Positions 1-64,000 of a DNA stretch of 64,000 bases are shown one piece after another. The translations under genes were made by a program, and so were the position numbers. The stretch's first letter is position 1. Every line of letters begins with the position of its first letter. The stretch is from Micromonospora sp. FIMYZ51 (GTDB lineage Bacteria; Actinomycetota; Actinomycetes; Mycobacteriales; Micromonosporaceae): NCBI RefSeq assembly GCF_038246755.1, contig NZ_CP134706.1:558001-622000 (forward strand), read 5' to 3'. Below the pieces are notes generated by a model, which saw only the letters and a list, made by a program, of their open reading frames with translations, was not told where the DNA came from and ran no database searches.

Positions 1-2
1 GG

Positions 3-53
3 GCGGTGGCACCGCAGGCGCTGGGGTACGCCTTCGGCGGTGACCGGCAGTGA
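3..53 (+). CDS. C-terminal end of a gene cut by the left edge
   Basis: In frame 3 the first 48 bases read AVAPQALGYAFGGDRQ followed by a TGA at 51-53. Almost every codon ends in G or C, as in the real genes of this window, and the other two frames look worse. This supports the tail of a rightward gene that begins outside the window. The piece is too short to assign a family. It would end convergently with the YibE/F gene, leaving about 128 bases between the two stops in which I see no gene. Confidence 0.45.
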   Translation, partial: AVAPQALGYAFGGDRQ

Positions 54-181
54 GGTTACCCGAGAGTCCACTTGGGCTTCTACGCCCCGAACCCGGCCAG
101 ATGCGTCATTTCGTAATCGCGGTGAGTGACCAGCGACACTCGTGCTGGCCTCGCCGGCCGAGGCGGTCACGTTGAGGAGTG

Positions 182-1546
182 TCACCATGTGGTGTCCGTG
201 CTCCTGTCCGGGTCGGGCCACCCCGGCGGGGTGGCGGTGGACGTGTTGCGGGTACGCGGTGTGCTGAGGGCGTGCAGCGCCTCGGCCCGGTCCGTCGCCG
301 GCCGGGAAACCCTGGAATCGTCATCGTCGTCCGGGCCGGCGGGGTCGCCACCGACCCTGCCGCGCTGCTGCCCGGCCGTGGTCACCAGTGCCGCCAGGGC
401 GGTGGTGAGCGGTACGGCGGCGATCAACCCGAGCGTGGCCACCACGCTGCGGACGATCTCCTGGGCGAGGAACTCGCTCGTCACGATCTGCCCGAGGGCG
501 CGGGAGTCGGCGGTGAGCAGGAGCAGCAGCGGCAGCGACGCGCCGGCGTACGCCAGGATGATGGTGTTGACCACGGAGGCGATGTGGGCCCGCCCCACCC
601 GGGTCGCCGCGCGGTACAGCTCACGGCGAGAGAAGTTCGGGTTGGCGTGCCGCAACTCGGTGACCGCTGCGGCCTGGGTGACCGTGACGTCGTCGAGCAC
701 GCCAAGCGATCCGATGATGATGCCGGCCAGCAGCAGGCCGTGCAGGTCGACGTCGGCCCGGAACATGGAGAGCGTGGTGGCGTCCTCGCTGCCGAAGCCG
801 GTCAGGTGGGTGGCCCTGGTCGCGATCAGGCCGAGTAGCCCGGTGAGCACCAGACTGCCGAGGGTGCCCAGCACGGCCACCGAGGTCTGCGCGGAGATGC
901 CGTGGGTCACGTACAGCACCACGAACATGATCAACGCCGAGCCGACGATGGCGACCAGCAGCGGCGGATTGCCGGCGCTGATGCCGGGCAGCACGAAGGT
1001 CAACAGGATGCCGAAGCTGGCGGCCAGGCCGGCCAGCGCGGCCAGGCCGCGCAGCCGGCCGAAGGCGACGATGGCGGCGGCGAAGAGCACCGCCAGCCAG
1101 ATCAGCGGCGTGCCCCGCTGGTGCTCGGCGATGTTGTACGTGCTGATCGACGGATCCTCCGGGTCGAAGAGCGCGACCAGGATGACCTCGTCACCGGTGC
1201 TGACCCGGGGCGCGCCGGGCCCGGCCGGGATGGGCGTCTGCACCTCCTGGCCCGCGTCGGGGCCGTCCTGCACCCGGACGGTGACCGTGCCGCACGGGCC
1301 GGCCGCTGTCGTCGGCGTGCCCTCCGGGACCGCCGGGTTGGGCGGACAGGTCTCGGTCACCACCCGGGTGACCGTGCCGTGGTGACGGGGGGTGTCGTCG
1401 GCCGCCTCCGGCCGGGGGGCGTCCGTGGGCCAGAGCACCAGGGCGGCGATCAGGGTGACCAGAAAGAGGGGGACCACCGTCACGACGAGGATCCGCCGCA
1501 CCCCGGGCGGGGTGGGCGGAGCGGAACGGGTGTGGTCGGCGCCCAT
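182..1546 (-). CDS. YibE/F family multipass membrane protein
   Basis: This 454-residue protein has one membrane segment near residues 19-39, an extracytoplasmic region up to about 140, and six to seven further membrane segments between about 144 and 390. The GVLDDVTVTQ segment near residue 282 is typical of the YibE/F-like family. The biochemical role of the family is not settled, and transport has been proposed. The C-terminus is a charged tail with a run of aspartates. The ATG at 1544-1546 is preceded by GGGAG at a suitable distance. It reads away from csoR, with about 360 bases between them. Confidence 0.8.
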   Translation of the reverse strand: MGADHTRSAPPTPPGVRRILVVTVVPLFLVTLIAALVLWPTDAPRPEAADDTPRHHGTVTRVVTETCPPNPAVPEGTPTTAAGPCGTVTVRVQDGPDAGQEVQTPIPAGPGAPRVSTGDEVILVALFDPEDPSISTYNIAEHQRGTPLIWLAVLFAAAIVAFGRLRGLAALAGLAASFGILLTFVLPGISAGNPPLLVAIVGSALIMFVVLYVTHGISAQTSVAVLGTLGSLVLTGLLGLIATRATHLTGFGSEDATTLSMFRADVDLHGLLLAGIIIGSLGVLDDVTVTQAAAVTELRHANPNFSRRELYRAATRVGRAHIASVVNTIILAYAGASLPLLLLLTADSRALGQIVTSEFLAQEIVRSVVATLGLIAAVPLTTALAALVTTAGQQRGRVGGDPAGPDDDDDSRVSRPATDRAEALHALSTPRTRNTSTATPPGWPDPDRSTDTTW

Positions 1547-1908
1547 TCAATGTCTCCCAACGATTCCAGGGCGGAGTACGTGCCGGCGGCCGGGTCGGTT
1601 CAGTGCCTGCGCACCACCGTTTGTCGACGCGACGCGGATGGTCTGAGCGTGGCGGAACGGCTGCGTACCGTGATGTGTCGGCCGGCTCTCGACGGCCGCC
1701 GCGGTGCGGCGGCGGAGGCGGACGCCCGAGGGCGGGCGTGGGCCGCGGGGCACGGATGTCGGCTGGGCATCGTGAGCGAATGGTAGCCAGCCCGGCATCC
1801 GAACGCAGGTCGCGAGGGTTTGTCGGCGGTTCGTGGCGCGCCGGGGCCGGTGTGAGCTGCGGCGGCCGGGTCAGTGGCCCGGCCGCCGCAGCTTGTCGGT
1901 GTCGCTGG
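1547..1908. other. Intergenic region between yibE/F and csoR
   Basis: This stretch of about 360 bases holds no convincing gene; a leftward reading frame at 1547-1798 has poor codon statistics. It contains GC-rich short inverted repeats around 1690-1715 and a strong hairpin at 1855-1893 that belongs to the end of csoR. The promoter of the leftward yibE/F gene should lie close to 1550-1650, but I cannot point to a clear -35/-10 pair. Confidence 0.5.
1855..1893 (-). terminator. Strong hairpin after csoR
   Basis: A perfect 16-bp inverted repeat (1855-1870 with 1878-1893) encloses a 7-base loop and begins about 15 bases after the csoR stop codon. It is almost pure G/C and lacks a clear U tract, which is common for actinobacterial intrinsic terminators. 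It most likely ends csoR transcription. Whether it also acts on the other strand is unknown. Confidence 0.7.
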
Positions 1909-2205
1909 TCAGCCGCGCTTCATCAGGCGGCCCACGGCGGCCATCATCTCGGTGGCCATCTCGTCGGCGCGTCCCTCGGCGGCACCCTCGTGCATGCAGT
2001 GCCGGGCGTGCCCGTCGAGCAGACCGAGGGCGACCTTGTCCAGCGCGGCCTGGATGGCGGAGATCTGGGTGAGCACGTCGATGCAGTAGCGGTCCTCGTC
2101 GACCATCTTCTCGATGCCACGGACCTGACCCTCGACGCGACGCAGCCGGGCGAGCAGCTGGTCCTTGCTGGCGGTGTAGCCGCGGATCGGCGCAGGTGTG
2201 GTCAT
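1909..2205 (-). CDS. csoR: CsoR copper-sensing transcriptional repressor
   Basis: This 98-residue all-helical protein belongs to the CsoR/RcnR family. The Cu(I) ligands expected for true CsoR proteins are visible: the Cys of the RYCIDVL segment, then the His and Cys of the ARHCMH segment, following the conserved VRGIEKMVDEDRYC region. By family knowledge it is a DNA-bound tetramer released by Cu(I). It is divergent from copZ, and the 119-base gap between the two starts carries two palindromic sites that fit CsoR operators. It therefore probably controls itself, copZ-copA and, through a third site, copB. Confidence 0.93.
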   Translation of the reverse strand: MTTPAPIRGYTASKDQLLARLRRVEGQVRGIEKMVDEDRYCIDVLTQISAIQAALDKVALGLLDGHARHCMHEGAAEGRADEMATEMMAAVGRLMKRG

Positions 2206-2219
2206 GCGGCAAGCATAAC

Positions 2220-2236
2220 GTACCCCCCGGGGGTAT
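2220..2236. promoter_or_regulatory. Predicted CsoR operator, site 1 (csoR-proximal)
   Basis: The sequence GTACCC-CCCGG-GGGTAT matches the pattern RTACCC-N5-GGGTAT shared with two other sites in the window. It lies 15 bases upstream of the csoR start codon, where binding would block csoR transcription. CsoR operators in actinobacteria and Bacillus are C/G-rich palindromes of this kind. Assignment rests on pattern and position only. Confidence 0.75.
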
Positions 2237-2254
2237 GCTACGGTCGACAGGTCA

Positions 2255-2273
2255 GATACCCCCGCCGGGTATC
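2255..2273. promoter_or_regulatory. Predicted CsoR operator, site 2 (copZ-proximal)
   Basis: The sequence GATACCC-CCGCC-GGGTATC is a perfect 7-bp inverted repeat with a 5-base spacer. It lies 52 bases upstream of the copZ start, consistent with overlap of the copZ-copA promoter. Its half-sites are identical to those of the site before copB at 29214-29230. Confidence 0.8.
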
Positions 2274-2324
2274 TCGACGGGTCGTCCGGTCCACTACCTG
2301 GCCGGGCGTGGAGAGGAGAGTTCC

Positions 2325-2552
2325 ATGGTCACCACGACGTACCAGGTGCAGGGCATGACCTGCGGGCACTGCGTCAACGCGGTGAGCGCCGAGGTCGGTG
2401 CGCTGCCCGGGGTCAACGAGGTACAGGTCGACCTCGCCACCGGTCGGGTCACCGTCAACAGCGCGCAGCCGCTGGCCGACGACGCGGTCCGCGCCGCCGT
2501 CGACGAGGCCGGATACGAACTGGTCGGCGGCGCAGCCGACCAGCGGCGGTAG
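2325..2552 (+). CDS. copZ: CopZ-type copper chaperone (HMA domain)
   Basis: This 75-residue single heavy-metal-associated domain has the metal-binding motif GMTCGHC near residues 11-17. It should carry Cu(I) in the cytoplasm and hand it to CopA. The ATG at 2325 is chosen because it follows a strong GAGAGGAGAG ribosome-binding site at 2311-2320. An upstream in-frame start would run through the operator. It is the first gene of the copZ-(His-rich protein)-copA operon, 14 bases ahead of the next gene. Confidence 0.93.
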   Translation: MVTTTYQVQGMTCGHCVNAVSAEVGALPGVNEVQVDLATGRVTVNSAQPLADDAVRAAVDEAGYELVGGAADQRR

Positions 2553-2566
2553 GCCGAGGCGTACCG

Positions 2567-3541
2567 ATGAACACAGCGACCAAGCTGGGCAGCTTCGCGC
2601 TCGGCGTCGCGCTGGTCTTCGGCGCGGCGTACGGAGCCGGTCAGCTGGCCGGCCCCGTCACCCCGGTCGCCACCACCGACCATCCGACGGACGACAGCGG
2701 GCACGACGCCGACGGCTCCGCCACGCCCGGTCACGACGAGGGCGGCGGCCACGAATCGGCCGGCGACCGACTGCCCGGTGGGCTGCTCGTCGCCGACCGT
2801 GGGCACACCCTGGTACCGGTGGCGGCGCCGACGGGCGAGTTCGCCTTCCAGATCGTCGGACCCGACGGGCGGCCGGTCACCGGGTACGACGTCAGCCACG
2901 ACAAGCGGATGCACCTGATCGTCGCCCGGCGCGACCTCTCCGGCTTCCGGCACGTGCACCCGGAGATGTCGCCCGACGGCACCTGGCGGGTCGCCTCGCC
3001 GCTGGGTGGCTCAGGGGTGTGGCGGGCCTTCGCCGACTTCACCCCGACCGGTGGTCAGCCGCTGACGCTCGGCGTCGACGTCACCGTCCCGGGCGAACTG
3101 GCCGAGGTGCCGCTGCCCGCCCCGGCGAGCAGCACCACTGTCGACGGCTACACCGTCGACCTCGACGGCACGCCGCAGCCCGGCCGTAGTACGACGCTGA
3201 CGTTCACCGTCAGCCGTGCCGGCGTACCGGTCGGCGACCTGGAGACCTATCTGGGTGCGTACGGCCACCTGGTGGCCCTGCGCCGGGGTGACCTCGCGTA
3301 TCTGCACGTGCATCCGGAGGGGGCTCCGGGCGACGGCCGGACGCCGTCCGGTCCGCAGGTGAGCTTCGCCACCGAGTTCCCCACGGCCGGGGCGTACCGG
3401 CTCTACCTCGACTTCCAGCACGGCGGAGTGGTACGCACCGCCGAGTTCACGGTGCACGTCGGCGACCCGGGCGACCTGCCCGCACCGCAGAGCGCCGCGC
3501 CCGACGACGGGCACGGCGCACCCGGACACGAGCACGACTGA
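2567..3541 (+). CDS. Exported His-rich protein of the copper operon, function unknown
   Basis: The 324-residue protein starts with a hydrophobic export or anchor segment (residues about 7-28), followed by a His/Asp/Gly-rich linker (about 40-65). Two similar domains follow, each with an HVHP motif (near residues 128 and 246) and a closing F/Y-x-DF segment. The C-terminus is again His-rich (PDDGHGAPGHEHD). It lies between copZ and copA, 11 bases ahead of copA, so a role in binding or delivering copper outside the membrane is a reasonable inference. I do not recognise a characterised family. Confidence 0.7.
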   Translation: MNTATKLGSFALGVALVFGAAYGAGQLAGPVTPVATTDHPTDDSGHDADGSATPGHDEGGGHESAGDRLPGGLLVADRGHTLVPVAAPTGEFAFQIVGPDGRPVTGYDVSHDKRMHLIVARRDLSGFRHVHPEMSPDGTWRVASPLGGSGVWRAFADFTPTGGQPLTLGVDVTVPGELAEVPLPAPASSTTVDGYTVDLDGTPQPGRSTTLTFTVSRAGVPVGDLETYLGAYGHLVALRRGDLAYLHVHPEGAPGDGRTPSGPQVSFATEFPTAGAYRLYLDFQHGGVVRTAEFTVHVGDPGDLPAPQSAAPDDGHGAPGHEHD

Positions 3542-3552
3542 TCGGACCAGCG

Positions 3553-5802
3553 ATGACCACGAGCAGACCGCTGCCGGCGGCGACGAACCTGATCGAGCTC
3601 GCCATCGGCGGCATGACCTGTGCCTCCTGCGCCGCCCGGATCGAGAAGAAACTCAACCGGATGGACGGCGTACGGGCCACAGTCAACTACGCCACCGAGA
3701 AGGCCACCGTCTCCTACGACGCGCCGGTCACGCCGGACGAGCTGATCGCCACGGTGGAGAAGACCGGTTACCGGGCGACACTGCCACCGCCGCCCGGCGC
3801 CGCCGAGCCGGAAGCCGCCGAGCCGGCGGACGAGCTGCGGAGCCTGCGTACCCGGCTGTGGGTGTCGGCGGTGTTGACCGTGCCGGTGATCGCGCTGGCC
3901 ATGGTGCCGGCCTGGCAGTTCACCTACTGGCAGTGGTTGTCGCTGACGCTTGCCGCCCCGGTCGTGGTCTACGGCGGGCTGCCGTTCCACCGGGCCGCGC
4001 TGGTCAACCTGCGACACGGTGCCGCGACCATGGACACCCTGGTCTCGGTGGGTACGCTTGCCGCCTTCGGCTGGTCGCTCTGGGCGCTGTTCCTCGGCAC
4101 CGCCGGTACGCCGGGGATGACCCACCCGTTCAGCCTCGACATCGGCCGCACCGACGGTGCCGGCAACATCTACCTTGAGGCGGCGGCCGGGGTGACCACC
4201 TTCATCCTCGCCGGGCGCTACTTCGAGGCCCGCGCGAAGCGGACCGCCGGGGCGGCGCTGCGGGCGCTGCTGGAACTCGGCGCCAAGGACGTCTCGGTGC
4301 TGCGCGACGGGGTGGAGGCCCGGATCCCGGTCGACAAGCTCGTGGTGGGGGACACCTTCCTGGTCCGGCCCGGCGAGAAGATCGCCACCGACGGGACGGT
4401 GGCGGAGGGCAGCTCGGCGGTTGACGCGAGCCTGGTGACCGGTGAGTCGGTGCCGGTCGAGGTGGGCGTGGGTGACCCGGTGATCGGCGGCTGCGTCAAC
4501 GCCGGTGGGCGGCTGGTGGTCACCGCCACCCGGGTCGGTGCCGACACCCAGCTGGCGCAGATGGCCCGGCTGGTCGAGCAGGCGCAGACCGGCAAGGCCG
4601 CCGTGCAGCGGCTCGCCGACCGCATCTCGGGGATCTTCGTACCGATCGTGATCGCGCTGGCCGCCGCCACCCTGGGCTGGTGGCTGGGCACCGGGGGCGG
4701 GCCGGGTGCCGCCTTCACCGCTGCGGTGGCCGTCCTGATCATCGCCTGCCCGTGCGCCCTCGGCCTGGCCACGCCCACCGCGCTGCTGGTCGGCACCGGA
4801 CGTGGCGCCCAGTTCGGCATCCTGATCAAGGGGCCGGCCGCGTTGGAGTCCACGAAGCGGGTGGACACCGTGGTGCTGGACAAGACCGGCACGGTCACCA
4901 CCGGCCGGATGACCCTGCTCGACGTGACGCCCGGCGCGGGCGAAGCGACCGCCGAGGTGCTGCGGTTGGCCGCCGCCCTGGAGTCCGGCTCGGAACACCC
5001 GGTGGCGCGGGCGATCGTGGCCGGTGCCGCCGACGCTCGTCAACTTCCCCCGGTCACCGGCTTCGCCAACGTCGAGGGGCTCGGTGTGACCGGCACCGTG
5101 CAGGGCCGCCAGGTGCTGGCGGGCCGGCCCCGGCTGCTGCGCGACCGGAGGCTGGACGTACCGGACGATCTCGCCCGGGCGGCGGCCGACGCGCAGGCCG
5201 CGGGACGCACGGCGGTGCTCGTCGGTTGGGACGGTCGGGCGCGCGGCGTGCTCGCCGTGGCCGACCAGGTCAAGCCGACCAGCCGGGAGGCGGTACGGCG
5301 GCTGCGCGCCCTCGGCCTGACCCCGGTGCTGCTCACCGGCGACAACGCCACGGTCGCCCGGACGGTGGCCGCCGAGGTCGGCATCGACGAGGTGATCGCG
5401 GAGGTGCTGCCGGCGGAGAAGGTGGAGGTGGTCACCCGCCTCCAGGCCGAGGGTCGCGCGGTGGCGATGGTCGGCGACGGGGTGAACGACGCCGCCGCGC
5501 TCGCCCAGGCCGATCTCGGGCTGGCCATGGGCACCGGTACGGATGTGGCGATCGAGGCGTCCGACCTCACCCTGGTGCGCGACGACCTGCTGGCCGCGGT
5601 GGACGCCATCCGGCTGGCCCGGCGCACCCTGGGCACCATCAAGGGCAACCTGTTCTGGGCCTTCGCGTACAACGTCGCGGCCCTGCCGCTGGCCGCCGCC
5701 GGGCTACTCAATCCGATGATCGCCGGTGCGGCGATGGCCTTCTCCTCGGTCTTCGTGGTGGCCAACAGCCTTCGGCTGCGGCGGTTCCGTCCGGTCACCT
5801 GA
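3553..5802 (+). CDS. copA: Cu(I)-exporting P1B-1 ATPase CopA
   Basis: This 749-residue ATPase has one N-terminal heavy-metal domain with MTCASC (Cys23 and Cys26), the transmembrane CPC motif at 399-401 that defines Cu(I)/Ag(I) pumps, and the phosphorylation site DKTGT at Asp443. It also has TGESVPV, the SEHP segment and GDGVNDAAAL. It should export cytoplasmic copper using ATP. It is the third gene of the CsoR-controlled operon, after the chaperone and the exported His-rich protein. Length and motif set are normal for the family. Confidence 0.95.
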   Translation: MTTSRPLPAATNLIELAIGGMTCASCAARIEKKLNRMDGVRATVNYATEKATVSYDAPVTPDELIATVEKTGYRATLPPPPGAAEPEAAEPADELRSLRTRLWVSAVLTVPVIALAMVPAWQFTYWQWLSLTLAAPVVVYGGLPFHRAALVNLRHGAATMDTLVSVGTLAAFGWSLWALFLGTAGTPGMTHPFSLDIGRTDGAGNIYLEAAAGVTTFILAGRYFEARAKRTAGAALRALLELGAKDVSVLRDGVEARIPVDKLVVGDTFLVRPGEKIATDGTVAEGSSAVDASLVTGESVPVEVGVGDPVIGGCVNAGGRLVVTATRVGADTQLAQMARLVEQAQTGKAAVQRLADRISGIFVPIVIALAAATLGWWLGTGGGPGAAFTAAVAVLIIACPCALGLATPTALLVGTGRGAQFGILIKGPAALESTKRVDTVVLDKTGTVTTGRMTLLDVTPGAGEATAEVLRLAAALESGSEHPVARAIVAGAADARQLPPVTGFANVEGLGVTGTVQGRQVLAGRPRLLRDRRLDVPDDLARAAADAQAAGRTAVLVGWDGRARGVLAVADQVKPTSREAVRRLRALGLTPVLLTGDNATVARTVAAEVGIDEVIAEVLPAEKVEVVTRLQAEGRAVAMVGDGVNDAAALAQADLGLAMGTGTDVAIEASDLTLVRDDLLAAVDAIRLARRTLGTIKGNLFWAFAYNVAALPLAAAGLLNPMIAGAAMAFSSVFVVANSLRLRRFRPVT

Positions 5803-5880
5803 GCGGTGGGCGATTGATTGGCGGCCGGTCGGGGTACCTGTGGGGGTGTACCGCTGAGACGCAGATCCCGGGAGGCTGAC

Positions 5881-6054
5881 ATGGGTGTCGAGGACAAGTT
5901 CAACAACACCACCGAGAACACCGCCGGCAAGGTCAAGGAGGGCGTCGGCCGGGCCACGGACAACGAGCGGTTGGAGGCCGAAGGGCGTGCCGACCAGTCG
6001 CGCTCCAGCCTCAAGCAGGCCGGCGAGAAGATCAAGGACGCGTTCCGGAGCTGA
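5881..6054 (+). CDS. CsbD family stress protein
   Basis: This 57-residue, highly charged hydrophilic protein has the CsbD pattern: KFNNTTENTAGKVKEGVGRA followed by a Lys/Glu-rich helix. CsbD proteins are abundant under general stress in many bacteria, but their activity is unknown. The ATG at 5881 follows CGGGAGG at a proper distance and matches the usual family start. It stands alone: copA ends 78 bases upstream and a terminator-like hairpin follows. Confidence 0.9.
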   Translation: MGVEDKFNNTTENTAGKVKEGVGRATDNERLEAEGRADQSRSSLKQAGEKIKDAFRS

Positions 6055-6069
6055 TCGGACGATCGACCA

Positions 6070-6101
6070 ACCGCCGGGCCGGCGACCGCCGGCCCGGCGG
6101 T
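6070..6101 (+). terminator. Hairpin after csbD-family gene
   Basis: A 13-bp perfect inverted repeat (6070-6082 with 6089-6101) encloses a 6-base loop, 15 bases after the stop codon. It fits an intrinsic terminator for the CsbD gene and may also separate it from the leftward gene ending at 6161. Confidence 0.65.
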
Positions 6102-6160
6102 CGCGTGTCTGGCCGACTCCGCTGCGGTGGCGGGCGGCGTGCGCGTTGCCGGACGGTCCG

Positions 6161-7138
6161 CTATCCGGCCGGCGGGCGGCCGGCGGTGAGTCGCAACGTG
6201 AAGCCGTCGGCGTCCCGGTAGTGGGTGACGTGGTTGCACGACTGGTGGGTGATCCAGAGACCCAGCCCGCCCACCTCGCCGGCACCGGACGGGAGCAACC
6301 CGGCGTACGGGTCGTCCGGCCCGGTGCCGCTGTCGCTGACCGTGGCCACCACGCGGTCCGTACCGACCCAGAGCCGGAACCGGACCGGCGGCTGGCCGTG
6401 CCGTAGCCCGTTGGTCACGATCTCGCTGACGGCGACCAGGAAGTCGTCGAACTCGTCCTGCGGCAGCAGTCCACGGCTGGCGTGCTGCACCGCCGCCCGG
6501 GCCTGGCCGGCGCTCGGGCCGAGCAGGTCGACAAGCGGCGGGGACGCCTGGATCGGATCGGGTGGCACCGGCCGCTGCTGGCGTAGGAACGTCTCGGGCG
6601 CCAGGTAGTCGGCGTTGGGCCGGCACCGGCCGTCGGGCGTGACGAGGTACGGGTGAGTGACGCAGACGTCGGCCCGCACCGCCTCCGGCGTGCTCCGGGT
6701 GTCGTACGCGCACATGCTCCACAGTGGCCAGTCGTCGTACGCCCGGTTGATCGCCGCCTCGTAGCGGGCCCACCAGTCCCAGGTGGGACCGAGGGCGATC
6801 CGGGGAACCTCCCCGATGATCCGGATCTGGGCCGCCCCGCCCGATGTCAGGTCGGCGAGGAGCCGGCGGTACGTGCGGATGGCGACGGCGGGCCGGGCGT
6901 AGATGTCCCCGCCGGTCAGGAACTCGACCTTCGCATCGGCGGGCAGGGCGCGGCGGACCAGCCCACCGGTGCGCTCGCCGAGCGCCACGAAGGTGGGCTC
7001 ACCCGCTTCGACCCCGCCGAGCAGGAACGGCACCACGACCGCCAGCAACTCCTCGTCGGAGCCGTAGCACAGGGCTTCGTGGTGGTAGCCGGTGCGGCCG
7101 GCGGCGGGCCCGATTCTCACCGGATCACCGCTACCCAC
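6161..7138 (-). CDS. MEDS-domain protein with anti-sigma-type HATPase
   Basis: This 325-residue soluble protein has two parts. Residues about 15-180 form a MEDS (DcmR-like sensory) domain, recognisable from HHEALCYGSDEELL and the FVALGERTGGLVRRAL segment. Residues about 205-320 form an RsbW-like GHKL ATPase with the N-box EIVTNGLRHG and a GGLGLWI motif. Such proteins are common in actinobacteria and are thought to tie an unknown signal to anti-sigma or partner-switching control. It is divergent from the ECF sigma gene, with about 200 bases between the starts. A direct link between the two is only suggested by position. Confidence 0.8.
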   Translation of the reverse strand: MGSGDPVRIGPAAGRTGYHHEALCYGSDEELLAVVVPFLLGGVEAGEPTFVALGERTGGLVRRALPADAKVEFLTGGDIYARPAVAIRTYRRLLADLTSGGAAQIRIIGEVPRIALGPTWDWWARYEAAINRAYDDWPLWSMCAYDTRSTPEAVRADVCVTHPYLVTPDGRCRPNADYLAPETFLRQQRPVPPDPIQASPPLVDLLGPSAGQARAAVQHASRGLLPQDEFDDFLVAVSEIVTNGLRHGQPPVRFRLWVGTDRVVATVSDSGTGPDDPYAGLLPSGAGEVGGLGLWITHQSCNHVTHYRDADGFTLRLTAGRPPAG

Positions 7139-7344
7139 CGGGCCGGCAGCTCAAGCCGGGCGGCGCGTCGGGTCAGGCCGGCCCCGGGTCGGGTCGAGCG
7201 GGCCGGAAACCACCCTGTGTCGGTCACCTTGCCTGCTCCACCGCCGCAGTCTATGCCGTTGGCCGGTCGTGGCTGGCCAGCCGATCTTTCGAGTTTCCGT
7301 TCCGGCCGGGAACCAAACCGGGTCGCCGGCCGACCAATACGGCA

Positions 7345-7929
7345 ATGACAGCCGTGACCGACGACATCACCGGGTACGCCCTCGCGGCGGGCCAGGGCGA
7401 CCACGCCGCGGCGGCGGCGCTCGTCCGTGCGACCCAGCACGACGTGCGCCGATTCCTGGCGCATCTGCCCGGGGTGCGGGAGGTCGACGACCTGGTCCAG
7501 GAGACGTATCTGCGCGCCTGGCGGGCCCTGCCGTCGTTCGCCGGCCGATCCACCGCACGGACCTGGCTGCTCGCCATCGCGCGGCGGGTCGCGGTGGACC
7601 AGGTGCGGGCGGCCACCTGCCGTCCCCGCACAGCGAACCTGACCGACTGGCAGGCCGCCGCCGAGGCGACGCCGGCCGGAGTGTGCGCCGGGGTGGACGA
7701 GCGGGTGGTGCTGCACGGCCTACTCGACGGCCTCGCCCCCGAACGTCGGGAGGCGTTCGTGAGCACCCAGTTGCTGGGCCTGTCGTACGCCGAGGCGGCG
7801 CAGGTCTGCGAGGTGCCGGTCGGCACCATCCGGTCGCGGGTGGCCCGGGCCCGGGAGGACCTGGTCGCGGCGATGCGGCCGGCCGCCCCCGGCCAGCACC
7901 GGCGGGACCGCCCCGGCGCGACCGGCTGA
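7345..7929 (+). CDS. ECF-type RNA polymerase sigma factor
   Basis: The 194-residue protein has sigma region 2 (about 20-95, with DDLVQETYLRAWRALPSF and a TWLLAIARR helix) and sigma region 4 (about 125-180, with GLSYAEAAQVCEVPVGTIRSR). There is no region 3, as expected for the ECF group. The ATG at 7345 gives the usual family length; longer open frames upstream lack family sequence. The adjoining gene on the opposite strand encodes a zinc-finger membrane protein that is the likely anti-sigma factor. Target genes cannot be read from the sequence. Confidence 0.88.
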   Translation: MTAVTDDITGYALAAGQGDHAAAAALVRATQHDVRRFLAHLPGVREVDDLVQETYLRAWRALPSFAGRSTARTWLLAIARRVAVDQVRAATCRPRTANLTDWQAAAEATPAGVCAGVDERVVLHGLLDGLAPERREAFVSTQLLGLSYAEAAQVCEVPVGTIRSRVARAREDLVAAMRPAAPGQHRRDRPGATG

Positions 7930-7975
7930 TCCGCGCCGAGCGCCGACCCGGTCGAGGCCGGCACGCCCGACGGCG

Positions 7976-8785
7976 TCAGGCCGCGTGACGGCGGCCGTGC
8001 TCCGGGGCGTGGGCGCCGTGGCGGGCCTGGGCCGAGTAGGGCGGCAACAGACGCAGGGGAGTCGGCTCCTCGGTCTCGTCGAGCCGGAGCCGCCAGCGGG
8101 ACCGCTCAGGCCGACTCCGGTCGCTGGGGTCACCAGGCTGCCGCGAGCCGCCGGCCAGCAGCACGGTGATCAGATAACCGACCACCAGGAAGCCGTGGCT
8201 GACCAGCCGCTCCACCGCTACCTGCGAGGCGACGAGATCGTTCACCGACAGCAGCACCAGGGTGGCCACGAAGGCGCTGAGCATCGGCAGCAGCCCCGAC
8301 GGCGAGGTCCGGCGCAGCGCGACGAAGAGGAACCCGGCACCGACCGCGACGTTCCAGGCGGCGGACTCGTGCCACAGATGCTGGCCGCTGGCGTGCAGGT
8401 GCCCGGCCATCTCGGACCGCCCGATCTGGGCCAGCCCCAGCACCAGTTGGACCGCACCGAGCAGGCCCAGCGCGACGCGCAGCCCGGTGACCCGTTCGGC
8501 GAGCGGCGCGAGCCGGCGCACCAGGTGCGGCGCGCGGGCGACGAGCGGCCGGCGCCACCGCCGGGTACGCGGCGGCGGCGCGGCGGCGAGGATCTCCTCG
8601 CTCAGATCCGGCAGGTCGGTCACCACCTGGGTACGCGCCCGCCGGGTCACCGTCGCCGCCGCGTCCAGCCAGCCACGGCAGCCGGCGCAGGTCTCCAGGT
8701 GCCCGGCGGCCGTGTGTTGCTCCTCCGCCGTGGCCTCACCGTCCAACTGCGCCGACAGGATTTCCCGCCACTGCTCACACGCCAT
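7976..8785 (-). CDS. Zinc-finger (zf-HC2) membrane protein, probable anti-sigma factor
   Basis: This 269-residue protein begins with a zf-HC2 domain (CEQWREIL, then HTAAGHLETCAGC, the Hx3CxxC zinc site near residues 28-37). A basic linker and about four membrane segments (roughly 105-215) follow, then a charged C-terminus. Such proteins hold ECF sigma factors at the membrane. The gene is convergent with the sigma gene, with 46 bases between the stops, instead of lying downstream in the same operon, which is the commoner layout. The pairing is therefore inferred. Confidence 0.78.
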   Translation of the reverse strand: MACEQWREILSAQLDGEATAEEQHTAAGHLETCAGCRGWLDAAATVTRRARTQVVTDLPDLSEEILAAAPPPRTRRWRRPLVARAPHLVRRLAPLAERVTGLRVALGLLGAVQLVLGLAQIGRSEMAGHLHASGQHLWHESAAWNVAVGAGFLFVALRRTSPSGLLPMLSAFVATLVLLSVNDLVASQVAVERLVSHGFLVVGYLITVLLAGGSRQPGDPSDRSRPERSRWRLRLDETEEPTPLRLLPPYSAQARHGAHAPEHGRRHAA

Positions 8786-8854
8786 GTATGGGTAGTCGCT
8801 CCACGGCCCGAAGTGGTTCCCGCCGGGTGCCTGCGCTGTCGGTGCCGAACCTGG

Positions 8855-10654
8855 TCAGGAGCCGCCGCGGGCCGCCCAGGCGTGCAGCGCCTCCCGGTCG
8901 CCCGCCCCGTCCAGGTTGAGGGCCGCCTCGATCAGCGCCAGGTGGGTGAACGCCTGCGGGTAGTTGCCCAGCGCCGTCCCGTCGGCGGCGAGTTGCTCGG
9001 CGTACAGGCCGAGTGGGCCGGCGTACTGGCTGAGCTGGTCGAAGACCTTCGCGGCCTCGTCCCGCCGGCCGGCCAGCACCAGCGCCGAGACCAGCTCGAA
9101 CGAGCAGAGCAGGAAGGCGCCCTCCTCGCCGGGCAGACCGTCGTCGGCCCGGTAGCGCAGCAGCAGGCCGGGGCCGATCTCCAACTCCTGGCGCAGCCGG
9201 TCGATGGTGGCCAGCACCCGGGGGTCGTCGCCGGGCAGGAAACCGACAAGCGGGATCCGCAGCAGCGAGGCGTCCAGCTCGGTCGAGCCGTACGTCATCA
9301 CGAAGCTGTTCACCTGCCGGTTGAAGCCGCGCTCCAGCACCTCGGCGTGCACCGCGTCGCGTGCGTCGCGCCACCGGTCCACGTCCGCGCTCCGGTCGTC
9401 GAGCAGTTCCGCCAGGCGGATGCCCCGGTCCAGGCAGACCCAGATCATCACCTTCGCGTTGACGTAGTGCTGACGGGGGCCGCGGATCTCCCAGATGCCG
9501 TGGTCCGGCTCGCGCCACCGCTGCGCCAGCATGTCGATGTGCCGGCGCAGCAGCGCCCACTGCTCGTCGGTCAGGTCGCCGGTCAGCTCGTGGTACGCCA
9601 ACGCGGCGTCCAGGATGTGCCCGTACGTGTCGAACTGCACCTGTTCGGCGGCCTCGTTGCCGATCCGCACCGGCCGCGAGCCGGCGTACCCCTCCAGGTG
9701 CGGCAGCTCGCGTTCGGTATCGGTGCTGCCGTGGATGCCGATCAGCGGGGACAGCAGTTCACCGGTGCAGATCGAGATCAGGAAGTGCAGGTAACGCCGG
9801 CCCTCCTCGGCGTGTCCGAGGCGGAAGAGCGCGAGCAGCAGCAGTGCCGCGTCCCGGTGCCAGGTGTACCGGTAGTCCCAGTTGCGTACCCCGCCGATCT
9901 CCTCGGGCAGGCTGGTGGTGGGCGCGGCGATCAGCGCGCCGGTCTCGTCGAAGGAGAGCCCGCGCAGCACCAGCGCGCTGTGCCGCACGGCGTCCGCGCC
10001 GAAGCCGGTGTAGTCGCTGCGCGCCGACCAGGTCTGCCAGGTTTGACAGGTACGCGCCAGCAACTCGTCCGGGTCGATCTCGTCGGTGACGTCGTCGTCG
10101 TAGCCGACCAGCACGACCGCCGTCTGGCCGGCGGTCAGCTCCGCCTCGATCCGCAGCACTCCGTCGGTAACCTCGCAGGGCAGGTCCGAACCGACCCAGA
10201 GCGGAGTGTCGGCAACCCGCCAGCGCCCGCCGACCTGCTCCCAGGTCGCCTCCCGGACGCCGTACCCCGGCCGGGGCGTCACCCGGACCGCCAGCCGGAT
10301 GCGGCCCTGCTCGACCCGCACCCGGCGGACCAGCACCTTGTCCGCGCGCAGCGGCTGGGGCCCGTCCCCGGGCGCCACCGCCAGGAAGTCGTGGCCGACC
10401 GCCGACCCGTCCGGAGTCGTCCACCGGTTCTCCAACACCAGGGTGTCCGGCAGGTACCGCCGGCTCGGTTCGGCGCAGCCCGCCACGGACAGTTCGAGCC
10501 CGCCGCCGCTGCGCCGGTCCAGCAGGCGGGCGAGGACCGCGTCCCCGGCGAAATGCGGTACGCAGAACCACTCGACCGCGCCGTCGGCGGCGACCAGCGC
10601 GGCGGTGTGCGTGTCGGAGAGGAAGGCGTACGAGTCGATAGGGGGATAGTTCAT
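8855..10654 (-). CDS. Glycoside hydrolase family 15 protein (glucoamylase/trehalase type)
   Basis: This 599-residue cytoplasmic protein has the bacterial GH15 layout: an N-terminal beta-sandwich (about 1-220), then an alpha/alpha barrel. Key sequence includes GVRNWDYRYTWHRDA in the barrel, the EPDHGIWEIRG segment that holds the expected catalytic acid, and GLYAEQ near the C-terminus for the base. It should hydrolyse an alpha-glucoside such as trehalose or a short glucan; the exact substrate is not decidable here. Its ATG (10652-10654) overlaps the stop of the LLM oxidoreductase gene as ATGA, so the two are translated as a pair. Confidence 0.88.
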   Translation of the reverse strand: MNYPPIDSYAFLSDTHTAALVAADGAVEWFCVPHFAGDAVLARLLDRRSGGGLELSVAGCAEPSRRYLPDTLVLENRWTTPDGSAVGHDFLAVAPGDGPQPLRADKVLVRRVRVEQGRIRLAVRVTPRPGYGVREATWEQVGGRWRVADTPLWVGSDLPCEVTDGVLRIEAELTAGQTAVVLVGYDDDVTDEIDPDELLARTCQTWQTWSARSDYTGFGADAVRHSALVLRGLSFDETGALIAAPTTSLPEEIGGVRNWDYRYTWHRDAALLLLALFRLGHAEEGRRYLHFLISICTGELLSPLIGIHGSTDTERELPHLEGYAGSRPVRIGNEAAEQVQFDTYGHILDAALAYHELTGDLTDEQWALLRRHIDMLAQRWREPDHGIWEIRGPRQHYVNAKVMIWVCLDRGIRLAELLDDRSADVDRWRDARDAVHAEVLERGFNRQVNSFVMTYGSTELDASLLRIPLVGFLPGDDPRVLATIDRLRQELEIGPGLLLRYRADDGLPGEEGAFLLCSFELVSALVLAGRRDEAAKVFDQLSQYAGPLGLYAEQLAADGTALGNYPQAFTHLALIEAALNLDGAGDREALHAWAARGGS

Positions 10655-11607
10655 CGCAGCTCCGGAAGGATGTGGTTGGCGAAGGCGTCGAGGAAGGCGT
10701 CCTGGTCCCGCCCGACGTGGTGCAGGTAGCACTCGTCGACGCCCAGTTCGGCGTACTCGTGCAGCCACTGGGCGTACCGGGCCGGTTCGCTGGAGATCAG
10801 GACGTGCTCGCGCATGTCCTCGGCGCGGACGTAGGCGGTGGCCTCCGCCAGGTCCTCCGGCAGGGCGAGATCCCAGCCGGCGTCGCTGCCCAGGATCGCG
10901 GTACGCCACTGCTCGTGCGCCTGTCGCAGCGCGCTCTGCTCGTCGGTGGCCCAGGAGAGGTGCACCTGCAACAGCACCGGCCCCCGACCGCCACCGCCCC
11001 GGTACGCCTCGACCACCTTTCGTACCTCGGGCAGTGGCTGGTTGATGGTGATCAGGCCGTCGGCCCAGGACGCGGCCCAGCCGGCGGTGGCCGGGGTGAC
11101 GGCCGCCGCGTACAGCGGCGGTGGTTCGGCCGGCCGGGACCACAGCACGGCCCGGTCCACCGTGACCAGCCCGCGGTGGCTGACGCACTCACCGGCGAAG
11201 AGGGCCCGGATCACCTCGACGCACTCGCGCAGCCGGGCGTTGCGTTCCGGCTTGCTCGGCCAGCGCTCGCCGGTGATGTGCTCGTTGAGTGCCTGGCCGC
11301 TGCCGACGGCCAGCCAGAACCGGCCGGGGAACATCTCCGCCAGGGTCGCGGCGGCCTGCGCGACGATCGCCGGGTGGTACCGCTGCCCGGGCGCGTTGAC
11401 CACCCCGAAGGGCAGCTCGGTACGGGCCAGCGCGGCGCCCAGCCAGGACCAGGCAAAACCCGACTCGCCCTGCTCGGGGCCGAACGGGGCGAAATGGTCC
11501 GAACACATCGCCCGGTCGAAACCGGCGTCCTGCGCCGCCGTCACCAACCGCAGCAGCTCGCTCGGTCGGAACTGTTCGTGCGAGGCGTGGAAACCGTACG
11601 CCGGCAT
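10651..11607 (-). CDS. LLM class (F420-dependent type) oxidoreductase
   Basis: This 318-residue TIM-barrel protein belongs to the luciferase-like family, subgroup with F420-dependent glucose-6-phosphate dehydrogenase-like enzymes: AYGFHASHEQFRPSELL at the N-terminus, FDRAMCSDHFAPF, and an AVGSGQALNEH segment. F420 use is family knowledge, not shown here. The ATG at 11607 is chosen because it follows GGGAGAAAAGGG and matches the family start. It is upstream of, and overlaps, the GH15 gene, a pairing that suggests a shared sugar-related role. Confidence 0.82.
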   Translation of the reverse strand: MPAYGFHASHEQFRPSELLRLVTAAQDAGFDRAMCSDHFAPFGPEQGESGFAWSWLGAALARTELPFGVVNAPGQRYHPAIVAQAAATLAEMFPGRFWLAVGSGQALNEHITGERWPSKPERNARLRECVEVIRALFAGECVSHRGLVTVDRAVLWSRPAEPPPLYAAAVTPATAGWAASWADGLITINQPLPEVRKVVEAYRGGGGRGPVLLQVHLSWATDEQSALRQAHEQWRTAILGSDAGWDLALPEDLAEATAYVRAEDMREHVLISSEPARYAQWLHEYAELGVDECYLHHVGRDQDAFLDAFANHILPELR

Positions 11608-11734
11608 CCCTTTTCTCCCGTCGTCGGTCCCGCCAGCGGTTTGCCGGCGGTGCGGCGAGTGTCCGGACATGCCTACGACTACCCCGCCAGCCCGGGGGTA
11701 AGCCCCGGCAGCGCTGGTGGAGGGGAGGTGCCGG

Positions 11735-12955
11735 GTGGTGCGCCCGTTCGTGAACTGGTCCGGCAGCCTCGCCTTCACCCCCGCCGGCTACGCCGAGCCG
11801 ACCACCGAGGAGGAGGTGCGGGAGCTGGTGCTGCGGGCCCGCGAGTCGGGCACCACCCTGCGCCCGATCGGCTCCGGACACTCGTCCAGCCCGCTGGTGC
11901 GTACCGACGACGGCACCCTGGTCAGCCTCGACCGGCTGGCGGGGGTGATCGATCAGGTCGATGAGTGCGCGACCGCCTGGGCCGGTACCCGGCTCAAAGC
12001 GCTCGGCGAGGGCCTCTACGAGGCCGGACTGGCGATGGACAACCTCGGTGACGTCGACTACCAGTCGATTGCGGGGGCCACCGCGACCGGTACCCATGGC
12101 ACCGGCCTCGGCTTCGGCAACCTCTCCACGCAGGTGACCGGGGTGCGGCTGGTCACCGGGACCGGCGAGGTGCTGGAGATCTCGGCGGAGCACAACGCCG
12201 ACCTGCTGCCCGCCGCCCGGCTCTCGCTCGGCGTCCTGGGCGTGGTCACCCAGCTGACCCTCGACGTGCAGCCGCGCTACGAGCTGCGCCGGCGGTCCTG
12301 GTGCGCGCCGATCGAGTGGACCCTGGACCACCTCGCCGAGCTGCAACACACCAACCGCAACATGGACTTCTACTGGTACCCACGCAGCGACCTGGCCCAG
12401 ATTCGGACCATGAACCGGGCCGACGAGGTGGCCGAGGGAGAGCAGTGGACGGCCCGCCAGGTGCTGGAGGCCGATCCCTCGGCCGAAGTCCGGGAGCTGG
12501 AGATCGGACCCACTCACCGGACCATTCCGCAGAACCGGGAACTGCGCTTCGAGGAAATCGAGTACATGATCCCCTCGGAGGCGTTCCCGGCCTGCTTCGC
12601 CGAGGTGCGGCGGCGGATCCTGCGCCGGCATCGCCGCACGGTGGCCTGGCGGGTGCTGGTGCGCACCATCGCCGCGGACGACATCTGGCTGAGCAACGCG
12701 TACGGCCGGCTCACCACCACCATCGCCTGCCTACAGAACACCTCGCTGCCGTACGAGGACTACTTCCGCGACATGGAATCCGTCTTCCGGCACTACGGCG
12801 GCCGGCCGCACTGGGGCAAGAAGCACTGGCTGACCGCCCGCGAGCTGCGTCCCCTGCTGCCCCGCTGGGACGACTTCCAGGCCGTGCGGCGCCGGCTCGA
12901 CCCGGACGGCGTGTTCCTCACCCCCTACCTGGCCCGGCTGCTCGGGGAGTCGTGA
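11735..12955 (+). CDS. FAD-linked sugar/alditol oxidase (ALO family)
   Basis: This 406-residue protein has an N-terminal FAD-binding type-4 domain with GSGHSSSPL, whose His is in the position used for covalent flavin in the family. The SIAGATATGTHGTG flavin loop and a C-terminal ALO domain ending near HWGKKH follow. Relatives oxidise sugar lactones or alditols such as xylitol with O2. The start is taken as GTG 11735 because AGGGGAGG lies just ahead of it; GTG 11738 is also possible. Its TGA overlaps the ATG of the next gene by one base, so the two are coupled. Confidence 0.85.
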   Translation: MVRPFVNWSGSLAFTPAGYAEPTTEEEVRELVLRARESGTTLRPIGSGHSSSPLVRTDDGTLVSLDRLAGVIDQVDECATAWAGTRLKALGEGLYEAGLAMDNLGDVDYQSIAGATATGTHGTGLGFGNLSTQVTGVRLVTGTGEVLEISAEHNADLLPAARLSLGVLGVVTQLTLDVQPRYELRRRSWCAPIEWTLDHLAELQHTNRNMDFYWYPRSDLAQIRTMNRADEVAEGEQWTARQVLEADPSAEVRELEIGPTHRTIPQNRELRFEEIEYMIPSEAFPACFAEVRRRILRRHRRTVAWRVLVRTIAADDIWLSNAYGRLTTTIACLQNTSLPYEDYFRDMESVFRHYGGRPHWGKKHWLTARELRPLLPRWDDFQAVRRRLDPDGVFLTPYLARLLGES

Positions 12956-13362
12956 TGGCAGAACTCGGCGCGCGGGTGTGGCTGGTGCCCGGTGGTCGCA
13001 TCCCCTTCAGCGACACCGCTGCCGAGCGAGAGCTCAGTGGCGGCACCGCTGCCGAGCCGGAGTTCACCAGCTTCGACCAGCTCTGCGTGCTGAACACCAC
13101 CGACCGCACGGCGGAGCTGTCGCTGGACTTCTACTACGAGGACACCGACCCGGTCGGGCCGTACCGGCTGGTCGTCGATGCCCGGCGGATCCGGCACGTA
13201 CGGATCAACGACCTGATCGATCCGGAGGCGATCCGCCTCGACCGCCCGTACGGTTGTCTGGTGCGTTCCCCGGTGCCGGTGGTGGTGCAGTTCCTGCGCC
13301 AGGACACCCGGCTGCCGGACACGGTGGCACTCACCGGGTTGATGGCCTATCCCGCCGACTAG
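12955..13362 (+). CDS. Sensory rhodopsin transducer (ASRT) family protein
   Basis: The 135-residue protein aligns by eye with the Anabaena sensory rhodopsin transducer along its whole length: VWLVPGGRIPF, CVLNTTDR, YYEDTDPVGPYRL, the ARRIRHVRINDL strand and the VVVQFLRQDTR segment. In Anabaena the tetramer binds a microbial rhodopsin and DNA. No rhodopsin gene is visible in the window, and homologues of this kind in non-rhodopsin bacteria are thought to bind sugars or nucleotides. Its translation is coupled to the sugar oxidase, so a sugar-sensing or binding role fits better. A short duplicated TAAE-type segment lies near residues 20-35. Confidence 0.85.
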   Translation: MAELGARVWLVPGGRIPFSDTAAERELSGGTAAEPEFTSFDQLCVLNTTDRTAELSLDFYYEDTDPVGPYRLVVDARRIRHVRINDLIDPEAIRLDRPYGCLVRSPVPVVVQFLRQDTRLPDTVALTGLMAYPAD

Positions 13363-13389
13363 GGCCCAGCCGACCGGGTACCCCCGGCC

Positions 13390-14502
13390 ATGCGGATCTC
13401 GGCGGAGGGCCTACGTGGCCGCGCCCGGGCCATGAGTTGGCAGACGTACCGACGGTTGCAGCAGTATCTGCTGCTGGCCGTGCAGGGCGGGCTGGCCGCG
13501 TCGCTGGCCTGGGTGGTCGCCGGCCAAGTGCTCGGTAACCCGGAACCGACCTTTGCACCGGCCGCCGCGGTCGGTGTGATCGCCGCGTCGATCGGCCGGC
13601 GTGCGATGCGTACCATCGAACTGATCATCGGTGTGGTGCTCGGCATCCTGATCGGTGACCTGCTGGTCGAGACGATCGGCAGCGGCGCCTGGCAGACCTT
13701 TGTGATCGTGTTCGTTGCGCTGCTGGTGGCGGTGGCCGTCCGGGGCACCGGCGCTCTGGTGACGCAGGCCGGCGGTACGGCGGTGCTAATCGCCACGCTC
13801 ACCCCGAACGCACCGGACATCAACCTGCCCCGGACGGTCAACGCGCTGGTCGGCGGCGTGACCGGGCTGGCGGTGGTGTTGCTGATCGCGCCGATGAACC
13901 CGACCCGCAGCGTGCGTCGCGTCGCCGGCCCCGCGCTGGACACCTTCGCCCGGCAGATGACCGCCGCTGCCGAAGGACTGGCCAAGGGGGACGCCCGCAA
14001 GGTCGAGCAGGTCCTCGACGACATGCGCGCCTCCGAGGCGGAACTGCGACAGATCCGGGAGGTGGTGACCGCAGCCGGGGAGGTGGTCCGGTTCGCGCCG
14101 CTGCGCTGGCGCCGACGGCGGGCGTTGGCCGCGTACCGGGCCGGGGCGGAGCACCTGGAAAGGGCGTTCCGCAACAGCCGGACCCTGGTCCGGCGGATCT
14201 CCACGGCACTGCGGGACGGTGAGCCGGTGCCGGCCGATCTCCCCGCCGCCGTCGAGCACTACGGCCAGGGGGTGCGCCTGCTGCACCAGGAGTTCCTCCA
14301 GATGTGCGAGCCGCTGCGGACCCGGGAGCGGGTGCTGTGGGCGGTCCAGGAGGCGGGTGCGGCGTGCCGGCAGCAGATCGGCTTCTCCGGCACCATCGTG
14401 GTGTCCCAGCTGCGGACCATCGCCAACGACATGCTGCGGGCCACCGGCCTACCCGGCAACGAGGCCCGCCGACTCGTCCGCCGCGCGGCTGCCGGCGGGT
14501 AG
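13390..14502 (+). CDS. FUSC/aromatic acid exporter family membrane protein
   Basis: This 370-residue protein has a membrane half (about 25-180, five to six helices, with the FAPAAAVGVIAASIGRR segment typical of FUSC-like proteins). A soluble, helical, Arg-rich C-terminal half (about 190-370) follows. Family members include the aromatic acid exporter AaeB and fusaric acid resistance proteins; substrates of actinobacterial forms are unknown. No clear ribosome-binding site precedes the ATG at 13390, and a second in-frame ATG at 13432 is also possible. It lies 27 bases after the ASRT-like gene, so cotranscription is possible. Confidence 0.75.
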   Translation: MRISAEGLRGRARAMSWQTYRRLQQYLLLAVQGGLAASLAWVVAGQVLGNPEPTFAPAAAVGVIAASIGRRAMRTIELIIGVVLGILIGDLLVETIGSGAWQTFVIVFVALLVAVAVRGTGALVTQAGGTAVLIATLTPNAPDINLPRTVNALVGGVTGLAVVLLIAPMNPTRSVRRVAGPALDTFARQMTAAAEGLAKGDARKVEQVLDDMRASEAELRQIREVVTAAGEVVRFAPLRWRRRRALAAYRAGAEHLERAFRNSRTLVRRISTALRDGEPVPADLPAAVEHYGQGVRLLHQEFLQMCEPLRTRERVLWAVQEAGAACRQQIGFSGTIVVSQLRTIANDMLRATGLPGNEARRLVRRAAAGG

Positions 14503-14703
14503 CAGCACCTCGGCACGCTTCACCGCCTGCTCCACCCGTCCCGAGCCACCCGACGCCGCAATCCCACCCGGCGATATCGTCGGTGGTTTCGACCTGATAA
14601 GGGTGCTTTGTTCCGGAAGATGGATAGACGCAACGTCCGGCCGTCCCGGCTCGGGCGTCGACCGGGCGGCGGCCCTGATTCCGATTTCTGAATCGTCGGC
14701 GAG

Positions 14704-17427
<2,724 letters not shown>

Positions 17428-17444
17428 CCGGTCGGCGAACCAGG

Positions 17445-18773
17445 TCACAGCGCGAGCACCAGGTACGCGACGGTGAAGTAGATGATCAGCCCGGTCGCGT
17501 CGACAAGCGTGGTGACCATCGGTGCGGAGACCACGGCCGGGTCGATGCGCAGACGCTTGGCCAGCAGCGGCATGGTGGCCCCGACAGCGGCTGCCCAGGC
17601 GCAGATCAGCACCAGCGAGATCCCGACCACCAGGGCGATCTGGGCATCGACCACGACCGCGCCGACGACCAGGCCGACCAGCGCCAGCAGGGAGCCCAGC
17701 AGCAGACCGACCCGGGCCTCCCGCCAGATCAGCCTCGGCAGGTCCGAGCCGCGCAGCTCGCCGAGGGCGAGAGCGCGTACGGCCGAGGTGGTGGCCTGGG
17801 CCCCGGCGTTGCCGCCGGTGCCGACGAGCAGCGGGATGAACAGGGCCAGCGCGGTGACCTGTGCCAGGGTGGTCTCGAAGACCTGGAGGACGTTGACCGT
17901 GAGCACCGAGGCGACGATGAGCAGCAGGAGCCAGGGGGCGCGGGAGCGGGCCAGCCGCCACACGCTTACCGCCATGTAGTGCCCCGGCCAGGGCGCGGTG
18001 CCGGCCTGGCGGGCCACGTCCTCGGTGTCCGCAGCCTCGATGATCTCCATCGCGTCGTCGATGGTGAGCAGGCCGACCAGGCGGTCCTCGCTGTCGATGA
18101 CGGGGAGCGCGAGGAGGTTGGTCTCCCGCATCAACCGGGCGGCGTCCTCGGCCGGGTCGGTGGCCCGGACCCGGGGCACCTCGGTGTCGACCAGGTCGGC
18201 CACTGCCGCGTTCGCCGAGCTCAACACGAGGTCTCGCAGCTCCACCACGCCGACCAGGCAGCGGCCCGGGTCGACCACCGGCAGCACGTACACCGTCTCG
18301 GCGTCGGTGCCCTTCCGGCGTATCACGTCGAGGGCCTCGGCCGCGGTGACCTGGCGGGGCAGCGCGACCGTCTCCGGGGTCATGATCTGGCCGACCGAGC
18401 CCGGCGGGTAGCCCAGCAGCTCGGCGGTCATCTGCCGCTCGCGCGGCGACAGCCCGGCGAGCACCCGCCCGGCGACCTTGGCCGGCGCCTCGGTGAGCAT
18501 CCGGGCCCGGTCGTCTGGGGCCATCGCCTCGACCAGGTCCCGGAATGCCTGGTCGCGCAGGCCGAGCAGGATGACCTGCTGGTCGACGGGCGCCAGTTCC
18601 TCGAACACCAGCAGGGCGCGGTCCTTGTCGAGCAGCCGGAACGGCACTCCGGCGGCCACGCCGTCGAGCCGGGCGAGCGCGTCGGCGATCTCGTGCGGTG
18701 GGTGGGTATCCAGCCACTGGCGGATCAGGTCGAGGTCGTTGCGGTCGACGAGCTGCTGCAACGCCACGGTCAT
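17445..18773 (-). CDS. mgtE: MgtE magnesium transporter
   Basis: The 442-residue protein has the MgtE order: an N-terminal helical domain (about 1-125) and two CBS domains (about 130-255), which sense cytoplasmic Mg2+ in the family. A five-helix pore (about 280-442) follows with the signature GTGGNAGAQATT. The ATG at 18773 is chosen over an upstream frame because GGAGGTG lies right before it and the protein then matches family length. I saw no Mg2+ riboswitch-like structure in the short 5' region. Confidence 0.92.
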   Translation of the reverse strand: MTVALQQLVDRNDLDLIRQWLDTHPPHEIADALARLDGVAAGVPFRLLDKDRALLVFEELAPVDQQVILLGLRDQAFRDLVEAMAPDDRARMLTEAPAKVAGRVLAGLSPRERQMTAELLGYPPGSVGQIMTPETVALPRQVTAAEALDVIRRKGTDAETVYVLPVVDPGRCLVGVVELRDLVLSSANAAVADLVDTEVPRVRATDPAEDAARLMRETNLLALPVIDSEDRLVGLLTIDDAMEIIEAADTEDVARQAGTAPWPGHYMAVSVWRLARSRAPWLLLLIVASVLTVNVLQVFETTLAQVTALALFIPLLVGTGGNAGAQATTSAVRALALGELRGSDLPRLIWREARVGLLLGSLLALVGLVVGAVVVDAQIALVVGISLVLICAWAAAVGATMPLLAKRLRIDPAVVSAPMVTTLVDATGLIIYFTVAYLVLAL

Positions 18774-18914
18774 GCGATCACCTCCGCCAGTTTCGCCGCC
18801 GTCGCCGGGTAGTCGGATCTGGTCGGCCGCGCCGATCAGCCGATCTTGGTGGGCCGGATGATGCACACCTACCCAGCAGGCCCGGGGGCTGAACCGTTGG
18901 GCCGGTGAAGCGGG

Positions 18915-19289
18915 TCAGGACCACATGGCCTCGGCGACGGTGACCCCGACGAAGGCGGCACCGAGCGCGGCGCCGACGCTGACACCGGCGTTGATCAGCG
19001 CGTAGCGGTGGGCGCCGTCCTCGAAAAGCCGGACGGTTTCGTAGCCGAAGGTCGAGTAGGTGGTCAGCGCCCCGCACAGGCCGGTGCCGAGCAGGGCGAC
19101 CAGGGAACCGGGTACCGCGCCGACGGCGGCGCCACCGATGAGCACGCCGAGGACGAGCGAGCCCACGACGTTGACGCTGAGGGTGCCCCAGGGAAACGCG
19201 GGACCGCACCGGGCCTGCATGGCCCGGTCGACCAGATAGCGCAGCGGCGCCCCGAGCGCGGCACCGAGCGCCACCAGGATGACAGTCAT
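18915..19289 (-). CDS. crcB: Fluc/CrcB fluoride channel subunit 1
   Basis: This 124-residue four-helix protein has the CrcB signatures: ALGAPLRYLVDR near the N-terminus, FPWGTLSVNVVGSLVLG and the GALTTYSTFGYE loop that lines the fluoride pore. Fluc channels export fluoride and work as antiparallel dimers. A second crcB immediately upstream overlaps it by 4 bases (ATGA), the usual heterodimer arrangement in actinobacteria. The two likely form one channel of opposed subunits. Confidence 0.93.
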   Translation of the reverse strand: MTVILVALGAALGAPLRYLVDRAMQARCGPAFPWGTLSVNVVGSLVLGVLIGGAAVGAVPGSLVALLGTGLCGALTTYSTFGYETVRLFEDGAHRYALINAGVSVGAALGAAFVGVTVAEAMWS

Positions 19290-19771
19290 CCGCGGCTCCA
19301 GCGTCGCCCGGTGCCGGTGGCCAGGCGGGTAAGCGTCAGGCCCAGCCGGACCGCGACGAGCGCGGCGACGAGGGTGCCGGCGAGATACAGCAGTGCGGTC
19401 CGCGCCGCGCCGGCAGCCACCGCCTGCTGCACCTCGACGGCGTAGGTGGAGAAGGTGGTGTAGCCGCCGAGGACGCCGACGCCGAGGAAGGGCCGGACCA
19501 GTCGTGGCGCCCGCCAGAGCTCCGTGATCAGAACCATCAGCACGCCGATGAGCAGGCAGCCCGAGACGTTTACGGCGAAGGTGGCCCACGGGAAACCAGC
19601 GGGCGGGTGCGGAAGGGCCACCGCCAGCCCGTGCCGGGCCAGCGCGCCGACCGCACCGCCGACGGCGATCGCGGCGAGCAGGCTGGTGCTGCCGACCCGC
19701 AGCTCCGCGCGTTGGCGGGCAATGCCGAGGTCGACATCCGGATCGATCGGCGGTCGCTCAGGCTGCACCAC
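19286..19771 (-). CDS. crcB: Fluc/CrcB fluoride channel subunit 2
   Basis: The 161-residue partner has a longer polar N-terminus (about 28 residues), GGAVGALARHGL, FPWATFAVNVSGCLLIG and GGYTTFSTYAVE. Like its neighbour it has four membrane helices. The GTG at 19769-19771 follows GGGAGGTGGA, a strong ribosome-binding site. I looked for a fluoride riboswitch between 19772 and 19910 and did not find its conserved core, so fluoride control, if any, is by other means. Confidence 0.92.
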   Translation of the reverse strand: MVQPERPPIDPDVDLGIARQRAELRVGSTSLLAAIAVGGAVGALARHGLAVALPHPPAGFPWATFAVNVSGCLLIGVLMVLITELWRAPRLVRPFLGVGVLGGYTTFSTYAVEVQQAVAAGAARTALLYLAGTLVAALVAVRLGLTLTRLATGTGRRWSRG

Positions 19772-19985
19772 TCCACCTCCCTGTCAGTGCACGGTATAGC
19801 GCCGCCGATCGCGTCGAGCGGGTGAGCCCGGGCTCGTTCCGGCCAGCGGTCCAGGCGATCGTCCGTCGTCATGTCTGCACGGTAAGTCCGTACCTGGGTA
19901 CCGGATGCAAGCGGCGAACCGAGTGCACGTTTGGGCCGTTCGAGGGCGGGAACCGGGAGCGAACCCGGAGAGTCAGGAGCAGCGG

Positions 19986-21083
19986 ATGAACGAGCCGGTG
20001 TCGGAGCCCGTCGGCGAGTTGGAACTCGTACATGCCTTCACCGGCCCGATGCCGACCGGGGTGAGCGTCTCGCACACCGGAAGGATCTTCGTCAACTTTC
20101 CACGCTGGGGCGACGAGGTGCCGGCCACGGTGGTCGAGCTGCGCGACGGCCGGGAGGTGCCGTTTCCGGACGAGGCATGGAACCAGCCGAGCGGCGACGA
20201 CGACGCCGGGGCGTTCGTCTCGGTGCAGAACATCGTGGTCGATCCCGTCGACCGGCTCTGGGTGCTCGACACCGGCAGCCCGATGTTCCAGCCCACCCGG
20301 CCGGGCGGCCCCAAGCTGGTCCGGGTCGACCTGGACGGCAACACCGTCGCCCAGGTGATCACCTTCCCGCCGGACGTGGCGCTGCCCACCACGTACCTCA
20401 ACGACGTGCGGTTCGACCTGCGGCGCGGGGAGGCCGGGATCGCGTACATCACCGACTCGGCGATCGCCGGGCCGAACGGGATCATCGTGGTCGACCTGGC
20501 CACCGGTGCGTCCTGGCGGCGGCTGCATGACCACCCGTCCACCAAGGCGGAGCCGCTGTCGGACTTCCGGCCGGTGGTGGAGGGCCGCCCGTTCCTGCAA
20601 CGGCCGGCGGACGGACCCCCGGAACCGGTGACGATCGGCTCCGACGGCATCGCCATCTCCGCCGACGGCACCCGGCTCTACTACTGTGCGTTGGCCTCCC
20701 GCCGCTGGTACAGCGTGGCCACCGACGCCCTCGCCGACGCCTCGCTCAGCGAGGACGAGGTCGCCGCGACGGTGCTGCCCGAGGGGGACAAGGGCGGCGG
20801 GTCGGACGGGTTGGAGACCGACGACGCCGGGCGCATCTATCTCACCTCGTACGAGCAGAACGCGGTGCTGCGCCGCCGCCCGGACGGCGAATACGAGACC
20901 GTGGTGCACGATCCTCGACTGCTCTGGCCCGACACCATGTTCGTGGCCACCGACGGGTATCTCTACCTGACCGCCAACCAGTTGCACCGGCAGGCCAACT
21001 ACCAGCGTGGCCGGGACCTGCGCCGCAAGCCGTACGCGCTGTTCCGCACCCGGATCGACGCCGGGCCGGTGCTGCTGCGCTGA
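19986..21083 (+). CDS. Major royal jelly/yellow family protein
   Basis: This 365-residue beta-propeller-like protein belongs to the MRJP/yellow family: PTGVSVSHTGRIFVNFPRWGD near the N-terminus, VDRLWVLDTG, YLNDVRFD, AYITDSA and a closing ANQLHRQ segment. Bacterial members are sometimes compared to SMP-30/gluconolaconase-like propellers, but no activity is established. There is no signal peptide, so it should be cytoplasmic. The ATG at 19986 is chosen as the first start followed by family sequence; GGAG lies about 10 bases upstream. It stands alone between crcB and copC. Confidence 0.8.
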   Translation: MNEPVSEPVGELELVHAFTGPMPTGVSVSHTGRIFVNFPRWGDEVPATVVELRDGREVPFPDEAWNQPSGDDDAGAFVSVQNIVVDPVDRLWVLDTGSPMFQPTRPGGPKLVRVDLDGNTVAQVITFPPDVALPTTYLNDVRFDLRRGEAGIAYITDSAIAGPNGIIVVDLATGASWRRLHDHPSTKAEPLSDFRPVVEGRPFLQRPADGPPEPVTIGSDGIAISADGTRLYYCALASRRWYSVATDALADASLSEDEVAATVLPEGDKGGGSDGLETDDAGRIYLTSYEQNAVLRRRPDGEYETVVHDPRLLWPDTMFVATDGYLYLTANQLHRQANYQRGRDLRRKPYALFRTRIDAGPVLLR

Positions 21084-21101
21084 GGTGCCCGACCCACTCG
21101 G

Positions 21102-21728
21102 TCAGGAGGGCGAACCAGCGCTGCCTCGTCGGCGCAGGAAGATCGCGCCGACCGCCAGGGCGACCAGCACCAGGCCACCGGCGAGCAGCGCGACCAGCAG
21201 GCCGGAGCCGCCGGACGACTCGCCCGCGGCGGGGCTGGCGGCAGCGGCGGAGGTGGGCGCGGTGGTCGGGGCTGCCGGCGTCGTCTCCGCCGGCTCGCTC
21301 GGCTGCGGGCTCGCGCTCGGGGAGGGCGCGGCGGTGGCGGTCGGATCGGCGACGGTGAACGTGTACGACCCCTGCACCGGGTGCCCGTCGAGGGAGACCA
21401 CCCGATAGGCGACCGTGTAGACGCCGTTGTCCAGCGTCCCGTCGATGGTGATCGTGCCCTTGGTGCCGGAGACCTCCGGCTCGCTGGTGGCCACCGGCTG
21501 CTTGTCGGCGTCACTGAGCGTGATGGTGGTGAACTTCGGGTTCAGCTTCTGCATGAACTCCAGCGTCACCTTCTTCGGGGCGGTGTCGAGCTCGGCGTCC
21601 TGGGCGGGGGTCGCCTTGCGCAGGACGTTGTGCGCGTACGCGGGCGAGGCGGGTGCGACCAGCAGGGCCGCGACGGCCAGCGTGGCGGCCAGGCCGGCGA
21701 CGAACGGGCGGCGGAGGTGGCGAAACAT
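21102..21728 (-). CDS. copC: CopC-type periplasmic copper-binding protein with C-terminal anchor
   Basis: This 208-residue protein has a signal peptide ending at AYA-His33, so the mature protein would start with His, the N-terminal Cu(II) ligand used in CopC. The CopC domain (about 33-128) is followed by a Pro/Ala/Ser/Thr-rich linker and a C-terminal membrane helix (about 180-200) with a basic tail. It is the last gene of a three-gene leftward operon with a PCuAC chaperone and a DyP peroxidase, 16 bases after the latter. A role in copper handling at the cell surface is likely. Confidence 0.88.
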   Translation of the reverse strand: MFRHLRRPFVAGLAATLAVAALLVAPASPAYAHNVLRKATPAQDAELDTAPKKVTLEFMQKLNPKFTTITLSDADKQPVATSEPEVSGTKGTITIDGTLDNGVYTVAYRVVSLDGHPVQGSYTFTVADPTATAAPSPSASPQPSEPAETTPAAPTTAPTSAAAASPAAGESSGGSGLLVALLAGGLVLVALAVGAIFLRRRGSAGSPS

Positions 21729-21744
21729 GGGTCCATTCTCCTCG

Positions 21745-22953
21745 TCAGTCGAGCAACTGCTGGCCGATCCAGCCGCCCTCCGGGCAGCCGGGCGGGACAG
21801 CGAAGACGGCGGAGCCGATCGGGGTGGTCCACTCGTTGAGCAGGTCCCGTTCGGCGAGCCGACGCTGGATGGGCAGGAACTGCTTGGCGATGTCCGCCTG
21901 GTACGACGCGAAGATCAGCCCGCTGTCGGCGGTGCCGTCGGCACCGGGCATTCCATCGTAGTTGTAGGGGCGCCGCAGGATCCGGAACCGGTCGTCGCTG
22001 ACGTGCGCCCGGGTGAGGTGGGAAAAGTCCGGAATCACCGTCAGCCCGTCCGGGCCCAGCGCGGCGAAGTCCGGTTCGTCGTGTTCGGCCGTGCCGGTCA
22101 GCGGGGCACCGGTGTCCAGGCGTCGCCCGACGCTCAGCTCCCGGTCGGTGCGGCCAAGCAGGTCCCAGGTTTCCAGGTCCATCCTGATCCGCCGGACCAC
22201 AAGGGTGGTGCCGTTGCGCAGCCAGCCCGGTCCGTCGGTGATCCAGACGGCGGTCGCCAGGGGTACGCCCGGCTTCGGGTTTGCCGTGCCGTCGAGCTGG
22301 CCGAACAGGTTGCGCTGGGTGCGGCCGGGTTCGGCACCGGCGGCCCGCCGGAAGCCCTGCTGCACCCAGCGGACGGTGGCGAACGGGCGGCTGTCCTTCA
22401 CCAGCACCCGTTGGGCGTGGGCGACGGTGACCGGGTCGTCGGCGCAGATCTGCACCAGCAGGTCCCCGCCGGACCAGCGCGGTTGCAGCCGGTCGATCGG
22501 GAACGCAGGCAGGTCGACCACCGAGGGCGGGCGGCGGTCGTCAAGCCCGGCGGCGGTGAACAGGCCGGGGCCGAAGCCGAAGGTGACGGTGAGCCGGGCC
22601 GGTAGCAGTCCCAGCTCGGGTTCGGTGTCGGCCAGGGCCGGCTGACCCTGGGTGAGGCGGGCGGCGTCGTCGGAGAGCAGTCGCAGCATCCGGCCGAGGG
22701 CGGCCCGGTCGGTGCCGGTACGCAGGGTGAACGCCACGAACGCCGCGTGCGCCTGGGGCTCGGTGTCGATCCCGGACTGCCGTTCGCCGTGGAACGGCTC
22801 GACCGCCCCGCCCACGTTCGCGGCGACCGGCACCGGCTGGGGTGTGCGTACCTGCTCGGGACGGACGGCGGCGACCGAGGCGGCCCCGATCAGGGTGCCC
22901 CCGGCGGCCACGGCCCCGCCGGTGAGCAGGCCACGCCGGCTGACCCGGGTCAC
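21745..22953 (-). CDS. Tat-exported DyP-type heme peroxidase (EfeB-like)
   Basis: The 402-residue protein starts with a Tat signal (VSRRGLLTGGAVAAGG) and has the dye-decolorizing peroxidase motif GQLDGT near residue 220, with the catalytic Asp. It is of the EfeB/deferrochelatase subgroup, exported and heme-binding. Its ATG overlaps the stop of the upstream PCuAC gene by 4 bases, and copC follows. This PCuAC-DyP-CopC set recurs in actinobacteria and links the peroxidase to copper handling rather than to an efeUO iron system, of which no sign is seen here. Confidence 0.9.
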   Translation of the reverse strand: MTRVSRRGLLTGGAVAAGGTLIGAASVAAVRPEQVRTPQPVPVAANVGGAVEPFHGERQSGIDTEPQAHAAFVAFTLRTGTDRAALGRMLRLLSDDAARLTQGQPALADTEPELGLLPARLTVTFGFGPGLFTAAGLDDRRPPSVVDLPAFPIDRLQPRWSGGDLLVQICADDPVTVAHAQRVLVKDSRPFATVRWVQQGFRRAAGAEPGRTQRNLFGQLDGTANPKPGVPLATAVWITDGPGWLRNGTTLVVRRIRMDLETWDLLGRTDRELSVGRRLDTGAPLTGTAEHDEPDFAALGPDGLTVIPDFSHLTRAHVSDDRFRILRRPYNYDGMPGADGTADSGLIFASYQADIAKQFLPIQRRLAERDLLNEWTTPIGSAVFAVPPGCPEGGWIGQQLLD

Positions 22954-23549
22954 GGCGCGGGGCTGTGGCTGGCCGGCAGGTCGTGCGTCGGCTCGCCGTG
23001 GCCGGGGGCGTAGCTCTCCTGGGCGCCGGTGAACGGCTTGGCCACCGCAGTGAAGGTCTGCGTCCGGCCGTCGCCGAAGGTGAGGGTGAAGGTCACCTCG
23101 TCACCGGCCTTGACCGGCTGGGCGAGGTTCATCAGCATCAGGTGGTCGCCACCGGGCTCCAGCTTCTGCTCGCTGCGGGCCTTGATCACCACGCCGCCCG
23201 CCTTGGCCTGCATGACCATTTTCCCGTCCTGCATGGCCATCTCGTGCACCTCGACCGGCGAGATCTCGGTGGCCGCGCCGGTGAGGGTGACGTCGCTGTC
23301 GCTCTCGTTCACAAGCGTGGCGAACGCGCCCGTCATGCCCTCGTCGGCCGCCTTCACCCACGGATCGCGGACGGTGAGCACCCCGGCCTCGGCGCCCGGG
23401 GTGGCGGTTGCGGTGGCGGTGCCGGTCGGGTCGGGCGTACTGGTCGAGACGTCGTCGGACGCCCCGCAGCCAGCGACGAACGCGGCGAGAGCGGCCGCGG
23501 CGAACAGGGCGGTCGGGCGGGCGAGCCGGCCGGACGACGTGCTGGGCAT
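22950..23549 (-). CDS. PCuAC-type copper chaperone lipoprotein
   Basis: This 199-residue protein begins with a lipoprotein signal (AAFVAGC lipobox) and a Thr/Pro/Ala linker. The PCuAC domain follows with the Cu(I) motif H-X10-M, then a second H-X-M (HEMAMQ... and GDHLML). Such chaperones deliver copper to oxidases outside the membrane. The ATG at 23549 follows GAGGGGAAG and the lipobox then sits at the right distance. It is the first gene of the operon with the DyP peroxidase and copC. Confidence 0.9.
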   Translation of the reverse strand: MPSTSSGRLARPTALFAAAALAAFVAGCGASDDVSTSTPDPTGTATATATPGAEAGVLTVRDPWVKAADEGMTGAFATLVNESDSDVTLTGAATEISPVEVHEMAMQDGKMVMQAKAGGVVIKARSEQKLEPGGDHLMLMNLAQPVKAGDEVTFTLTFGDGRTQTFTAVAKPFTGAQESYAPGHGEPTHDLPASHSPAP

Positions 23550-23637
23550 GGACTTCCCCTCGAAGATCGATGTCGTCAGGTTGGTCGCCCCACCCCCGTC
23601 GAAAGTTCCCACCTCTGCCCCCACCCTCCTCCCCGCG

Positions 23638-23707
23638 CGATCTTGCACTTTCTGACCCCGCAAAGGCTAACTAAGCGGGCATAACGGCGACCAAAAGTGC
23701 AAGATCG
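23638..23707. repeat. Long inverted repeat between the PCuAC operon and the mod operon
   Basis: CGATCTTGCACTTT (23638-23651) and its exact reverse complement (23694-23707) are separated by 42 bases of lower GC than the surroundings. The two 14-bp arms would form a large hairpin. From general memory of Micromonospora sequences, similar arms recur between genes, so this may be a dispersed family element; I cannot confirm copies elsewhere from this window. It lies between divergent operons, so a terminator role is unlikely. Confidence 0.6.
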
Positions 23708-23820
23708 ACGGGGCGGGGGTGGGGGTGGGGTGGGGGACGGGGGTGAGGGGTGGGGGTGGGGGTGCGGGGGTTGGGGGGTTTGGGGTTGCAGATGCGGGGT
23801 TAGGGTGCGGGGGTGGCGGG
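23706..23820 (+). repeat. G-rich tract with G-quadruplex potential before the mod operon
   Basis: About 115 bases consist largely of runs of three to six G separated by one to three bases on the plus strand. They end at the GTG start of the MerR/TOBE gene. Many sets of four G runs would allow G-quadruplexes in the non-template strand or in the RNA leader. The tract has no coding character. Whether it influences transcription or translation of the mod operon is unknown. Confidence 0.6.
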
Positions 23821-24235
23821 GTTTCGGATGGGTGAGGCGGCGGATCTGCTCGGGGTGAGCGTGGACACGGTGCGTCGCTGGGTGGACGGAGGGCGGCTCG
23901 CCGCCAGGCGTGACGAGCACGGGCACCGGGTGATCGACGGCGTTGACCTGGCCTCGTTCGTCCGGGGCCAGGCCGGCGGGCCGGAGGGGCGTGCGCAGGA
24001 GTCCTCGGCGCGCAACCGGCTGCGCGGCATCGTCACCGCCGTGGTCAAGGACGCGGTGATGGCGCAGGTGGACATCCAGGCCGGCCCGTTCCGGCTGGTG
24101 TCGTTGATGAGCCGGGAGGCGGTCGACCACCTCGGCCTGGAGGTCGGCTCGGTGGCGGTCGCGGTGATCAAATCGACCACCGTCGTGGTGGAGAAACCTG
24201 CGGCACCGGCGGCGAGCCGGGGAAGGACCACCTGA
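23813..24235 (+). CDS. HTH plus molybdenum-binding (TOBE/Mop) domain regulator
   Basis: This 140-residue protein has an excisionase/MerR-like helix-turn-helix (about 4-50: GEAADLLGVSVDTVRRWVDGG) and a single TOBE/Mop domain (about 68-130: ARNRLRGIVTAVV...GLEVGSVAVAVIKSTTVVVE). The family binds molybdate or tungstate and probably regulates the operon it opens. Its TGA overlaps the modA ATG by one base. The GTG at 23813 or an ATG at 23828 could be the start. Confidence 0.88.
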   Translation: MAGFRMGEAADLLGVSVDTVRRWVDGGRLAARRDEHGHRVIDGVDLASFVRGQAGGPEGRAQESSARNRLRGIVTAVVKDAVMAQVDIQAGPFRLVSLMSREAVDHLGLEVGSVAVAVIKSTTVVVEKPAAPAASRGRTT

Positions 24236-25023
24236 TGAGAGGCGTACGCCTGCGTACGGTCCTGGCCACGGCCACCGCGCTCGCGGTGGTGGCAGTGAGC
24301 GGGTGCGGCGGTGACGCCAGCGACCCGCCCGCCGGTGGCGACGGGATCGGCGGCGAACTCACCGTGTTCGCGGCTGCCTCGCTTACCGAGTCGTTCACCC
24401 GGCTCGGTCAGGACTTCGAGGCGGCTCACCGGGGGGTGAAGGTGGTCCTCAACTTCGCCGGCAGCTCCGCCCTGGCCAACCAGATCAACGAGGGCGCACC
24501 GGCCGACGTCTTCGCCTCCGCCGCCCCGGCCAACATGACCGCCGTCACCGAGGCGGGCAACGGCGACGGTGACCCGGTCACCTTCGCCCGCAACCAACTC
24601 GTCATCGCCGTGCCCAGGGGCAACCCGGATCAGGTGACCGGCCTGAGCGATCTCACCAGGCCCGGCACGAAGGTCGCACTCTGCGCCGAACAGGTGCCGT
24701 GCGGTGCGGCGGCGCGCCTGGCGCTGGCCGCCGCTGACGTCTCGCTCACCCCGGTCACGCTGGAACAGGACGTCAAGGCGGCACTGGCCAAGGTACGGCT
24801 GGGCGAGGTCGACGCGGCGCTGGTCTACCGCACCGACGCCCGGGCCGCCGCCGACGAACTCGACGGGGTGGAGTTCCCCGAGTCGGCCGGGGTGACCAAC
24901 GACTATCCGATCGTCGTGCTGCGGGAGTCGACAAACAAGACGACCGCCCGGGCGTTCGTCGAGTACGTCCGTGCCGACGCCGGTCGCGGCGTACTCACCA
25001 CGGCCGGGTTCCAGGTGCCGTAA
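24235..25023 (+). CDS. modA: Molybdate ABC transporter substrate-binding lipoprotein ModA
   Basis: The 262-residue protein begins with a lipoprotein signal (VVAVSGC) and has ModA features: LTVFAAASLTESF, the NFAGSSALANQI segment that lines the oxyanion site, and DVFASAAPANM. It should capture molybdate or tungstate outside the membrane and deliver it to ModB. It is the second gene of the mop-modABC operon. Confidence 0.94.
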   Translation: MRGVRLRTVLATATALAVVAVSGCGGDASDPPAGGDGIGGELTVFAAASLTESFTRLGQDFEAAHRGVKVVLNFAGSSALANQINEGAPADVFASAAPANMTAVTEAGNGDGDPVTFARNQLVIAVPRGNPDQVTGLSDLTRPGTKVALCAEQVPCGAAARLALAAADVSLTPVTLEQDVKAALAKVRLGEVDAALVYRTDARAAADELDGVEFPESAGVTNDYPIVVLRESTNKTTARAFVEYVRADAGRGVLTTAGFQVP

Positions 25024-25026
25024 CCG

Positions 25027-25863
25027 GTGTCCCGTCTCGATGGCGTGCCGTCACGACCGATCACGGTCGCGGCACCGGCTCGGCGTACCAGCCGGATCCC
25101 GGTGGCACTGCTGCTGCCCGCCGCGCTCGGGCTGCTCTTCCTCGTGCTGCCGCTGGTCGGGCTGCTCGCCCGCGCCCCGTGGAGCACGCTGCCGCAGCGG
25201 CTCACCGAACCGGCCGTGCTCACCGCGCTGCGGCTGTCCATCCAGAGCGCCACCCTCGCCACCCTGCTCTGCCTGGCTCTCGGCGTACCCCTGGCCTGGC
25301 TGCTGGCCCGCGTCGAGTTTCCCGGTCGCCGGCTGGTACGCGCCCTGGTCACCGTCCCGCTGGTGCTGCCGCCGGTGGTCGGCGGCGTGGCGCTGCTGCT
25401 GGTCTTCGGCCGACGCGGGCTGGTCGGCTCCTGGCTGGACGCGACGTTCGGCATCACGCTGCCGTTCACCACCACCGCGGTCGTGCTCGCCGAGGCGTTC
25501 GTCGCCATGCCATTCCTGATCATCGCCGTGGAGGGGGCGCTGCGTGGCGCCGACACCCGATACGAGGAGGCCGCAGCCACCCTCGGTGCCGGTCGCTGGA
25601 CCACCTTCACCCACGTCACGCTGCCGCTCGTCGCGCCCGGGGTGGCCGCCGGAGCCGTACTCTGCTGGGCCCGCGCCCTCGGCGAGTTCGGCGCCACCAT
25701 CACCTTCGCCGGCAACTATCCGGGCCGTACGCAGACCATGCCGGTGGCCGTCTATCTCGCCCTGGAGACCGACCTGGAGGCCGCGATCGTGCTCAGCCTG
25801 ATCCTGCTCACCGTCTCCGTGGTGATTCTCGTAAGCCTGCGCGATCGCTGGGTCAGCGGATGA
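25027..25863 (+). CDS. modB: Molybdate ABC transporter permease ModB
   Basis: This 278-residue permease has about six membrane helices and the EAA-type loop (EEAAATLGAGRWTTFTHVTLP) that contacts the ATPase. The closing ARALGEFGATITFAGN segment is characteristic of ModB/CysW-like permeases. It starts at GTG 25027, three bases after the modA stop, and overlaps modC as ATGA. It forms the membrane channel for molybdate. Confidence 0.94.
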   Translation: MSRLDGVPSRPITVAAPARRTSRIPVALLLPAALGLLFLVLPLVGLLARAPWSTLPQRLTEPAVLTALRLSIQSATLATLLCLALGVPLAWLLARVEFPGRRLVRALVTVPLVLPPVVGGVALLLVFGRRGLVGSWLDATFGITLPFTTTAVVLAEAFVAMPFLIIAVEGALRGADTRYEEAAATLGAGRWTTFTHVTLPLVAPGVAAGAVLCWARALGEFGATITFAGNYPGRTQTMPVAVYLALETDLEAAIVLSLILLTVSVVILVSLRDRWVSG

Positions 25864-27026
25864 CCCGCCGCGCCGATCCGCCGGCAGCGGCCAGCCCGCC
25901 GGTTGCGGCCAGCCCGCCGGTTGCGGCCGATCCGCCGGTTGCGGCCGATCCGCCGGCGGTGGCGGGCCGGCCTCTGCTCGACGCCCGTCTGGTGGTGGAG
26001 CGGGGCGGCTTCCGGCTGGACCTGCCGCTGACCATCGACTCGGGCGAGGTAGTCGCGTTGCTCGGGCCCAACGGTGCCGGCAAGACCACCGCCCTGCGTG
26101 CCCTCGCCGGCCTGCTCCCGCTCTCGGCCGGGCACCTCACCCTGGCCGGGCGGGAGCTGGACCATCCCGCCAGTCGGACGTGGCTTCCCACCGAGCGGCG
26201 GCCGATCGGCGTGGTATTCCAGGACTACCTGCTCTTCCCGCACCTCAACGCACTTGACAATGTGGCCTTCGGCCCGCGTCGGCAGGGTCTGGGCCGGCAG
26301 CAGGCCCGGCACCAGGCGGCCGACTGGCTGGCCCGGATGGGGCTGACCGAGCACGCCCGCCGCAAGCCCCGGCAGCTCTCCGGTGGGCAGGCCCAGCGGG
26401 TGGCGCTCGCCCGCGCCCTCGCCGTCGAGCCGGCGCTGCTGCTGCTCGACGAGCCGCTGGCCGCCCTCGACGCGCGTACCCGGCTGGACACCCGAGCCCA
26501 ACTGCACCAGCACCTCGCCGCCCATCCGGGAGCCACCCTGCTGGTCACCCACGACCCGCTCGACGCCCTGGTCCTCGCCGACCGGCTGGTCATCGTGGAG
26601 GACGGTCAGGTGGTCCAGGCGGGCAACGCCGCCACCATCACCGCCCAGCCCCGCACCGACTACGTGGCCCGGCTGGTCGGGCTCAACCTCTATCGGGGCC
26701 GGGCCAGCGGGCAACGGGTCCGGCTCGCCGACGACTTCGGGCTGACCACCGGCGATCGGCACGACGGCGAGGTCTTCGTGGCCTTCCCGCCCTCGGCCGT
26801 GGCCCTGCACCCGCGCCAGCCCGACGGCAGTCCCCGCAACACCTGGCCGGCCACCATCGCCGGGGTGCAGCGGCACGGCGACAACCTGCGCATCCAGCTC
26901 ACCGGTCCGATCGAGGTGGCGGCCGACGTCACCCCGGCCGCCGCCGCCCAACTGCGGCTTGTTCCCGGGCAGCGGGTCTGGGCCGCGGTGAAGGCCGCCG
27001 AGACCCGCGCCTATCCCGCCGCCTGA
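25860..27026 (+). CDS. modC: Molybdate ABC transporter ATPase ModC
   Basis: The 388-residue protein has Walker A GPNGAGKTT, the signature LSGGQAQRVALARAL, Walker B LLLLDEPLAALD and a C-terminal TOBE domain (about 315-388). It powers molybdate import. The N-terminus is unusual: about 30 residues of six-residue Pro/Ala repeats (A-S/D-P-P-V-A) encoded by tandem 18-bp repeats precede the ATPase domain. The ATG at 25860 overlaps the modB stop. The repeat should be translated from this start, though an internal start cannot be excluded. Confidence 0.92.
   Translation: MTRRADPPAAASPPVAASPPVAADPPVAADPPAVAGRPLLDARLVVERGGFRLDLPLTIDSGEVVALLGPNGAGKTTALRALAGLLPLSAGHLTLAGRELDHPASRTWLPTERRPIGVVFQDYLLFPHLNALDNVAFGPRRQGLGRQQARHQAADWLARMGLTEHARRKPRQLSGGQAQRVALARALAVEPALLLLDEPLAALDARTRLDTRAQLHQHLAAHPGATLLVTHDPLDALVLADRLVIVEDGQVVQAGNAATITAQPRTDYVARLVGLNLYRGRASGQRVRLADDFGLTTGDRHDGEVFVAFPPSAVALHPRQPDGSPRNTWPATIAGVQRHGDNLRIQLTGPIEVAADVTPAAAAQLRLVPGQRVWAAVKAAETRAYPAA
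25869..25958 (+). repeat. Five tandem 18-bp repeats in the modC 5' end
   Basis: Five 18-bp units (25869, 25887, 25905, 25923, 25941) vary around GCGGCCAGCCCGCCGGTT and encode repeated A-S/D-P-P-V/A-A. Units two and three are identical and units four and five nearly so, a sign of recent slippage or unequal crossing over. Copy number probably varies between strains. Confidence 0.8.
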
Positions 27027-27077
27027 CCCGCGCCGCACCAGTACCTGATCTCCCGTCGGGGCTTCCCGGACCTGACG

Positions 27078-29186
27078 TCAGCCCGGTGGGCGCAGGTGGA
27101 CCCGGCGTAGCAACTGGGCGTTGAGCGCGACGACGATCGTGGAGGCGGACATCAGCACCGCGCCGACGGCCGGGCTGAGCGTCACCCCGGCCCAGGCCAG
27201 GACACCGGCGGCCAGCGGCAGCGCGACCACGTTGTAACCGGCGGCCCAGGCCAGGTTCTGGAGCATTTTCCGGTACGCGGCCCGGGACAGCCGGATCACC
27301 CCGGTCACGCCGCGTGGGTCGGAGGAGGCGAGCACCACCCCGGCGGACTCGATTGCCACGTCGGTGCCCGCCCCGATGGCGATGCCGACGTTCGCCCGAG
27401 CCAGGGCGGGAGCGTCGTTGACCCCGTCGCCCACCATCGCCACCCGCAGTCCCCGGCGTTGCAGGTCCGCCACCGCGTCGTCCTTCTCCGCCGGCAGCAC
27501 CTCCGCGAAGACTTCGTCCTCGCCGGGGCGGAATCCCAGGTCGGCGGCGACCGCCTGGGCGACCGGACGGGCGTCCCCGGTGATCATGACGATCTTCCGG
27601 ACGCCCTGCTCGCGCAGGTCGGCGATGGCCTGGCGGGCCTCCGGCCGCACCTCGTCCTCTAAGGCGAGCGCGCCGAGCACCCGGGCCCGGTCGTCGTCGA
27701 GCCGCAGCAGGTACAGCACCGCGGCTCCCCGGCGGGACCAGTCGTCCCGTCGGCCGGCGAGGTCTGCCGGGACGGTGACGTCGAGCTCCCGCAGCAGCGC
27801 CGGGCCGCCGACGGCGTAGCCGGTCCCGTCGACCTCGGCGCGCACGCCACGGCCGGTAAGCGACTGGAAACCCGTCGCGGTCGGCCGGCCACCCCGCGCC
27901 GCTGCGGCGGCGACGATCGCCCGGGCCAGCGGATGCTCGCTGTCCGCCTCCACCGCTGCGGCGAGTGCGAGTACGTCCGCCTCGCCGTTGCCGGCGGTGA
28001 GGTCCGCGTCGCTCGTCGTTGCGCTGCCGGCGGCGGTGTTCGCCGCGCCGCTGCCGGTCGCGGCGACGCCGGTGACGACGTGTTCGCCCCGGGTCAGCGT
28101 GCCGGTCTTGTCGAACAGCACGGTGTCCACTGTGCGCATCCGCTCCAGGGCCAGCCGGTCCTTGACCAGGATGCCGCCCTTGGCGGCCACCGCCGTGGAG
28201 AGTGCGATCACCAGCGGAATGGCCAGGCCGAGCGCGTGCGGGCAGGCGATGACCAACACCGTCACCGTGCGGACTACCGCCTCGCCCAGGGTGCCGAGCA
28301 CACTCCACACGGCGAGTGTGACAAGCGCGGTGGCGGTGGCGATGTAGAACAACCAGGCCGCGAAGCGGTCGGCCAGCACCTGGGCCCGGCCACTGGACTG
28401 CTGCGCCTGCGCCACCAGCCGCTGGATGCCGGCCAGTGCGGTGTCGTCGCCCACCGCGTCGACGCGTACCCGCAGTGCCGCGTCCGTGGCCACCGTGCCG
28501 GCCACCACCCGGTCGCCGGTCGACCGGGACACCGGCCTCGACTCGCCCGTGATCATTGACTCGTCCAACTCGGCCCGGCCGTGGACGATCTGCCCGTCCG
28601 CCGGCACCCGTCCACCGGGTCGCACCAGGACCAGGTCGCCGATGTGCAACTGGGTCACCGGCACCCGCTGCGGCTGGCCGTCCGGGTCGAGTCGTTCCGC
28701 GTCGTCGGGCAGGAGCGCGGCCAGCGCCGACAGGGCACCCTGGGCCTGCCCGATCGCCTTCATCTCCTGCCAGTGCCCGAGCAGCATGATCGTGACCAGG
28801 GCGGCCAGTTCCCACCAGAAATCCAGGTCGAACGCGCCGAGCGCGGTGGCCAGTGAGGCCACGTAGGCGACGGTGATCGCCATCGCGATCAGCAGCATCA
28901 TGCCCGGCGCGCGGTCGGCGATCTCGCGCGCCGCGCCCTGGAGGAAGGGCCACCCGCCGTACGCGAACACCACCGTGCCCAGCACCGGACCGACCAGTTC
29001 GATCCCGGGAAAGTCCAGCCGGTAGCCGAACCAGTCCATCACCATGTGGCTGGTGACCACGATCGGTACGGTAAGCGCGAGGCTCAGCCAGAACTTACGA
29101 CGGAACGCCTGCGGGTCATGTCCGGCATGCTTGTCATGCCCCCGGTGCGCAGCCGAGCCGCCATGCCCCTCGTGCCCGCCATGCAT
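27078..29186 (-). CDS. copB: CopB-type copper-translocating P1B ATPase
   Basis: This 702-residue pump lacks an HMA domain and instead has a His-rich N-terminus (HGGHEGHGG and further GH pairs). Its membrane motif is CPH at 315-317, which marks the CopB (P1B-3) group, and its phosphorylation site is DKTGT at Asp359. It also has ITGESRPV and GDGVNDAPALA. CopB pumps are usually described for Cu(II) or Ag. The start at 29186 is preferred because GGAGGGGG lies 7 bases ahead. The upstream in-frame start at 29213 would touch the operator at 29214-29230. It is convergent with modC. Confidence 0.92.
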   Translation of the reverse strand: MHGGHEGHGGSAAHRGHDKHAGHDPQAFRRKFWLSLALTVPIVVTSHMVMDWFGYRLDFPGIELVGPVLGTVVFAYGGWPFLQGAAREIADRAPGMMLLIAMAITVAYVASLATALGAFDLDFWWELAALVTIMLLGHWQEMKAIGQAQGALSALAALLPDDAERLDPDGQPQRVPVTQLHIGDLVLVRPGGRVPADGQIVHGRAELDESMITGESRPVSRSTGDRVVAGTVATDAALRVRVDAVGDDTALAGIQRLVAQAQQSSGRAQVLADRFAAWLFYIATATALVTLAVWSVLGTLGEAVVRTVTVLVIACPHALGLAIPLVIALSTAVAAKGGILVKDRLALERMRTVDTVLFDKTGTLTRGEHVVTGVAATGSGAANTAAGSATTSDADLTAGNGEADVLALAAAVEADSEHPLARAIVAAAAARGGRPTATGFQSLTGRGVRAEVDGTGYAVGGPALLRELDVTVPADLAGRRDDWSRRGAAVLYLLRLDDDRARVLGALALEDEVRPEARQAIADLREQGVRKIVMITGDARPVAQAVAADLGFRPGEDEVFAEVLPAEKDDAVADLQRRGLRVAMVGDGVNDAPALARANVGIAIGAGTDVAIESAGVVLASSDPRGVTGVIRLSRAAYRKMLQNLAWAAGYNVVALPLAAGVLAWAGVTLSPAVGAVLMSASTIVVALNAQLLRRVHLRPPG

Positions 29187-29577
29187 CTCAGCACCCCCTC
29201 CGTCCCTCACCATATACCCGGTGGGGGTATCGGGTGGCGGTAGATCTCTGCTGGCTAGGCATCCGCCTTGGGGCGGTCCGCGACCGGATTCGGGGAATCA
29301 GCCGGCCATAGCGGACGGGAGCGCATCTGGCATCGACTGTCCGGACTTTTATATATGACAATCGACGGTCCGAGTGTCGCGATCGTGCACTCAAGTCTCG
29401 TCCGATCCGCCAATCACCTTCCGGAAGCCGGATCATGATCCTGCGCTCGGCATCCCCCTCATGGTAGGAATGCGCTTCGACGTGGGGGCGGTTTACCCAC
29501 ACTCCACCATGTACCCGACACGCCCGTCGGGTCCTGCCGCGATCAACGTCGATGACGCAAGGGGGCGGAGCAGGCCG
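29187..29577. other. Intergenic region between copB and the nitrate-sensing kinase
   Basis: About 390 bases without a clear gene. It holds the predicted CsoR site at 29214-29230 and an AT-rich island at 29347-29360 (TTTTATATATGA) that stands out in this GC-rich DNA and may be the -10 region of the rightward kinase. The kinase frame is open upstream to 29374, but that stretch has weaker codon statistics. Confidence 0.5.
29214..29230. promoter_or_regulatory. Predicted CsoR operator upstream of copB
   Basis: ATACCC-GGTGG-GGGTAT is a perfect 6-bp inverted repeat with a 5-base spacer, with the same half-sites as the copZ-proximal site at 2255-2273. It ends 28 bases upstream of the copB start codon. 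The match in sequence, spacing and position supports control of copB by the CsoR encoded at 1909-2205. Confidence 0.78.
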
Positions 29578-32196
29578 GTGAAACGTGCGGTAGCGGCGGG
29601 TGCGGTGCGCAAACATGGCGAAGCGCGTCAGGGTTGGCTGGCCCGGGGCAGCATTGTCCGTCTGCTGCGATTGCTGGTCACGGTGCCACTGATCGCCGTC
29701 GTCGGATTCGCCGGCCTGGCCTTGCAGGGCACGGTCCGGCAGGTGCTGAACGCGGGCACCGTACACGACATGGTCACGCTCTCCACCCAGGCCGGCGCGC
29801 TGGCCCGGGCTCTTCAGGCCGAGCGGGTGACCGCTGCGGTCGAGCTGACCACGCAGAGCCAGACCGCCAGCGCCACCTTCGACGAGCAGGTGGCACGCAC
29901 GGACGCCGAGATCGCCGAGTTCGAGCGGCGGCGGGCGGAGGTGGAGACCTCGGTCCCCGCCCTACAGCGGATCGACGCCGGGCTGACCGCGCTGAGCACG
30001 GTACGGGAACAGGTGCGCTCCAGCCCCCGTGCCACGCTCTCCGCGATCGCCTTCAGCTACCGCATCCTCATCGCCGACCTGCTCACCTTCCGGGCGTCCG
30101 TGGCCACCGACACCTCGAACCGGATCGCCGACGACGTCCGGGCCGCGGTGGCGGTGTCGGAGGCGGGCGAGGCGATCGGGCAGCTCCAGGTCATCGTGCT
30201 GCGCAGCCTGGCCGGCGGTGAGGTGACCCCGGCCGGGCAGCAGGAGAGTGTCGGCGCCCAGGCCCGGTTCGCCGAGGCCAGCAACGCGTTCCTGGCCCTC
30301 GCCGAGCCGGGTTGGGTGGCGGGCTGGGAGCAGATCGGTACCGACCAGCAGGTGGTCGCCGCGCAGCGGCTCCAGGACCAGGTGGGTCGGACGCTGCCCG
30401 GCGAACGGCTTGTGGTCGATGCGAACGCCTGGGTCGAGGCCACCGACGGCTGGATCGGCCGGATGTTCCAGATCCAGGGCGAGGTGGACGCCGCAGTCGC
30501 CGACCGGGTGGCGGCCGAGCGGGCCCAGCTGCTCCGCAACGCGGTGCTGCAAAGCGTCGGCATCCTCGTCGTACTGGCGATCACCGCCGTACTCACCGGT
30601 GTGGTGGCCCGGCGGATCACCCGCCGGCTGCGATCCCTGCGCAACACGGTGACCAAGGTGGCGTACGACCGACTGCCCGCCGTGGTCCGTGATCTCAACG
30701 CGGCTCCGCCCGGCAGCGTGCGGCCGGACGAGGTGGCCGACCGCTCCGTGGCCGAGTTCCGGATCACCGGCGCCGACGAGATCGCCGAGGTGGCGACCGC
30801 GACCCGGGCGCTGCACCGGGAGGCGGTCCGGATCGCCGGTGAGCAGGCGGTGATGCGGGCCAACATCGCCGAGATCTTCGTCCACCTGTCCCGGCGCGAG
30901 CAGCGCCTGGTCGACGCGATGCTCGCCCAGGTCGACCTGGTCGAGCGCGACGAGGCCGACCCGGAGCGGCTCCAGCAGCTGTACCAGCTGGACCACCTCG
31001 CCACCCGGATGGCCCGGATCAACCAGAGCCTGCTGGTGCTCGGCGGTTCCGGCATCTCCCGGGTACGCCAGGAGCCGGTGCCGCTGGACCACGTGACCCA
31101 GGCGGCGCTGTCCCAGATCGAGCACTACACCCGGGTCCGGATGGGCACTGTGGACCGGGAGCTGTGCATCGCCGGTCCCGCTGTGGACGAGATCGTGCAC
31201 CTGCTCGCCGAGCTGTTGGACAACGCGACCGGATACTCTCCGCCGGAGACCGAGGTGCTGGTCACCGGGCACGCGCTCTCCGACCGGGCCATCGTGCAGG
31301 TGGTGGACCAGGGCGTCGGGCTCTCCGCCCAGCGGTACCAACAGCTCAACGCCGGGCTGGCCAACCCGGCCTCGATCGAGGTGGCGGGCGTACGCGCGAT
31401 GGGTCTCACCGTGGTCGCCCGGCTCGCCAGCCGGCACGGTGTCTCGGTCGAGCTGCGTCCCGGACCGACCGGCGGCACGGTGGCCGAGATCGTCATGCCG
31501 GCGTCGATCGTCGTGCGCCGACCGGTCCAGCAGCCGGAGCTGGTGAGTGCCGCGCCGGCACCGGCGCCCATTGCTGGCGCCCGTCCCGCCAGCTCCGCAC
31601 TCGCCGCCGGACGGATGGCGGCACCAGCGGGCACCACTGCGGCCCGCTCCGCGCCGGCCGCTCCCGCACGCCCGGCACCGGCACCGCTGTTCCAGCCGGC
31701 AACCGTGACCAGTACGGCAGCGTCGGATCGCCGCACGGTGAACGGGTGGTTCAAGACCACGATGGATGGCGACTCGGTGGCGGTCACCTGGCCGACCGAT
31801 CCCGGTGAGCGGTGGGCGGCCGCCACGATGGCCCTGCCCATTCAGACCGGACCGTTCCCGCCCCAGGCCGGGCCCTCGGCACCGCAGGCCGGACCCTCGT
31901 CGCCCCAGGTGGAGCTGGCCTACCCGCAGGCCGGACCGCCGTCCCCGCAGGCGGAGCTGCCGCCCCCGCAGGCCGGATCGCCGCCGCCGCAGGCCGGATC
32001 GTCGCCGCCGCAGGCCGGGTCGTCGCTGCCCACCCAGGGCGGACTGCCGCGTCGGGTACCGCAGTCGCACCTGATCCCGGACGCCCGGCAGCCGGATGCC
32101 AACGTCCCGCGCAAGCTCGATCCGGCCGCTGTCGCGGCGGCCATGTCGGCATACGCCAAGGGCGTTGCCGGCCGGCGAGCCCCCGCCGCCTCCTGA
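29578..32196 (+). CDS. Nitrate/nitrite-sensing-domain histidine kinase (CvnA-like)
   Basis: The 872-residue protein has a first membrane helix (about 26-50), an extracellular nitrate/nitrite-sensing (NIT) domain, a second helix (about 321-345) and a HAMP region. A conserved helix with LDHLATRMARINQ (His near 473) and an HATPase domain with ELLDNATGYSPPET (near 547) follow. The last 220 residues are Pro/Ala/Gln-rich with repeated PPQAG units. This is the sensor of actinobacterial conservons. The GTG at 29578 follows GGGGCGGAG; starts further upstream are possible. The roadblock gene follows 72 bases later. Confidence 0.82.
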   Translation: MKRAVAAGAVRKHGEARQGWLARGSIVRLLRLLVTVPLIAVVGFAGLALQGTVRQVLNAGTVHDMVTLSTQAGALARALQAERVTAAVELTTQSQTASATFDEQVARTDAEIAEFERRRAEVETSVPALQRIDAGLTALSTVREQVRSSPRATLSAIAFSYRILIADLLTFRASVATDTSNRIADDVRAAVAVSEAGEAIGQLQVIVLRSLAGGEVTPAGQQESVGAQARFAEASNAFLALAEPGWVAGWEQIGTDQQVVAAQRLQDQVGRTLPGERLVVDANAWVEATDGWIGRMFQIQGEVDAAVADRVAAERAQLLRNAVLQSVGILVVLAITAVLTGVVARRITRRLRSLRNTVTKVAYDRLPAVVRDLNAAPPGSVRPDEVADRSVAEFRITGADEIAEVATATRALHREAVRIAGEQAVMRANIAEIFVHLSRREQRLVDAMLAQVDLVERDEADPERLQQLYQLDHLATRMARINQSLLVLGGSGISRVRQEPVPLDHVTQAALSQIEHYTRVRMGTVDRELCIAGPAVDEIVHLLAELLDNATGYSPPETEVLVTGHALSDRAIVQVVDQGVGLSAQRYQQLNAGLANPASIEVAGVRAMGLTVVARLASRHGVSVELRPGPTGGTVAEIVMPASIVVRRPVQQPELVSAAPAPAPIAGARPASSALAAGRMAAPAGTTAARSAPAAPARPAPAPLFQPATVTSTAASDRRTVNGWFKTTMDGDSVAVTWPTDPGERWAAATMALPIQTGPFPPQAGPSAPQAGPSSPQVELAYPQAGPPSPQAELPPPQAGSPPPQAGSSPPQAGSSLPTQGGLPRRVPQSHLIPDARQPDANVPRKLDPAAVAAAMSAYAKGVAGRRAPAAS
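31858..32032 (+). repeat. PQAG-encoding repeat region in the kinase tail
   Basis: About 175 bases encode eight imperfect copies of a six- to seven-residue unit with the core PQAG or PQAE, such as PPQAGP and PPQAGS. The last three copies are almost identical at DNA level with an 18-bp period. The region lies within the disordered tail of the kinase and is likely to vary in length between strains. Confidence 0.75.
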
Positions 32197-32268
32197 CGAT
32201 CACCCACCTCACCTCACCTCACCCCACCTCACCCCACCCCTGACTCCCCCTCACCCTGGAGCAACGCC

Positions 32269-32673
32269 GTGACAAGCCCGAACGACCTGAGCTGGCTGCT
32301 GCAGAACTTCGTCGCCCGTACTCCCGAGGTCAGCCACGCCCTCGCCATCTCAACCGACGGACTGGTCCTGGCGCACAACCACAGCCTGCCCCGGGACCGG
32401 GCGGACCAGCTCGCTGCCACCGGTAGCGGCCTGATCGCGCTGCTGATCGGAGCCGCCCGGTTCTTCCAAGCCGGCTCGGTGATCTCAAACGTGACCCAGA
32501 TGGAGGGGGGATTCATGTTCTGCATGGCGTTCAGCGACGGCGCATCGCTGCTCGTGCTGGCCTCACCCGCCTGCGACGTGGGTCAGGTCTCGTACGAGAT
32601 GACCGACCTGGCGAACCGGATGGGTGAGGCGCTCACCCCGGCGGTGCGCTCCCACCTGCTGGGGATGCTGTGA
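32269..32673 (+). CDS. Roadblock/LC7 domain protein (CvnB-like)
   Basis: This 134-residue protein is a Roadblock/LC7 domain, recognised from LSWLLQNFVARTPEVSHALAIS, the DGLVLAHN strand and the closing DVGQVSYEM segment. In conservons this protein sits after the sensor and works with a small Ras-like GTPase. Here the next gene is instead a solute-binding lipoprotein, and no GTPase or DUF742 gene is present. The GTG start at 32269 follows CTGGAG. Short CACCT/CACCC repeats (32204-32240) fill the space before it. Confidence 0.85.
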   Translation: MTSPNDLSWLLQNFVARTPEVSHALAISTDGLVLAHNHSLPRDRADQLAATGSGLIALLIGAARFFQAGSVISNVTQMEGGFMFCMAFSDGASLLVLASPACDVGQVSYEMTDLANRMGEALTPAVRSHLLGML

Positions 32674-33881
32674 CCGCCGCCCGCCCGGCCCGACGTGCCG
32701 GCTCCGTCGCGCGGCGGCTGGTCGCCGCCTCCCTTGCCGGGGTGCTGGCGTTCGGTGTCGCCGGCTGCGACGGCGATTCGGCGGCGGAGCTTCAGACGAT
32801 CCGGATCGGGATGCTCACCGTGCTGGAGGGCTCCCTCCAAGCGCCCGGCTCCGAGCTGCGCGACGGATTCCAGCTCTACCTGGACATGCACGGCGGCCGG
32901 CTCGGCGGACACCCGGCCGAGATGGTCGTCGGCGACGAGGGATACGACCCCAAGGTGGCCGTCGAGTCCGCCACGAAGCTGCTGGAACAGGAGAAGGTGT
33001 CGGCGATCACCGGCATCATCAACGGCGGCAGCGTCGCCGCGATCCAGCCGCTCATCAACGAGCACAAGGTGCCGTTCATCGGCGGGCTGGGGCGACCGGC
33101 GCTTACCGACGTCACGTACGTCTGGCACACCAACCTGATCTCCGTCGAGCCGGGCGTGGCCATGGCACCCTTCGTGAAGCAGCAGGTCAAGCGGGGCAAG
33201 GTGTACGCCATCGGACCGGATTTCCAGAGCGGTCGGGACGAACTGCGCGGGTTCGTGGAGACCTTCACCGAGTTGGGTGGCCGGCTGGCCAACCCGACCG
33301 GTGACGCCGTCTTCAGCCCGTTCCCGGTCACCGAGGACTTCGGCCCGTACCTGAAGGAGATCGCCGAGTCCGGTGCGGACGCGATCTACTGCTTCTTCGA
33401 CGCCCAGAACGCCATCACCTTCGTCAAGCAGTACGCCGCGTCGGAGGTGTCCCACCTGCCGCTCTATGCGGCGGGCTTCGTGACCGAACCGGCGAGCCTG
33501 CCCGAGCAGGGCGACGCGGCGGAGGGCATCTACAACGGCCTGAACTACTCGCCCGACCTCGACAACGCGGCGAACCGGGAGTTCGTGGCCGCCTGGAACG
33601 CGGCGTACCCGGGCCGGGTGCCCACCTCGGTGGTGATGGCGTCGTACGACGCGGCGGCCGTGCTGGACCGGGCGATCGCCGCCGCCGGCACCAACCCGAG
33701 CCCGGAGGCGATCAACACCGCGATCGGCGGGCTCGGGCAGCTCAACAGCCCACGCGGGCCGTGGCAGTTCGCGAAGTCGACGCACGCGCCGATCCAGAAG
33801 TGGTATCTGCGTCAGGTCCGCCGGGACGGCCGGGCCCTGACCAACGTCGTCGTCTCGGAACTGGCCACGCTCGGCGGCTGA
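32670..33881 (+). CDS. Periplasmic-binding-protein lipoprotein (branched-chain amino acid type)
   Basis: The 403-residue protein has a lipoprotein signal (LAFGVAGC) and a Peripla_BP_6 fold: IRIGMLTVLEGSLQ, VVGDEGYDPKVAVESATKLL, the TGIINGGSVAAIQPL site and VMASYDAAAVLDRAI. Relatives bind amino acids, amides or urea for ABC transporters. No permease or ATPase gene lies nearby. Its GTG overlaps the roadblock stop as GTGA, so it is cotranslated with signalling genes. A role as ligand receptor for the adjoining kinase is an inference. Confidence 0.85.
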   Translation: MTAARPARRAGSVARRLVAASLAGVLAFGVAGCDGDSAAELQTIRIGMLTVLEGSLQAPGSELRDGFQLYLDMHGGRLGGHPAEMVVGDEGYDPKVAVESATKLLEQEKVSAITGIINGGSVAAIQPLINEHKVPFIGGLGRPALTDVTYVWHTNLISVEPGVAMAPFVKQQVKRGKVYAIGPDFQSGRDELRGFVETFTELGGRLANPTGDAVFSPFPVTEDFGPYLKEIAESGADAIYCFFDAQNAITFVKQYAASEVSHLPLYAAGFVTEPASLPEQGDAAEGIYNGLNYSPDLDNAANREFVAAWNAAYPGRVPTSVVMASYDAAAVLDRAIAAAGTNPSPEAINTAIGGLGQLNSPRGPWQFAKSTHAPIQKWYLRQVRRDGRALTNVVVSELATLGG

Positions 33882-33909
33882 CCGTCGCAGTGCCGCCGGT
33901 GGTGGCCGG

Positions 33910-35010
33910 TCAGCGTTGCACCCGTGCTCCGGCGCCACGCATCAGGGCCTCGACCTCCCTGCGGTCGGCCATCGAGGTGTCGCCGGGGGTGGTCATGGCC
34001 AGCGCGCCGTGGGCGGCACCGTACTCGACGGCGACGGCCAGGTCGCCCTTTTCCAGCAGGCCGTAGACCAGGCCGGAGGCGAAGCTGTCCCCACCGCCCA
34101 CCCGGTCCATGATCTCCAGGCCGGGGCGGTGGGTCGCCTCGACGAACTCGCCGCCGCCCCAGGCGATGGCACCCCAGTCGTTGACGGTGGCGGTGCGTAC
34201 CGTGCGCAGCGTGGTGGCCACCACCCGGAAGTTCTGGAACTCCCGGGTGACCTCCTCGATCATGCGCCGGAAGTTCGTCACCTCCAGTTCGGCGAGGCTG
34301 GCGTCGGTGTCCGGCACCTCGAAGCCGAGGCAGGCGGTGAAGTCCTCCTCGTTGCCGATCATGACATCGACGTACCGGGCTAGGCGCCGGTTGACCTCCT
34401 GGGCGCGAGCCTGCCCACCGACCGCCTTCCAGAGGCTGGGCCGGTAGTTGAGGTCGTACGAGATGACCGTGCCGTGCCGGCGGGCCGCGATCATGGCGGC
34501 CTCGATGGTCTCCGGCGTGGTCTCCGAGAGCGCGGCGTAGATGCCGCCGGTGTGCAGCCAGCGCACCCCGAGGTCGCCGAAGAGGTGATCCCAGTCGACG
34601 TCACCGGCGCGGAGCTGGCTGGCGGCGGTGTGGCCCCGGTCCGAGGTGCCGACGGCGCCGCGTACGCCGAATCCGCGCTCGGTGAAGTTCAGGCCGTTGC
34701 GGACGCTGCGCCCGATGCCGTCGTAGGGCAGCCAGCTGATGAAGGAAGTGTCCACCCCACCCTGGAGGATCAGGTCCTCCAGCAGCCGCCCTACCTCGTT
34801 GTCGGCGAACGCGGTGACGATGGCGGTACGCAGCCCGAAGCAGCGGCGCAGGCCGCGGGCGACGTTGTATTCCCCGCCGCCTTCCCAGGCGCGGAAGTTA
34901 CGGGCGGTGCGTACCCGCCCTTCGCCCGGGTCGAGCCGGAGCATCACCTCACCGAGCGAGACGAGGTCGTACCGGCACTGGTCGGCGGGGCGCAGGTCGA
35001 GAAGTGGCAT
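33910..35010 (-). CDS. kdgK: 2-keto-3-deoxygluconate kinase (PfkB family)
   Basis: The 366-residue sugar kinase has the PfkB pattern: SLGEVMLRLDPGEG near the N-terminus, EGGGEYNVARGL and the catalytic GGGDSFASG motif with Asp as base. Together with the KDPG aldolase gene 6 bases upstream it points to 2-keto-3-deoxygluconate phosphorylation, the step before aldol cleavage in hexuronate and gluconate breakdown. Sequence alone could also fit other sugar kinases; context decides. Confidence 0.85.
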   Translation of the reverse strand: MPLLDLRPADQCRYDLVSLGEVMLRLDPGEGRVRTARNFRAWEGGGEYNVARGLRRCFGLRTAIVTAFADNEVGRLLEDLILQGGVDTSFISWLPYDGIGRSVRNGLNFTERGFGVRGAVGTSDRGHTAASQLRAGDVDWDHLFGDLGVRWLHTGGIYAALSETTPETIEAAMIAARRHGTVISYDLNYRPSLWKAVGGQARAQEVNRRLARYVDVMIGNEEDFTACLGFEVPDTDASLAELEVTNFRRMIEEVTREFQNFRVVATTLRTVRTATVNDWGAIAWGGGEFVEATHRPGLEIMDRVGGGDSFASGLVYGLLEKGDLAVAVEYGAAHGALAMTTPGDTSMADRREVEALMRGAGARVQR

Positions 35011-35016
35011 CGCGGA

Positions 35017-35673
35017 TCAGCTCTCCCGGGCGGCGGTCACGGCGGCGGCGGTCAGTCTGGTCACGTCGTCCCACCGGCCCTCGGTGAGCAGGTCAGGAGC
35101 GACCATCCACGTCCCGCCGACGGCGAGGACGGCGGGCAGGGCCAGGTAGTCGCGCAGGTTGCCGGTGTTGACGCCACCGGTGGGGATGAACCGGACGGAC
35201 CGGAAGGGCGCGGCCAACGCCTTGATCATCGTGGCTCCGCCGAGTTGCTCGGCAGGGAAGAACTTGACGGTGTCGAGGCCCGCGTCGACGGCCATCTGGA
35301 TCTCCGTGGCGGTGGCGGCACCCGGAAAGACGGGGATGCCCACCTGCTGGCAGTGGGCCACCACGAGCGGGCTGAAGCCGGGGCAGACGATGAACCGGGC
35401 ACCGGCCGCGACGGCCTCGTCCACCTGGCCCGGGGTCAGCACGGTGCCGGCCCCGACGAGCAGGTCGGGGTCTTCGGACATGGCGCGGATGGCGTCGGCG
35501 GCGGCGTCGGTGCGGAAGGTCACCTCGACGCTGCGCAGGCCACCTGCGGTCAGCGCGGCGGCGAGGGGAGCGGCGGCGCGGGCGTCGTCGAGCACGACGA
35601 CCGGAAGGATCCGCCCCGCGGGCAGGGTCTCCGAGACGCCAGCGGGCTGTTCAGAAGGATGAACGGCAGTCAC
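35017..35673 (-). CDS. eda: KDPG/KHG aldolase
   Basis: This 218-residue class I aldolase has LPVVVLDDA, the EVTFRT strand with the catalytic Glu, VGAGTVLTPGQVDEAV, and TVKFFPAEQLGG with the Schiff-base Lys. It cleaves 2-keto-3-deoxy-6-phosphogluconate to pyruvate and glyceraldehyde-3-phosphate. The GTG at 35673 is chosen because the predicted promoter would start transcription almost at this codon, giving a leaderless message. It is the first gene of the eda-kdgK operon. Confidence 0.88.
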   Translation of the reverse strand: MTAVHPSEQPAGVSETLPAGRILPVVVLDDARAAAPLAAALTAGGLRSVEVTFRTDAAADAIRAMSEDPDLLVGAGTVLTPGQVDEAVAAGARFIVCPGFSPLVVAHCQQVGIPVFPGAATATEIQMAVDAGLDTVKFFPAEQLGGATMIKALAAPFRSVRFIPTGGVNTGNLRDYLALPAVLAVGGTWMVAPDLLTEGRWDDVTRLTAAAVTAARES

Positions 35674-35708
35674 ATATGTGACCCTACTGCTGATTCCGGC
35701 GATGTCAA
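35669..35708 (-). promoter_or_regulatory. eda promoter with overlapping 14-bp palindromic operator
   Basis: On the minus strand, TTGACA (35703-35708) and TAGGGT (35681-35686) are 16 bases apart, a good sigma-A-type promoter. The perfect palindrome GTCACATATGTGAC (35669-35682) overlaps the end of the -10 and the expected start point, and covers the GTG start of eda. A bound repressor here would block transcription. The divergent IclR-family gene, whose ATG is 45 bases away, is the obvious candidate. Confidence 0.75.
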
Positions 35709-35726
35709 TCCCGCTACAGTGACGCC

Positions 35727-36503
35727 ATGACATCCGCCGAGGGGTTCCAGCCGGTCAAGTCGGCCGGGCGCACGCTGGAGGTGCTGGAGATGCTCGCCGC
35801 CTCCGGTGGCCGGCGTTCCCTCGGCGACCTGGCCCGCACCCTTGGCATCCCGAAGAGCAGCCTGCACGGCATCCTGCGCACGATGATCCAGCGCGGCTGG
35901 GTGGAGGCCGACGACACCGGCACCCGGTTCGGGCTGGGGGTACGGGCCCTTCAGGTCGGCGCCGCGTACCTGGACACCGACGACGCGGTCGGGCTGCTGA
36001 CCGGCGTACTCGACGACCTGTCCCGGCAGTTCGGCGAGACCGTTCACCTCGGCCGGCTGGACGGGGCGCACGTGGTCTACACCGCCAAGCGGGAGTCCAG
36101 GCATCCGCTCCGGCTGTACAGCGCCATCGGCCGACGCCTGCCGGCACACGCCACCGCGCTGGGCAAGGCCCTGCTCGCCGAACGCGCCGACGAGGTGGTC
36201 GACGAGTTGGTGGGGGCGCTGCCCACGGCACTGACCCGGCACACCATCACCGACCTCGCGGCCCTGCACGCCGATCTCGCGGCCAGCCGCGAACGGGGGT
36301 ACGCCGTCGACCACGAGGAGAACACCGAGGGCATCGTGTGTTTCGCGGTGGCGGTACCACTGCACGCACCGGCGGTGGACGCGATAAGTCTCTCGATACC
36401 GGTCGCCCGACTCGACGGGCAACTCGAAGAGCGGGTGGTGCAATCGCTGCGCCGCTCGGTCGACCAGGTACGCGCCGCACGCGGGCTGCTCACGCCGACC
36501 TGA
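35727..36503 (+). CDS. IclR family transcriptional regulator (KdgR-like)
   Basis: The 258-residue protein has an N-terminal winged helix (about 8-65: RTLEVLEMLAASGGRRSLGDLARTLGIPKSSLHGIL) and an IclR effector domain (about 75-250: LHGRL-like FGETVHLGRLDG, LPAHATALGKALLA). It is divergent from eda-kdgK with a palindromic site between them, so it probably represses that operon until a keto-deoxy sugar acid or a related metabolite binds. The ligand is inferred from context. Confidence 0.88.
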   Translation: MTSAEGFQPVKSAGRTLEVLEMLAASGGRRSLGDLARTLGIPKSSLHGILRTMIQRGWVEADDTGTRFGLGVRALQVGAAYLDTDDAVGLLTGVLDDLSRQFGETVHLGRLDGAHVVYTAKRESRHPLRLYSAIGRRLPAHATALGKALLAERADEVVDELVGALPTALTRHTITDLAALHADLAASRERGYAVDHEENTEGIVCFAVAVPLHAPAVDAISLSIPVARLDGQLEERVVQSLRRSVDQVRAARGLLTPT

Positions 36504-36551
36504 CGGGCCGGGACCCGAGCCAGGCCCCGACCCGTACGACGACCGATGGCC

Positions 36552-36632
36552 TCAGTAGGAGAGGACCGCGGTGGCGTGGGCGTCGAGGGTGATCGTCTCG
36601 CCGGGGCCGAGTGACAGGCCGATGAAGCGCAT
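36552..36632 (-). pseudogene. Possible gene remnant or tiny ORF after the spermidine-synthase-like gene
   Basis: A short leftward frame of 26 residues (MRFIGLSLGPGETITLDAHA...) ends at 36552. It has nearly perfect GC at third positions, like real coding DNA here. It lies just past the stop of the spermidine-synthase-like gene in another frame. It could be the leftover C-terminus of a lost gene, or a genuine tiny gene. I do not recognise its family. Confidence 0.3.
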
Positions 36633-36658
36633 CTGCGGGTCCAGTGGCGCCTGCCGTG

Positions 36659-37438
36659 TCAACGGTCGGTTTCGATGCGTGGTTGAGCCCCGGCGACGAA
36701 CGTGTCGAGCGCCGCCCCGTGCAGCACCCCGCCGGGCAGCGGATCGCGTCGGGCCCGCGCAGCCAGCCGCGCCACCGGCAGCCGATCCGGGCATAGCGCG
36801 GCGGCGAGCACCACATTGCCGTACCGCCGGCCGCGCAGCATCCGCCGGTCGGCGACGACACACACGTCGGCGAAGACCGCCCGCAGGGTGGCCACCTGCA
36901 CCCGGGTGACCACCAGGGGCGGCAGGTCGGTGACGTTGACCAGGTAGATGCCGTCGGGCCGGAGCACCCGGGCGACCTCGGCGGCAAACGACACGGTGGC
37001 CACGTGCGGCGGCATCCGAGCCGCCCGGTAGATGTCGGCGAGCACCAGGTCGTACGTGTCGGCGGGGGCGTCGGCAACGGCCTCCCGTGCGTCGGTGACC
37101 TGCACCTCGACCCCGGCCGGCAGGGCCGGCAGTTCGCGCGCCACAAGTGCCACCACGGCCGGATCCCGCTCGACGACAAGCTGCGTCGAGCCGGGCCGGG
37201 TCGCGGCGACGTAGCGCGGTAGCGTCAGCGCGCCGCCGCCGAGATGCAGCACGTCCAGCGGGTCGCCGGTCGGTGCGGCGAGGTCGACCACGGCGGCCAT
37301 CCGGCGGACGTACTCGAAGTGCAGGTACCTGGGGTCGGCAAGGTCCACGTAGGACTGCTCTACGCCGCCGGCCAGGAGCGTACGCCCGGTGGGCCGGCTC
37401 GGGTCGACGGCCAGTTCGAGCCGGTCGGATGCCTCCAT
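36659..37438 (-). CDS. Spermidine-synthase-like methyltransferase-fold protein
   Basis: The 259-residue protein has the spermidine synthase/polyamine propyltransferase core: QSYVDLADPRYLHFEYVRRM, the DVLHLGGGALTLPRYVA glycine motif, VVERDPAVVALV and YDLVLADIY. It lacks the N-terminal beta-hairpin domain of full spermidine synthases, as is usual for the many actinobacterial SpeE-like proteins whose substrate is unknown. It is flanked by a convergent regulator and a DJ-1 protein, with no clear operon. Confidence 0.75.
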   Translation of the reverse strand: MEASDRLELAVDPSRPTGRTLLAGGVEQSYVDLADPRYLHFEYVRRMAAVVDLAAPTGDPLDVLHLGGGALTLPRYVAATRPGSTQLVVERDPAVVALVARELPALPAGVEVQVTDAREAVADAPADTYDLVLADIYRAARMPPHVATVSFAAEVARVLRPDGIYLVNVTDLPPLVVTRVQVATLRAVFADVCVVADRRMLRGRRYGNVVLAAALCPDRLPVARLAARARRDPLPGGVLHGAALDTFVAGAQPRIETDR

Positions 37439-37532
37439 GACCAGGCAGGCTAACCAGGCGCTGACCCGCCCGGCCCGGATCCTGAGGCAACCGGGCCAGG
37501 CGGTTCGGCATCAGCAGCGCCCGGGCTGGTTC

Positions 37533-38333
37533 TCAGGTGAGCACCTCGCGGACCCGATCGCGCTCCGCCTGGAACAGCTTCCAGAGCTGCTCCTGGTCCG
37601 CGTCCGGCAGATTCTCGACCTGACCGTAGTCGAACGGCGGTTCGGGGTCGTACTCCAGGAATGCCTGCCCCCGGCCGGCGGCCCGTTCACCCCACAGGCG
37701 CGCGGCCACCACCAGCGCGGCGTCCATTCCGGCGCTGACACCGGCGCTGGTGATGATCCGCCCGTCGACCACCCAGCGCCGCCGCTTGAAGCGCGCTCCG
37801 GACAGGGGCAACTCGTCGGCGAACGCCCAGTAGGTGGTGGCCGAGCGACCCCGCAGGATGCCGGCGGCGGCCATCAGCAGTACGCCGGTGCAGATGCCGA
37901 ACGTGATGCGGGTGTGTCGATGTGCCGTCCGGATGTAGTCCAGGATCGGTCGATCCTGCATCAGGACGCTCGGCAGCCCCGGTCCCGGCACGACGAGCAC
38001 GTCGGGCCGGGGGAGCGTGGCGTAGGTGGCGGTCGGTACCCACTGCATTCCTTCGCCACCGGGTATCGGCGTGAGGTCCGGGCCGACGAAGTGCAGCCGG
38101 GCCGGCGGGCCGCCCGCCCGTTGGGTGGCACCGAGGACACCTAACGGGCCGACCAGGTCGAGTGGCACGAGCCCGTTGAAGACCAGGAACGCGATGTCGA
38201 GCGGCTGTTCACCACCCGCCGGTGCCGGGCGGTGGGCCGAGGCGGGGCTGGCGCTGCCCACGGCGAATCCGGACGCGGCGAGCGCCGCCCCGATGGTCAG
38301 CAGCTGCCGTCGGTTCGGGTTGTTGTCAGGCAT
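37533..38333 (-). CDS. Tat-exported DJ-1/PfpI family protein
   Basis: The 266-residue protein starts with a twin-arginine signal (NRRQLLTIGAALAASG) ending near ASAH. A DJ-1/PfpI domain follows with the nucleophile elbow GICTGV and the earlier PDVLVVPGPG strand. Related enzymes include isonitrile hydratase and glyoxalase-like proteins. Export of a DJ-1 domain is uncommon. It overlaps the upstream GlxA-type regulator gene by 8 bases, so the two are cotranscribed. Confidence 0.82.
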   Translation of the reverse strand: MPDNNPNRRQLLTIGAALAASGFAVGSASPASAHRPAPAGGEQPLDIAFLVFNGLVPLDLVGPLGVLGATQRAGGPPARLHFVGPDLTPIPGGEGMQWVPTATYATLPRPDVLVVPGPGLPSVLMQDRPILDYIRTAHRHTRITFGICTGVLLMAAAGILRGRSATTYWAFADELPLSGARFKRRRWVVDGRIITSAGVSAGMDAALVVAARLWGERAAGRGQAFLEYDPEPPFDYGQVENLPDADQEQLWKLFQAERDRVREVLT

Positions 38334-39315
38334 GGAACGTCCCTTTCTGGAACTGGTCGCGATAGGTGGTCGGGGCCATCCCGATGACCCGATGAAACGC
38401 CTGCCGCATGGTTTCGACGCTGTGGAAGCCGCACCGCTTGGCCACCACCTCGACGGGGTCGTCGCCGGCTTCGAGGAGCTGCTGGGCGGCCTCGACGCGG
38501 ATCCGTTGGACGTACTGGCCGGGCGTGGTGCCGAGCACGTCGCTGAACAAGCGGGACAGGTGACGTGGACTCACCGCCGCGCGGGCGGCCATCGCCGCCA
38601 GCGAATGATCCGCGTGCGGTTGCTCGGCGACCGTGTCGAGGACCATCCGCAGTGCCGCCTGACGGGTCGACCGGGCCCGCCCGCGTACCGACAGCTGCGA
38701 CTGGCCGGCCGGCCGTTGCAGGAAGACCACCAGCCACTTGGCGACCTGCCGGGCGAGCGCGCCGTCATGGTCGCGCTCCACCAGGGCCAGGGCGAGGTCG
38801 ATGCCAGCGGTGACTCCGGCGGCGGTGTAGAGGTCGCCGTCGCGCACGTACATCCCGTCGGACTCGACGGTGATCTGCGGGTACCGCCTGGCCAGCTCCC
38901 GGCAGAAGGCCCAGTGGGTGGTCGCCCGCCGACCGTCGAGCAAACCGGCCTCGGCCAGCACGAACGCGCCGATGCACACCGATGCCAGCACCGTGCACCG
39001 CTCGCGTATCCGGCGTACGGCCTGGGCGAGCGGCACCAACGCGGTGCCTGTCGGTGCCGGGTCGCACCCGGCGACCAGCAACAGGTGCACCGGGCCGGTC
39101 ACCGCGTCCAGGGCGGTGTCGACGCCGAGTTGCACCCCCTCCCGGGTGTGCACCGGACGGCCGTCGGGTGACGCCAGTCGGACCCGGTAGGAGCCGCCGC
39201 ACTTTGCCGCGAGCGCGAAGACCTGCAACGGCCCGGCGACGTCCAGCAGCACCGCGCCATCGGCGGCGGCAATGACCACCTCCCGAGGGCCGTCACAAGG
39301 AGCCTCAGCACTCAT
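38326..39315 (-). CDS. GlxA family regulator (DJ-1 domain plus AraC HTH)
   Basis: The 329-residue protein joins an N-terminal DJ-1/PfpI-like domain (about 10-190, with SVCIGAFVLAEAG) to a C-terminal AraC-type double helix-turn-helix (about 220-325: MAARAAVSPRHLSRLFSDVLGTTPGQYV, then KRCGFHSVETMRQAFHR). Such regulators often act on amine or amidase genes. Here the likely partner is the exported DJ-1 protein encoded directly downstream. The ATG at 39315 gives the standard N-terminus; an upstream ATG at 39345 is less likely. Confidence 0.87.
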   Translation of the reverse strand: MSAEAPCDGPREVVIAAADGAVLLDVAGPLQVFALAAKCGGSYRVRLASPDGRPVHTREGVQLGVDTALDAVTGPVHLLLVAGCDPAPTGTALVPLAQAVRRIRERCTVLASVCIGAFVLAEAGLLDGRRATTHWAFCRELARRYPQITVESDGMYVRDGDLYTAAGVTAGIDLALALVERDHDGALARQVAKWLVVFLQRPAGQSQLSVRGRARSTRQAALRMVLDTVAEQPHADHSLAAMAARAAVSPRHLSRLFSDVLGTTPGQYVQRIRVEAAQQLLEAGDDPVEVVAKRCGFHSVETMRQAFHRVIGMAPTTYRDQFQKGTFHA

Positions 39316-39438
39316 GCAGCGATTATTTTTTGGCGCCTCGGCCACGGCAACGACGGCCAGCCCACAGAACCGGCCATGGTCGGCGGGAACCTCGGTCGAT
39401 CGCCGGACGACTGGTGGCCCGGCGACGACGGTGGCCGG

Positions 39439-39987
39439 TCAGCGGCCGTCGAGTGCCGACTGCAACCGTTGGATGAGTGTCTTGCGGCCCTTACCGGCGC
39501 GTTCGGCGCGTAGCGCCGCTCTCAGCTGACCGGTGTCGAGGTCGCGGACGTGTCGGGTGGCCTCGGCGACCGGCAGCTCCGTGAGCGGCACGGCTGCGGC
39601 GTTGCGGCGTGCGCGTCGGGCCGGCTCGGTGTTTGCGACGTACTGCTTGCCGGACTTCGACTCCTTGCGCTTCTTGGCGTCGGTCGCGCGTTGTTGCTCG
39701 GGGGAAAGCTGGTGCCAGGCTTGCTCGGGGAGGTACCGATCGGTTTCGCCGTCGTGCCGAGCCCGGGTGGTGCCCTGCCTGTTCTGCCATTTCTGCCCAC
39801 CCCAGCGTTGCAGGGATTTCTGGCGCTCGTCCTTTGGGCCCTGATAGCCGCCGCCGCGCTTCTGGTATTCCTTCGTGAGCAGCTGTGACTTGCGCGCCGA
39901 CCACTGTCCCGGCCGCCCGCCCCGGTCGGAGGCCATGATTTCTGCCTTGAGCTTTTCCCGCAGCTCGGGATTTGTGTACTGCGCCAT
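39439..39987 (-). CDS. DUF5872 domain protein
   Basis: This 182-residue, strongly basic protein begins MAQYTNPELREKLKAEI and has Lys/Arg-rich segments GGRPGQWSARKSQLL, KKRKESKSGKQYVANT and a final SAP-like helix pair. I recognise the DUF5872 pattern, found in scattered bacteria and also in viruses and algae. No function is established. The high charge suggests nucleic-acid binding. The ATG at 39987 matches the conserved start. It shares no operon with its neighbours. Confidence 0.75.
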   Translation of the reverse strand: MAQYTNPELREKLKAEIMASDRGGRPGQWSARKSQLLTKEYQKRGGGYQGPKDERQKSLQRWGGQKWQNRQGTTRARHDGETDRYLPEQAWHQLSPEQQRATDAKKRKESKSGKQYVANTEPARRARRNAAAVPLTELPVAEATRHVRDLDTGQLRAALRAERAGKGRKTLIQRLQSALDGR

Positions 39988-40124
39988 GCGCGCTGCGTAC
40001 CCGCGGTGGCGCGACCTACGCACCGGCGTCGCACCACGGTTACGCCGCCTGCGGTACCACGTGCGTGCCGCCGCGCCGCTAGGCTACGGCCTCGACGCCG
40101 CACAGCTCGTCGGGGGAGGCGGAC

Positions 40125-40934
40125 ATGGCGCAGGTTCGACGTGAAGAGCCAGTGGAGGATCGGTTCTCCAGGCTGGACACGACAGTGCCGCACTCGGCGC
40201 GGGTATGGAACTACTGGCTCGGCGGTAAGGACAACTTCGCCCCGGACCGGGCAGCGGGTGACCAGGTACGAGCGGTCTTCCCGGAAATCGTCGAGGCGGC
40301 ACGATACTCGCGGGCGTTCCTCGGTCGAGCGGTGACGTATCTGGCCGCAGAGGTGGGAATCCGCCAGTTTCTCGACGTCGGCACCGGCCTGCCCACGGCG
40401 GACAACACCCACGAGGTCGCCCAGCGGATCGTGCCGCAGGCACGGGTCGTCTACGTGGACAACGATCCGATGGTTCTCGCGCATGCCCGGGTGCTGCTCA
40501 CCAGCAGCGAGCAGGGCGCCACCCAGTACATCGACGCCGACCTGCGCGACTCGGAGAAGATCATCCAGGGTGCTCGCGAGACGCTTGACTTCCGCGAGCC
40601 GATCGGGTTGATGTTGTTGGGCGTGATGGGCCATGTCGAGCACCCGGCCGAGGCACGAGACCTGGTCGAGGCCCTGGTCTCGGCGCTGCCATCCGGCAGC
40701 TACCTGGCGATGTCCGACGGTACGGCGACAAGCGAGCGGGCGATCGAGTCGCATCGGCAGTACAACCAGAGCGGTGCCCTGCCGTACCACCTGCGTGAGG
40801 TCGCCGACTTCACCGCGTTCTTCGCCGGCCTCGACCTGGTCGAGCCGGGTGTCGTACCACTGGGCCAATGGCGTCCGGAGCACCGGCCGACGGCCAGCGT
40901 GGACGGCTACTGCGGGATCGCTCGCAAGCCCTGA
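40125..40934 (+). CDS. DUF574-type SAM-dependent methyltransferase
   Basis: This 269-residue protein belongs to the actinobacterial Methyltransf_19 (DUF574) family: SARVWNYWLGGKDNF near the N-terminus, FLDVGTGLPT for SAM binding, VVYVDNDPMVLAHARVLL, and SDGTA near residue 200. Families of these paralogues are numerous in actinomycetes and their substrates are unknown. It has its own position, about 500 bases before the LuxR regulator, and nothing ties it to the RiPP genes. Confidence 0.87.
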   Translation: MAQVRREEPVEDRFSRLDTTVPHSARVWNYWLGGKDNFAPDRAAGDQVRAVFPEIVEAARYSRAFLGRAVTYLAAEVGIRQFLDVGTGLPTADNTHEVAQRIVPQARVVYVDNDPMVLAHARVLLTSSEQGATQYIDADLRDSEKIIQGARETLDFREPIGLMLLGVMGHVEHPAEARDLVEALVSALPSGSYLAMSDGTATSERAIESHRQYNQSGALPYHLREVADFTAFFAGLDLVEPGVVPLGQWRPEHRPTASVDGYCGIARKP

Positions 40935-41468
40935 CCTGCGGACCGGCCGGCGGCGTTTGCATAAGTCGGCGACCTGAGGCTTTCCTATTCGGGGCGATCT
41001 GCTGGTCGCACTGGGAATGCCGATGTGCTCGTTTATTGGGCGTCGGCGAAAGCTTGCCATGGCGAAGGCGAGCCGGCGATATGGCCGCCTCGGTTAATTG
41101 GGCACAGACCTTCCTGAGCCTACTGAGATCGGGGTGGGCGCGGCCATCGCCCGACTGTCCAGGATTCGCGCGTCGAAGGGTCATCACGATGGGCCCGACG
41201 CCTGTCCGGCGGCATCCCCAGCCGTCGCGACCTGGTCAATGTTCCTTAGCTTGCGACCGAGGGTGATTTACCGAGTTTCAGGGATATCGTTCCGTCCTTT
41301 GCTGACCGGTCCCTTTCTGCGGGTTGTGCTGGGAGGTGAAAACTAGACCTTGCTACTTGGCCTGCCCAAAATGGGAGCTGGTCGTGACGGGCCCTTTGAC
41401 ACTCGACGATGCTTAGGTATAGTGCGATCAATCCCCCTCAGTTGTGCCGGAAAGCGGCTGATCTGTTC
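40935..41468. other. Intergenic region before the LuxR regulator
   Basis: About 530 bases with lower GC than the rest of the window and no convincing gene in either direction. It ends with a near-consensus promoter at 41396-41423. The drop in GC and lack of codon bias mark the left boundary of the RiPP region and might reflect acquired or decayed DNA. Confidence 0.55.
41396..41423 (+). promoter_or_regulatory. Near-consensus promoter of the LuxR regulator
   Basis: TTGACA (41396-41401) and TATAGT (41418-41423) are 16 bases apart, a near-perfect housekeeping promoter and one of the clearest in the window. Transcription should start near 41430. An ATG at 41409 lies inside the promoter and so cannot be the start of the regulator, which moves its start to 41469. 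Confidence 0.75.
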
Positions 41469-44342
41469 ATGACCCCTGGGCTGGAAAATGCGTCAACGGG
41501 CCTGCGCTTTGTCGGGCGGCGAGCACAGTTGGCGCGAATCGGTAGAGCCCGGGCGGCCGTGCTGAGCCACGGCAGGCAGATGGTCTGCGAGGTGGTCGGG
41601 GAGCCGGGCATCGGCAAGACCCGGTTCGTCCGGGAAGCCCTGGCACAGGGCCTTTCCACCGTCCCCTGGGCCGTCGGGACCTGTACGCCGGACGAGCGAG
41701 GAGTCCCCTTCCACGTCTTCCGGCACGCCTTCGCCGGGGGGCGGCCACCCCGATGCGAACTTGCCGAGCGATCCGGCGGGACGGCCGCCGAGATCTGGGC
41801 GGAGTCCGCCAGCGCCCCACCGCCGACGGGCCGGGCGTCGGACGCCCGACGGTTCCGCACCTACCAACTGGCCCGCCGGCTTATCGGTCTGGCCGCCCGG
41901 GACGGCCTGGTGCTGGTCCTCGACGATCTGCACTGGGCGGATTCCTCCTCCACCGGATTGATCGCCCACCTGTTGCGGTATCCGGTGCCGGCTCCGCTGC
42001 TGCTCGTACTCGTCTACCGTCCCCGGCAGACCGCGACGCCGATGCCGTTCGGTCCACCGGATCCCGACGAAGGTGCCGCTGCGCAGCCGAGGGCGCATGA
42101 TCGGATCGAACTCCGTCCGCTGAGCCTCGACGAGGCCGCGCTACTGGGCCCCTGCGCCACCGAGGCAGAACTGCGCGCCCGGTACGACCTGACCGGCGGC
42201 AATCCCGGCTACCTGGCGGCACTGCCAGACAGCCCGCTGCTGTGCGGTGGCGCGGCGATCCGCGAACCACAGGCCGCCCGGCTCTCCGACGCGGTGGTGG
42301 CCGTGCTCCGACGCGAGTGGACAGACCTGCCACCCGTTGACGTTGCCTGCCTGCGAGCCGGTGCGATCGTCGACGCGCCCTTCACCGCCGACCTGCTCGC
42401 CGAGATCGCACAGGTGCCGACGACATCGGCGGTCGAGGCCGGCTGGCGGTTGGCCCGGCGTGACCTGTTCCGTCGGGTCCCGGGCACGGGACGGTTCACC
42501 TTCCGGCACCCGGTGCTGCGGATGGCGGTCACCCAGGACACCGACCCGGCGTGGCGGATGACGGCCTATCCGAGGGCGCTCACCGCGCTGGTCGAGCAGG
42601 GCGCTCCACCCGCGGTCCGGGCCCGCCACGCGGAACGCCTGCTCGCCCTGCCGGACGGCCGCTGGGTCGAACGCGGCGTCGACGTGCTCTGCCGGGCCGC
42701 GCAGGAAGCCCGCCGGGAAACACCGGAACTGGCCATCCGCTGGTTGCGGCTGGCGTTGCGGGCGCTCCGGTCCACCACCGGGCCGACGCAGCGTCGTCTG
42801 GACGTGTCGTTCGCACTGGCCCAGATCACCGGGGAAACGGGTGACCTGGCCGAGAGCAGAGCCCTGCTCCAGGACATCGTGCCGCTGCTCACCGCCGATC
42901 CGGACGGGCGGCGTGCCCGGGCGGTGGCTCTCTGGGCGCGGGTGGAACGCCTGCTCGGCAACTACGCGGAGGCGGCGGCGATCAGTCGGCGCGAGCTGGC
43001 CGCCGTCCCGGCCGGTCCCGGCGGCTACCAACTGGCCACCGAGATCGGCGCCGCCGGCATCCTCGCCGGCCGTCCCATGGTCGGCCTGCCGGACGTGCTC
43101 AGCACCGACCTCGGCGGCTCCGGCGTGGACCGCGCCGGCCTCCTTGCCGTCCGCAGCCTGGCCGCCGTGACCGACGGCGCGCTCGACGACGCCCGGCACC
43201 TGCTCGCTGCCGGCGTCCGGATCGTCGACTCGCTGCCGGACCGGGACGTGCGAGACCACCCCGACTGCCTGACCGCGCTCGGCTTGACCGAGCTGTATCT
43301 GGAGCGGCAGACCGACGCGGTTCGGCACCTCGACCGGGGACTCGCCCTCGTCCGGGCCGCGCACCGCGACGACGGGCTGTGTCAGCTGCTGCTCAGCCGC
43401 AGTCAGGTGGCCTACCACCACGGTCAGCTGACCACAGCCATCGACCTGGCCACCGAGGCGGGCATCGTCGCCCGGCGCATCGGCAGTCCCGATCTGCTGA
43501 GCTTCGCCCTGGCGTTCGAGGCGGAGGCGACGGCCTGGCGCGGTCGCCCCCGGGACGACGCCCGGGCGGTGGCGCTGGCCCGCAGCGCCGTCGAGATCGC
43601 CACCGACCTCGCCACCTGGTGCGGTCGTACCGCCGCGACCGCACTTGCCACCACCGCGCTGCTGGCCGGTGATCCACAGACCTGTGCCGAACTGCTGCGC
43701 TCAGCCGGCGGCGACAGCCGGCTGAGCCGCCTCCAGAGCACCCTCCGGCCAATGTGGTACGGGCTGCTCTGCGCCGCCGCGCTCGCCTCGGGCGAGGTGG
43801 CCGACGCGGAACGGCAGGCGCGGCTGGCCATGGCCGACGCGGACCAGATCGGCCTTCCCGGGCAGCGGGGCTGCGCCGAGTCGGCGTACGGCGAAGTGCT
43901 GCTCGCCCGCGGTGAGGTCGCGGCGGCGTTGGTCCACCTGGAGACCGCGGCCGACCTGTTCCGCACCGGCGGAATGGTGTTGCGGCGCAGCCTGGCGCTG
44001 GCCGCCCTGGCGAGGGCGGCCGAAGCCGCGGACCGGAGCGGCCCGGCGGAGCGGGCCCGCCGGCGGGCGCTGGAGCTGGCCGAATGGTGCGGGACGGAAC
44101 GGGTCGCGCTGCGGCTGGCCCGTCCGGTCGGCCCGCGCGAGGCCGCCGCCCTGACCGACCGGGAGTGGCACATCGCGCGGCTCGCGGCGACCGGGGACAC
44201 CAGCCGGCTGATCGGGCGGCAGCTGAACATCAGCCCCCGCACCGTGGAGGCCCACCTGACCCGGATCTACCGCAAAGCCGGCGTCGCCTCCCGATCGGCT
44301 CTGGTCGCCTGGGTTTCCCGGCTCGATGACACCGATCGATGA
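41469..44342 (+). CDS. Large LuxR-type (LAL) ATP-binding transcriptional regulator
   Basis: This 957-residue regulator has an AAA/NB-ARC ATPase at the N-terminus (FVGRR, Walker A GEPGIGKTR at about 44-52, and LVLDDLHWAD as Walker B). A long TPR-like helical middle and a C-terminal LuxR helix-turn-helix (about 893-950: LTDREWHIARLAATGDTSRLIGRQLNISPRTVEAHL) follow. LAL proteins are often pathway activators of natural-product clusters. It lies at the left end of the RiPP genes and is the likely activator. The start is fixed by the promoter at 41396-41423. Confidence 0.85.
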   Translation: MTPGLENASTGLRFVGRRAQLARIGRARAAVLSHGRQMVCEVVGEPGIGKTRFVREALAQGLSTVPWAVGTCTPDERGVPFHVFRHAFAGGRPPRCELAERSGGTAAEIWAESASAPPPTGRASDARRFRTYQLARRLIGLAARDGLVLVLDDLHWADSSSTGLIAHLLRYPVPAPLLLVLVYRPRQTATPMPFGPPDPDEGAAAQPRAHDRIELRPLSLDEAALLGPCATEAELRARYDLTGGNPGYLAALPDSPLLCGGAAIREPQAARLSDAVVAVLRREWTDLPPVDVACLRAGAIVDAPFTADLLAEIAQVPTTSAVEAGWRLARRDLFRRVPGTGRFTFRHPVLRMAVTQDTDPAWRMTAYPRALTALVEQGAPPAVRARHAERLLALPDGRWVERGVDVLCRAAQEARRETPELAIRWLRLALRALRSTTGPTQRRLDVSFALAQITGETGDLAESRALLQDIVPLLTADPDGRRARAVALWARVERLLGNYAEAAAISRRELAAVPAGPGGYQLATEIGAAGILAGRPMVGLPDVLSTDLGGSGVDRAGLLAVRSLAAVTDGALDDARHLLAAGVRIVDSLPDRDVRDHPDCLTALGLTELYLERQTDAVRHLDRGLALVRAAHRDDGLCQLLLSRSQVAYHHGQLTTAIDLATEAGIVARRIGSPDLLSFALAFEAEATAWRGRPRDDARAVALARSAVEIATDLATWCGRTAATALATTALLAGDPQTCAELLRSAGGDSRLSRLQSTLRPMWYGLLCAAALASGEVADAERQARLAMADADQIGLPGQRGCAESAYGEVLLARGEVAAALVHLETAADLFRTGGMVLRRSLALAALARAAEAADRSGPAERARRRALELAEWCGTERVALRLARPVGPREAAALTDREWHIARLAATGDTSRLIGRQLNISPRTVEAHLTRIYRKAGVASRSALVAWVSRLDDTDR

Positions 44343-44492
44343 AAACGACCCGGGCCGGTTGACGTCGTTAGGTGCAACGCCGCCGGGCCGGGCAGCACGA
44401 GGCCGCACCGTCACCGGCGCGGTCCGACCGGCGCTCACATACTCGAATCCACCGGGTGCGAGGCCCGTGCGCGGTGGTGGATGGAGGACGAG

Positions 44493-45515
44493 ATGCTGGG
44501 CAGAAGAGCTGTCAGGAGCCCGCGCGCCGTCGCCGGTCCGGTACCGGCGACGCCGTTCGCCGCCGTGGTGGCGTTGCTCCTCCTGGCCGGCTGCGGTGGC
44601 GAGCCGGTGGACGCGGCTGCCCCGGCGCCGGTCGAGTCCGCCGCCTTCGGGCCGGACCGTGCCGCGCTGGTGCTCACCGCCTTCGACCAGGCCGACTCGG
44701 CAGCCTCCGTCGCCGGTGACGTCGAGGCGCTGCGTACCCAGGAGATCCCACCCGCGCTCGACCTCAGCATCGCCGCGGTCCGCCGGGCCGCCTACCACAA
44801 GCGTCCACAACCGTCGTTCCAGCACATCAACCCGGTCTTCGCGGTGCCGGCCGGCGAAGCGACCTGCTTCCTCGCCACGGCCACCCTGCGGCTGGCCGGG
44901 TCGGAGCTGGCCCCCACCGACGTCAGTCAGTTCGTGCTCGACACCGACGGCCAGTGGAAGCTCAGCCACAACGTCCAGATCATCCAGCCGGCCCTGGTGA
45001 CGGCCCGGAGCATCGGCAGCCAACCCACCACGTCCGGCGGTGCCGCCCTGGACGAGACCAGCCGCAAAGCCGTCGCCGCCGAGGTGTTCGCCCGCAGCAT
45101 CGGCTCGACGACCGGCAACCGCTCCGTGGTCGAGTCGAGCCCGCTGCTCGACGGCCAGTTCGCCGGCGGTTGGGAGGTCTACGGGCAACAACTCGCCGAA
45201 GTCGGCGCGCAGGTGCAGCGGACGCTGGACCGGGCCGAGTGGTCGGACTGCGCGGTCACGCTGCCGACCGGCACGCTTACCTTCCTGACGATTCACGCCA
45301 CCGACACGCTGCGGCCGGCACCCGGCGGCCCGGCGACGGTCCGGATGGTGCCGCAGAGACCGGACCTGATCGCCACCGGCCATCGCACGGCCGTGCGCGG
45401 CAAGACCATCCGGGTCACCCGGGTGGAGACGTTCCTGTTGCTGGTACCGGCGCAGACCGTCGGCACCAGCGTGTTGGGGCTCAACGACACCGCGCTTACC
45501 GTCACCGCAAGCTGA
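44493..45515 (+). CDS. Lipoprotein of unknown function at the left end of the RiPP cluster
   Basis: The 340-residue protein has a lipoprotein signal (VALLLLAGC lipobox) after a basic N-terminus. The mature part resembles no family I know; it is a mixed alpha/beta protein without repeats. The ATG at 44493 is chosen over 44481 because GGAGGACGAG lies between them as a ribosome-binding site. It lies 150 bases after the LuxR gene and 207 before the cyclodehydratase. Its presence beside the RiPP genes could mean a surface role in immunity or export, but that is only context. Confidence 0.65.
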   Translation: MLGRRAVRSPRAVAGPVPATPFAAVVALLLLAGCGGEPVDAAAPAPVESAAFGPDRAALVLTAFDQADSAASVAGDVEALRTQEIPPALDLSIAAVRRAAYHKRPQPSFQHINPVFAVPAGEATCFLATATLRLAGSELAPTDVSQFVLDTDGQWKLSHNVQIIQPALVTARSIGSQPTTSGGAALDETSRKAVAAEVFARSIGSTTGNRSVVESSPLLDGQFAGGWEVYGQQLAEVGAQVQRTLDRAEWSDCAVTLPTGTLTFLTIHATDTLRPAPGGPATVRMVPQRPDLIATGHRTAVRGKTIRVTRVETFLLLVPAQTVGTSVLGLNDTALTVTAS

Positions 45516-45523
45516 CCCAAGCC

Positions 45524-45599
45524 CGCTTACGGCCCGCGAGGCCACCGACGGCCGGTGGGGTCGCTTACGGCCCGCGAGGCCGTCGACGGCCGGTGGGGC
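45524..45599 (+). repeat. Two tandem 38-bp repeats between lipoprotein and cyclodehydratase genes
   Basis: Two 38-bp copies (45524-45561 and 45562-45599) differ at about two positions, and a fragment of a third follows. Each copy contains GC-rich inverted repeats around ACGGCCCGCGAGGCC and GACGGCC. They may form hairpins that end transcription of the lipoprotein gene. Confidence 0.7.
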
Positions 45600-45722
45600 C
45601 GCTGACGGCAGAAACCGATGGCATCTCTCGGGATCGGACCCGCTGGACCGCGACGATGGTGGCAGCCCTGATCAGGGCAGGGCCGGCGGTGCCGCGCTCC
45701 GGCCACCAGGATCGGAGAAACC

Positions 45723-47999
45723 ATGTGGCGTCCGCGCTTCCGATCGGACTACCTGCCGGTGCGGCTGCCCGACGGTCCGCTCGTCGTGCTGGGCGAGACC
45801 CGCAGCCTGCTCGTGGACGACCCGGTCGCCGCCGAGTTGGCCGACCACCTCGACGGTGCCGCGCCGCTGGCCGACGTGGTGGCCCGGCTGGCCGTCCGGC
45901 ATCCGGTCACCGCCGTCGCCGCCGCGCTCGCCCGACTGCGCGACCACGGTCTGCTGGTGTCCGGTCCGGCGCACACCTCGCCGGCCGAGGCGGCCGGCTG
46001 GGACGCCCGGGGGGTGCCGCCCGACGTCGGGCAGCGGTGGATGGCCGGTGGTGAGGTGACAATCGTGGACCTCGGGGCGCCTCGGGTGGCCGAGACCGCC
46101 GACGCGCTGCGCGCCCTCGGGATCGCCGCGACGGTGGTCGGCCCGGACGCGCCCGACCCCGGCCCGGACGACGCCCAGGTGCTGGTGCTGCCGGGGTCGA
46201 TGCTGGATCCCCGGCTGGCCCAGATCAACGACCGGCACCTGGCCGCCGGCCGCGCATGGACACTCGCCCGGCCGCACGGCAACGTCGTCTTCCTCGGGCC
46301 GCACCTGGTGCCCGGCCGCACCGGCTGCTGGGCCTGCCTGCGGCAACGCTGGCAAGAGAACGAGCAGGTGAACGCCTATCTCGGCGGACAGGGCCTGGCC
46401 GGTCCGTTGCCGCAGCCCGGTCGGGCGGTCCTGCCCGGACTGGCCACCATGGCTGCCGGGCTGCTCGCCACCGAACTCGCCGTGCTCGCCGTGCGGGGCA
46501 CGTCGCCCCGGCTCACCGGCCGGATGGTCGCGCTCGACACCCGGGACCTGAGCCTGGAGGGCCACCAACTGGTACGCCAGCCGCAGTGCCCCGCCTGCGG
46601 CGACCCGGACCTCGTCCGCAAGGCCGAGCCCCGGATCGACCTGCCACCGAGCGGCACCCAACCCAGCCGGGCCGGGGAATCCCGCACCCGGGCACCCGCC
46701 GAGGCGTACGCCGCACTCGCCCACCACGTCAGCCGGTACCTGGGTGTGGTGAGCCGGCTGACCGCACTGGAGAAGACCGACAACGGCGTCACGCACACCT
46801 ACTCCGCCGGCCACAATTTCGCCCAGCCCCGGCAACTCGCCGCCCTGCGTCGCAACCTGCGTGGGCAGAGCGGTGGCAAGGGCCGGACCGACCTCCAGGC
46901 CCGGATGAGCGCGATCGGGGAGGCAGTGGAGCGCTACTGCGGGGTGTGGCGTGCCGACCGCCCGGTGCACCGGGCGACGTACCGGCAACTCGGCCCGGAC
47001 CGCGCGGTGCACCTGCGGGAACTGCTGCTGTTCTCCGAACGCCAGTACGCCGACCGGAGCCGGCTCAACCGCGACCTGGGCCACCTGCACCGGATTCCGT
47101 ACCCCCTGAGCGACCAGGTGGAGCTGGACTGGACCACGGGCTGGTCGTTGACCCGGCAGACACCGCGCGAGCTGCCCGCCGTGCACTGCTGGTACGGGCA
47201 TCCGGAGCTGACCGAGCTGGGGGTGTGCTCGGCCGACTCGAACGGCTGCGCGGCCGGCGGCAACCGGTCGGAGGCGATTGTCCAGGGCTTCTGCGAACTG
47301 GTGGAGCGGGACAGCGTGGCGCTGTGGTGGTACCACCGCTCCCGGCTGCCGGGGGTGGACCTCGCCTCGTTCGCCGACCCGTGGACCGCCGCCTGCGTCG
47401 ACCATCACGCCACCGCCCTGGGCCGCGAGCTGTGGGCCCTCGACCTGACCGCCGACCTCGGCGTACCCGCGTTCGCCGCGGTGTCCCGACGGGTCGACGG
47501 TGGGCCGGAGGACGTCCTGGTCGGGTTCGGTGCACACCTGGACGCGCGGGTCGCGCTGACCCGGGCGCTCACCGAGGTCAACCAGTTCCTGCCCGCCGTC
47601 GGCGAGCCCAACTCGGCGGGCAACCGGTACGGCGCCGACGATCCGGACACCGCACGTTGGTTCGGCACCGTGCGGGTGGCCGACCAGCCCTGGCTCCGGC
47701 CGGACCCGACCCGGCCGCCGCGCACCGCCGCAGACCACGAAGCGCTCACCACCGGTGACGTCGGGGACGATGTGCGCCGCTGCGTACGCCTGGCGGAGCA
47801 GGCCGGGCTGGAAGTGATCGTCGTCGACCAGTCCCGTCCGGATATCGACCTGGCGGTGGTGAAGGTCGTCGTGCCGGGACTGCGGCACTTCTGGCGCCGG
47901 CTCGGCCCTGGCCGACTGTGGGACGTCCCGGCCCGCCTCGGCCGGGACCCGCTGGCCACCGACGAGACGTCAGCAAATCCGCTGAACGTCTTCTTCTAG
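45723..47999 (+). CDS. Fused RiPP cyclodehydratase (E1-like/docking domain plus YcaO)
   Basis: The 758-residue protein joins an E1-like leader-binding part (about 1-300) to a YcaO domain (about 320-758). The first has a zinc tetrad made by CWAC near 202-205 and CPAC at 289-292. The YcaO part has SAIGEAVERYC (about 395-405) and EAIVQGFCELVERDS (about 517-531), which hold the ATP and Mg2+ ligands. Such C-D fusions turn Cys, Ser or Thr into azolines with ATP. The C-terminus ends NPLNVFF and lacks the PxPxP tail common in azoline-forming YcaOs. It opens the operon that includes the oxidase and export genes. Confidence 0.9.
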   Translation: MWRPRFRSDYLPVRLPDGPLVVLGETRSLLVDDPVAAELADHLDGAAPLADVVARLAVRHPVTAVAAALARLRDHGLLVSGPAHTSPAEAAGWDARGVPPDVGQRWMAGGEVTIVDLGAPRVAETADALRALGIAATVVGPDAPDPGPDDAQVLVLPGSMLDPRLAQINDRHLAAGRAWTLARPHGNVVFLGPHLVPGRTGCWACLRQRWQENEQVNAYLGGQGLAGPLPQPGRAVLPGLATMAAGLLATELAVLAVRGTSPRLTGRMVALDTRDLSLEGHQLVRQPQCPACGDPDLVRKAEPRIDLPPSGTQPSRAGESRTRAPAEAYAALAHHVSRYLGVVSRLTALEKTDNGVTHTYSAGHNFAQPRQLAALRRNLRGQSGGKGRTDLQARMSAIGEAVERYCGVWRADRPVHRATYRQLGPDRAVHLRELLLFSERQYADRSRLNRDLGHLHRIPYPLSDQVELDWTTGWSLTRQTPRELPAVHCWYGHPELTELGVCSADSNGCAAGGNRSEAIVQGFCELVERDSVALWWYHRSRLPGVDLASFADPWTAACVDHHATALGRELWALDLTADLGVPAFAAVSRRVDGGPEDVLVGFGAHLDARVALTRALTEVNQFLPAVGEPNSAGNRYGADDPDTARWFGTVRVADQPWLRPDPTRPPRTAADHEALTTGDVGDDVRRCVRLAEQAGLEVIVVDQSRPDIDLAVVKVVVPGLRHFWRRLGPGRLWDVPARLGRDPLATDETSANPLNVFF

Positions 48000-48045
48000 C
48001 TGACCGGTGCTCCCGGTCCGCCGGGAACGTGGAAGGGACGTGCAG

Positions 48046-48087
48046 ATGGCCACCATGGTGGACCCGGTCGGCCGGCGGTCGTGGTGA
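48046..48087 (+). CDS. Possible 13-residue leader ORF before the oxidase gene
   Basis: An ATG at 48046 follows GGAAGGGA at an ideal 7-base distance and opens a 13-codon frame (MATMVDPVGRRSW). Its TGA overlaps the GTG start of the SagB-type gene, which otherwise has no ribosome-binding site of its own. It could serve translational coupling. There is no reason to think the peptide itself has a function. Confidence 0.3.
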   Translation: MATMVDPVGRRSW

Positions 48088-49547
48088 ACGCCCCCGTCGG
48101 CGGTCCGCCGATCCAGGAGTCGTACCGGCTGCGTCGCGACGCGGAGCTGCGGCTCGGCGCGGACGGCTCGCTGATCCTGCGGCAGACCCGCTTCCAGCTC
48201 ACCCTGGAGCAACCCGGCATGGGCCGGCGCGGGCTGCTGCTGCGGCTCGCCGACGACTGGGTGAGCGATGTCGAGGTGGGCCGGTTGGTCAGCGGCCTGG
48301 AGGGGGAGAGTCGCGTGTTGCCGGCGCAGTTGCTGCTGCGTCGGCTGCTCGCCCACTCCTGGCTGGACCGCCGCGTCCAGGTCGACGATCGGGCGTTGCT
48401 CGACCTGATGCCCACCGGCCTGGGTCGGGGCAGTCTGCCGGAGAGCCGCCCGCACACGCCAGGGGTCCGCTACCGGCTGTCCCGCTTCGCCACCCTCCAG
48501 CACGACCGGGACATGCTCGTGGCCGCGTCGTCGCTGAGCCTGCTCACGGTCGGCTGCGCCGACGCCGCCCTCGGCGGGCTACTGGCCGCCGCCGTGCCGG
48601 GCGTCGAATTCGAGACCGTGACCCGCCTGCTCGGTGTGTCGCCGCAGGCCGCCGGTCGGGTGCTCGACGAACTGGTCACCGCCCGGATCCTGGTCACCGA
48701 CGCCGAGTTCGAGGCGGAACGCGATGCCGTGCCGCTGGCCTACTGGTCGCCGGAGGAACTGCGACTGCACAATCGTTCCCGGGCCGGCCGGCACGCGCTG
48801 CCGGTGGGCGGCACCTACCGGATGCGGGAGCGCTTCGCGCCGCAACCGCTGCGCCGCCCGTACGGCGGGGGTCGGGCGGTCGAGTTGCCGCTGCCGGACC
48901 TGACCACGATCGCCAAGGCGGATCCCGCGTTCAGCCAGGTCGTCGCGGACCGGCGCACCGTGCGCGAGCACGACGACGACGCACCGCTGTCCCTGGACCG
49001 GCTGGCGGAATTCCTGCACCGTTCGCAGCACACCACCGTGGTCGGCGAGGCAGGCGGACAGGAGGTCGGTCACCGGCCCTATCCGGGTGGTGGCGCGGTC
49101 TACGAGCTGGAGATCTATCCGCTTGTCGCGCGCTGCGCCGGGCTCGATGCGGGGCTCTACCACTACGACGCGGTCGGGCACCGGCTGGAGCCGGTCGCCG
49201 GCTGGGGGTCGGCCGCCGACCGGCTGTTGGCGTACGCCAGGGCGGCCGGTGCCATGCCCCGGCCGCCCCAGACGGTCCTGGTGGTCACCGCCCGGGTCCA
49301 GCGGCTGATGTGGAAGTACGAAGGGATGAGCTACGCCATGATTCTCAAGGACGCGGGTGTGCTGACCCATCAGATGTATCTCGTGGCCACCGCCATGGGG
49401 TTGGCACCGTGTGCGCTCGGTGCCGGCGACTCACACGCCTTCGCCGAGCTGTCCGGGCTGGACCCGCTCGTCGAACCGAGCGTGGCGGACTTCCTTCTCG
49501 GCTCGCGCCGCACCGCCGACCCGGCCGGAGCGGGAGGCCGGCCATGA
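48081..49547 (+). CDS. SagB/ThcOx-type azoline oxidase
   Basis: The 488-residue flavoprotein has an N-terminal winged-helix-like part (about 1-270) and a C-terminal nitroreductase-fold domain (about 285-485). Recognisable features are YPGGGAVYELEIYPL, GLYHYD and the MILKDAGVLTHQMYLVATAMGLAPCALGAG segment that holds FMN-binding and active-site parts. The family oxidises thiazolines and oxazolines to thiazoles and oxazoles. It lies between the cyclodehydratase and export genes, and its stop overlaps the start of the next gene. Confidence 0.9.
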   Translation: MVNAPVGGPPIQESYRLRRDAELRLGADGSLILRQTRFQLTLEQPGMGRRGLLLRLADDWVSDVEVGRLVSGLEGESRVLPAQLLLRRLLAHSWLDRRVQVDDRALLDLMPTGLGRGSLPESRPHTPGVRYRLSRFATLQHDRDMLVAASSLSLLTVGCADAALGGLLAAAVPGVEFETVTRLLGVSPQAAGRVLDELVTARILVTDAEFEAERDAVPLAYWSPEELRLHNRSRAGRHALPVGGTYRMRERFAPQPLRRPYGGGRAVELPLPDLTTIAKADPAFSQVVADRRTVREHDDDAPLSLDRLAEFLHRSQHTTVVGEAGGQEVGHRPYPGGGAVYELEIYPLVARCAGLDAGLYHYDAVGHRLEPVAGWGSAADRLLAYARAAGAMPRPPQTVLVVTARVQRLMWKYEGMSYAMILKDAGVLTHQMYLVATAMGLAPCALGAGDSHAFAELSGLDPLVEPSVADFLLGSRRTADPAGAGGRP

Positions 49548-50353
49548 AGTTCCGGCGGCAGGCGCTGCGCCAGTTGGAGGCGCCTGAGCAACTGGACCGG
49601 GCGGTCCGGCTGACCACCGTGCCGAGCTGGCTGGCCACCGCCGCTCTGGTCATCGTCGTGGTCGCCGCGGCTGTCTGGTCGGTACGCGCGGTGGTGCCGC
49701 GGACCGTCGAGGCGGCCGGGGTGCTGATCCACTCCAACGGGATCTCCGCACTCGACGCGCTCGACAGCGGTCAGATCACCAAGGTGTGGGCGGCACCGCA
49801 CCAGCGGGTGCCCAAGGGCACCCCGCTCTACAGCCTGCGCACGGTGGACGGCAAGGTCCGGGTGGAGACGGCGCCGGGTGACGCCAACGTGGTCGCCTGG
49901 TTGGTCTCCGAAGGTGAGATCGTCACCCCCGGCACCCACCTTGCCGATCTGGAGCGGCTGGACACCGCCGGGGACGCGCTGCAAGCAGTCGTCTACGCCC
50001 CCGCCGTCGCCGCGCCGCTGCTGCAACCCGGCATACCCGTGGAGGTGGCTGCCGCAGCGGCGCCGCGCAACGTGTTCGGCACCCTGGCCGGCCAGGTGAC
50101 CACGGTCGGTGCCTTCCCGGAGACCGAGGCGTCGCTGCGCGCCTTCCTGGGCACCGGCCCGGACGTCCGGCGGCTGCTCGCCCGGGGCAGCGTCGTCCGG
50201 GTGACGGTCGCCCTGGAGCCCGACCCGGCCGCTCCGGGCGGCCTACGGTGGACCAGGTCCCCGCCGCCGTTCCAGCTCAACTCGGCAAGCGAGGTGACCG
50301 CCTGGTTCACTGTGGACCGGGAGCACCCCATCGACTGGTTGCTGCGGCGATGA
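49544..50353 (+). CDS. NHLM-type RiPP secretion (membrane-fusion, HlyD-like) protein
   Basis: This 269-residue protein has one N-terminal membrane helix (about 26-50) and an extracytoplasmic lipoyl/barrel-sandwich-like body with GTPLYSLRTVDGKVRV and VAWLVSEGEIVTPGTHLADL. It is the membrane-fusion partner usual in NHLM bacteriocin export systems. It overlaps both neighbours by 4 bases (ATGA), so oxidase, fusion protein and C39 exporter are cotranslated. Confidence 0.85.
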   Translation: MKFRRQALRQLEAPEQLDRAVRLTTVPSWLATAALVIVVVAAAVWSVRAVVPRTVEAAGVLIHSNGISALDALDSGQITKVWAAPHQRVPKGTPLYSLRTVDGKVRVETAPGDANVVAWLVSEGEIVTPGTHLADLERLDTAGDALQAVVYAPAVAAPLLQPGIPVEVAAAAAPRNVFGTLAGQVTTVGAFPETEASLRAFLGTGPDVRRLLARGSVVRVTVALEPDPAAPGGLRWTRSPPPFQLNSASEVTAWFTVDREHPIDWLLRR

Positions 50354-52533
50354 GCGCGCCGACGACCGCCGCCGGAGATTCGCCGGAGATTCCCCGAATC
50401 CGGCGTCGCCGGGTCCGCACCCCCACCCTGATCCAGATGGAAGCGGTGGAGTGCGGTGCCGCCGCCCTCGGGATCCTGCTCGGCCACCACGGTCGGCACG
50501 TACCGCTGGAGGAGTTGCGCCGGGTGTGCGGGGTGAGCCGCGACGGCTCCACCGCGGCCACCGTGCTCAAGGGCGCCCGCCGGTACGGGATGGTGGCCAA
50601 GGGCTTCCAGATGGACCTGGCCGGCCTGGCCAGCGTGGCGCTGCCGGCGGTGCTGTTCTGGCGGTTCGAGCACTTCGTGGTGCTCGAAGGGCTCGGCCGC
50701 AAGGTCTTCATAAACGACCCGGCCACCGGCCCCCGCGCGGTGGACTGGGCGGAGTTCGACGGCGCCTTCACCGGCATCGTGCTCACCATGCAGCCCGGCC
50801 CCGAGTTCCAGCGGGGCGGCACCCGTTACCGGATGGTCCGGGCGCTGGCCGAGCGGTGGCGTGGCCCCGGGTCGGCCATCGCGCAGATGCTGCTGCTCGG
50901 TCTGCTGATCGCCGTGGTCGGTCTGACCATCCCGGTGATGGCCCAGGTCTTCGTCGACCGGGTGCTGTTGCAGGAGGACCGGGCGGCGTTCGCCGGCCTG
51001 GTGGCGGCGGTGGCCGTCGCCGCCGTGCTGACCTTCCTGGCCAGCCTGCTTCAGCAACGCCTGACCGTACGCGCGGAGACCGCGCTCGCCCTGGCCAGCG
51101 CCACCCGGTTCTTCCGACATCTGTTGCGACTGCCGCCGACCTTCTTCGACCAGCGGCAGGCCGCCGACCTCGGCCAGCGGGTGCGCAGCAACGACGCGGT
51201 CGCGGAGGTGCTCACCCGCCGGGCGGCCACCACCGTGGTGGACACCGCCCTGGTGCTGGCGTACGGGGCCCTGCTCTGCCAGTACGACCTGCTGCTCGGA
51301 CTCTGTGCGGTGGTGCTGGCCGGGCTGAACGTGAGTGTGCTGCGCTACGTCGCCTCGACCCGGTCGACGGCCGTGGTCGGACTCCAGGCGGATCGCAGCA
51401 AACTGGTGACCACCGTCTACACCACCGTCCAGATGATCGAGACGGTGAAGGCCGGCGGTGAGGAGGAGCGGGCGGTGGCCCGGTTCGCGGCACGTCACGC
51501 GACAGTCGCCTCCCGGCAACAGCGGCTGGGGGTGCCCACCGCGGTGCTCTCCGTCCTGCCGGTGTTCCTCGCCTCGGCGACCACCGCGGTGCTGTTGGGG
51601 CTGGGCAGCCGTCAGGTGGTGGCGGAGGCGATGACCGTCGGCGTACTTGTCGGCATGCAGAGCCTGGCCGTGGCGATGAACCGGCCGTTGGGCAATCTGA
51701 CCGCGCTGGGCTCGCGGTTGCAGGACGTGAGCGCCGACCTCAACCGGCTACGCGACGTGGAGCGGTATCCACTGCCGTCGGCCGAGGACCGCCCAGTTCG
51801 GCCGATGACACCGATGGAGGGGCACCTGCGCATCGAGGAGGTCACCTTCGGCTACAACCCGCTGGGCCGGCCACTGCTTGAGAACTTCAGCCTGGACCTG
51901 CCGCCGGGTGCCCGGGTGGCGCTCGTCGGGCGGTCGGGCAGTGGCAAGTCGACGGTGGGCCGGCTGGTCGCCGGGCTCTACCGTCCGTGGACCGGCCGCG
52001 TCACGGTGGACGGGGCTGAACGAGCGGAGGTCGACGACGGCCTCTGGGCGGCCACCGTCGCCATGGTGGATCAGGACCAGCGGCTGTTCGAGGGGACGGT
52101 CCGGGACAACGTCACCATGTGGGACCTCACGGTTGGCGACGAGGACGTCGTCACCGCGCTGACGGACGCCTGCCTCTACGGCGAGGTCGCGGCCCGCCCG
52201 GGCGGCCTGGCCAGCCGGGTACGGGAGAACGGCGGGAACTTCTCCGGCGGGCAACGGCAACGGCTCGAGATCGCCCGCGCGCTCGTCCGCAACCCCCGGG
52301 TGCTGGTGCTGGACGAGGCCACCAGCGCCCTGGACGCCGAGACCGAACGCCGCATCGACCTGCACCTGCGCCGACGCGGGGCGACCTGCCTGATCGTGGC
52401 CCACCGCCTGTCCACGGTCCGCGACTGCGACCTGATCGTCGTGCTGGATGGCGGTCGGGAGGTGGAGCGTGGCACCCACGAGCAATTGGTTGCGCGGGAC
52501 GGGGCGTACGCGCGCCTGATCCAGGACCACTGA
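50350..52533 (+). CDS. NHLM-type ABC exporter with C39 leader peptidase
   Basis: The 727-residue protein has an N-terminal C39 cysteine protease domain with Cys35 (AVECGAAALG), His108 (FEHFVVL) and Asp123 (FINDPATG). A six-helix ABC membrane domain and an ATPase follow, with Walker A at about 527-535 (GRSGSGKST), the signature FSGGQRQRLEIA near 632 and Walker B near 651. It should cut leaders after a Gly-Gly or Ala-Gly type site while exporting the product. The two downstream precursors carry VAG and IAGG at their leader ends, so both fit. Confidence 0.92.
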   Translation: MSAPTTAAGDSPEIPRIRRRRVRTPTLIQMEAVECGAAALGILLGHHGRHVPLEELRRVCGVSRDGSTAATVLKGARRYGMVAKGFQMDLAGLASVALPAVLFWRFEHFVVLEGLGRKVFINDPATGPRAVDWAEFDGAFTGIVLTMQPGPEFQRGGTRYRMVRALAERWRGPGSAIAQMLLLGLLIAVVGLTIPVMAQVFVDRVLLQEDRAAFAGLVAAVAVAAVLTFLASLLQQRLTVRAETALALASATRFFRHLLRLPPTFFDQRQAADLGQRVRSNDAVAEVLTRRAATTVVDTALVLAYGALLCQYDLLLGLCAVVLAGLNVSVLRYVASTRSTAVVGLQADRSKLVTTVYTTVQMIETVKAGGEEERAVARFAARHATVASRQQRLGVPTAVLSVLPVFLASATTAVLLGLGSRQVVAEAMTVGVLVGMQSLAVAMNRPLGNLTALGSRLQDVSADLNRLRDVERYPLPSAEDRPVRPMTPMEGHLRIEEVTFGYNPLGRPLLENFSLDLPPGARVALVGRSGSGKSTVGRLVAGLYRPWTGRVTVDGAERAEVDDGLWAATVAMVDQDQRLFEGTVRDNVTMWDLTVGDEDVVTALTDACLYGEVAARPGGLASRVRENGGNFSGGQRQRLEIARALVRNPRVLVLDEATSALDAETERRIDLHLRRRGATCLIVAHRLSTVRDCDLIVVLDGGREVERGTHEQLVARDGAYARLIQDH

Positions 52534-52557
52534 CCACGGCGATCGGAGGAGACGCTG

Positions 52558-55500
52558 ATGAGCGGCGCGGTGGAGGAGCCCCCGGCCGGTGGCCTGATCG
52601 GCTTCTGCGGCGACGGCGTACGCCAGGTCTGTCGCCTGGACGGCCCGGTGGCCGGATGGCTGGTGACCGGTGGCGAGGCCGACCTGTTCGCGGTGCGTCG
52701 GGCCGGGTTGAGCCCCTCGCGTCGCCACCACGTGGCCCGGCTGCCCGCGGGCGGCCTGGTGCCGACGTCCACCGCGCTCGGCGCGTGGCAGTTGATCCTG
52801 GTGCCGCTGCCCGGTACGGAGCTGCGCGGACTGTCCCGGCGGCACCTGTCCCTGCTGGAGCGGCACGTCCGGCTCGACCATGCCCCGGCGGAGGGGGCAG
52901 CGCTGCGGGCGCGGACGGCCGCCACGGAACTGGTCGCGGCGGTGGACCTGGTGCTGGTCAGCATCGCCGACGCGATGCGTCGCGGCCAGGCGCCCCGGGA
53001 GGCGTCCACCCTGCACGGCCGCGAGATCGTGTCGCTGGCCGAGGGGAGCGCCCTGACCTCAGTCAGCGGCGCCTGGTGGCTGCGCAGTGCCGGTGGTCAG
53101 CTGCGGCGCAACGGTGGCGGTCCGGCGGAGATGTCGGGGGAGCAGGAGCTGCTGCTGATCGTCGGCCGCGATTGGGTGGTGGCCGAGTCGCCGTGCGCGG
53201 TGGAGAGCCTCGGCAGTTGGGACCTGCTGGTCACCGGTCAGCTCCGGTCGGCGGTCGACCAGCATGTGGCCCGGCTGCTGCGGATGGTGGAGACCCGGAT
53301 CGAGGAGGCCGACGCGGCCCTGCTGCGGACGGTGGCACGCCGCCGGGACGCCGACGCCGCAGTGGTCGCTGCGGCGGCCCGTCGGTCGATCGGGGTGATC
53401 GGCGCGGGCGAGGCGGTGCCGGTTCCGGCCAGTGCACCCGACTTCGACCGGTACGGGCGAGCGGTCTCGGTGATCCGGGTGGTCACCGAGGGAATGGGTA
53501 GCCCGGTCCACGAGCCGACCGACCGCAGCCGCACCCCGTTGGACGATCGGGTGGCGGTACACGCGGTGTGCCGGGCGTCGAGCCTGTTCCTGCGCGAGGT
53601 GCAGCTTCCGGCCCACTGGTGGCGGCAGGATCTGGGGCCGCTTGTGGGGTGGCGGGTCGGCGACGACGCTCAGCCCGCCGTCGCGGTGCCGCTGCTGTTT
53701 CATCGCGGTCGCTACCACCACGTCGATCCGGACACCCGGGCGCACGGTCCGGTCGACGCGGGGTTCGCCGCCGGGATCGCCGCCGAGGCGACCCAGGTGC
53801 AGGCGCCGTTGCCGCTGGCCGCCCGGATGCGTCACCTGCTGCGGGCCGGGCTGTTCGGGGCCGCCCGCGACGTGCGGGGTCTGCTGTTCGCCGCCGCCTG
53901 CGTGGCGCTACTGGGCCTGGGCGTGCCGCTGGCCACCGGCGAGGTGCTCGGCCAGTTGGCCCGGCAGGGCAAGGTCGACGGCCTGCTCGGCTTCGTCGGG
54001 CTGATGCTCTGTGCCGCAGTGGTCGCCGGGCTGGTCGGGGTGGTGCAGAACCTGCGGCTGCTGCGCCTGGACGGCCGGTTGCAGTCCGGCGCGCAGCTGG
54101 CGATCTGGGACCGGCTGATGCGGTTGCCGGCCCGCTTCTTCACCAGCCGCAGCAGCGGTGAGATCGCCAACTCGATGTTGGGGATCTCGTTCGTCGGTGA
54201 GGCGCTGAGCGCGCTACTGCCGCAGATCGTCTCGGCGGCGGCGACCGTCGTAGTGACGCTCGGCATGCTCCTGCTGGTCGAGCCGGTGCTCGGATTGTGG
54301 GGAGTCGGCATCGTCGCCGTCACCGCGCTCGTCTTCGGCACGTTCGCCGTCCTTATCGTCCGCCAGCAACGGTCCGCGCTGCCGGCCGAGCACCGGGCGG
54401 CGGCGATGACCAACCAGTTGCTCGGCGGCATCGTCAAGATCAAGCTGGCGGCCGCCGAGGCGCGGGCCCATGCGCGCTGGTCGGAGTTGGCCGCGGTGGC
54501 CAGGGCGGCGCTGCAACGGGTCCGGCAGAGCCAGGCGGGCCTGGTCGCCTTCGCCACCGTGCTGCCGGTCGCCGGTCAACTGATCCTGTTCGCGGTGCTG
54601 ATGGGGCCGCTCGCCGGCCGGGTACCGCCGGCCGACTTCTTCATCCTCAACGTCGGCTTCGCCATGCTGCTCGGGGCGCTGCTGGTGCTGGTGGCCGCCG
54701 GGGTCGAGGTGATCGCGGCAGTGCCCCGCCTGGGCAACCTGCGGGAGATCCTGCGTGCCGAACCGGAGGCCCGCCCGGACCGGGTCGACCCCGGTGAGTT
54801 GCGGGGCGAGATCGCGCTGCACCGGCTCACCTTCGCCTACCAACCGGACGAGCCGCCGGTGCTCGTCGACATCGACCTGCACGTGCGTCCGGGCGAGTTC
54901 GTCGCCATCGTCGGACCGAGTGGCTGCGGGAAGTCCACGCTGCTCCGGCTGCTGCTCGGCTTCGAACGCCAACAGCAGGGCGCGGTGCTCTACGACGGCC
55001 AGGACCTCTCCGAACTCGACGTGCATGCGGTCCGTCGGCAGTGCGGCGTGGTGCTCCAGGACGGCCAGCTCTTCGCCGGCTCGGTACGGGACAACATCTG
55101 CGGTGCCGGCAGCTTCACCCTGGACCAGGTCTGGGAGGCGGCGCGGATGGCCGGCCTGGCCAGCGACCTGGAGGCGCTGCCGATGGGCATGAGCACGATG
55201 GTGCCGTTCGGCGGCGGGACGCTCTCCGTCGGGCAGCGCCAGCGGGTGCTGATCGCCCGCGCGCTGGCTCCCCGGCCCCGGATCATCTTCTTCGACGAGG
55301 CGACGAGCGCGCTGGACAACCGGACCCAGGAGATGGTGACCAGGAGCACCGCAGCGCTGGCCGCGACCCGTGTGATCATCGCCCACCGGCTGTCCACGGT
55401 CCGCGCCGCGGACACCATCGTGGTCCTCGAAGCGGGACGGATCGTCCAGCGGGGCAGCTACGACGAGTTGATGGACCAACCCGAAGGGCTGTTCCACCGG

Positions 55501-55590
55501 TTGGCGCGACGGCAACTGCTCGTCGAATCGGAGGGCTCCGACGCGATGCCGGCGGGCCGGCAGCCCGACGGGCAACCCGCGACGGGCTGA
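52558..55590 (+). CDS. Second NHLM-type ABC transporter with long N-terminal domain
   Basis: This 1010-residue protein has a soluble N-terminal half (about 1-430), a six-helix ABC membrane domain from about 442 and an ATPase with Walker A GPSGCGKST near 787, signature LSVGQRQRVLIARAL near 888 and Walker B FFDEATSALD near 911. It has no C39 catalytic Cys. NHLM systems regularly encode this second, longer ABC protein, which probably pairs with the C39 exporter. The start follows CGGAGGAGACG, 24 bases after the preceding gene. Confidence 0.9.
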   Translation: MSGAVEEPPAGGLIGFCGDGVRQVCRLDGPVAGWLVTGGEADLFAVRRAGLSPSRRHHVARLPAGGLVPTSTALGAWQLILVPLPGTELRGLSRRHLSLLERHVRLDHAPAEGAALRARTAATELVAAVDLVLVSIADAMRRGQAPREASTLHGREIVSLAEGSALTSVSGAWWLRSAGGQLRRNGGGPAEMSGEQELLLIVGRDWVVAESPCAVESLGSWDLLVTGQLRSAVDQHVARLLRMVETRIEEADAALLRTVARRRDADAAVVAAAARRSIGVIGAGEAVPVPASAPDFDRYGRAVSVIRVVTEGMGSPVHEPTDRSRTPLDDRVAVHAVCRASSLFLREVQLPAHWWRQDLGPLVGWRVGDDAQPAVAVPLLFHRGRYHHVDPDTRAHGPVDAGFAAGIAAEATQVQAPLPLAARMRHLLRAGLFGAARDVRGLLFAAACVALLGLGVPLATGEVLGQLARQGKVDGLLGFVGLMLCAAVVAGLVGVVQNLRLLRLDGRLQSGAQLAIWDRLMRLPARFFTSRSSGEIANSMLGISFVGEALSALLPQIVSAAATVVVTLGMLLLVEPVLGLWGVGIVAVTALVFGTFAVLIVRQQRSALPAEHRAAAMTNQLLGGIVKIKLAAAEARAHARWSELAAVARAALQRVRQSQAGLVAFATVLPVAGQLILFAVLMGPLAGRVPPADFFILNVGFAMLLGALLVLVAAGVEVIAAVPRLGNLREILRAEPEARPDRVDPGELRGEIALHRLTFAYQPDEPPVLVDIDLHVRPGEFVAIVGPSGCGKSTLLRLLLGFERQQQGAVLYDGQDLSELDVHAVRRQCGVVLQDGQLFAGSVRDNICGAGSFTLDQVWEAARMAGLASDLEALPMGMSTMVPFGGGTLSVGQRQRVLIARALAPRPRIIFFDEATSALDNRTQEMVTRSTAALAATRVIIAHRLSTVRAADTIVVLEAGRIVQRGSYDELMDQPEGLFHRLARRQLLVESEGSDAMPAGRQPDGQPATG

Positions 55591-55597
55591 TGGCCCG

Positions 55598-56380
55598 TCA
55601 GCCGTTGTCGATCACCGAGCTGTCCTCCAGGCACACGTCCGCGTCGAGGTGGTTCTCCATCAGCTCCGCGACATGCGCCTCGGCCTGGTTCTCCACGGCC
55701 AGCCGGAACGCCTCGGTGAGCAGGTTGACCACCCCCCGGGTCAGCAACAGCGTCTCCCGGTCGAGGTCGGCCCAGGACGACTGGGCGCCGCCGCGCACCA
55801 GCTCCGGCGCGAGGGCCAACATCCGCGCGGTGACGGCGGCGACCAGCTCGTCGGCGACCGGGCGCAGGCTGTCCAGTACCTCGCTGAGGGTCTGAAGGGC
55901 GGGCACCGTGCCCATCCGGACCCGATGCAGGTCCAGTGCGGCGCGCAGCGGACGGGGCCGGACGGTGCGGACGGTGCCGTCGGTGGCCCGCCCGATCACG
56001 CCATGGCGGGTCAACGCGTGCGCCAACGCGGGATGGTCGGCCGCCAGCCGGTGCAGCATCGCGGTCAGCCCGTCGGGTGCCTCGTCACCGGCGCGGACGC
56101 CGAGCATCGCCTCGATGGAGACGAGGTTGAAGCCCTGCCGTTGCAGGGCGAGGATCGCGTCCAGCCGGCGTACGTGGGAGTCGTCGTAGAACGCGGCCCG
56201 ACCGTGTCGCACCGGCGGGGGCAGCAGCCGTCGAGCCTGATGGGCCCGGATGTTGCGGGCGGACATGCCAACCTTGCGGGCGAGCTGCTCCACGGTGTAT
56301 CCGGCCGCGCCACCAGGAGTCGTTCCCACGGCCGTCCTGGCCTCGTCGATGGTCACGGTGGCCTCCGGCAACTCGGTCAC
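55598..56380 (-). CDS. MerR family regulator of the RiPP cluster
   Basis: The protein has a MerR winged helix near its N-terminus (YTVEQLARKVGMSARNIRAHQARRL..., DDSHVRRLDAILALQRQGFNL) and an all-helical C-terminal effector part of about 150 residues. The effector part lacks cysteines in a metal-binding arrangement. The GTG at 56380 (260 residues) is preferred to one at 56449 because the intervening codons look non-coding. It is the only leftward gene of the cluster, and points away from the precursor promoter. A TipA-like role, binding the peptide product, is an inference. Confidence 0.8.
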   Translation of the reverse strand: MTELPEATVTIDEARTAVGTTPGGAAGYTVEQLARKVGMSARNIRAHQARRLLPPPVRHGRAAFYDDSHVRRLDAILALQRQGFNLVSIEAMLGVRAGDEAPDGLTAMLHRLAADHPALAHALTRHGVIGRATDGTVRTVRPRPLRAALDLHRVRMGTVPALQTLSEVLDSLRPVADELVAAVTARMLALAPELVRGGAQSSWADLDRETLLLTRGVVNLLTEAFRLAVENQAEAHVAELMENHLDADVCLEDSSVIDNG

Positions 56381-56722
56381 GGCACACGGCACCCCGTCGA
56401 ACCGCTGTCGGGGTAGCGATCCGCCGATTGCAGCGTATGGGCGGGCCACGGGCCAAGGACAGACGAGGAACTACTACTTGTCTCCAGTGGTGGCAATCAT
56501 TAGAATCCGCAATCCGCCGTTGGTCGCTGATTCCCAATTACCCGGCTTTCGCCGCAGCGCGACCTTTTCGCGGCCACATTCAATGAAATTCCCACTCGGC
56601 GCGCGGATCGGGTCGGCCGGTGACCCACGATGAGGCGAGGCCGGCGCTCGGTAAACCCAACGCACCGCCGGTCGCCGCCCTGGTGTCGTCACCGGCGGCT
56701 GACCATCGAAGGGAGCGGGAGT
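56381..56722. other. Control region between the MerR gene and the first precursor
   Basis: About 340 bases without a gene, lower in GC than the flanks (especially 56470-56590). It holds the precursor promoter at 56478-56506, which leaves a 5' untranslated leader of about 210 bases. I see no clear riboswitch. The long leader and the neighbouring MerR gene suggest regulation here. Confidence 0.5.
56478..56506 (+). promoter_or_regulatory. Promoter for the RiPP precursor operon
   Basis: TTGTCT (56478-56483) and TAGAAT (56501-56506) are 17 bases apart, a good housekeeping-type promoter reading toward the precursors. MerR regulators often act on promoters with a stretched 19-base spacer. This one has the normal 17, so activation by DNA twisting is not required. 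It lies about 100 bases from the MerR start. Confidence 0.6.
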
Positions 56723-57085
56723 ATGACACCTGTCGATCGAGCGGTCTTCGTGGCCGCGTACAGCCGGCTGGTCGCCGACGTCTGGGCCGACCCGGTGAAG
56801 GAGCAGGCGCTCGACCGGGACCCGCGCGGGTTCCTGGCCGGGTACGGGCTTCGGCTGCCCGAGCAGGTGCAGGTCCGGGTGGTTCGGGACGCCGGTGACA
56901 CCGAACCTGACCTGGAGGTTCAGGTCGAGTCGTGGGAGTCGGCGGCGAGCACCGGCGTCTTCGTGCTCTTCGTGCCGTCGTTGCAGCCGGTGAGCGAGGC
57001 GGAGCTGGCCGAGGACGAGCTGGACAGCGTCGTCGCCGGCCTGGACTCCAGCTGCGCCTGCTGCTGTCCGTGCTGCTGCACCTGA
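56723..57085 (+). CDS. NHLP-type RiPP precursor 1 with Cys-rich core
   Basis: The 120-residue precursor has a nitrile-hydratase-like leader: an N-terminal helix (FVAAYSRLVADVWADPVKEQ), the FLAGYGLRLPEQVQVRVV strand and a closing acidic helix (AELAEDELDSVVAG). The core is LDSSCACCCPCCCT, with Cys at 111, 113-115 and 117-119, so seven of nine residues are Cys. Cys-dense cores suit the cyclodehydratase and SagB oxidase upstream, giving up to seven thiazoles plus possible oxazolines. Cleavage by the C39 peptidase after VAG is likely. The start follows GAAGGGAGCGGGA. Confidence 0.88.
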   Translation: MTPVDRAVFVAAYSRLVADVWADPVKEQALDRDPRGFLAGYGLRLPEQVQVRVVRDAGDTEPDLEVQVESWESAASTGVFVLFVPSLQPVSEAELAEDELDSVVAGLDSSCACCCPCCCT

Positions 57086-57146
57086 CACCGATGTCTGCCG
57101 TGGATCGGCCGGCGCGGCAGATTCTGGTGGCAGTCAGCCGAAATCG

Positions 57147-57176
57147 TTGATTGTCGAACACCTATCTTCCTAGCGT
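57147..57176 (+). promoter_or_regulatory. Possible second promoter before precursor 2
   Basis: TTGATT (57147-57152) and TAGCGT (57171-57176) are 18 bases apart in a relatively AT-rich gap between the two precursor genes. If used, it would let precursor 2 be made separately from precursor 1. The match is moderate. Confidence 0.35.
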
Positions 57177-57236
57177 TCTCGGCACAGCAATTCGTCGTAC
57201 GTCCCGCGCTGATCCACCGACGAAAGGACCCGAACG

Positions 57237-57611
57237 ATGAGCAACGACGAGCAGGAATATGGCGCGAGGTTCGTGGCCAAGTACTCGGAGCTGGTCACCG
57301 CAGTGTGGCGCAGTGACGAGGAACTGGAACGGCTCCTCGCGGACCCGACCGGCTACGCGACAGCGGCCGGCCTGCCGGTGGACCCCGGAGCCGTGGTCGA
57401 GGTCGACCGCGCCCAGCCCGCCACGCTCTACACAAAGGACCAGATCGTCGCCGACTGGTCCGGCACTCCCGGCCGGCACGTACTGCACGTGCCCGAGGTT
57501 CCCCTGGTCGACCTCAACGAGCTGAGCGAGGCGGAGTTGGAGACGATCGCCGGTGGCGTGCCCCCGGCGGCCGACAACAACGTGAACATCATCGCCGTCC
57601 TGATCATCTGA
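57237..57611 (+). CDS. NHLP-type RiPP precursor 2 with hydrophobic core
   Basis: The 124-residue precursor has the same leader design as precursor 1 (FVAKYSELVTAVWRSDEELE, GYATAAGLPVDPGAVVEV, then LNELSEAELETIAGG). Its core is VPPAADNNVNIIAVLII, residues 108-124. The core has no Cys, Ser or Thr, so it cannot be a substrate for azole formation. The next genes encode a YcaO and a TfuA, the pair that installs backbone thioamides, so the core is probably thioamidated. The ATG follows GAAAGGACC. The gene is 151 bases after precursor 1. Confidence 0.85.
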   Translation: MSNDEQEYGARFVAKYSELVTAVWRSDEELERLLADPTGYATAAGLPVDPGAVVEVDRAQPATLYTKDQIVADWSGTPGRHVLHVPEVPLVDLNELSEAELETIAGGVPPAADNNVNIIAVLII

Positions 57612-57638
57612 GTTCCCCCCACCACGCCGGGAGCCTCG

Positions 57639-58805
57639 ATGACTGACACGACCGAGACCATCGCATTCCGATCCGGCACCTACCGGACGGCCACCGTGGA
57701 GCAGACCTGGCAGCGGGTCGGTGGCATGCTCGACCGGTTCCGGATCACGCGGGTCGCCGACATCACCCGCCTCGACGAGATCGGCCTACCGGTGCACGTC
57801 GCCTACCGGCCGGTCGGAGCCACCATGGCGGTGAGCGTCGGCACCGGCGCTACGGCGACGCAGTCGCGGGTCAGCGCGGTGATGGAGAGCATCGAGTCCT
57901 GGCATGCCGAGAACCTCCGGCCGGGGACCGTCGTCCGGTCCCCGGCCGAGGCACTCGACCTGCCGTACGACGTCCGCTGGTTGCACCTGGCGGAGCGGTC
58001 GCCGCTGACTCCTGCCGTCGTACTCGACTGGGTGGCCGGCCGTGGGTTGGTGACCGGCACGCCTTGCCTGGTGCCCCGCGCCACGATCGAACTCGACTTC
58101 ACCGTCCGGCGGGGCTGGGAGCGGGCCCTCTTCAGCCCCAGCAGCAACGGACTGGCCACCGGGAACACCTTCGCCGAGGCCAGCCTGCACGCCCTGCTGG
58201 AGGTCGTCGAACGCGACTGCATCGCCCCGTACTGCACCTCTGCATTGGCCGAGCGCACCTACACCGACCCGGGCACCGCCACCAACGCGATGACCCGCAC
58301 CGTGTACGAGGCGTTGCGGCAGGCCGGTTGCTGGGTGGAGGTCTGCGACATCACAAACGCGGTGGGCGTACCCTGCTATGCCGCCTCGATCTGGTCGGCG
58401 GATCTGCCGGTCACCTTCGGTGGCTTCGGCTGCCACGTGGACCCGGAGATCGCCGTCGGTCGAGCCATGGCGGAGGCCGCCCAGTCGCGGCTGGTGATGG
58501 TCTCCGGTGCCCGGGACGACATCGACGCCACCGCGTACCACGACGTCGGCGCACCGCCGGTGCCGCCGCCCACCGTCGACCGGCCCGTCCATCCGGTACG
58601 CCGGGACCGCCCGCCCACCGGGGACGTGAGCCAGGTGCTGCGCGAGTTGGCGGCGCGGGTGCAGCGGATCACCGGCGTCGAACCGTTGAGCGTCGACCTG
58701 ACGCACGACGACATCGGTATCCCGGTGAGCAAGGTGTTCGCCCCCGGCCTGCGGATGTTCGACGAGCGGGCGCTGAGTACCCGACCAGGAGTGCCCCGTG
58801 ACTGA
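57639..58805 (+). CDS. Standalone YcaO protein paired with TfuA
   Basis: This 388-residue YcaO domain protein has the family ATP-site segments SRVSAVMESIESWHAE (about 74-89) and EASLHALLEVVERDCIAPY (about 181-199), and closes with VSKVFAPGLRMF. It lacks an E1-like partner domain. YcaO proteins next to TfuA make thioamides, as in methyl-coenzyme M reductase and thioviridamide-type peptides. The GTG start of the tfuA gene lies 8 bases inside its end. Its likely substrate is precursor 2, 28 bases upstream. Confidence 0.88.
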   Translation: MTDTTETIAFRSGTYRTATVEQTWQRVGGMLDRFRITRVADITRLDEIGLPVHVAYRPVGATMAVSVGTGATATQSRVSAVMESIESWHAENLRPGTVVRSPAEALDLPYDVRWLHLAERSPLTPAVVLDWVAGRGLVTGTPCLVPRATIELDFTVRRGWERALFSPSSNGLATGNTFAEASLHALLEVVERDCIAPYCTSALAERTYTDPGTATNAMTRTVYEALRQAGCWVEVCDITNAVGVPCYAASIWSADLPVTFGGFGCHVDPEIAVGRAMAEAAQSRLVMVSGARDDIDATAYHDVGAPPVPPPTVDRPVHPVRRDRPPTGDVSQVLRELAARVQRITGVEPLSVDLTHDDIGIPVSKVFAPGLRMFDERALSTRPGVPRD

Positions 58806-60198
58806 CGTCGTCTTCATCGGTCCGAGCCTGCCGGCCGGCGAGGTCGGTCGGCTGCTGCCCGACGCGGAGGTGCTGCCGCCCGTCGCGCACGGTGACCTGC
58901 TCCGCCTGGACGTCGGCCCCGGCGATCGGGTCCTCGTCATCGACGGGTTCTTCCTGCAACACCCGCCGGTCCGCCACCGGGAGATCCTCGACCTGCTCGA
59001 CCGGGGGGTGACCGTGGCCGGCGCCGCCAGCATGGGCGCCCTGCGCGCCACCGAGCTGTGGCCGTTCGGGATGCGTGGCGTGGGCGAGGTGTTCCAGCTC
59101 TACCGCGACGGCGTGATCACCGGCGACGACGAAGTGGCGGTGGTGCACGGGTCCGCCGAGGAAGGTCACCGCACGTTCAGCGAGCCGCTTGTGAACATCC
59201 GGCTCGCGCTGCGCCGCGCGGTCGCCGCCGGCGTACTCACCGCCGCCGAGGCCGCGCTGCTGCTGGAGATCGGCCGGGAGCTGCCCTTCCGGCGGCGGTC
59301 GTACCGCGCACTGGAACGCACCGCGCCACCCGAGGCGGCAGCCATTGTGGACCGGTTCCTGACCTGGTACCGGCGGGACCCCTGGGACGCCAAGGGCGCC
59401 GATGCCCGGCTGCTGCTGTCGATGGCGGCGGACAACTCGCCCGAGCTGTGTCCGGCGCACGCCGCCGACCAGCCGATCGACAACCTGCACACCCGCTTCC
59501 TCGACAGCTGGCGATCGCGGTTCGCCGGGGAAACGGTAGGCGGGCACCGGGTCAGCGACCGGGAGACCGCCGCCGCGCTGATGCTGCTGCACCCCGAGGC
59601 GCCGGCCTGGCACCGGCGGGCAGTGCTGGCCGGGCTGGCCGGCGTCGACCTCGCCGACCCGACGGTCGAGGAGCGCGCCGTCGAGGTCGCCCGCGAACGA
59701 GGGCTCACCGGTACGCCGCCGAGCGGGTGGGACTGGCTGACGGACCGGGAACGCGGTCTCGCCGATCACGAGGCGGTGCTGCGGGTGCTGGTGCGGGCGT
59801 TCGGCACCACGCCGTACCGCAGCCTGGCGCTGTGGATGGTCGCGGCGCCACTGCGTACGCCCGCGATGCTCGTTGCGGCGCGACAGGTCGCGGCGACCGC
59901 GGCGGCGCTGAACGAGACGCTCGTTCCGCGTACCACCGGGCTCCGCCGCCCGGGCGGTCGGCTGCACTTCCGCACGGAGGTCGTCGACCGGTGCTTCGCC
60001 CGGCTGTGGGGTTGTGCCGCCGACGAGCTGGAGGCGGCGGCGTGGGACCGGGGCTTCGTCGACCTGGCGGCGTTCCGGTACGCCGCCGAACCGTTTGTGG
60101 CATACGTCAAGGCGTTCGGCACCCCGCAGCTGCCGGCGGTGGCGCTGGCGCGTACGCAGGAGGAAACCCTGGCCGGTGCAGTGGCCCGGGTCGGCTGA
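58798..60198 (+). CDS. TfuA family protein with long C-terminal extension
   Basis: The 466-residue protein begins with the TfuA domain (about 1-230): VVFIGPSLPAGEV, VIDGFFLQHPPVRHREIL and the AASMGALRATELWPFGMRGVG segment. TfuA works with YcaO in thioamide formation, by family knowledge possibly delivering sulfur. TfuA alone is usually about 230 residues, so about 230 extra residues follow here, mostly helical, without a domain I recognise. The extension may bind the leader or the sulfur donor. Translation is coupled to YcaO by overlap. Confidence 0.88.
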   Translation: MTDVVFIGPSLPAGEVGRLLPDAEVLPPVAHGDLLRLDVGPGDRVLVIDGFFLQHPPVRHREILDLLDRGVTVAGAASMGALRATELWPFGMRGVGEVFQLYRDGVITGDDEVAVVHGSAEEGHRTFSEPLVNIRLALRRAVAAGVLTAAEAALLLEIGRELPFRRRSYRALERTAPPEAAAIVDRFLTWYRRDPWDAKGADARLLLSMAADNSPELCPAHAADQPIDNLHTRFLDSWRSRFAGETVGGHRVSDRETAAALMLLHPEAPAWHRRAVLAGLAGVDLADPTVEERAVEVARERGLTGTPPSGWDWLTDRERGLADHEAVLRVLVRAFGTTPYRSLALWMVAAPLRTPAMLVAARQVAATAAALNETLVPRTTGLRRPGGRLHFRTEVVDRCFARLWGCAADELEAAAWDRGFVDLAAFRYAAEPFVAYVKAFGTPQLPAVALARTQEETLAGAVARVG

Positions 60199-60208
60199 GG
60201 AGGAGTCG

Positions 60209-62341
60209 ATGAGCGATACGGTGCAGGCGGCGCTGATCTATCCCCCGCTTACCGATCCCACCTCGGGATACCACTCCCTGAACTACCTCGACTCGTACGC
60301 CCGGGCGCAGGGGCACCGGCCGGCGGAGATCATCGACGCCAACATCGAGGCGTTCCATCACTCGTACACCCCGTCGGCGTACGAGTGGCTGCGGCGGGAA
60401 CTGTCCCGGCTCTCGGTCGACGACCTCGGCGGCCCGGACGCGCTGATGGCCCGGGCGAATCAACTCGGCCTGCCCGACCCCGATCCGGAGCGGCTGCGTC
60501 GGTCGATCGGGACCTTGCAGGATCCGGTCCTGTTCTACGACTACCGGCACTACCAGGACGCCGTCGAGGGCGTGATCTCCTGGATGGACGCGCTCGGCAC
60601 GATCGGCTTCCCCGGACAGTTCCGGGCCGGCTTCCGGCTCCAGCCGCCGCCGATGATCTCGATCGGCTCGGTGGCCGCGTTGACCGACGAAACGGTGCTC
60701 GGCCGGCTCAACCGACCGTTCCAGCCGTACTACGAGGACGTGCTGATCCCGCGGCTGGTCGCGGGCGGGCACCAGGTGATCGGGATCAGCGCCACCTATC
60801 AGTGGCAGCTGCCGTTCGCGCTCTGGATCGCCCGACTCGTCCGGCGGGCCTGCCCGGACGTCTTCCTCATCGCGGGTGGCACGGAGATCTCCGACGTCTG
60901 GAAGTGTGCCAGCCGGCCCGAGTACGTCTTCCAGGTGCTCGCCGACTTCGACGCGATCGTGGTGGGGGAGGGGGAGAGCGCGTACACCGAGATCCTGGAC
61001 GCGGTGGCAACCGGCACGCTGCCGGCCGGGCACCCAAACGTGCGGCTGCACCCGAAGTACGGCCGCCAGCGCCAACTGCCCCTGCGCTACGAGCGCCTGG
61101 CGCAGGTGCCGGTCCCGGACTTTTCCGGCCTGCCCTGGGATCTCTACCTCAGCCCGGAGCGGTTCGTCTACTATTCGCCGACCCGGGGCTGCTACTGGAA
61201 CAAGTGCACGTTCTGCGACTACGGCCTGAACACCGACGGTCCCACCAGCCCGTGGCGGCAGGACCCGGTGGACACGATGATCGCAGACGTCACCGAGCTG
61301 TCGAAGTTCGCCAAGTTCATCTACTTCTCGGTGGACGTGCTCGCTCCCGCGACCATCCTGCGCTTCGCCGAGCAGGTCGTCGAACGAGGGCTCGACATCC
61401 GCTGGGGCGCCGAGATCCGGCTGGAGAAGTACTGGTCGGACGAGCGCTGCGAGCTGTTGCGGCGCAGCGGCTGCGTGGCCGTCTCGGTCGGCTTCGAGTC
61501 CGGCAACCAGCGCATTCTCGACCTGATCGACAAGGGCACCAAGCCGGCGCAGGTACGGCGCACCATGACCGCGATGACCAAGGCCAACATCGGTGTGCAG
61601 ATGATGGGCTTCACCGGCTTTCCCACCGAGACCCGCGACGAGGCGCTGGACAGCATCACGTTCCTGCGCGACAACCCGGACCTGTGGACCCTCGGCGGGC
61701 TCGGCGAATTCATGCTGACCCCGGGCGCCATCGTCGCCAAGGAGCCGGAGCGGTTCGGCATCAGCAACGTGCGGCCGGTGGCGGGCTCGGACATCGTCCG
61801 GGTGCTCCGGTACGACGAGCCGGTGACCGAGGCGGCGCAGGCCGAGGTCGCCCAGGCCAAGGCCGGCCTCAACCCCGGGCACTTCCACCGGCCGTGGCTG
61901 GGCAGCACCGACACCCCGCACACGTTCTTCTACCACGACCGCTACGGCACGGCGGTGCGCGGCGTACTCGCCCACGACCGGGTCCGGCACGACACCGATG
62001 ACCAGACCCAGTTCCTCGCCAACGGCACCTTCGTGGACTGCGGCGACGAACAGGTCTGGGAGGCGTACCGGCGGCTGCGGTCGGACGACCAGGACGGCGT
62101 CCCCGGCGACCTGCCGGCGGGCCGGCATCTGTTCCGCCGCGCCGACGGGCAGGTGTTCGCGCTGAACCGCAGCAGCCGGCTGTTCCTGGATCTCTTCACC
62201 GCCCCGCTCACCCTGGCCGAGGCACAGCGCCGGCTCTGGATCGTCGAGCCGGCGGTCGCCGACCGGGTCTGGCGGACCTTCATCGGGCAGCGGCTGATCC
62301 GCCGGCACCGCCTCCCGGCCCCCGCCGAACCCACCCGGTGA
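60209..62341 (+). CDS. B12-binding-domain radical SAM enzyme of the RiPP cluster
   Basis: The 710-residue protein has a cobalamin-binding-type N-terminal region (about 165-300, with VIGISATYQWQLPFALWIARLV and FLIAGGTEISDVW) and a radical SAM core with Cys328, Cys332 and Cys335 (CYWNKCTFC). A C-terminal part of about 110 residues (HLFRRADGQVFALN) may be a leader-binding helix domain. Relatives methylate unactivated carbons of peptides, though other reactions occur. Its start follows GAGGAGGAG, 10 bases after tfuA, so it belongs to the same transcript. The substrate is unknown; precursor 2 is the nearest. Confidence 0.85.
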   Translation: MSDTVQAALIYPPLTDPTSGYHSLNYLDSYARAQGHRPAEIIDANIEAFHHSYTPSAYEWLRRELSRLSVDDLGGPDALMARANQLGLPDPDPERLRRSIGTLQDPVLFYDYRHYQDAVEGVISWMDALGTIGFPGQFRAGFRLQPPPMISIGSVAALTDETVLGRLNRPFQPYYEDVLIPRLVAGGHQVIGISATYQWQLPFALWIARLVRRACPDVFLIAGGTEISDVWKCASRPEYVFQVLADFDAIVVGEGESAYTEILDAVATGTLPAGHPNVRLHPKYGRQRQLPLRYERLAQVPVPDFSGLPWDLYLSPERFVYYSPTRGCYWNKCTFCDYGLNTDGPTSPWRQDPVDTMIADVTELSKFAKFIYFSVDVLAPATILRFAEQVVERGLDIRWGAEIRLEKYWSDERCELLRRSGCVAVSVGFESGNQRILDLIDKGTKPAQVRRTMTAMTKANIGVQMMGFTGFPTETRDEALDSITFLRDNPDLWTLGGLGEFMLTPGAIVAKEPERFGISNVRPVAGSDIVRVLRYDEPVTEAAQAEVAQAKAGLNPGHFHRPWLGSTDTPHTFFYHDRYGTAVRGVLAHDRVRHDTDDQTQFLANGTFVDCGDEQVWEAYRRLRSDDQDGVPGDLPAGRHLFRRADGQVFALNRSSRLFLDLFTAPLTLAEAQRRLWIVEPAVADRVWRTFIGQRLIRRHRLPAPAEPTR

Positions 62342-62417
62342 ACGCGACGCGGTGAACCGACCCGGTGAACCGAGGCGGTGGACGCGACGCGGCGAACCGA
62401 GGCGGTGATCCGATCGC
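62337..62417 (+). repeat. Six tandem 13-14 bp repeats after the B12 radical SAM gene
   Basis: Six units of 13 or 14 bases follow a GGTGAACCGAGGC-like pattern, alternating 14-13-13-14-13-14, starting at the stop codon of the radical SAM gene and ending before the AT-richer leader of precursor 3. The second and third units differ only in two bases. It may separate the two operons, but no hairpin is evident. Confidence 0.7.
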
Positions 62418-62478
62418 CGCTTTTGCAGGTAAATGTTCCTTTCCTCGGTAGCATGAGTTGACTTCGGAGGGGCCCACG

Positions 62479-62577
62479 ATGGCTCCGGAGGAGCGCTCAT
62501 CACATCGCTCGACACCCGGCCTCAGGCGTACTTCCGCGTCGCGGCGGTGTCCGGAAGTGCCACTGGAGGAGAAGTGA
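62479..62577 (+). CDS. Possible 32-residue small ORF coupled to precursor 3
   Basis: An ATG at 62479 follows a strong GGAGGGG site and opens a 32-codon frame (MAPEERSSHRSTPGLRRT...). Its TGA overlaps the GTG start of precursor 3 by GTGA. Third-position GC is clearly lower than in real genes here, so the peptide may have no function and serve only coupling. It is Arg/Ser-rich. Confidence 0.3.
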   Translation: MAPEERSSHRSTPGLRRTSASRRCPEVPLEEK

Positions 62578-62867
62578 CCGCGCAGGAGAGCGAAGAAGCG
62601 CCGTTGAGCCGGGTGCGGGACATCGGAAGCGCCGTCGGCAGAAACCTGCGGGAGCGGCTTGCGGAAATCGACCCTGAACTACTGGTGGTGGTGGCCAGCG
62701 GCAATCCGGACTCGGCGCGGGCGCTCTCCGCCGCGTACGCCGAGACGTCGATACCCGGCTCGGACCTCGCGAATCTGGCGCGCTGGAACCAGTCGAGTTG
62801 GAACAACGCCTTCCGCGACACCGGCACCTGGACCAACACCTGGGGCCAGTCTCCCCCGCCGAAGTAG
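62574..62867 (+). CDS. Putative cyclophane-RiPP precursor (precursor 3)
   Basis: The 97-residue protein has no known domain. Residues 1-70 are a polar, partly helical leader. The C-terminal 27 residues hold W71-N-Q, W76-N-N, F80-R-D, W86-T-N and W90-G-Q, then SPPPK. Five aromatic-X-(Asn/Gln/Asp) triplets are what three-residue-cyclophane-forming radical SAM enzymes act on. The next gene, 14 bases downstream, encodes such an enzyme (GrrM/OscB-type). The start at GTG 62574 follows GGAGGAGAA. It is unrelated to the NHLP precursors. Confidence 0.8.
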   Translation: MTAQESEEAPLSRVRDIGSAVGRNLRERLAEIDPELLVVVASGNPDSARALSAAYAETSIPGSDLANLARWNQSSWNNAFRDTGTWTNTWGQSPPPK

Positions 62868-62881
62868 GGCGACGGCGACCC

Positions 62882-64000
62882 GTGAACGAAAGCATCCGCA
62901 CGATGCTCGGCGCGCCGTCCGTCAGGCCCGCGTTGGTGATCCTTCAGCCGACCGCCCGATGCAACCTGAACTGCACCTACTGCTACCTCCCCGATCGGCA
63001 GGACCGGGCGCTGATGAGCGACGAGGTGCTGGACGCGGCGGTCTCGTTCGTGTTCGCGTGCGACCTCCCCGACGACGGGATCGAGTTTCTGTGGCATGCC
63101 GGCGAACCGCTTGCCGCCGGACCGGCTTTCTACGAGCGGGCCTTCGCCCTGATCGCCAAGCGTGCCCCGGTGGGGTTGCGGGTGCGGCACATCCTCCAGA
63201 TGAACGGCACCCTGCTGAACCAGTCCTGGTGTGACCTCTTCGTCAGGTACCAGGTGGACACGGGCCTGAGTGTGGACGGCCCGGCGGAGATCCACGATGC
63301 GAACCGGCGAACCTGGTCCGGTCGGGCGACCCACGCCAAGGTGATGCGGAGTTACCACCTGCTCCGCCGCAACGGGCTGTCACCCGGGGCGCTGTGCGTC
63401 CTGACGCCCGAGTCGCTGAGCTGGCCCGACCGGATGTACGAGTTCTTCCGGGACGCGGGATTCGGATCCGTCGGCTTCAACGTGGAGGAATCCGAGGGCG
63501 TCTACCACCACTCGCGACTGCGGGACATCGGCCCGGATCAGCTCCGGGCGTCCTATGACTCGTTCATGCGGCGGATGTGGCAGCGCTGGCGGGCCGACGG
63601 CTCGAAGATGATCATCCGGGAGTTCCACGAGATGCTTGGCGGCATCGTGCGGACGCGGCAGGAAGCCGCGCGAGTCCGGGAACCGCTGGAAGCAGTGCCG
63701 TTCTCGATCCTCACGATCCGCCGCGACGGGCGGCTGAGCACCTTCTCGCCGGAACTGGCATCGACGCCGAGCGGGGAGTACGGCGACTTCATCGTGGGCA
63801 ACGTGCTCGTCGACACACCTGCCGAGGTGGCGCGGAGCGCGGCGTTCGGGCGACTGCGCCGGGACGTGGCGATCGGGCAGGACCGTTGCCGAAGCGGCTG
63901 CCAGTATTACGCGCTGTGTGGCGGCGGGTTTCAGTCGAATCGGTTCACCGAGCACGGCAGCCTGCACGCCACGGAGACCCTGACCTGCCGGCTCCACCGG
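62882..64000 (+). CDS. GrrM/OscB-type radical SAM/SPASM peptide maturase, cut by the right edge
   Basis: The 373 residues seen begin MNESIRTMLGAPS and have radical SAM Cys27, Cys31 and Cys34 (CNLNCTYC), FLWHAGEPL, LSVDGPAEIHD, GFNVEESEG and a SPASM C-terminal part (CRSGCQYYALCGGG, then TLTCRLH). This order fits cyclophane-forming maturases of the GrrM/OscB family. The gene is not closed by a stop at 64000, but relatives end soon after this point, so few residues should be missing. The GTG at 62882 lies 14 bases after precursor 3. No exporter for this third peptide is seen before the edge. Confidence 0.88.
   Translation, partial: MNESIRTMLGAPSVRPALVILQPTARCNLNCTYCYLPDRQDRALMSDEVLDAAVSFVFACDLPDDGIEFLWHAGEPLAAGPAFYERAFALIAKRAPVGLRVRHILQMNGTLLNQSWCDLFVRYQVDTGLSVDGPAEIHDANRRTWSGRATHAKVMRSYHLLRRNGLSPGALCVLTPESLSWPDRMYEFFRDAGFGSVGFNVEESEGVYHHSRLRDIGPDQLRASYDSFMRRMWQRWRADGSKMIIREFHEMLGGIVRTRQEAARVREPLEAVPFSILTIRRDGRLSTFSPELASTPSGEYGDFIVGNVLVDTPAEVARSAAFGRLRRDVAIGQDRCRSGCQYYALCGGGFQSNRFTEHGSLHATETLTCRLHR

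Follow-up and report, generated by a model that had tools for sequence, protein, structure and literature searches.

A co-inherited Micromonospora gene cluster with two YcaO systems, two homologous NHLP-type precursors and one exporter set

A locus of Micromonospora sp. FIMYZ51 carries the genes for two YcaO-based modification systems beside two precursor genes of related type, which raises the question of whether these genes form one system or two neighbouring ones and which enzymes would act on which precursor. Azoles are formed by a C-D cyclodehydratase together with a SagB-type dehydrogenase, and thioamides by a YcaO protein together with TfuA. The main texts of Malit et al. (2021; PMC8120280) and Haft et al. 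(2010; PMC2887384) assign the same chemistry to these families. The window, i.e. the whole analyzed stretch of 64,000 nt, comes from a single-contig genome of 7.05 Mb, and the cluster comprises positions 45723-62341 plus a lipoprotein gene lying upstream (Table 1). Every gene named in the first-pass annotation is present in its proper place; the limits drawn there left out the conserved lipoprotein gene. All genes of 45723-62341 lie on the plus strand except that for MerR, and the locus has only one exporter set.

Table 1. Genes of the cluster and its upstream edge in the window.
Feature	Position	Strand	Matches
LuxR-type regulator, AAA ATPase and TPR	41409..44342	+	PF13191, PF00196
Lipoprotein-like protein, cluster member	44481..45515	+	no Pfam match at E 0.1
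Fused C-D cyclodehydratase (E1-like/leader-binding and YcaO), LynD/TruD-like	45723..47999	+	TIGR03882, TIGR03604, LynD
SagB-family dehydrogenase (azoline to azole)	48081..49547	+	TIGR03605, PF22767, PF00881
HlyD-like NHLM secretion protein	49544..50353	+	TIGR03794 below cut-off
C39 peptidase-ABC exporter (NHLM ABC1), probable leader protease	50350..52533	+	TIGR03796, PF03412
Second NHLM ABC permease/ATPase (ABC2)	52558..55590	+	TIGR03797 just below cut-off
MerR-family regulator, divergent from precursors	55598..56449	-	PF13411 5e-15
Precursor 1 (pre1), NHLP-type leader, invariant Cys core	56723..57085	+	TIGR03793 E 2e-7, below curated cut-off
Precursor 2 (pre2), leader homologous to pre1, variable Asn/hydrophobic core	57237..57611	+	pre1 homology
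Stand-alone YcaO, thioamidation type	57639..58805	+	PF02624 7e-64
TfuA with ~250-residue C-terminal extension	58798..60198	+	PF07812 2e-43
Cobalamin-binding (B12) radical SAM enzyme, probable methyltransferase	60209..62341	+	PF04055, PF02310

In the fused C-D protein, residues 177-343 match TIGR03882 (113.5 bits, cut-off 36.9) and residues 385-753 match TIGR03604 (255.5 bits, cut-off 219.25), and LynD aligns in phmmer to residues 20-753, nearly the whole length (E 1.8e-151). SagB scored 154.6 bits with TIGR03605, above the cut-off of 78.4. The locus thus contains the genes by which linear azole peptide (TOMM/LAP) clusters are recognized, i.e. a C-D protein with a YcaO domain and an FMN dehydrogenase (B protein). 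The NHLM exporter trio is present as well. ABC1, the C39-ABC protein, reached 898.2 bits with TIGR03796 (cut-off 853.3) and an E value of 1e-30 with PF03412; ABC2 reached 689.7 bits with TIGR03797, just below the cut-off of 709.4, and the HlyD-like protein 134.5 bits with TIGR03794, below the cut-off of 156.2, the NHLM models being the best matches for the latter two.

The gene for the stand-alone YcaO protein is adjacent to that for TfuA and overlaps it, a gene pair by which clusters for thioamidated RiPPs are recognized. The best relative of this YcaO protein with a solved structure is MJ1094 (E 2e-28), a structure labelled as uncharacterised, which we take to be the McrA thioglycine enzyme. 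Residues 4-176 of TfuA match the solved TfuA structure 6xp8, and about 250 further C-terminal residues lie outside this match; with NF033432 the protein scored 178 bits, below the cut-off of 235.2. Four profile comparisons yielded no similarity for the C-terminal part of TfuA, and no leader-binding domain was detected there by sequence. The radical SAM enzyme of the window matches PF04055 at 1e-14 and PF02310 with 30.4 bits, just below the cut-off of 32.1, and all 13 aligned homologues match both families with E values of 1 or lower. With TIGR03975, the model for RiPP B12 radical SAM C-methyltransferases, it scored 76.5 bits and with the PhpK family model somewhat higher, 90.4 bits, both values being far below the respective cut-offs of 281.85 and 600. 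From its sequence we class it as a cobalamin radical SAM enzyme that falls outside the membership cut-off of TIGR03975. A PqqD-like leader-binding domain, suspected by eye in its C-terminus, found no sequence support: neither Pfam searches at E 1 with 13 homologues (11 of them with that part), nor a solved-structure search, nor profile comparison with the N-termini of the C-D and SagB proteins revealed a leader-binding domain there.

The distribution of the two halves was followed in samples of 160 Micromonospora and 354 Micromonosporaceae genomes. Of the 160 Micromonospora genomes, 43 gave a TfuA match at E 1e-3 and 37 a C-D match at E 1e-60, and in each search 27 genomes stood apart, with at least 76% identity for TfuA (next best 44%) and at least 79% for C-D (next best 43%). 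Close TfuA, close C-D and pre1 were present in the identical 27 genomes. Across the 354 genomes, C-D was found at E 1e-150 in 37 and YcaO at E 1e-80 in 38, the sole extra genome being G500. The pre1 profile matched at E 1e-8 in 39 genomes, i.e. the 37 with intact clusters, the remnant G519 and again G500, where the matching protein is its pre2. C-D, SagB, HlyD, ABC1, ABC2, pre1, pre2, YcaO, TfuA and the B12 enzyme are all encoded in the window and in 36 of 36 fetched relatives, two of which (L066 and L265) reach contig edges where one gene is incomplete. The lipoprotein and MerR genes were each found in 35 of these 36 relatives, the single misses, L066 and L265 respectively, lying at contig edges. 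Gene order is identical in 26 of 26 Micromonospora relatives. In four clusters (L265, L270, L271 and L272), rearrangement has produced two divergent groups, pre1-pre2-YcaO-TfuA-B12 and lipoprotein-C-D-SagB-HlyD-ABC1-ABC2, and even there the lipoprotein gene adjoins that for C-D. The lipoprotein gene is part of the cluster; its product is possibly an immunity or binding protein.

Without correction for species history, the pairwise distances of TfuA and C-D correlate with r 0.992 (666 pairs) and, for Micromonospora only, with r 0.92 (351 pairs). For the proteins of the two halves in general, correlations were 0.96-0.99 over all clusters and 0.65-0.94 within Micromonospora, except that the ABC2 and lipoprotein comparisons each lack one cluster, in which the gene is truncated or missing at a contig edge. 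Because the shared species history is contained in these values, they are read as joint inheritance and not as coevolution.

At the upstream edge, the LuxR gene is present in 25 of 26 Micromonospora relatives, and the 26th stretch stops at a contig edge. Among the 10 clusters of other genera, two gave short matches only, and at least four of the other eight stretches end before the respective place. The LuxR protein is a probable pathway regulator in Micromonospora. The DNA between MerR and pre1 is conserved. When four proteins were compared with phage-protein families, the single match was between MerR and a family of unknown function. Downstream, the genes at 62574-62867 and from 62882 onwards were considered as cluster members and rejected on the basis of their absence from relatives: the small protein encoded at 62574-62867 occurs in one of 160 Micromonospora genomes, the window's own, and the fetched stretches of the 36 other clusters yielded no match to it or to the radical SAM gene that follows. 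On this side, the locus is bordered by what is evidently a separate cyclophane cluster.

The cluster is one co-inherited unit rather than a pair of neighbours. Since separate searches with C-D, YcaO and pre1 find the same genomes and the full gene set is present in every fetched relative, the co-occurrence of the halves rules out chance adjacency. This agrees with the first-pass annotation, which had proposed a single system with a shared exporter and had named separate halves in related genomes as the observation that would speak against it. No such separation was seen in close relatives: 37 of the 38 YcaO genomes hold both halves, with C-D, pre1, pre2, TfuA, the B12 enzyme and the exporter genes together. 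One could still suppose that the locus consists of two independent neighbouring clusters whose unity is only apparent, given that single halves are found elsewhere (L137 and L138; L165 and L168; see below) and that the cyclophane cluster does abut the locus. However, this is highly improbable in view of the occurrence of both halves in 37 clusters from three genera, even after rearrangement, and of the single exporter set in the locus.

In the window, the precursor cores are LDSSCACCCPCCCT for pre1 and VPPAADNNVNIIAVLII for pre2. The two leaders are homologous, with 34% identity over 101 aa (E 2e-10). With TIGR03793, the model for nitrile-hydratase-type leaders, pre1 scored 30.7-31.1 bits (E 2e-7; curated cut-off 50.9), and 20 of 21 chosen pre1 relatives matched this model at E 1e-3, the best at 3e-11; for pre2 no match was obtained at E 0.01. 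A double-glycine-type motif precedes each core as the predicted cleavage site, VVAG in pre1 and AGG in pre2 of the window. In the relatives, the corresponding motif is VVAG or VVGG in pre1 and mostly AGG or AAG in pre2, with AAA in L266-L268.

The cores evolve in opposite ways, that of pre1 being fixed and that of pre2 variable. All 37 clusters retain the pre1 core ACCCPCC[C/S]. Seven of the eight core columns and 28 of the 111 leader columns show no variation, the mean entropy is 0.05 bits in the core versus 0.76 in the leader, and none of the 103 eight-column leader segments has an entropy as low as that of the core. Among the 27 Micromonospora sequences, codons of the pre1 core vary silently (pS 0.196) without any amino acid change (pN 0), resulting in a pN/pS of 0 versus 0.31 for the leader. 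In pre2, the leader is the more conserved part (pN/pS 0.18 versus 0.30 for the core; 26 Micromonospora sequences, L027 being excluded because its core is one residue shorter). Pre2 is likewise present in 37 of 37 clusters, with two copies in L263, L264 and L269. Its core is devoid of Cys, Ser and Thr in 24 of 27 Micromonospora clusters including the window, and in one of 13 copies outside this genus, the other 12 having at least one such residue. The first-pass annotation had described the precursors as sharing a leader type while having opposite cores; the leaders are indeed homologous, and a pre2 core lacking Cys, Ser and Thr is not supported as a defining trait. By eye, an Asn-Val-Asn-like motif often recurs in pre2 cores.

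The 37 clusters had been recovered through YcaO and C-D searches in addition to those with pre1, and each of the 36 fetched ones gave exactly one strong pre1 match, none being dropped. In the protein database, 100 matches were listed for pre1 and 75 for pre2, the query family included, and they extend to Actinoplanes, Solwaraspora, Dactylosporangium, Winogradskya, Jatrophihabitans and metagenomes. The 100 pre1 matches include the window's own protein as well as fragments. As they were found partly via shared five-residue words, some of them within the core, the statement on core invariance is based on the 37 clusters. One metagenome protein, P0074, joins a pre2-like leader to a CCCPCCCC core, so that leaders and cores can apparently be exchanged.

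Backbone thioamidation requires no special side chain, and only the pre1 core contains Cys in the window; it is therefore sensible to assign pre1 to C-D and SagB and pre2 to YcaO and TfuA. We propose that one co-inherited RiPP cluster would give rise to two peptides from two homologous NHLP-type precursors. C-D would bind the pre1 leader and cyclise the Cys residues of SCACCCPCCCT, and SagB would oxidise the rings, leading to a poly-thiazole with up to seven thiazoles interrupted by one Pro. In the pre2 core, YcaO and TfuA would swap backbone oxygen for sulfur, and the B12 radical SAM enzyme would probably also C-methylate pre2. Both leaders are predicted to be cut after the AG/GG motif by the C39 domain of the one NHLM exporter, and both products to be released by this exporter, and MerR, joined by the LuxR protein in Micromonospora, may control the cluster. 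To this explanation as a whole, with two peptides, two machines and one exporter, we give a rough probability of 0.6.

The one genome with YcaO and without C-D bears on the proposed pairing. In G500, about 57 kb around the locus contain SagB, MerR and exporter genes as well as pre2, YcaO, TfuA and the B12 enzyme. No C-D, pre1 or lipoprotein gene was found in this stretch, and a search at E 1e-150 found no C-D elsewhere in the genome. By eye, phospholipase-like and regulator ORFs come after SagB in this genome. That C-D and pre1 are missing together, yet pre2, YcaO, TfuA and the B12 enzyme are kept, argues for the pairing, and the claim of the first-pass annotation that each precursor has its own modification set is weakly favored by this double loss. 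On the other hand, the enzyme sets do not split cleanly because SagB is kept, and G500 is a single case in which HlyD and the B12 enzyme are each encoded in two pieces, which may reflect decay of the locus or sequencing error. P0074 also counts against our explanation, as leader and core are not rigidly linked. The same is true of the negative searches for a leader-binding domain in the C-termini of the B12 enzyme and TfuA, and of the YcaO-TfuA relatives described below that lack the other half in the stretches read.

More distant homologues carry the halves singly. The Micromonospora loci L137 and L138 combine a C-D protein of 39% identity with SagB, an NHLM exporter and an NHLP-like precursor whose Cys-bearing core ends TVSCPGACVGMSA, and no TfuA was found within the 20 kb read; such an azole-type set with a Cys-bearing core is again in favor of our explanation. 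Seven further distant C-D loci (L133-L136 and L139-L141) have SagB-like genes and gave no NHLP match. YcaO-TfuA pairs with 54-58% identity to those of the window occur in L165, L168 and L169, with no C-D, NHLM or NHLP in the stretches read (only 5.5 kb for L169), and a rough ORF scan showed no obvious precursor beside the pairs in L165 and L168. L028, on the same contig as L169, has an ORF ending SSSCCYVATKAA downstream of a YcaO-TfuA relative (54%). In L030, a Nif11-like precursor and a LanM-like protein (both labelled by eye) accompany two YcaO proteins, TfuA and a C39 exporter. Because the distant halves occur separately, the composite looks as if it had been assembled from parts that exist alone and then kept whole.

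The tasks might also be distributed differently. Both YcaO systems and the B12 enzyme could act on pre1, yielding one thioamidated, C-methylated poly-azole, with pre2 as a minor substrate or helper. Thioamidated thiopeptides carry both azole and thioamide groups. The Pro in the pre1 core is invariant, the ORF of L028 looks thiopeptide-like by eye, and the main text of Malit et al. (2021; PMC8120280) cites thiopeptides with TfuA-YcaO thioamides. Nostatin A provides a precedent for C-methylation of Pro in azole proteusins: its cobalamin C-methyltransferase is proposed in the main text to modify the Pro of the azole core (PMC11583998), so that the B12 enzyme could act on the invariant Pro of pre1. 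We nevertheless regard modification of pre1 alone as distinctly unlikely, as G500 retains pre2 and the YcaO, TfuA and B12 genes without pre1, and for a helper alone it would be strange to be present in every cluster and in two copies in three of them, as pre2 is. Compatible with our main explanation is the idea that neither mature peptide works without the other, pre1 providing a fixed active part and pre2 a variable partner. This is quite possible, although we lean against it: both precursors and one exporter set co-occur in 37 of 37 clusters, a fixed core faces a variable one, and conserved leaders with diverse cores are known from two-peptide lantibiotics such as roseocin (PMC10027976), but pre2 stands alone in G500.

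The first-pass annotation knew of no described system of this design, which was an overstatement. According to the main text of Santos-Aberturas et al. (2019; PMC6511847), all TfuA-linked precursors of Network 7 (Actinobacteria) have nitrile hydratase domains. As in the window, these are actinobacterial TfuA clusters with nitrile-hydratase-type leaders, and identity with the window's family is possible; in contrast to the window, the main text reports no second YcaO system, and it does not give the gene content. Malit et al. (2021; PMC8120280) describe TfuA-YcaO clusters with a fused YcaO-cyclodehydratase and a dehydrogenase, so that azole and thioamide machinery occur together as in the window, with a B12 radical SAM enzyme in some. 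The fused enzymes are described there as further modifying the thioamidated peptide, most of the clusters have split lanthipeptide dehydratases and, unlike the window, the section mentions neither an NHLP leader nor paired precursors nor a C39 exporter. The NHLP-TOMM clusters of Haft, Basu and Mitchell (2010; PMC2887384) share with the window NHLP precursors, a fused cyclodehydratase (TIGR03882) and TIGR03794/03796/03797, and several precursors may use one enzyme set; in the main text TfuA has 0 occurrences, and the cores are hypervariable as opposed to the fixed pre1 core.

Nostatin A and carnazolamide likewise derive from an NHLP leader, a YcaO cyclodehydratase and a dehydrogenase, and the nostatin cluster also has a cobalamin C-methyltransferase. 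In these cases, unlike in the window, one precursor takes the modifications, Lan-type dehydratases and an epimerase are involved, and the main texts mention no YcaO-TfuA pair for either cluster (PMC11583998, PMC10676384). A Nakamurella cluster resembles the window in having an azole-type YcaO and a second YcaO beside TfuA, but is grouped in the main text with LanM-type dehydratase clusters and has one Ala-rich precursor (PMC10676384). Our literature search, which covered main texts, found no cluster described as combining a pair of NHLP precursors with two YcaO sets and a single C39 exporter; searches on the pre1 core motif and for Actinoplanes with TfuA gave nothing related and no match, respectively. 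The window's gene family may already have been drawn in earlier surveys, and the design is a variation on known NHLP, azole and thioamide systems.

What is striking is the strict co-inheritance together with the frozen Cys core. Cores of the NHLP class are described as hypervariable in the main texts of Haft et al. (2010; PMC2887384) and Cox et al. (2015). Against this background, a pre1 core that hardly changes at all is unusual and suggests that the pre1 product has a fixed task. A dedicated pair, in which sister leaders sort the cores to two YcaO machines and one exporter releases jointly active products, an invariant poly-thiazole and a lineage-specific thioamidated partner, would be rather unlikely in our judgement; the poly-thiazole made from the stretch of six or seven Cys would then possibly be a metal-binding, signalling or membrane-active scaffold and not an arms-race antibiotic. 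The predicted poly-thiazole, with at most seven rings, and its putative thioamidated partner offer mass-spectrometry targets in culturable Micromonospora, and the cluster is a compact system for testing how homologous leaders would route two members of the YcaO superfamily to different cores in one cell.

In the B12 radical SAM protein of the cluster (window 60209-62341), the radical SAM motif at residues 328-336 reads C-x4-C-x2-C (GCYWNKCTFC), a spacing that was kept in all 13 of the 13 aligned homologues; the usual spacing is C-x3-C-x2-C. Conservation was also found in the DNA between the divergent MerR regulator gene and pre1, the precursor with the fixed Cys core (window about 56393-56722), which is conserved in 27 Micromonospora clusters and contains a block around TTCGCGGCCACATTC.

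Leaders of pre2, the precursor with the variable core, carry AAA immediately before the core instead of GG or AG at three loci (L266, L267 and L268). A leader ending in AAA would be unusual for cleavage by a C39 peptidase. In the metagenome protein P0074, a CCCPCCCC core follows a pre2-like leader, and leader and core have apparently recombined.

Another locus, L030, encodes a Nif11-like precursor with the core GITGDNPTIITTTTVTVGAAAAAAT. With the precursor and LanM labels assigned by eye, it would combine thioamide and lanthipeptide machinery with a double-Gly exporter.

A separate gene group, L278, adjoins the cluster downstream (window 62574-64000, extending to about 68300 in window coordinates). 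Its small protein was present in one of 160 Micromonospora genomes, and the group is possibly a lipid-linked cyclophane RiPP locus.

Features of loci L030 and L278
Locus	Feature	Coordinates	Basis
L030 (genome G054)	Nif11-like precursor, two YcaO, TfuA, LanM-like protein, HlyD, C39 exporter	7074-17488	
L278	Small protein with Trp-x-Asn motifs	from 62574	
L278	First GrrM-type cyclophane radical SAM gene	62882-64099	TIGR04261 above cut-off for in-window part
L278	Second GrrM-type cyclophane radical SAM gene, tandem with first	64107-65297	by eye
L278	ORFs resembling acyltransferase, acyl carrier protein, ketosynthase	after tandem radical SAM genes	by eye

Incomplete relatives of the cluster were found in two genomes. 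At L273 (G519), a remnant at 11465-14875 consists of MerR, a frame-broken pre1 and a pre2-like match, and no cluster enzymes were found within the stretches read. The relative at L274 (G500) lacks the fused cyclodehydratase, pre1 and the lipoprotein, and its HlyD and B12 enzyme genes are each split in two pieces; this locus may provide a natural test of which cluster genes belong together.
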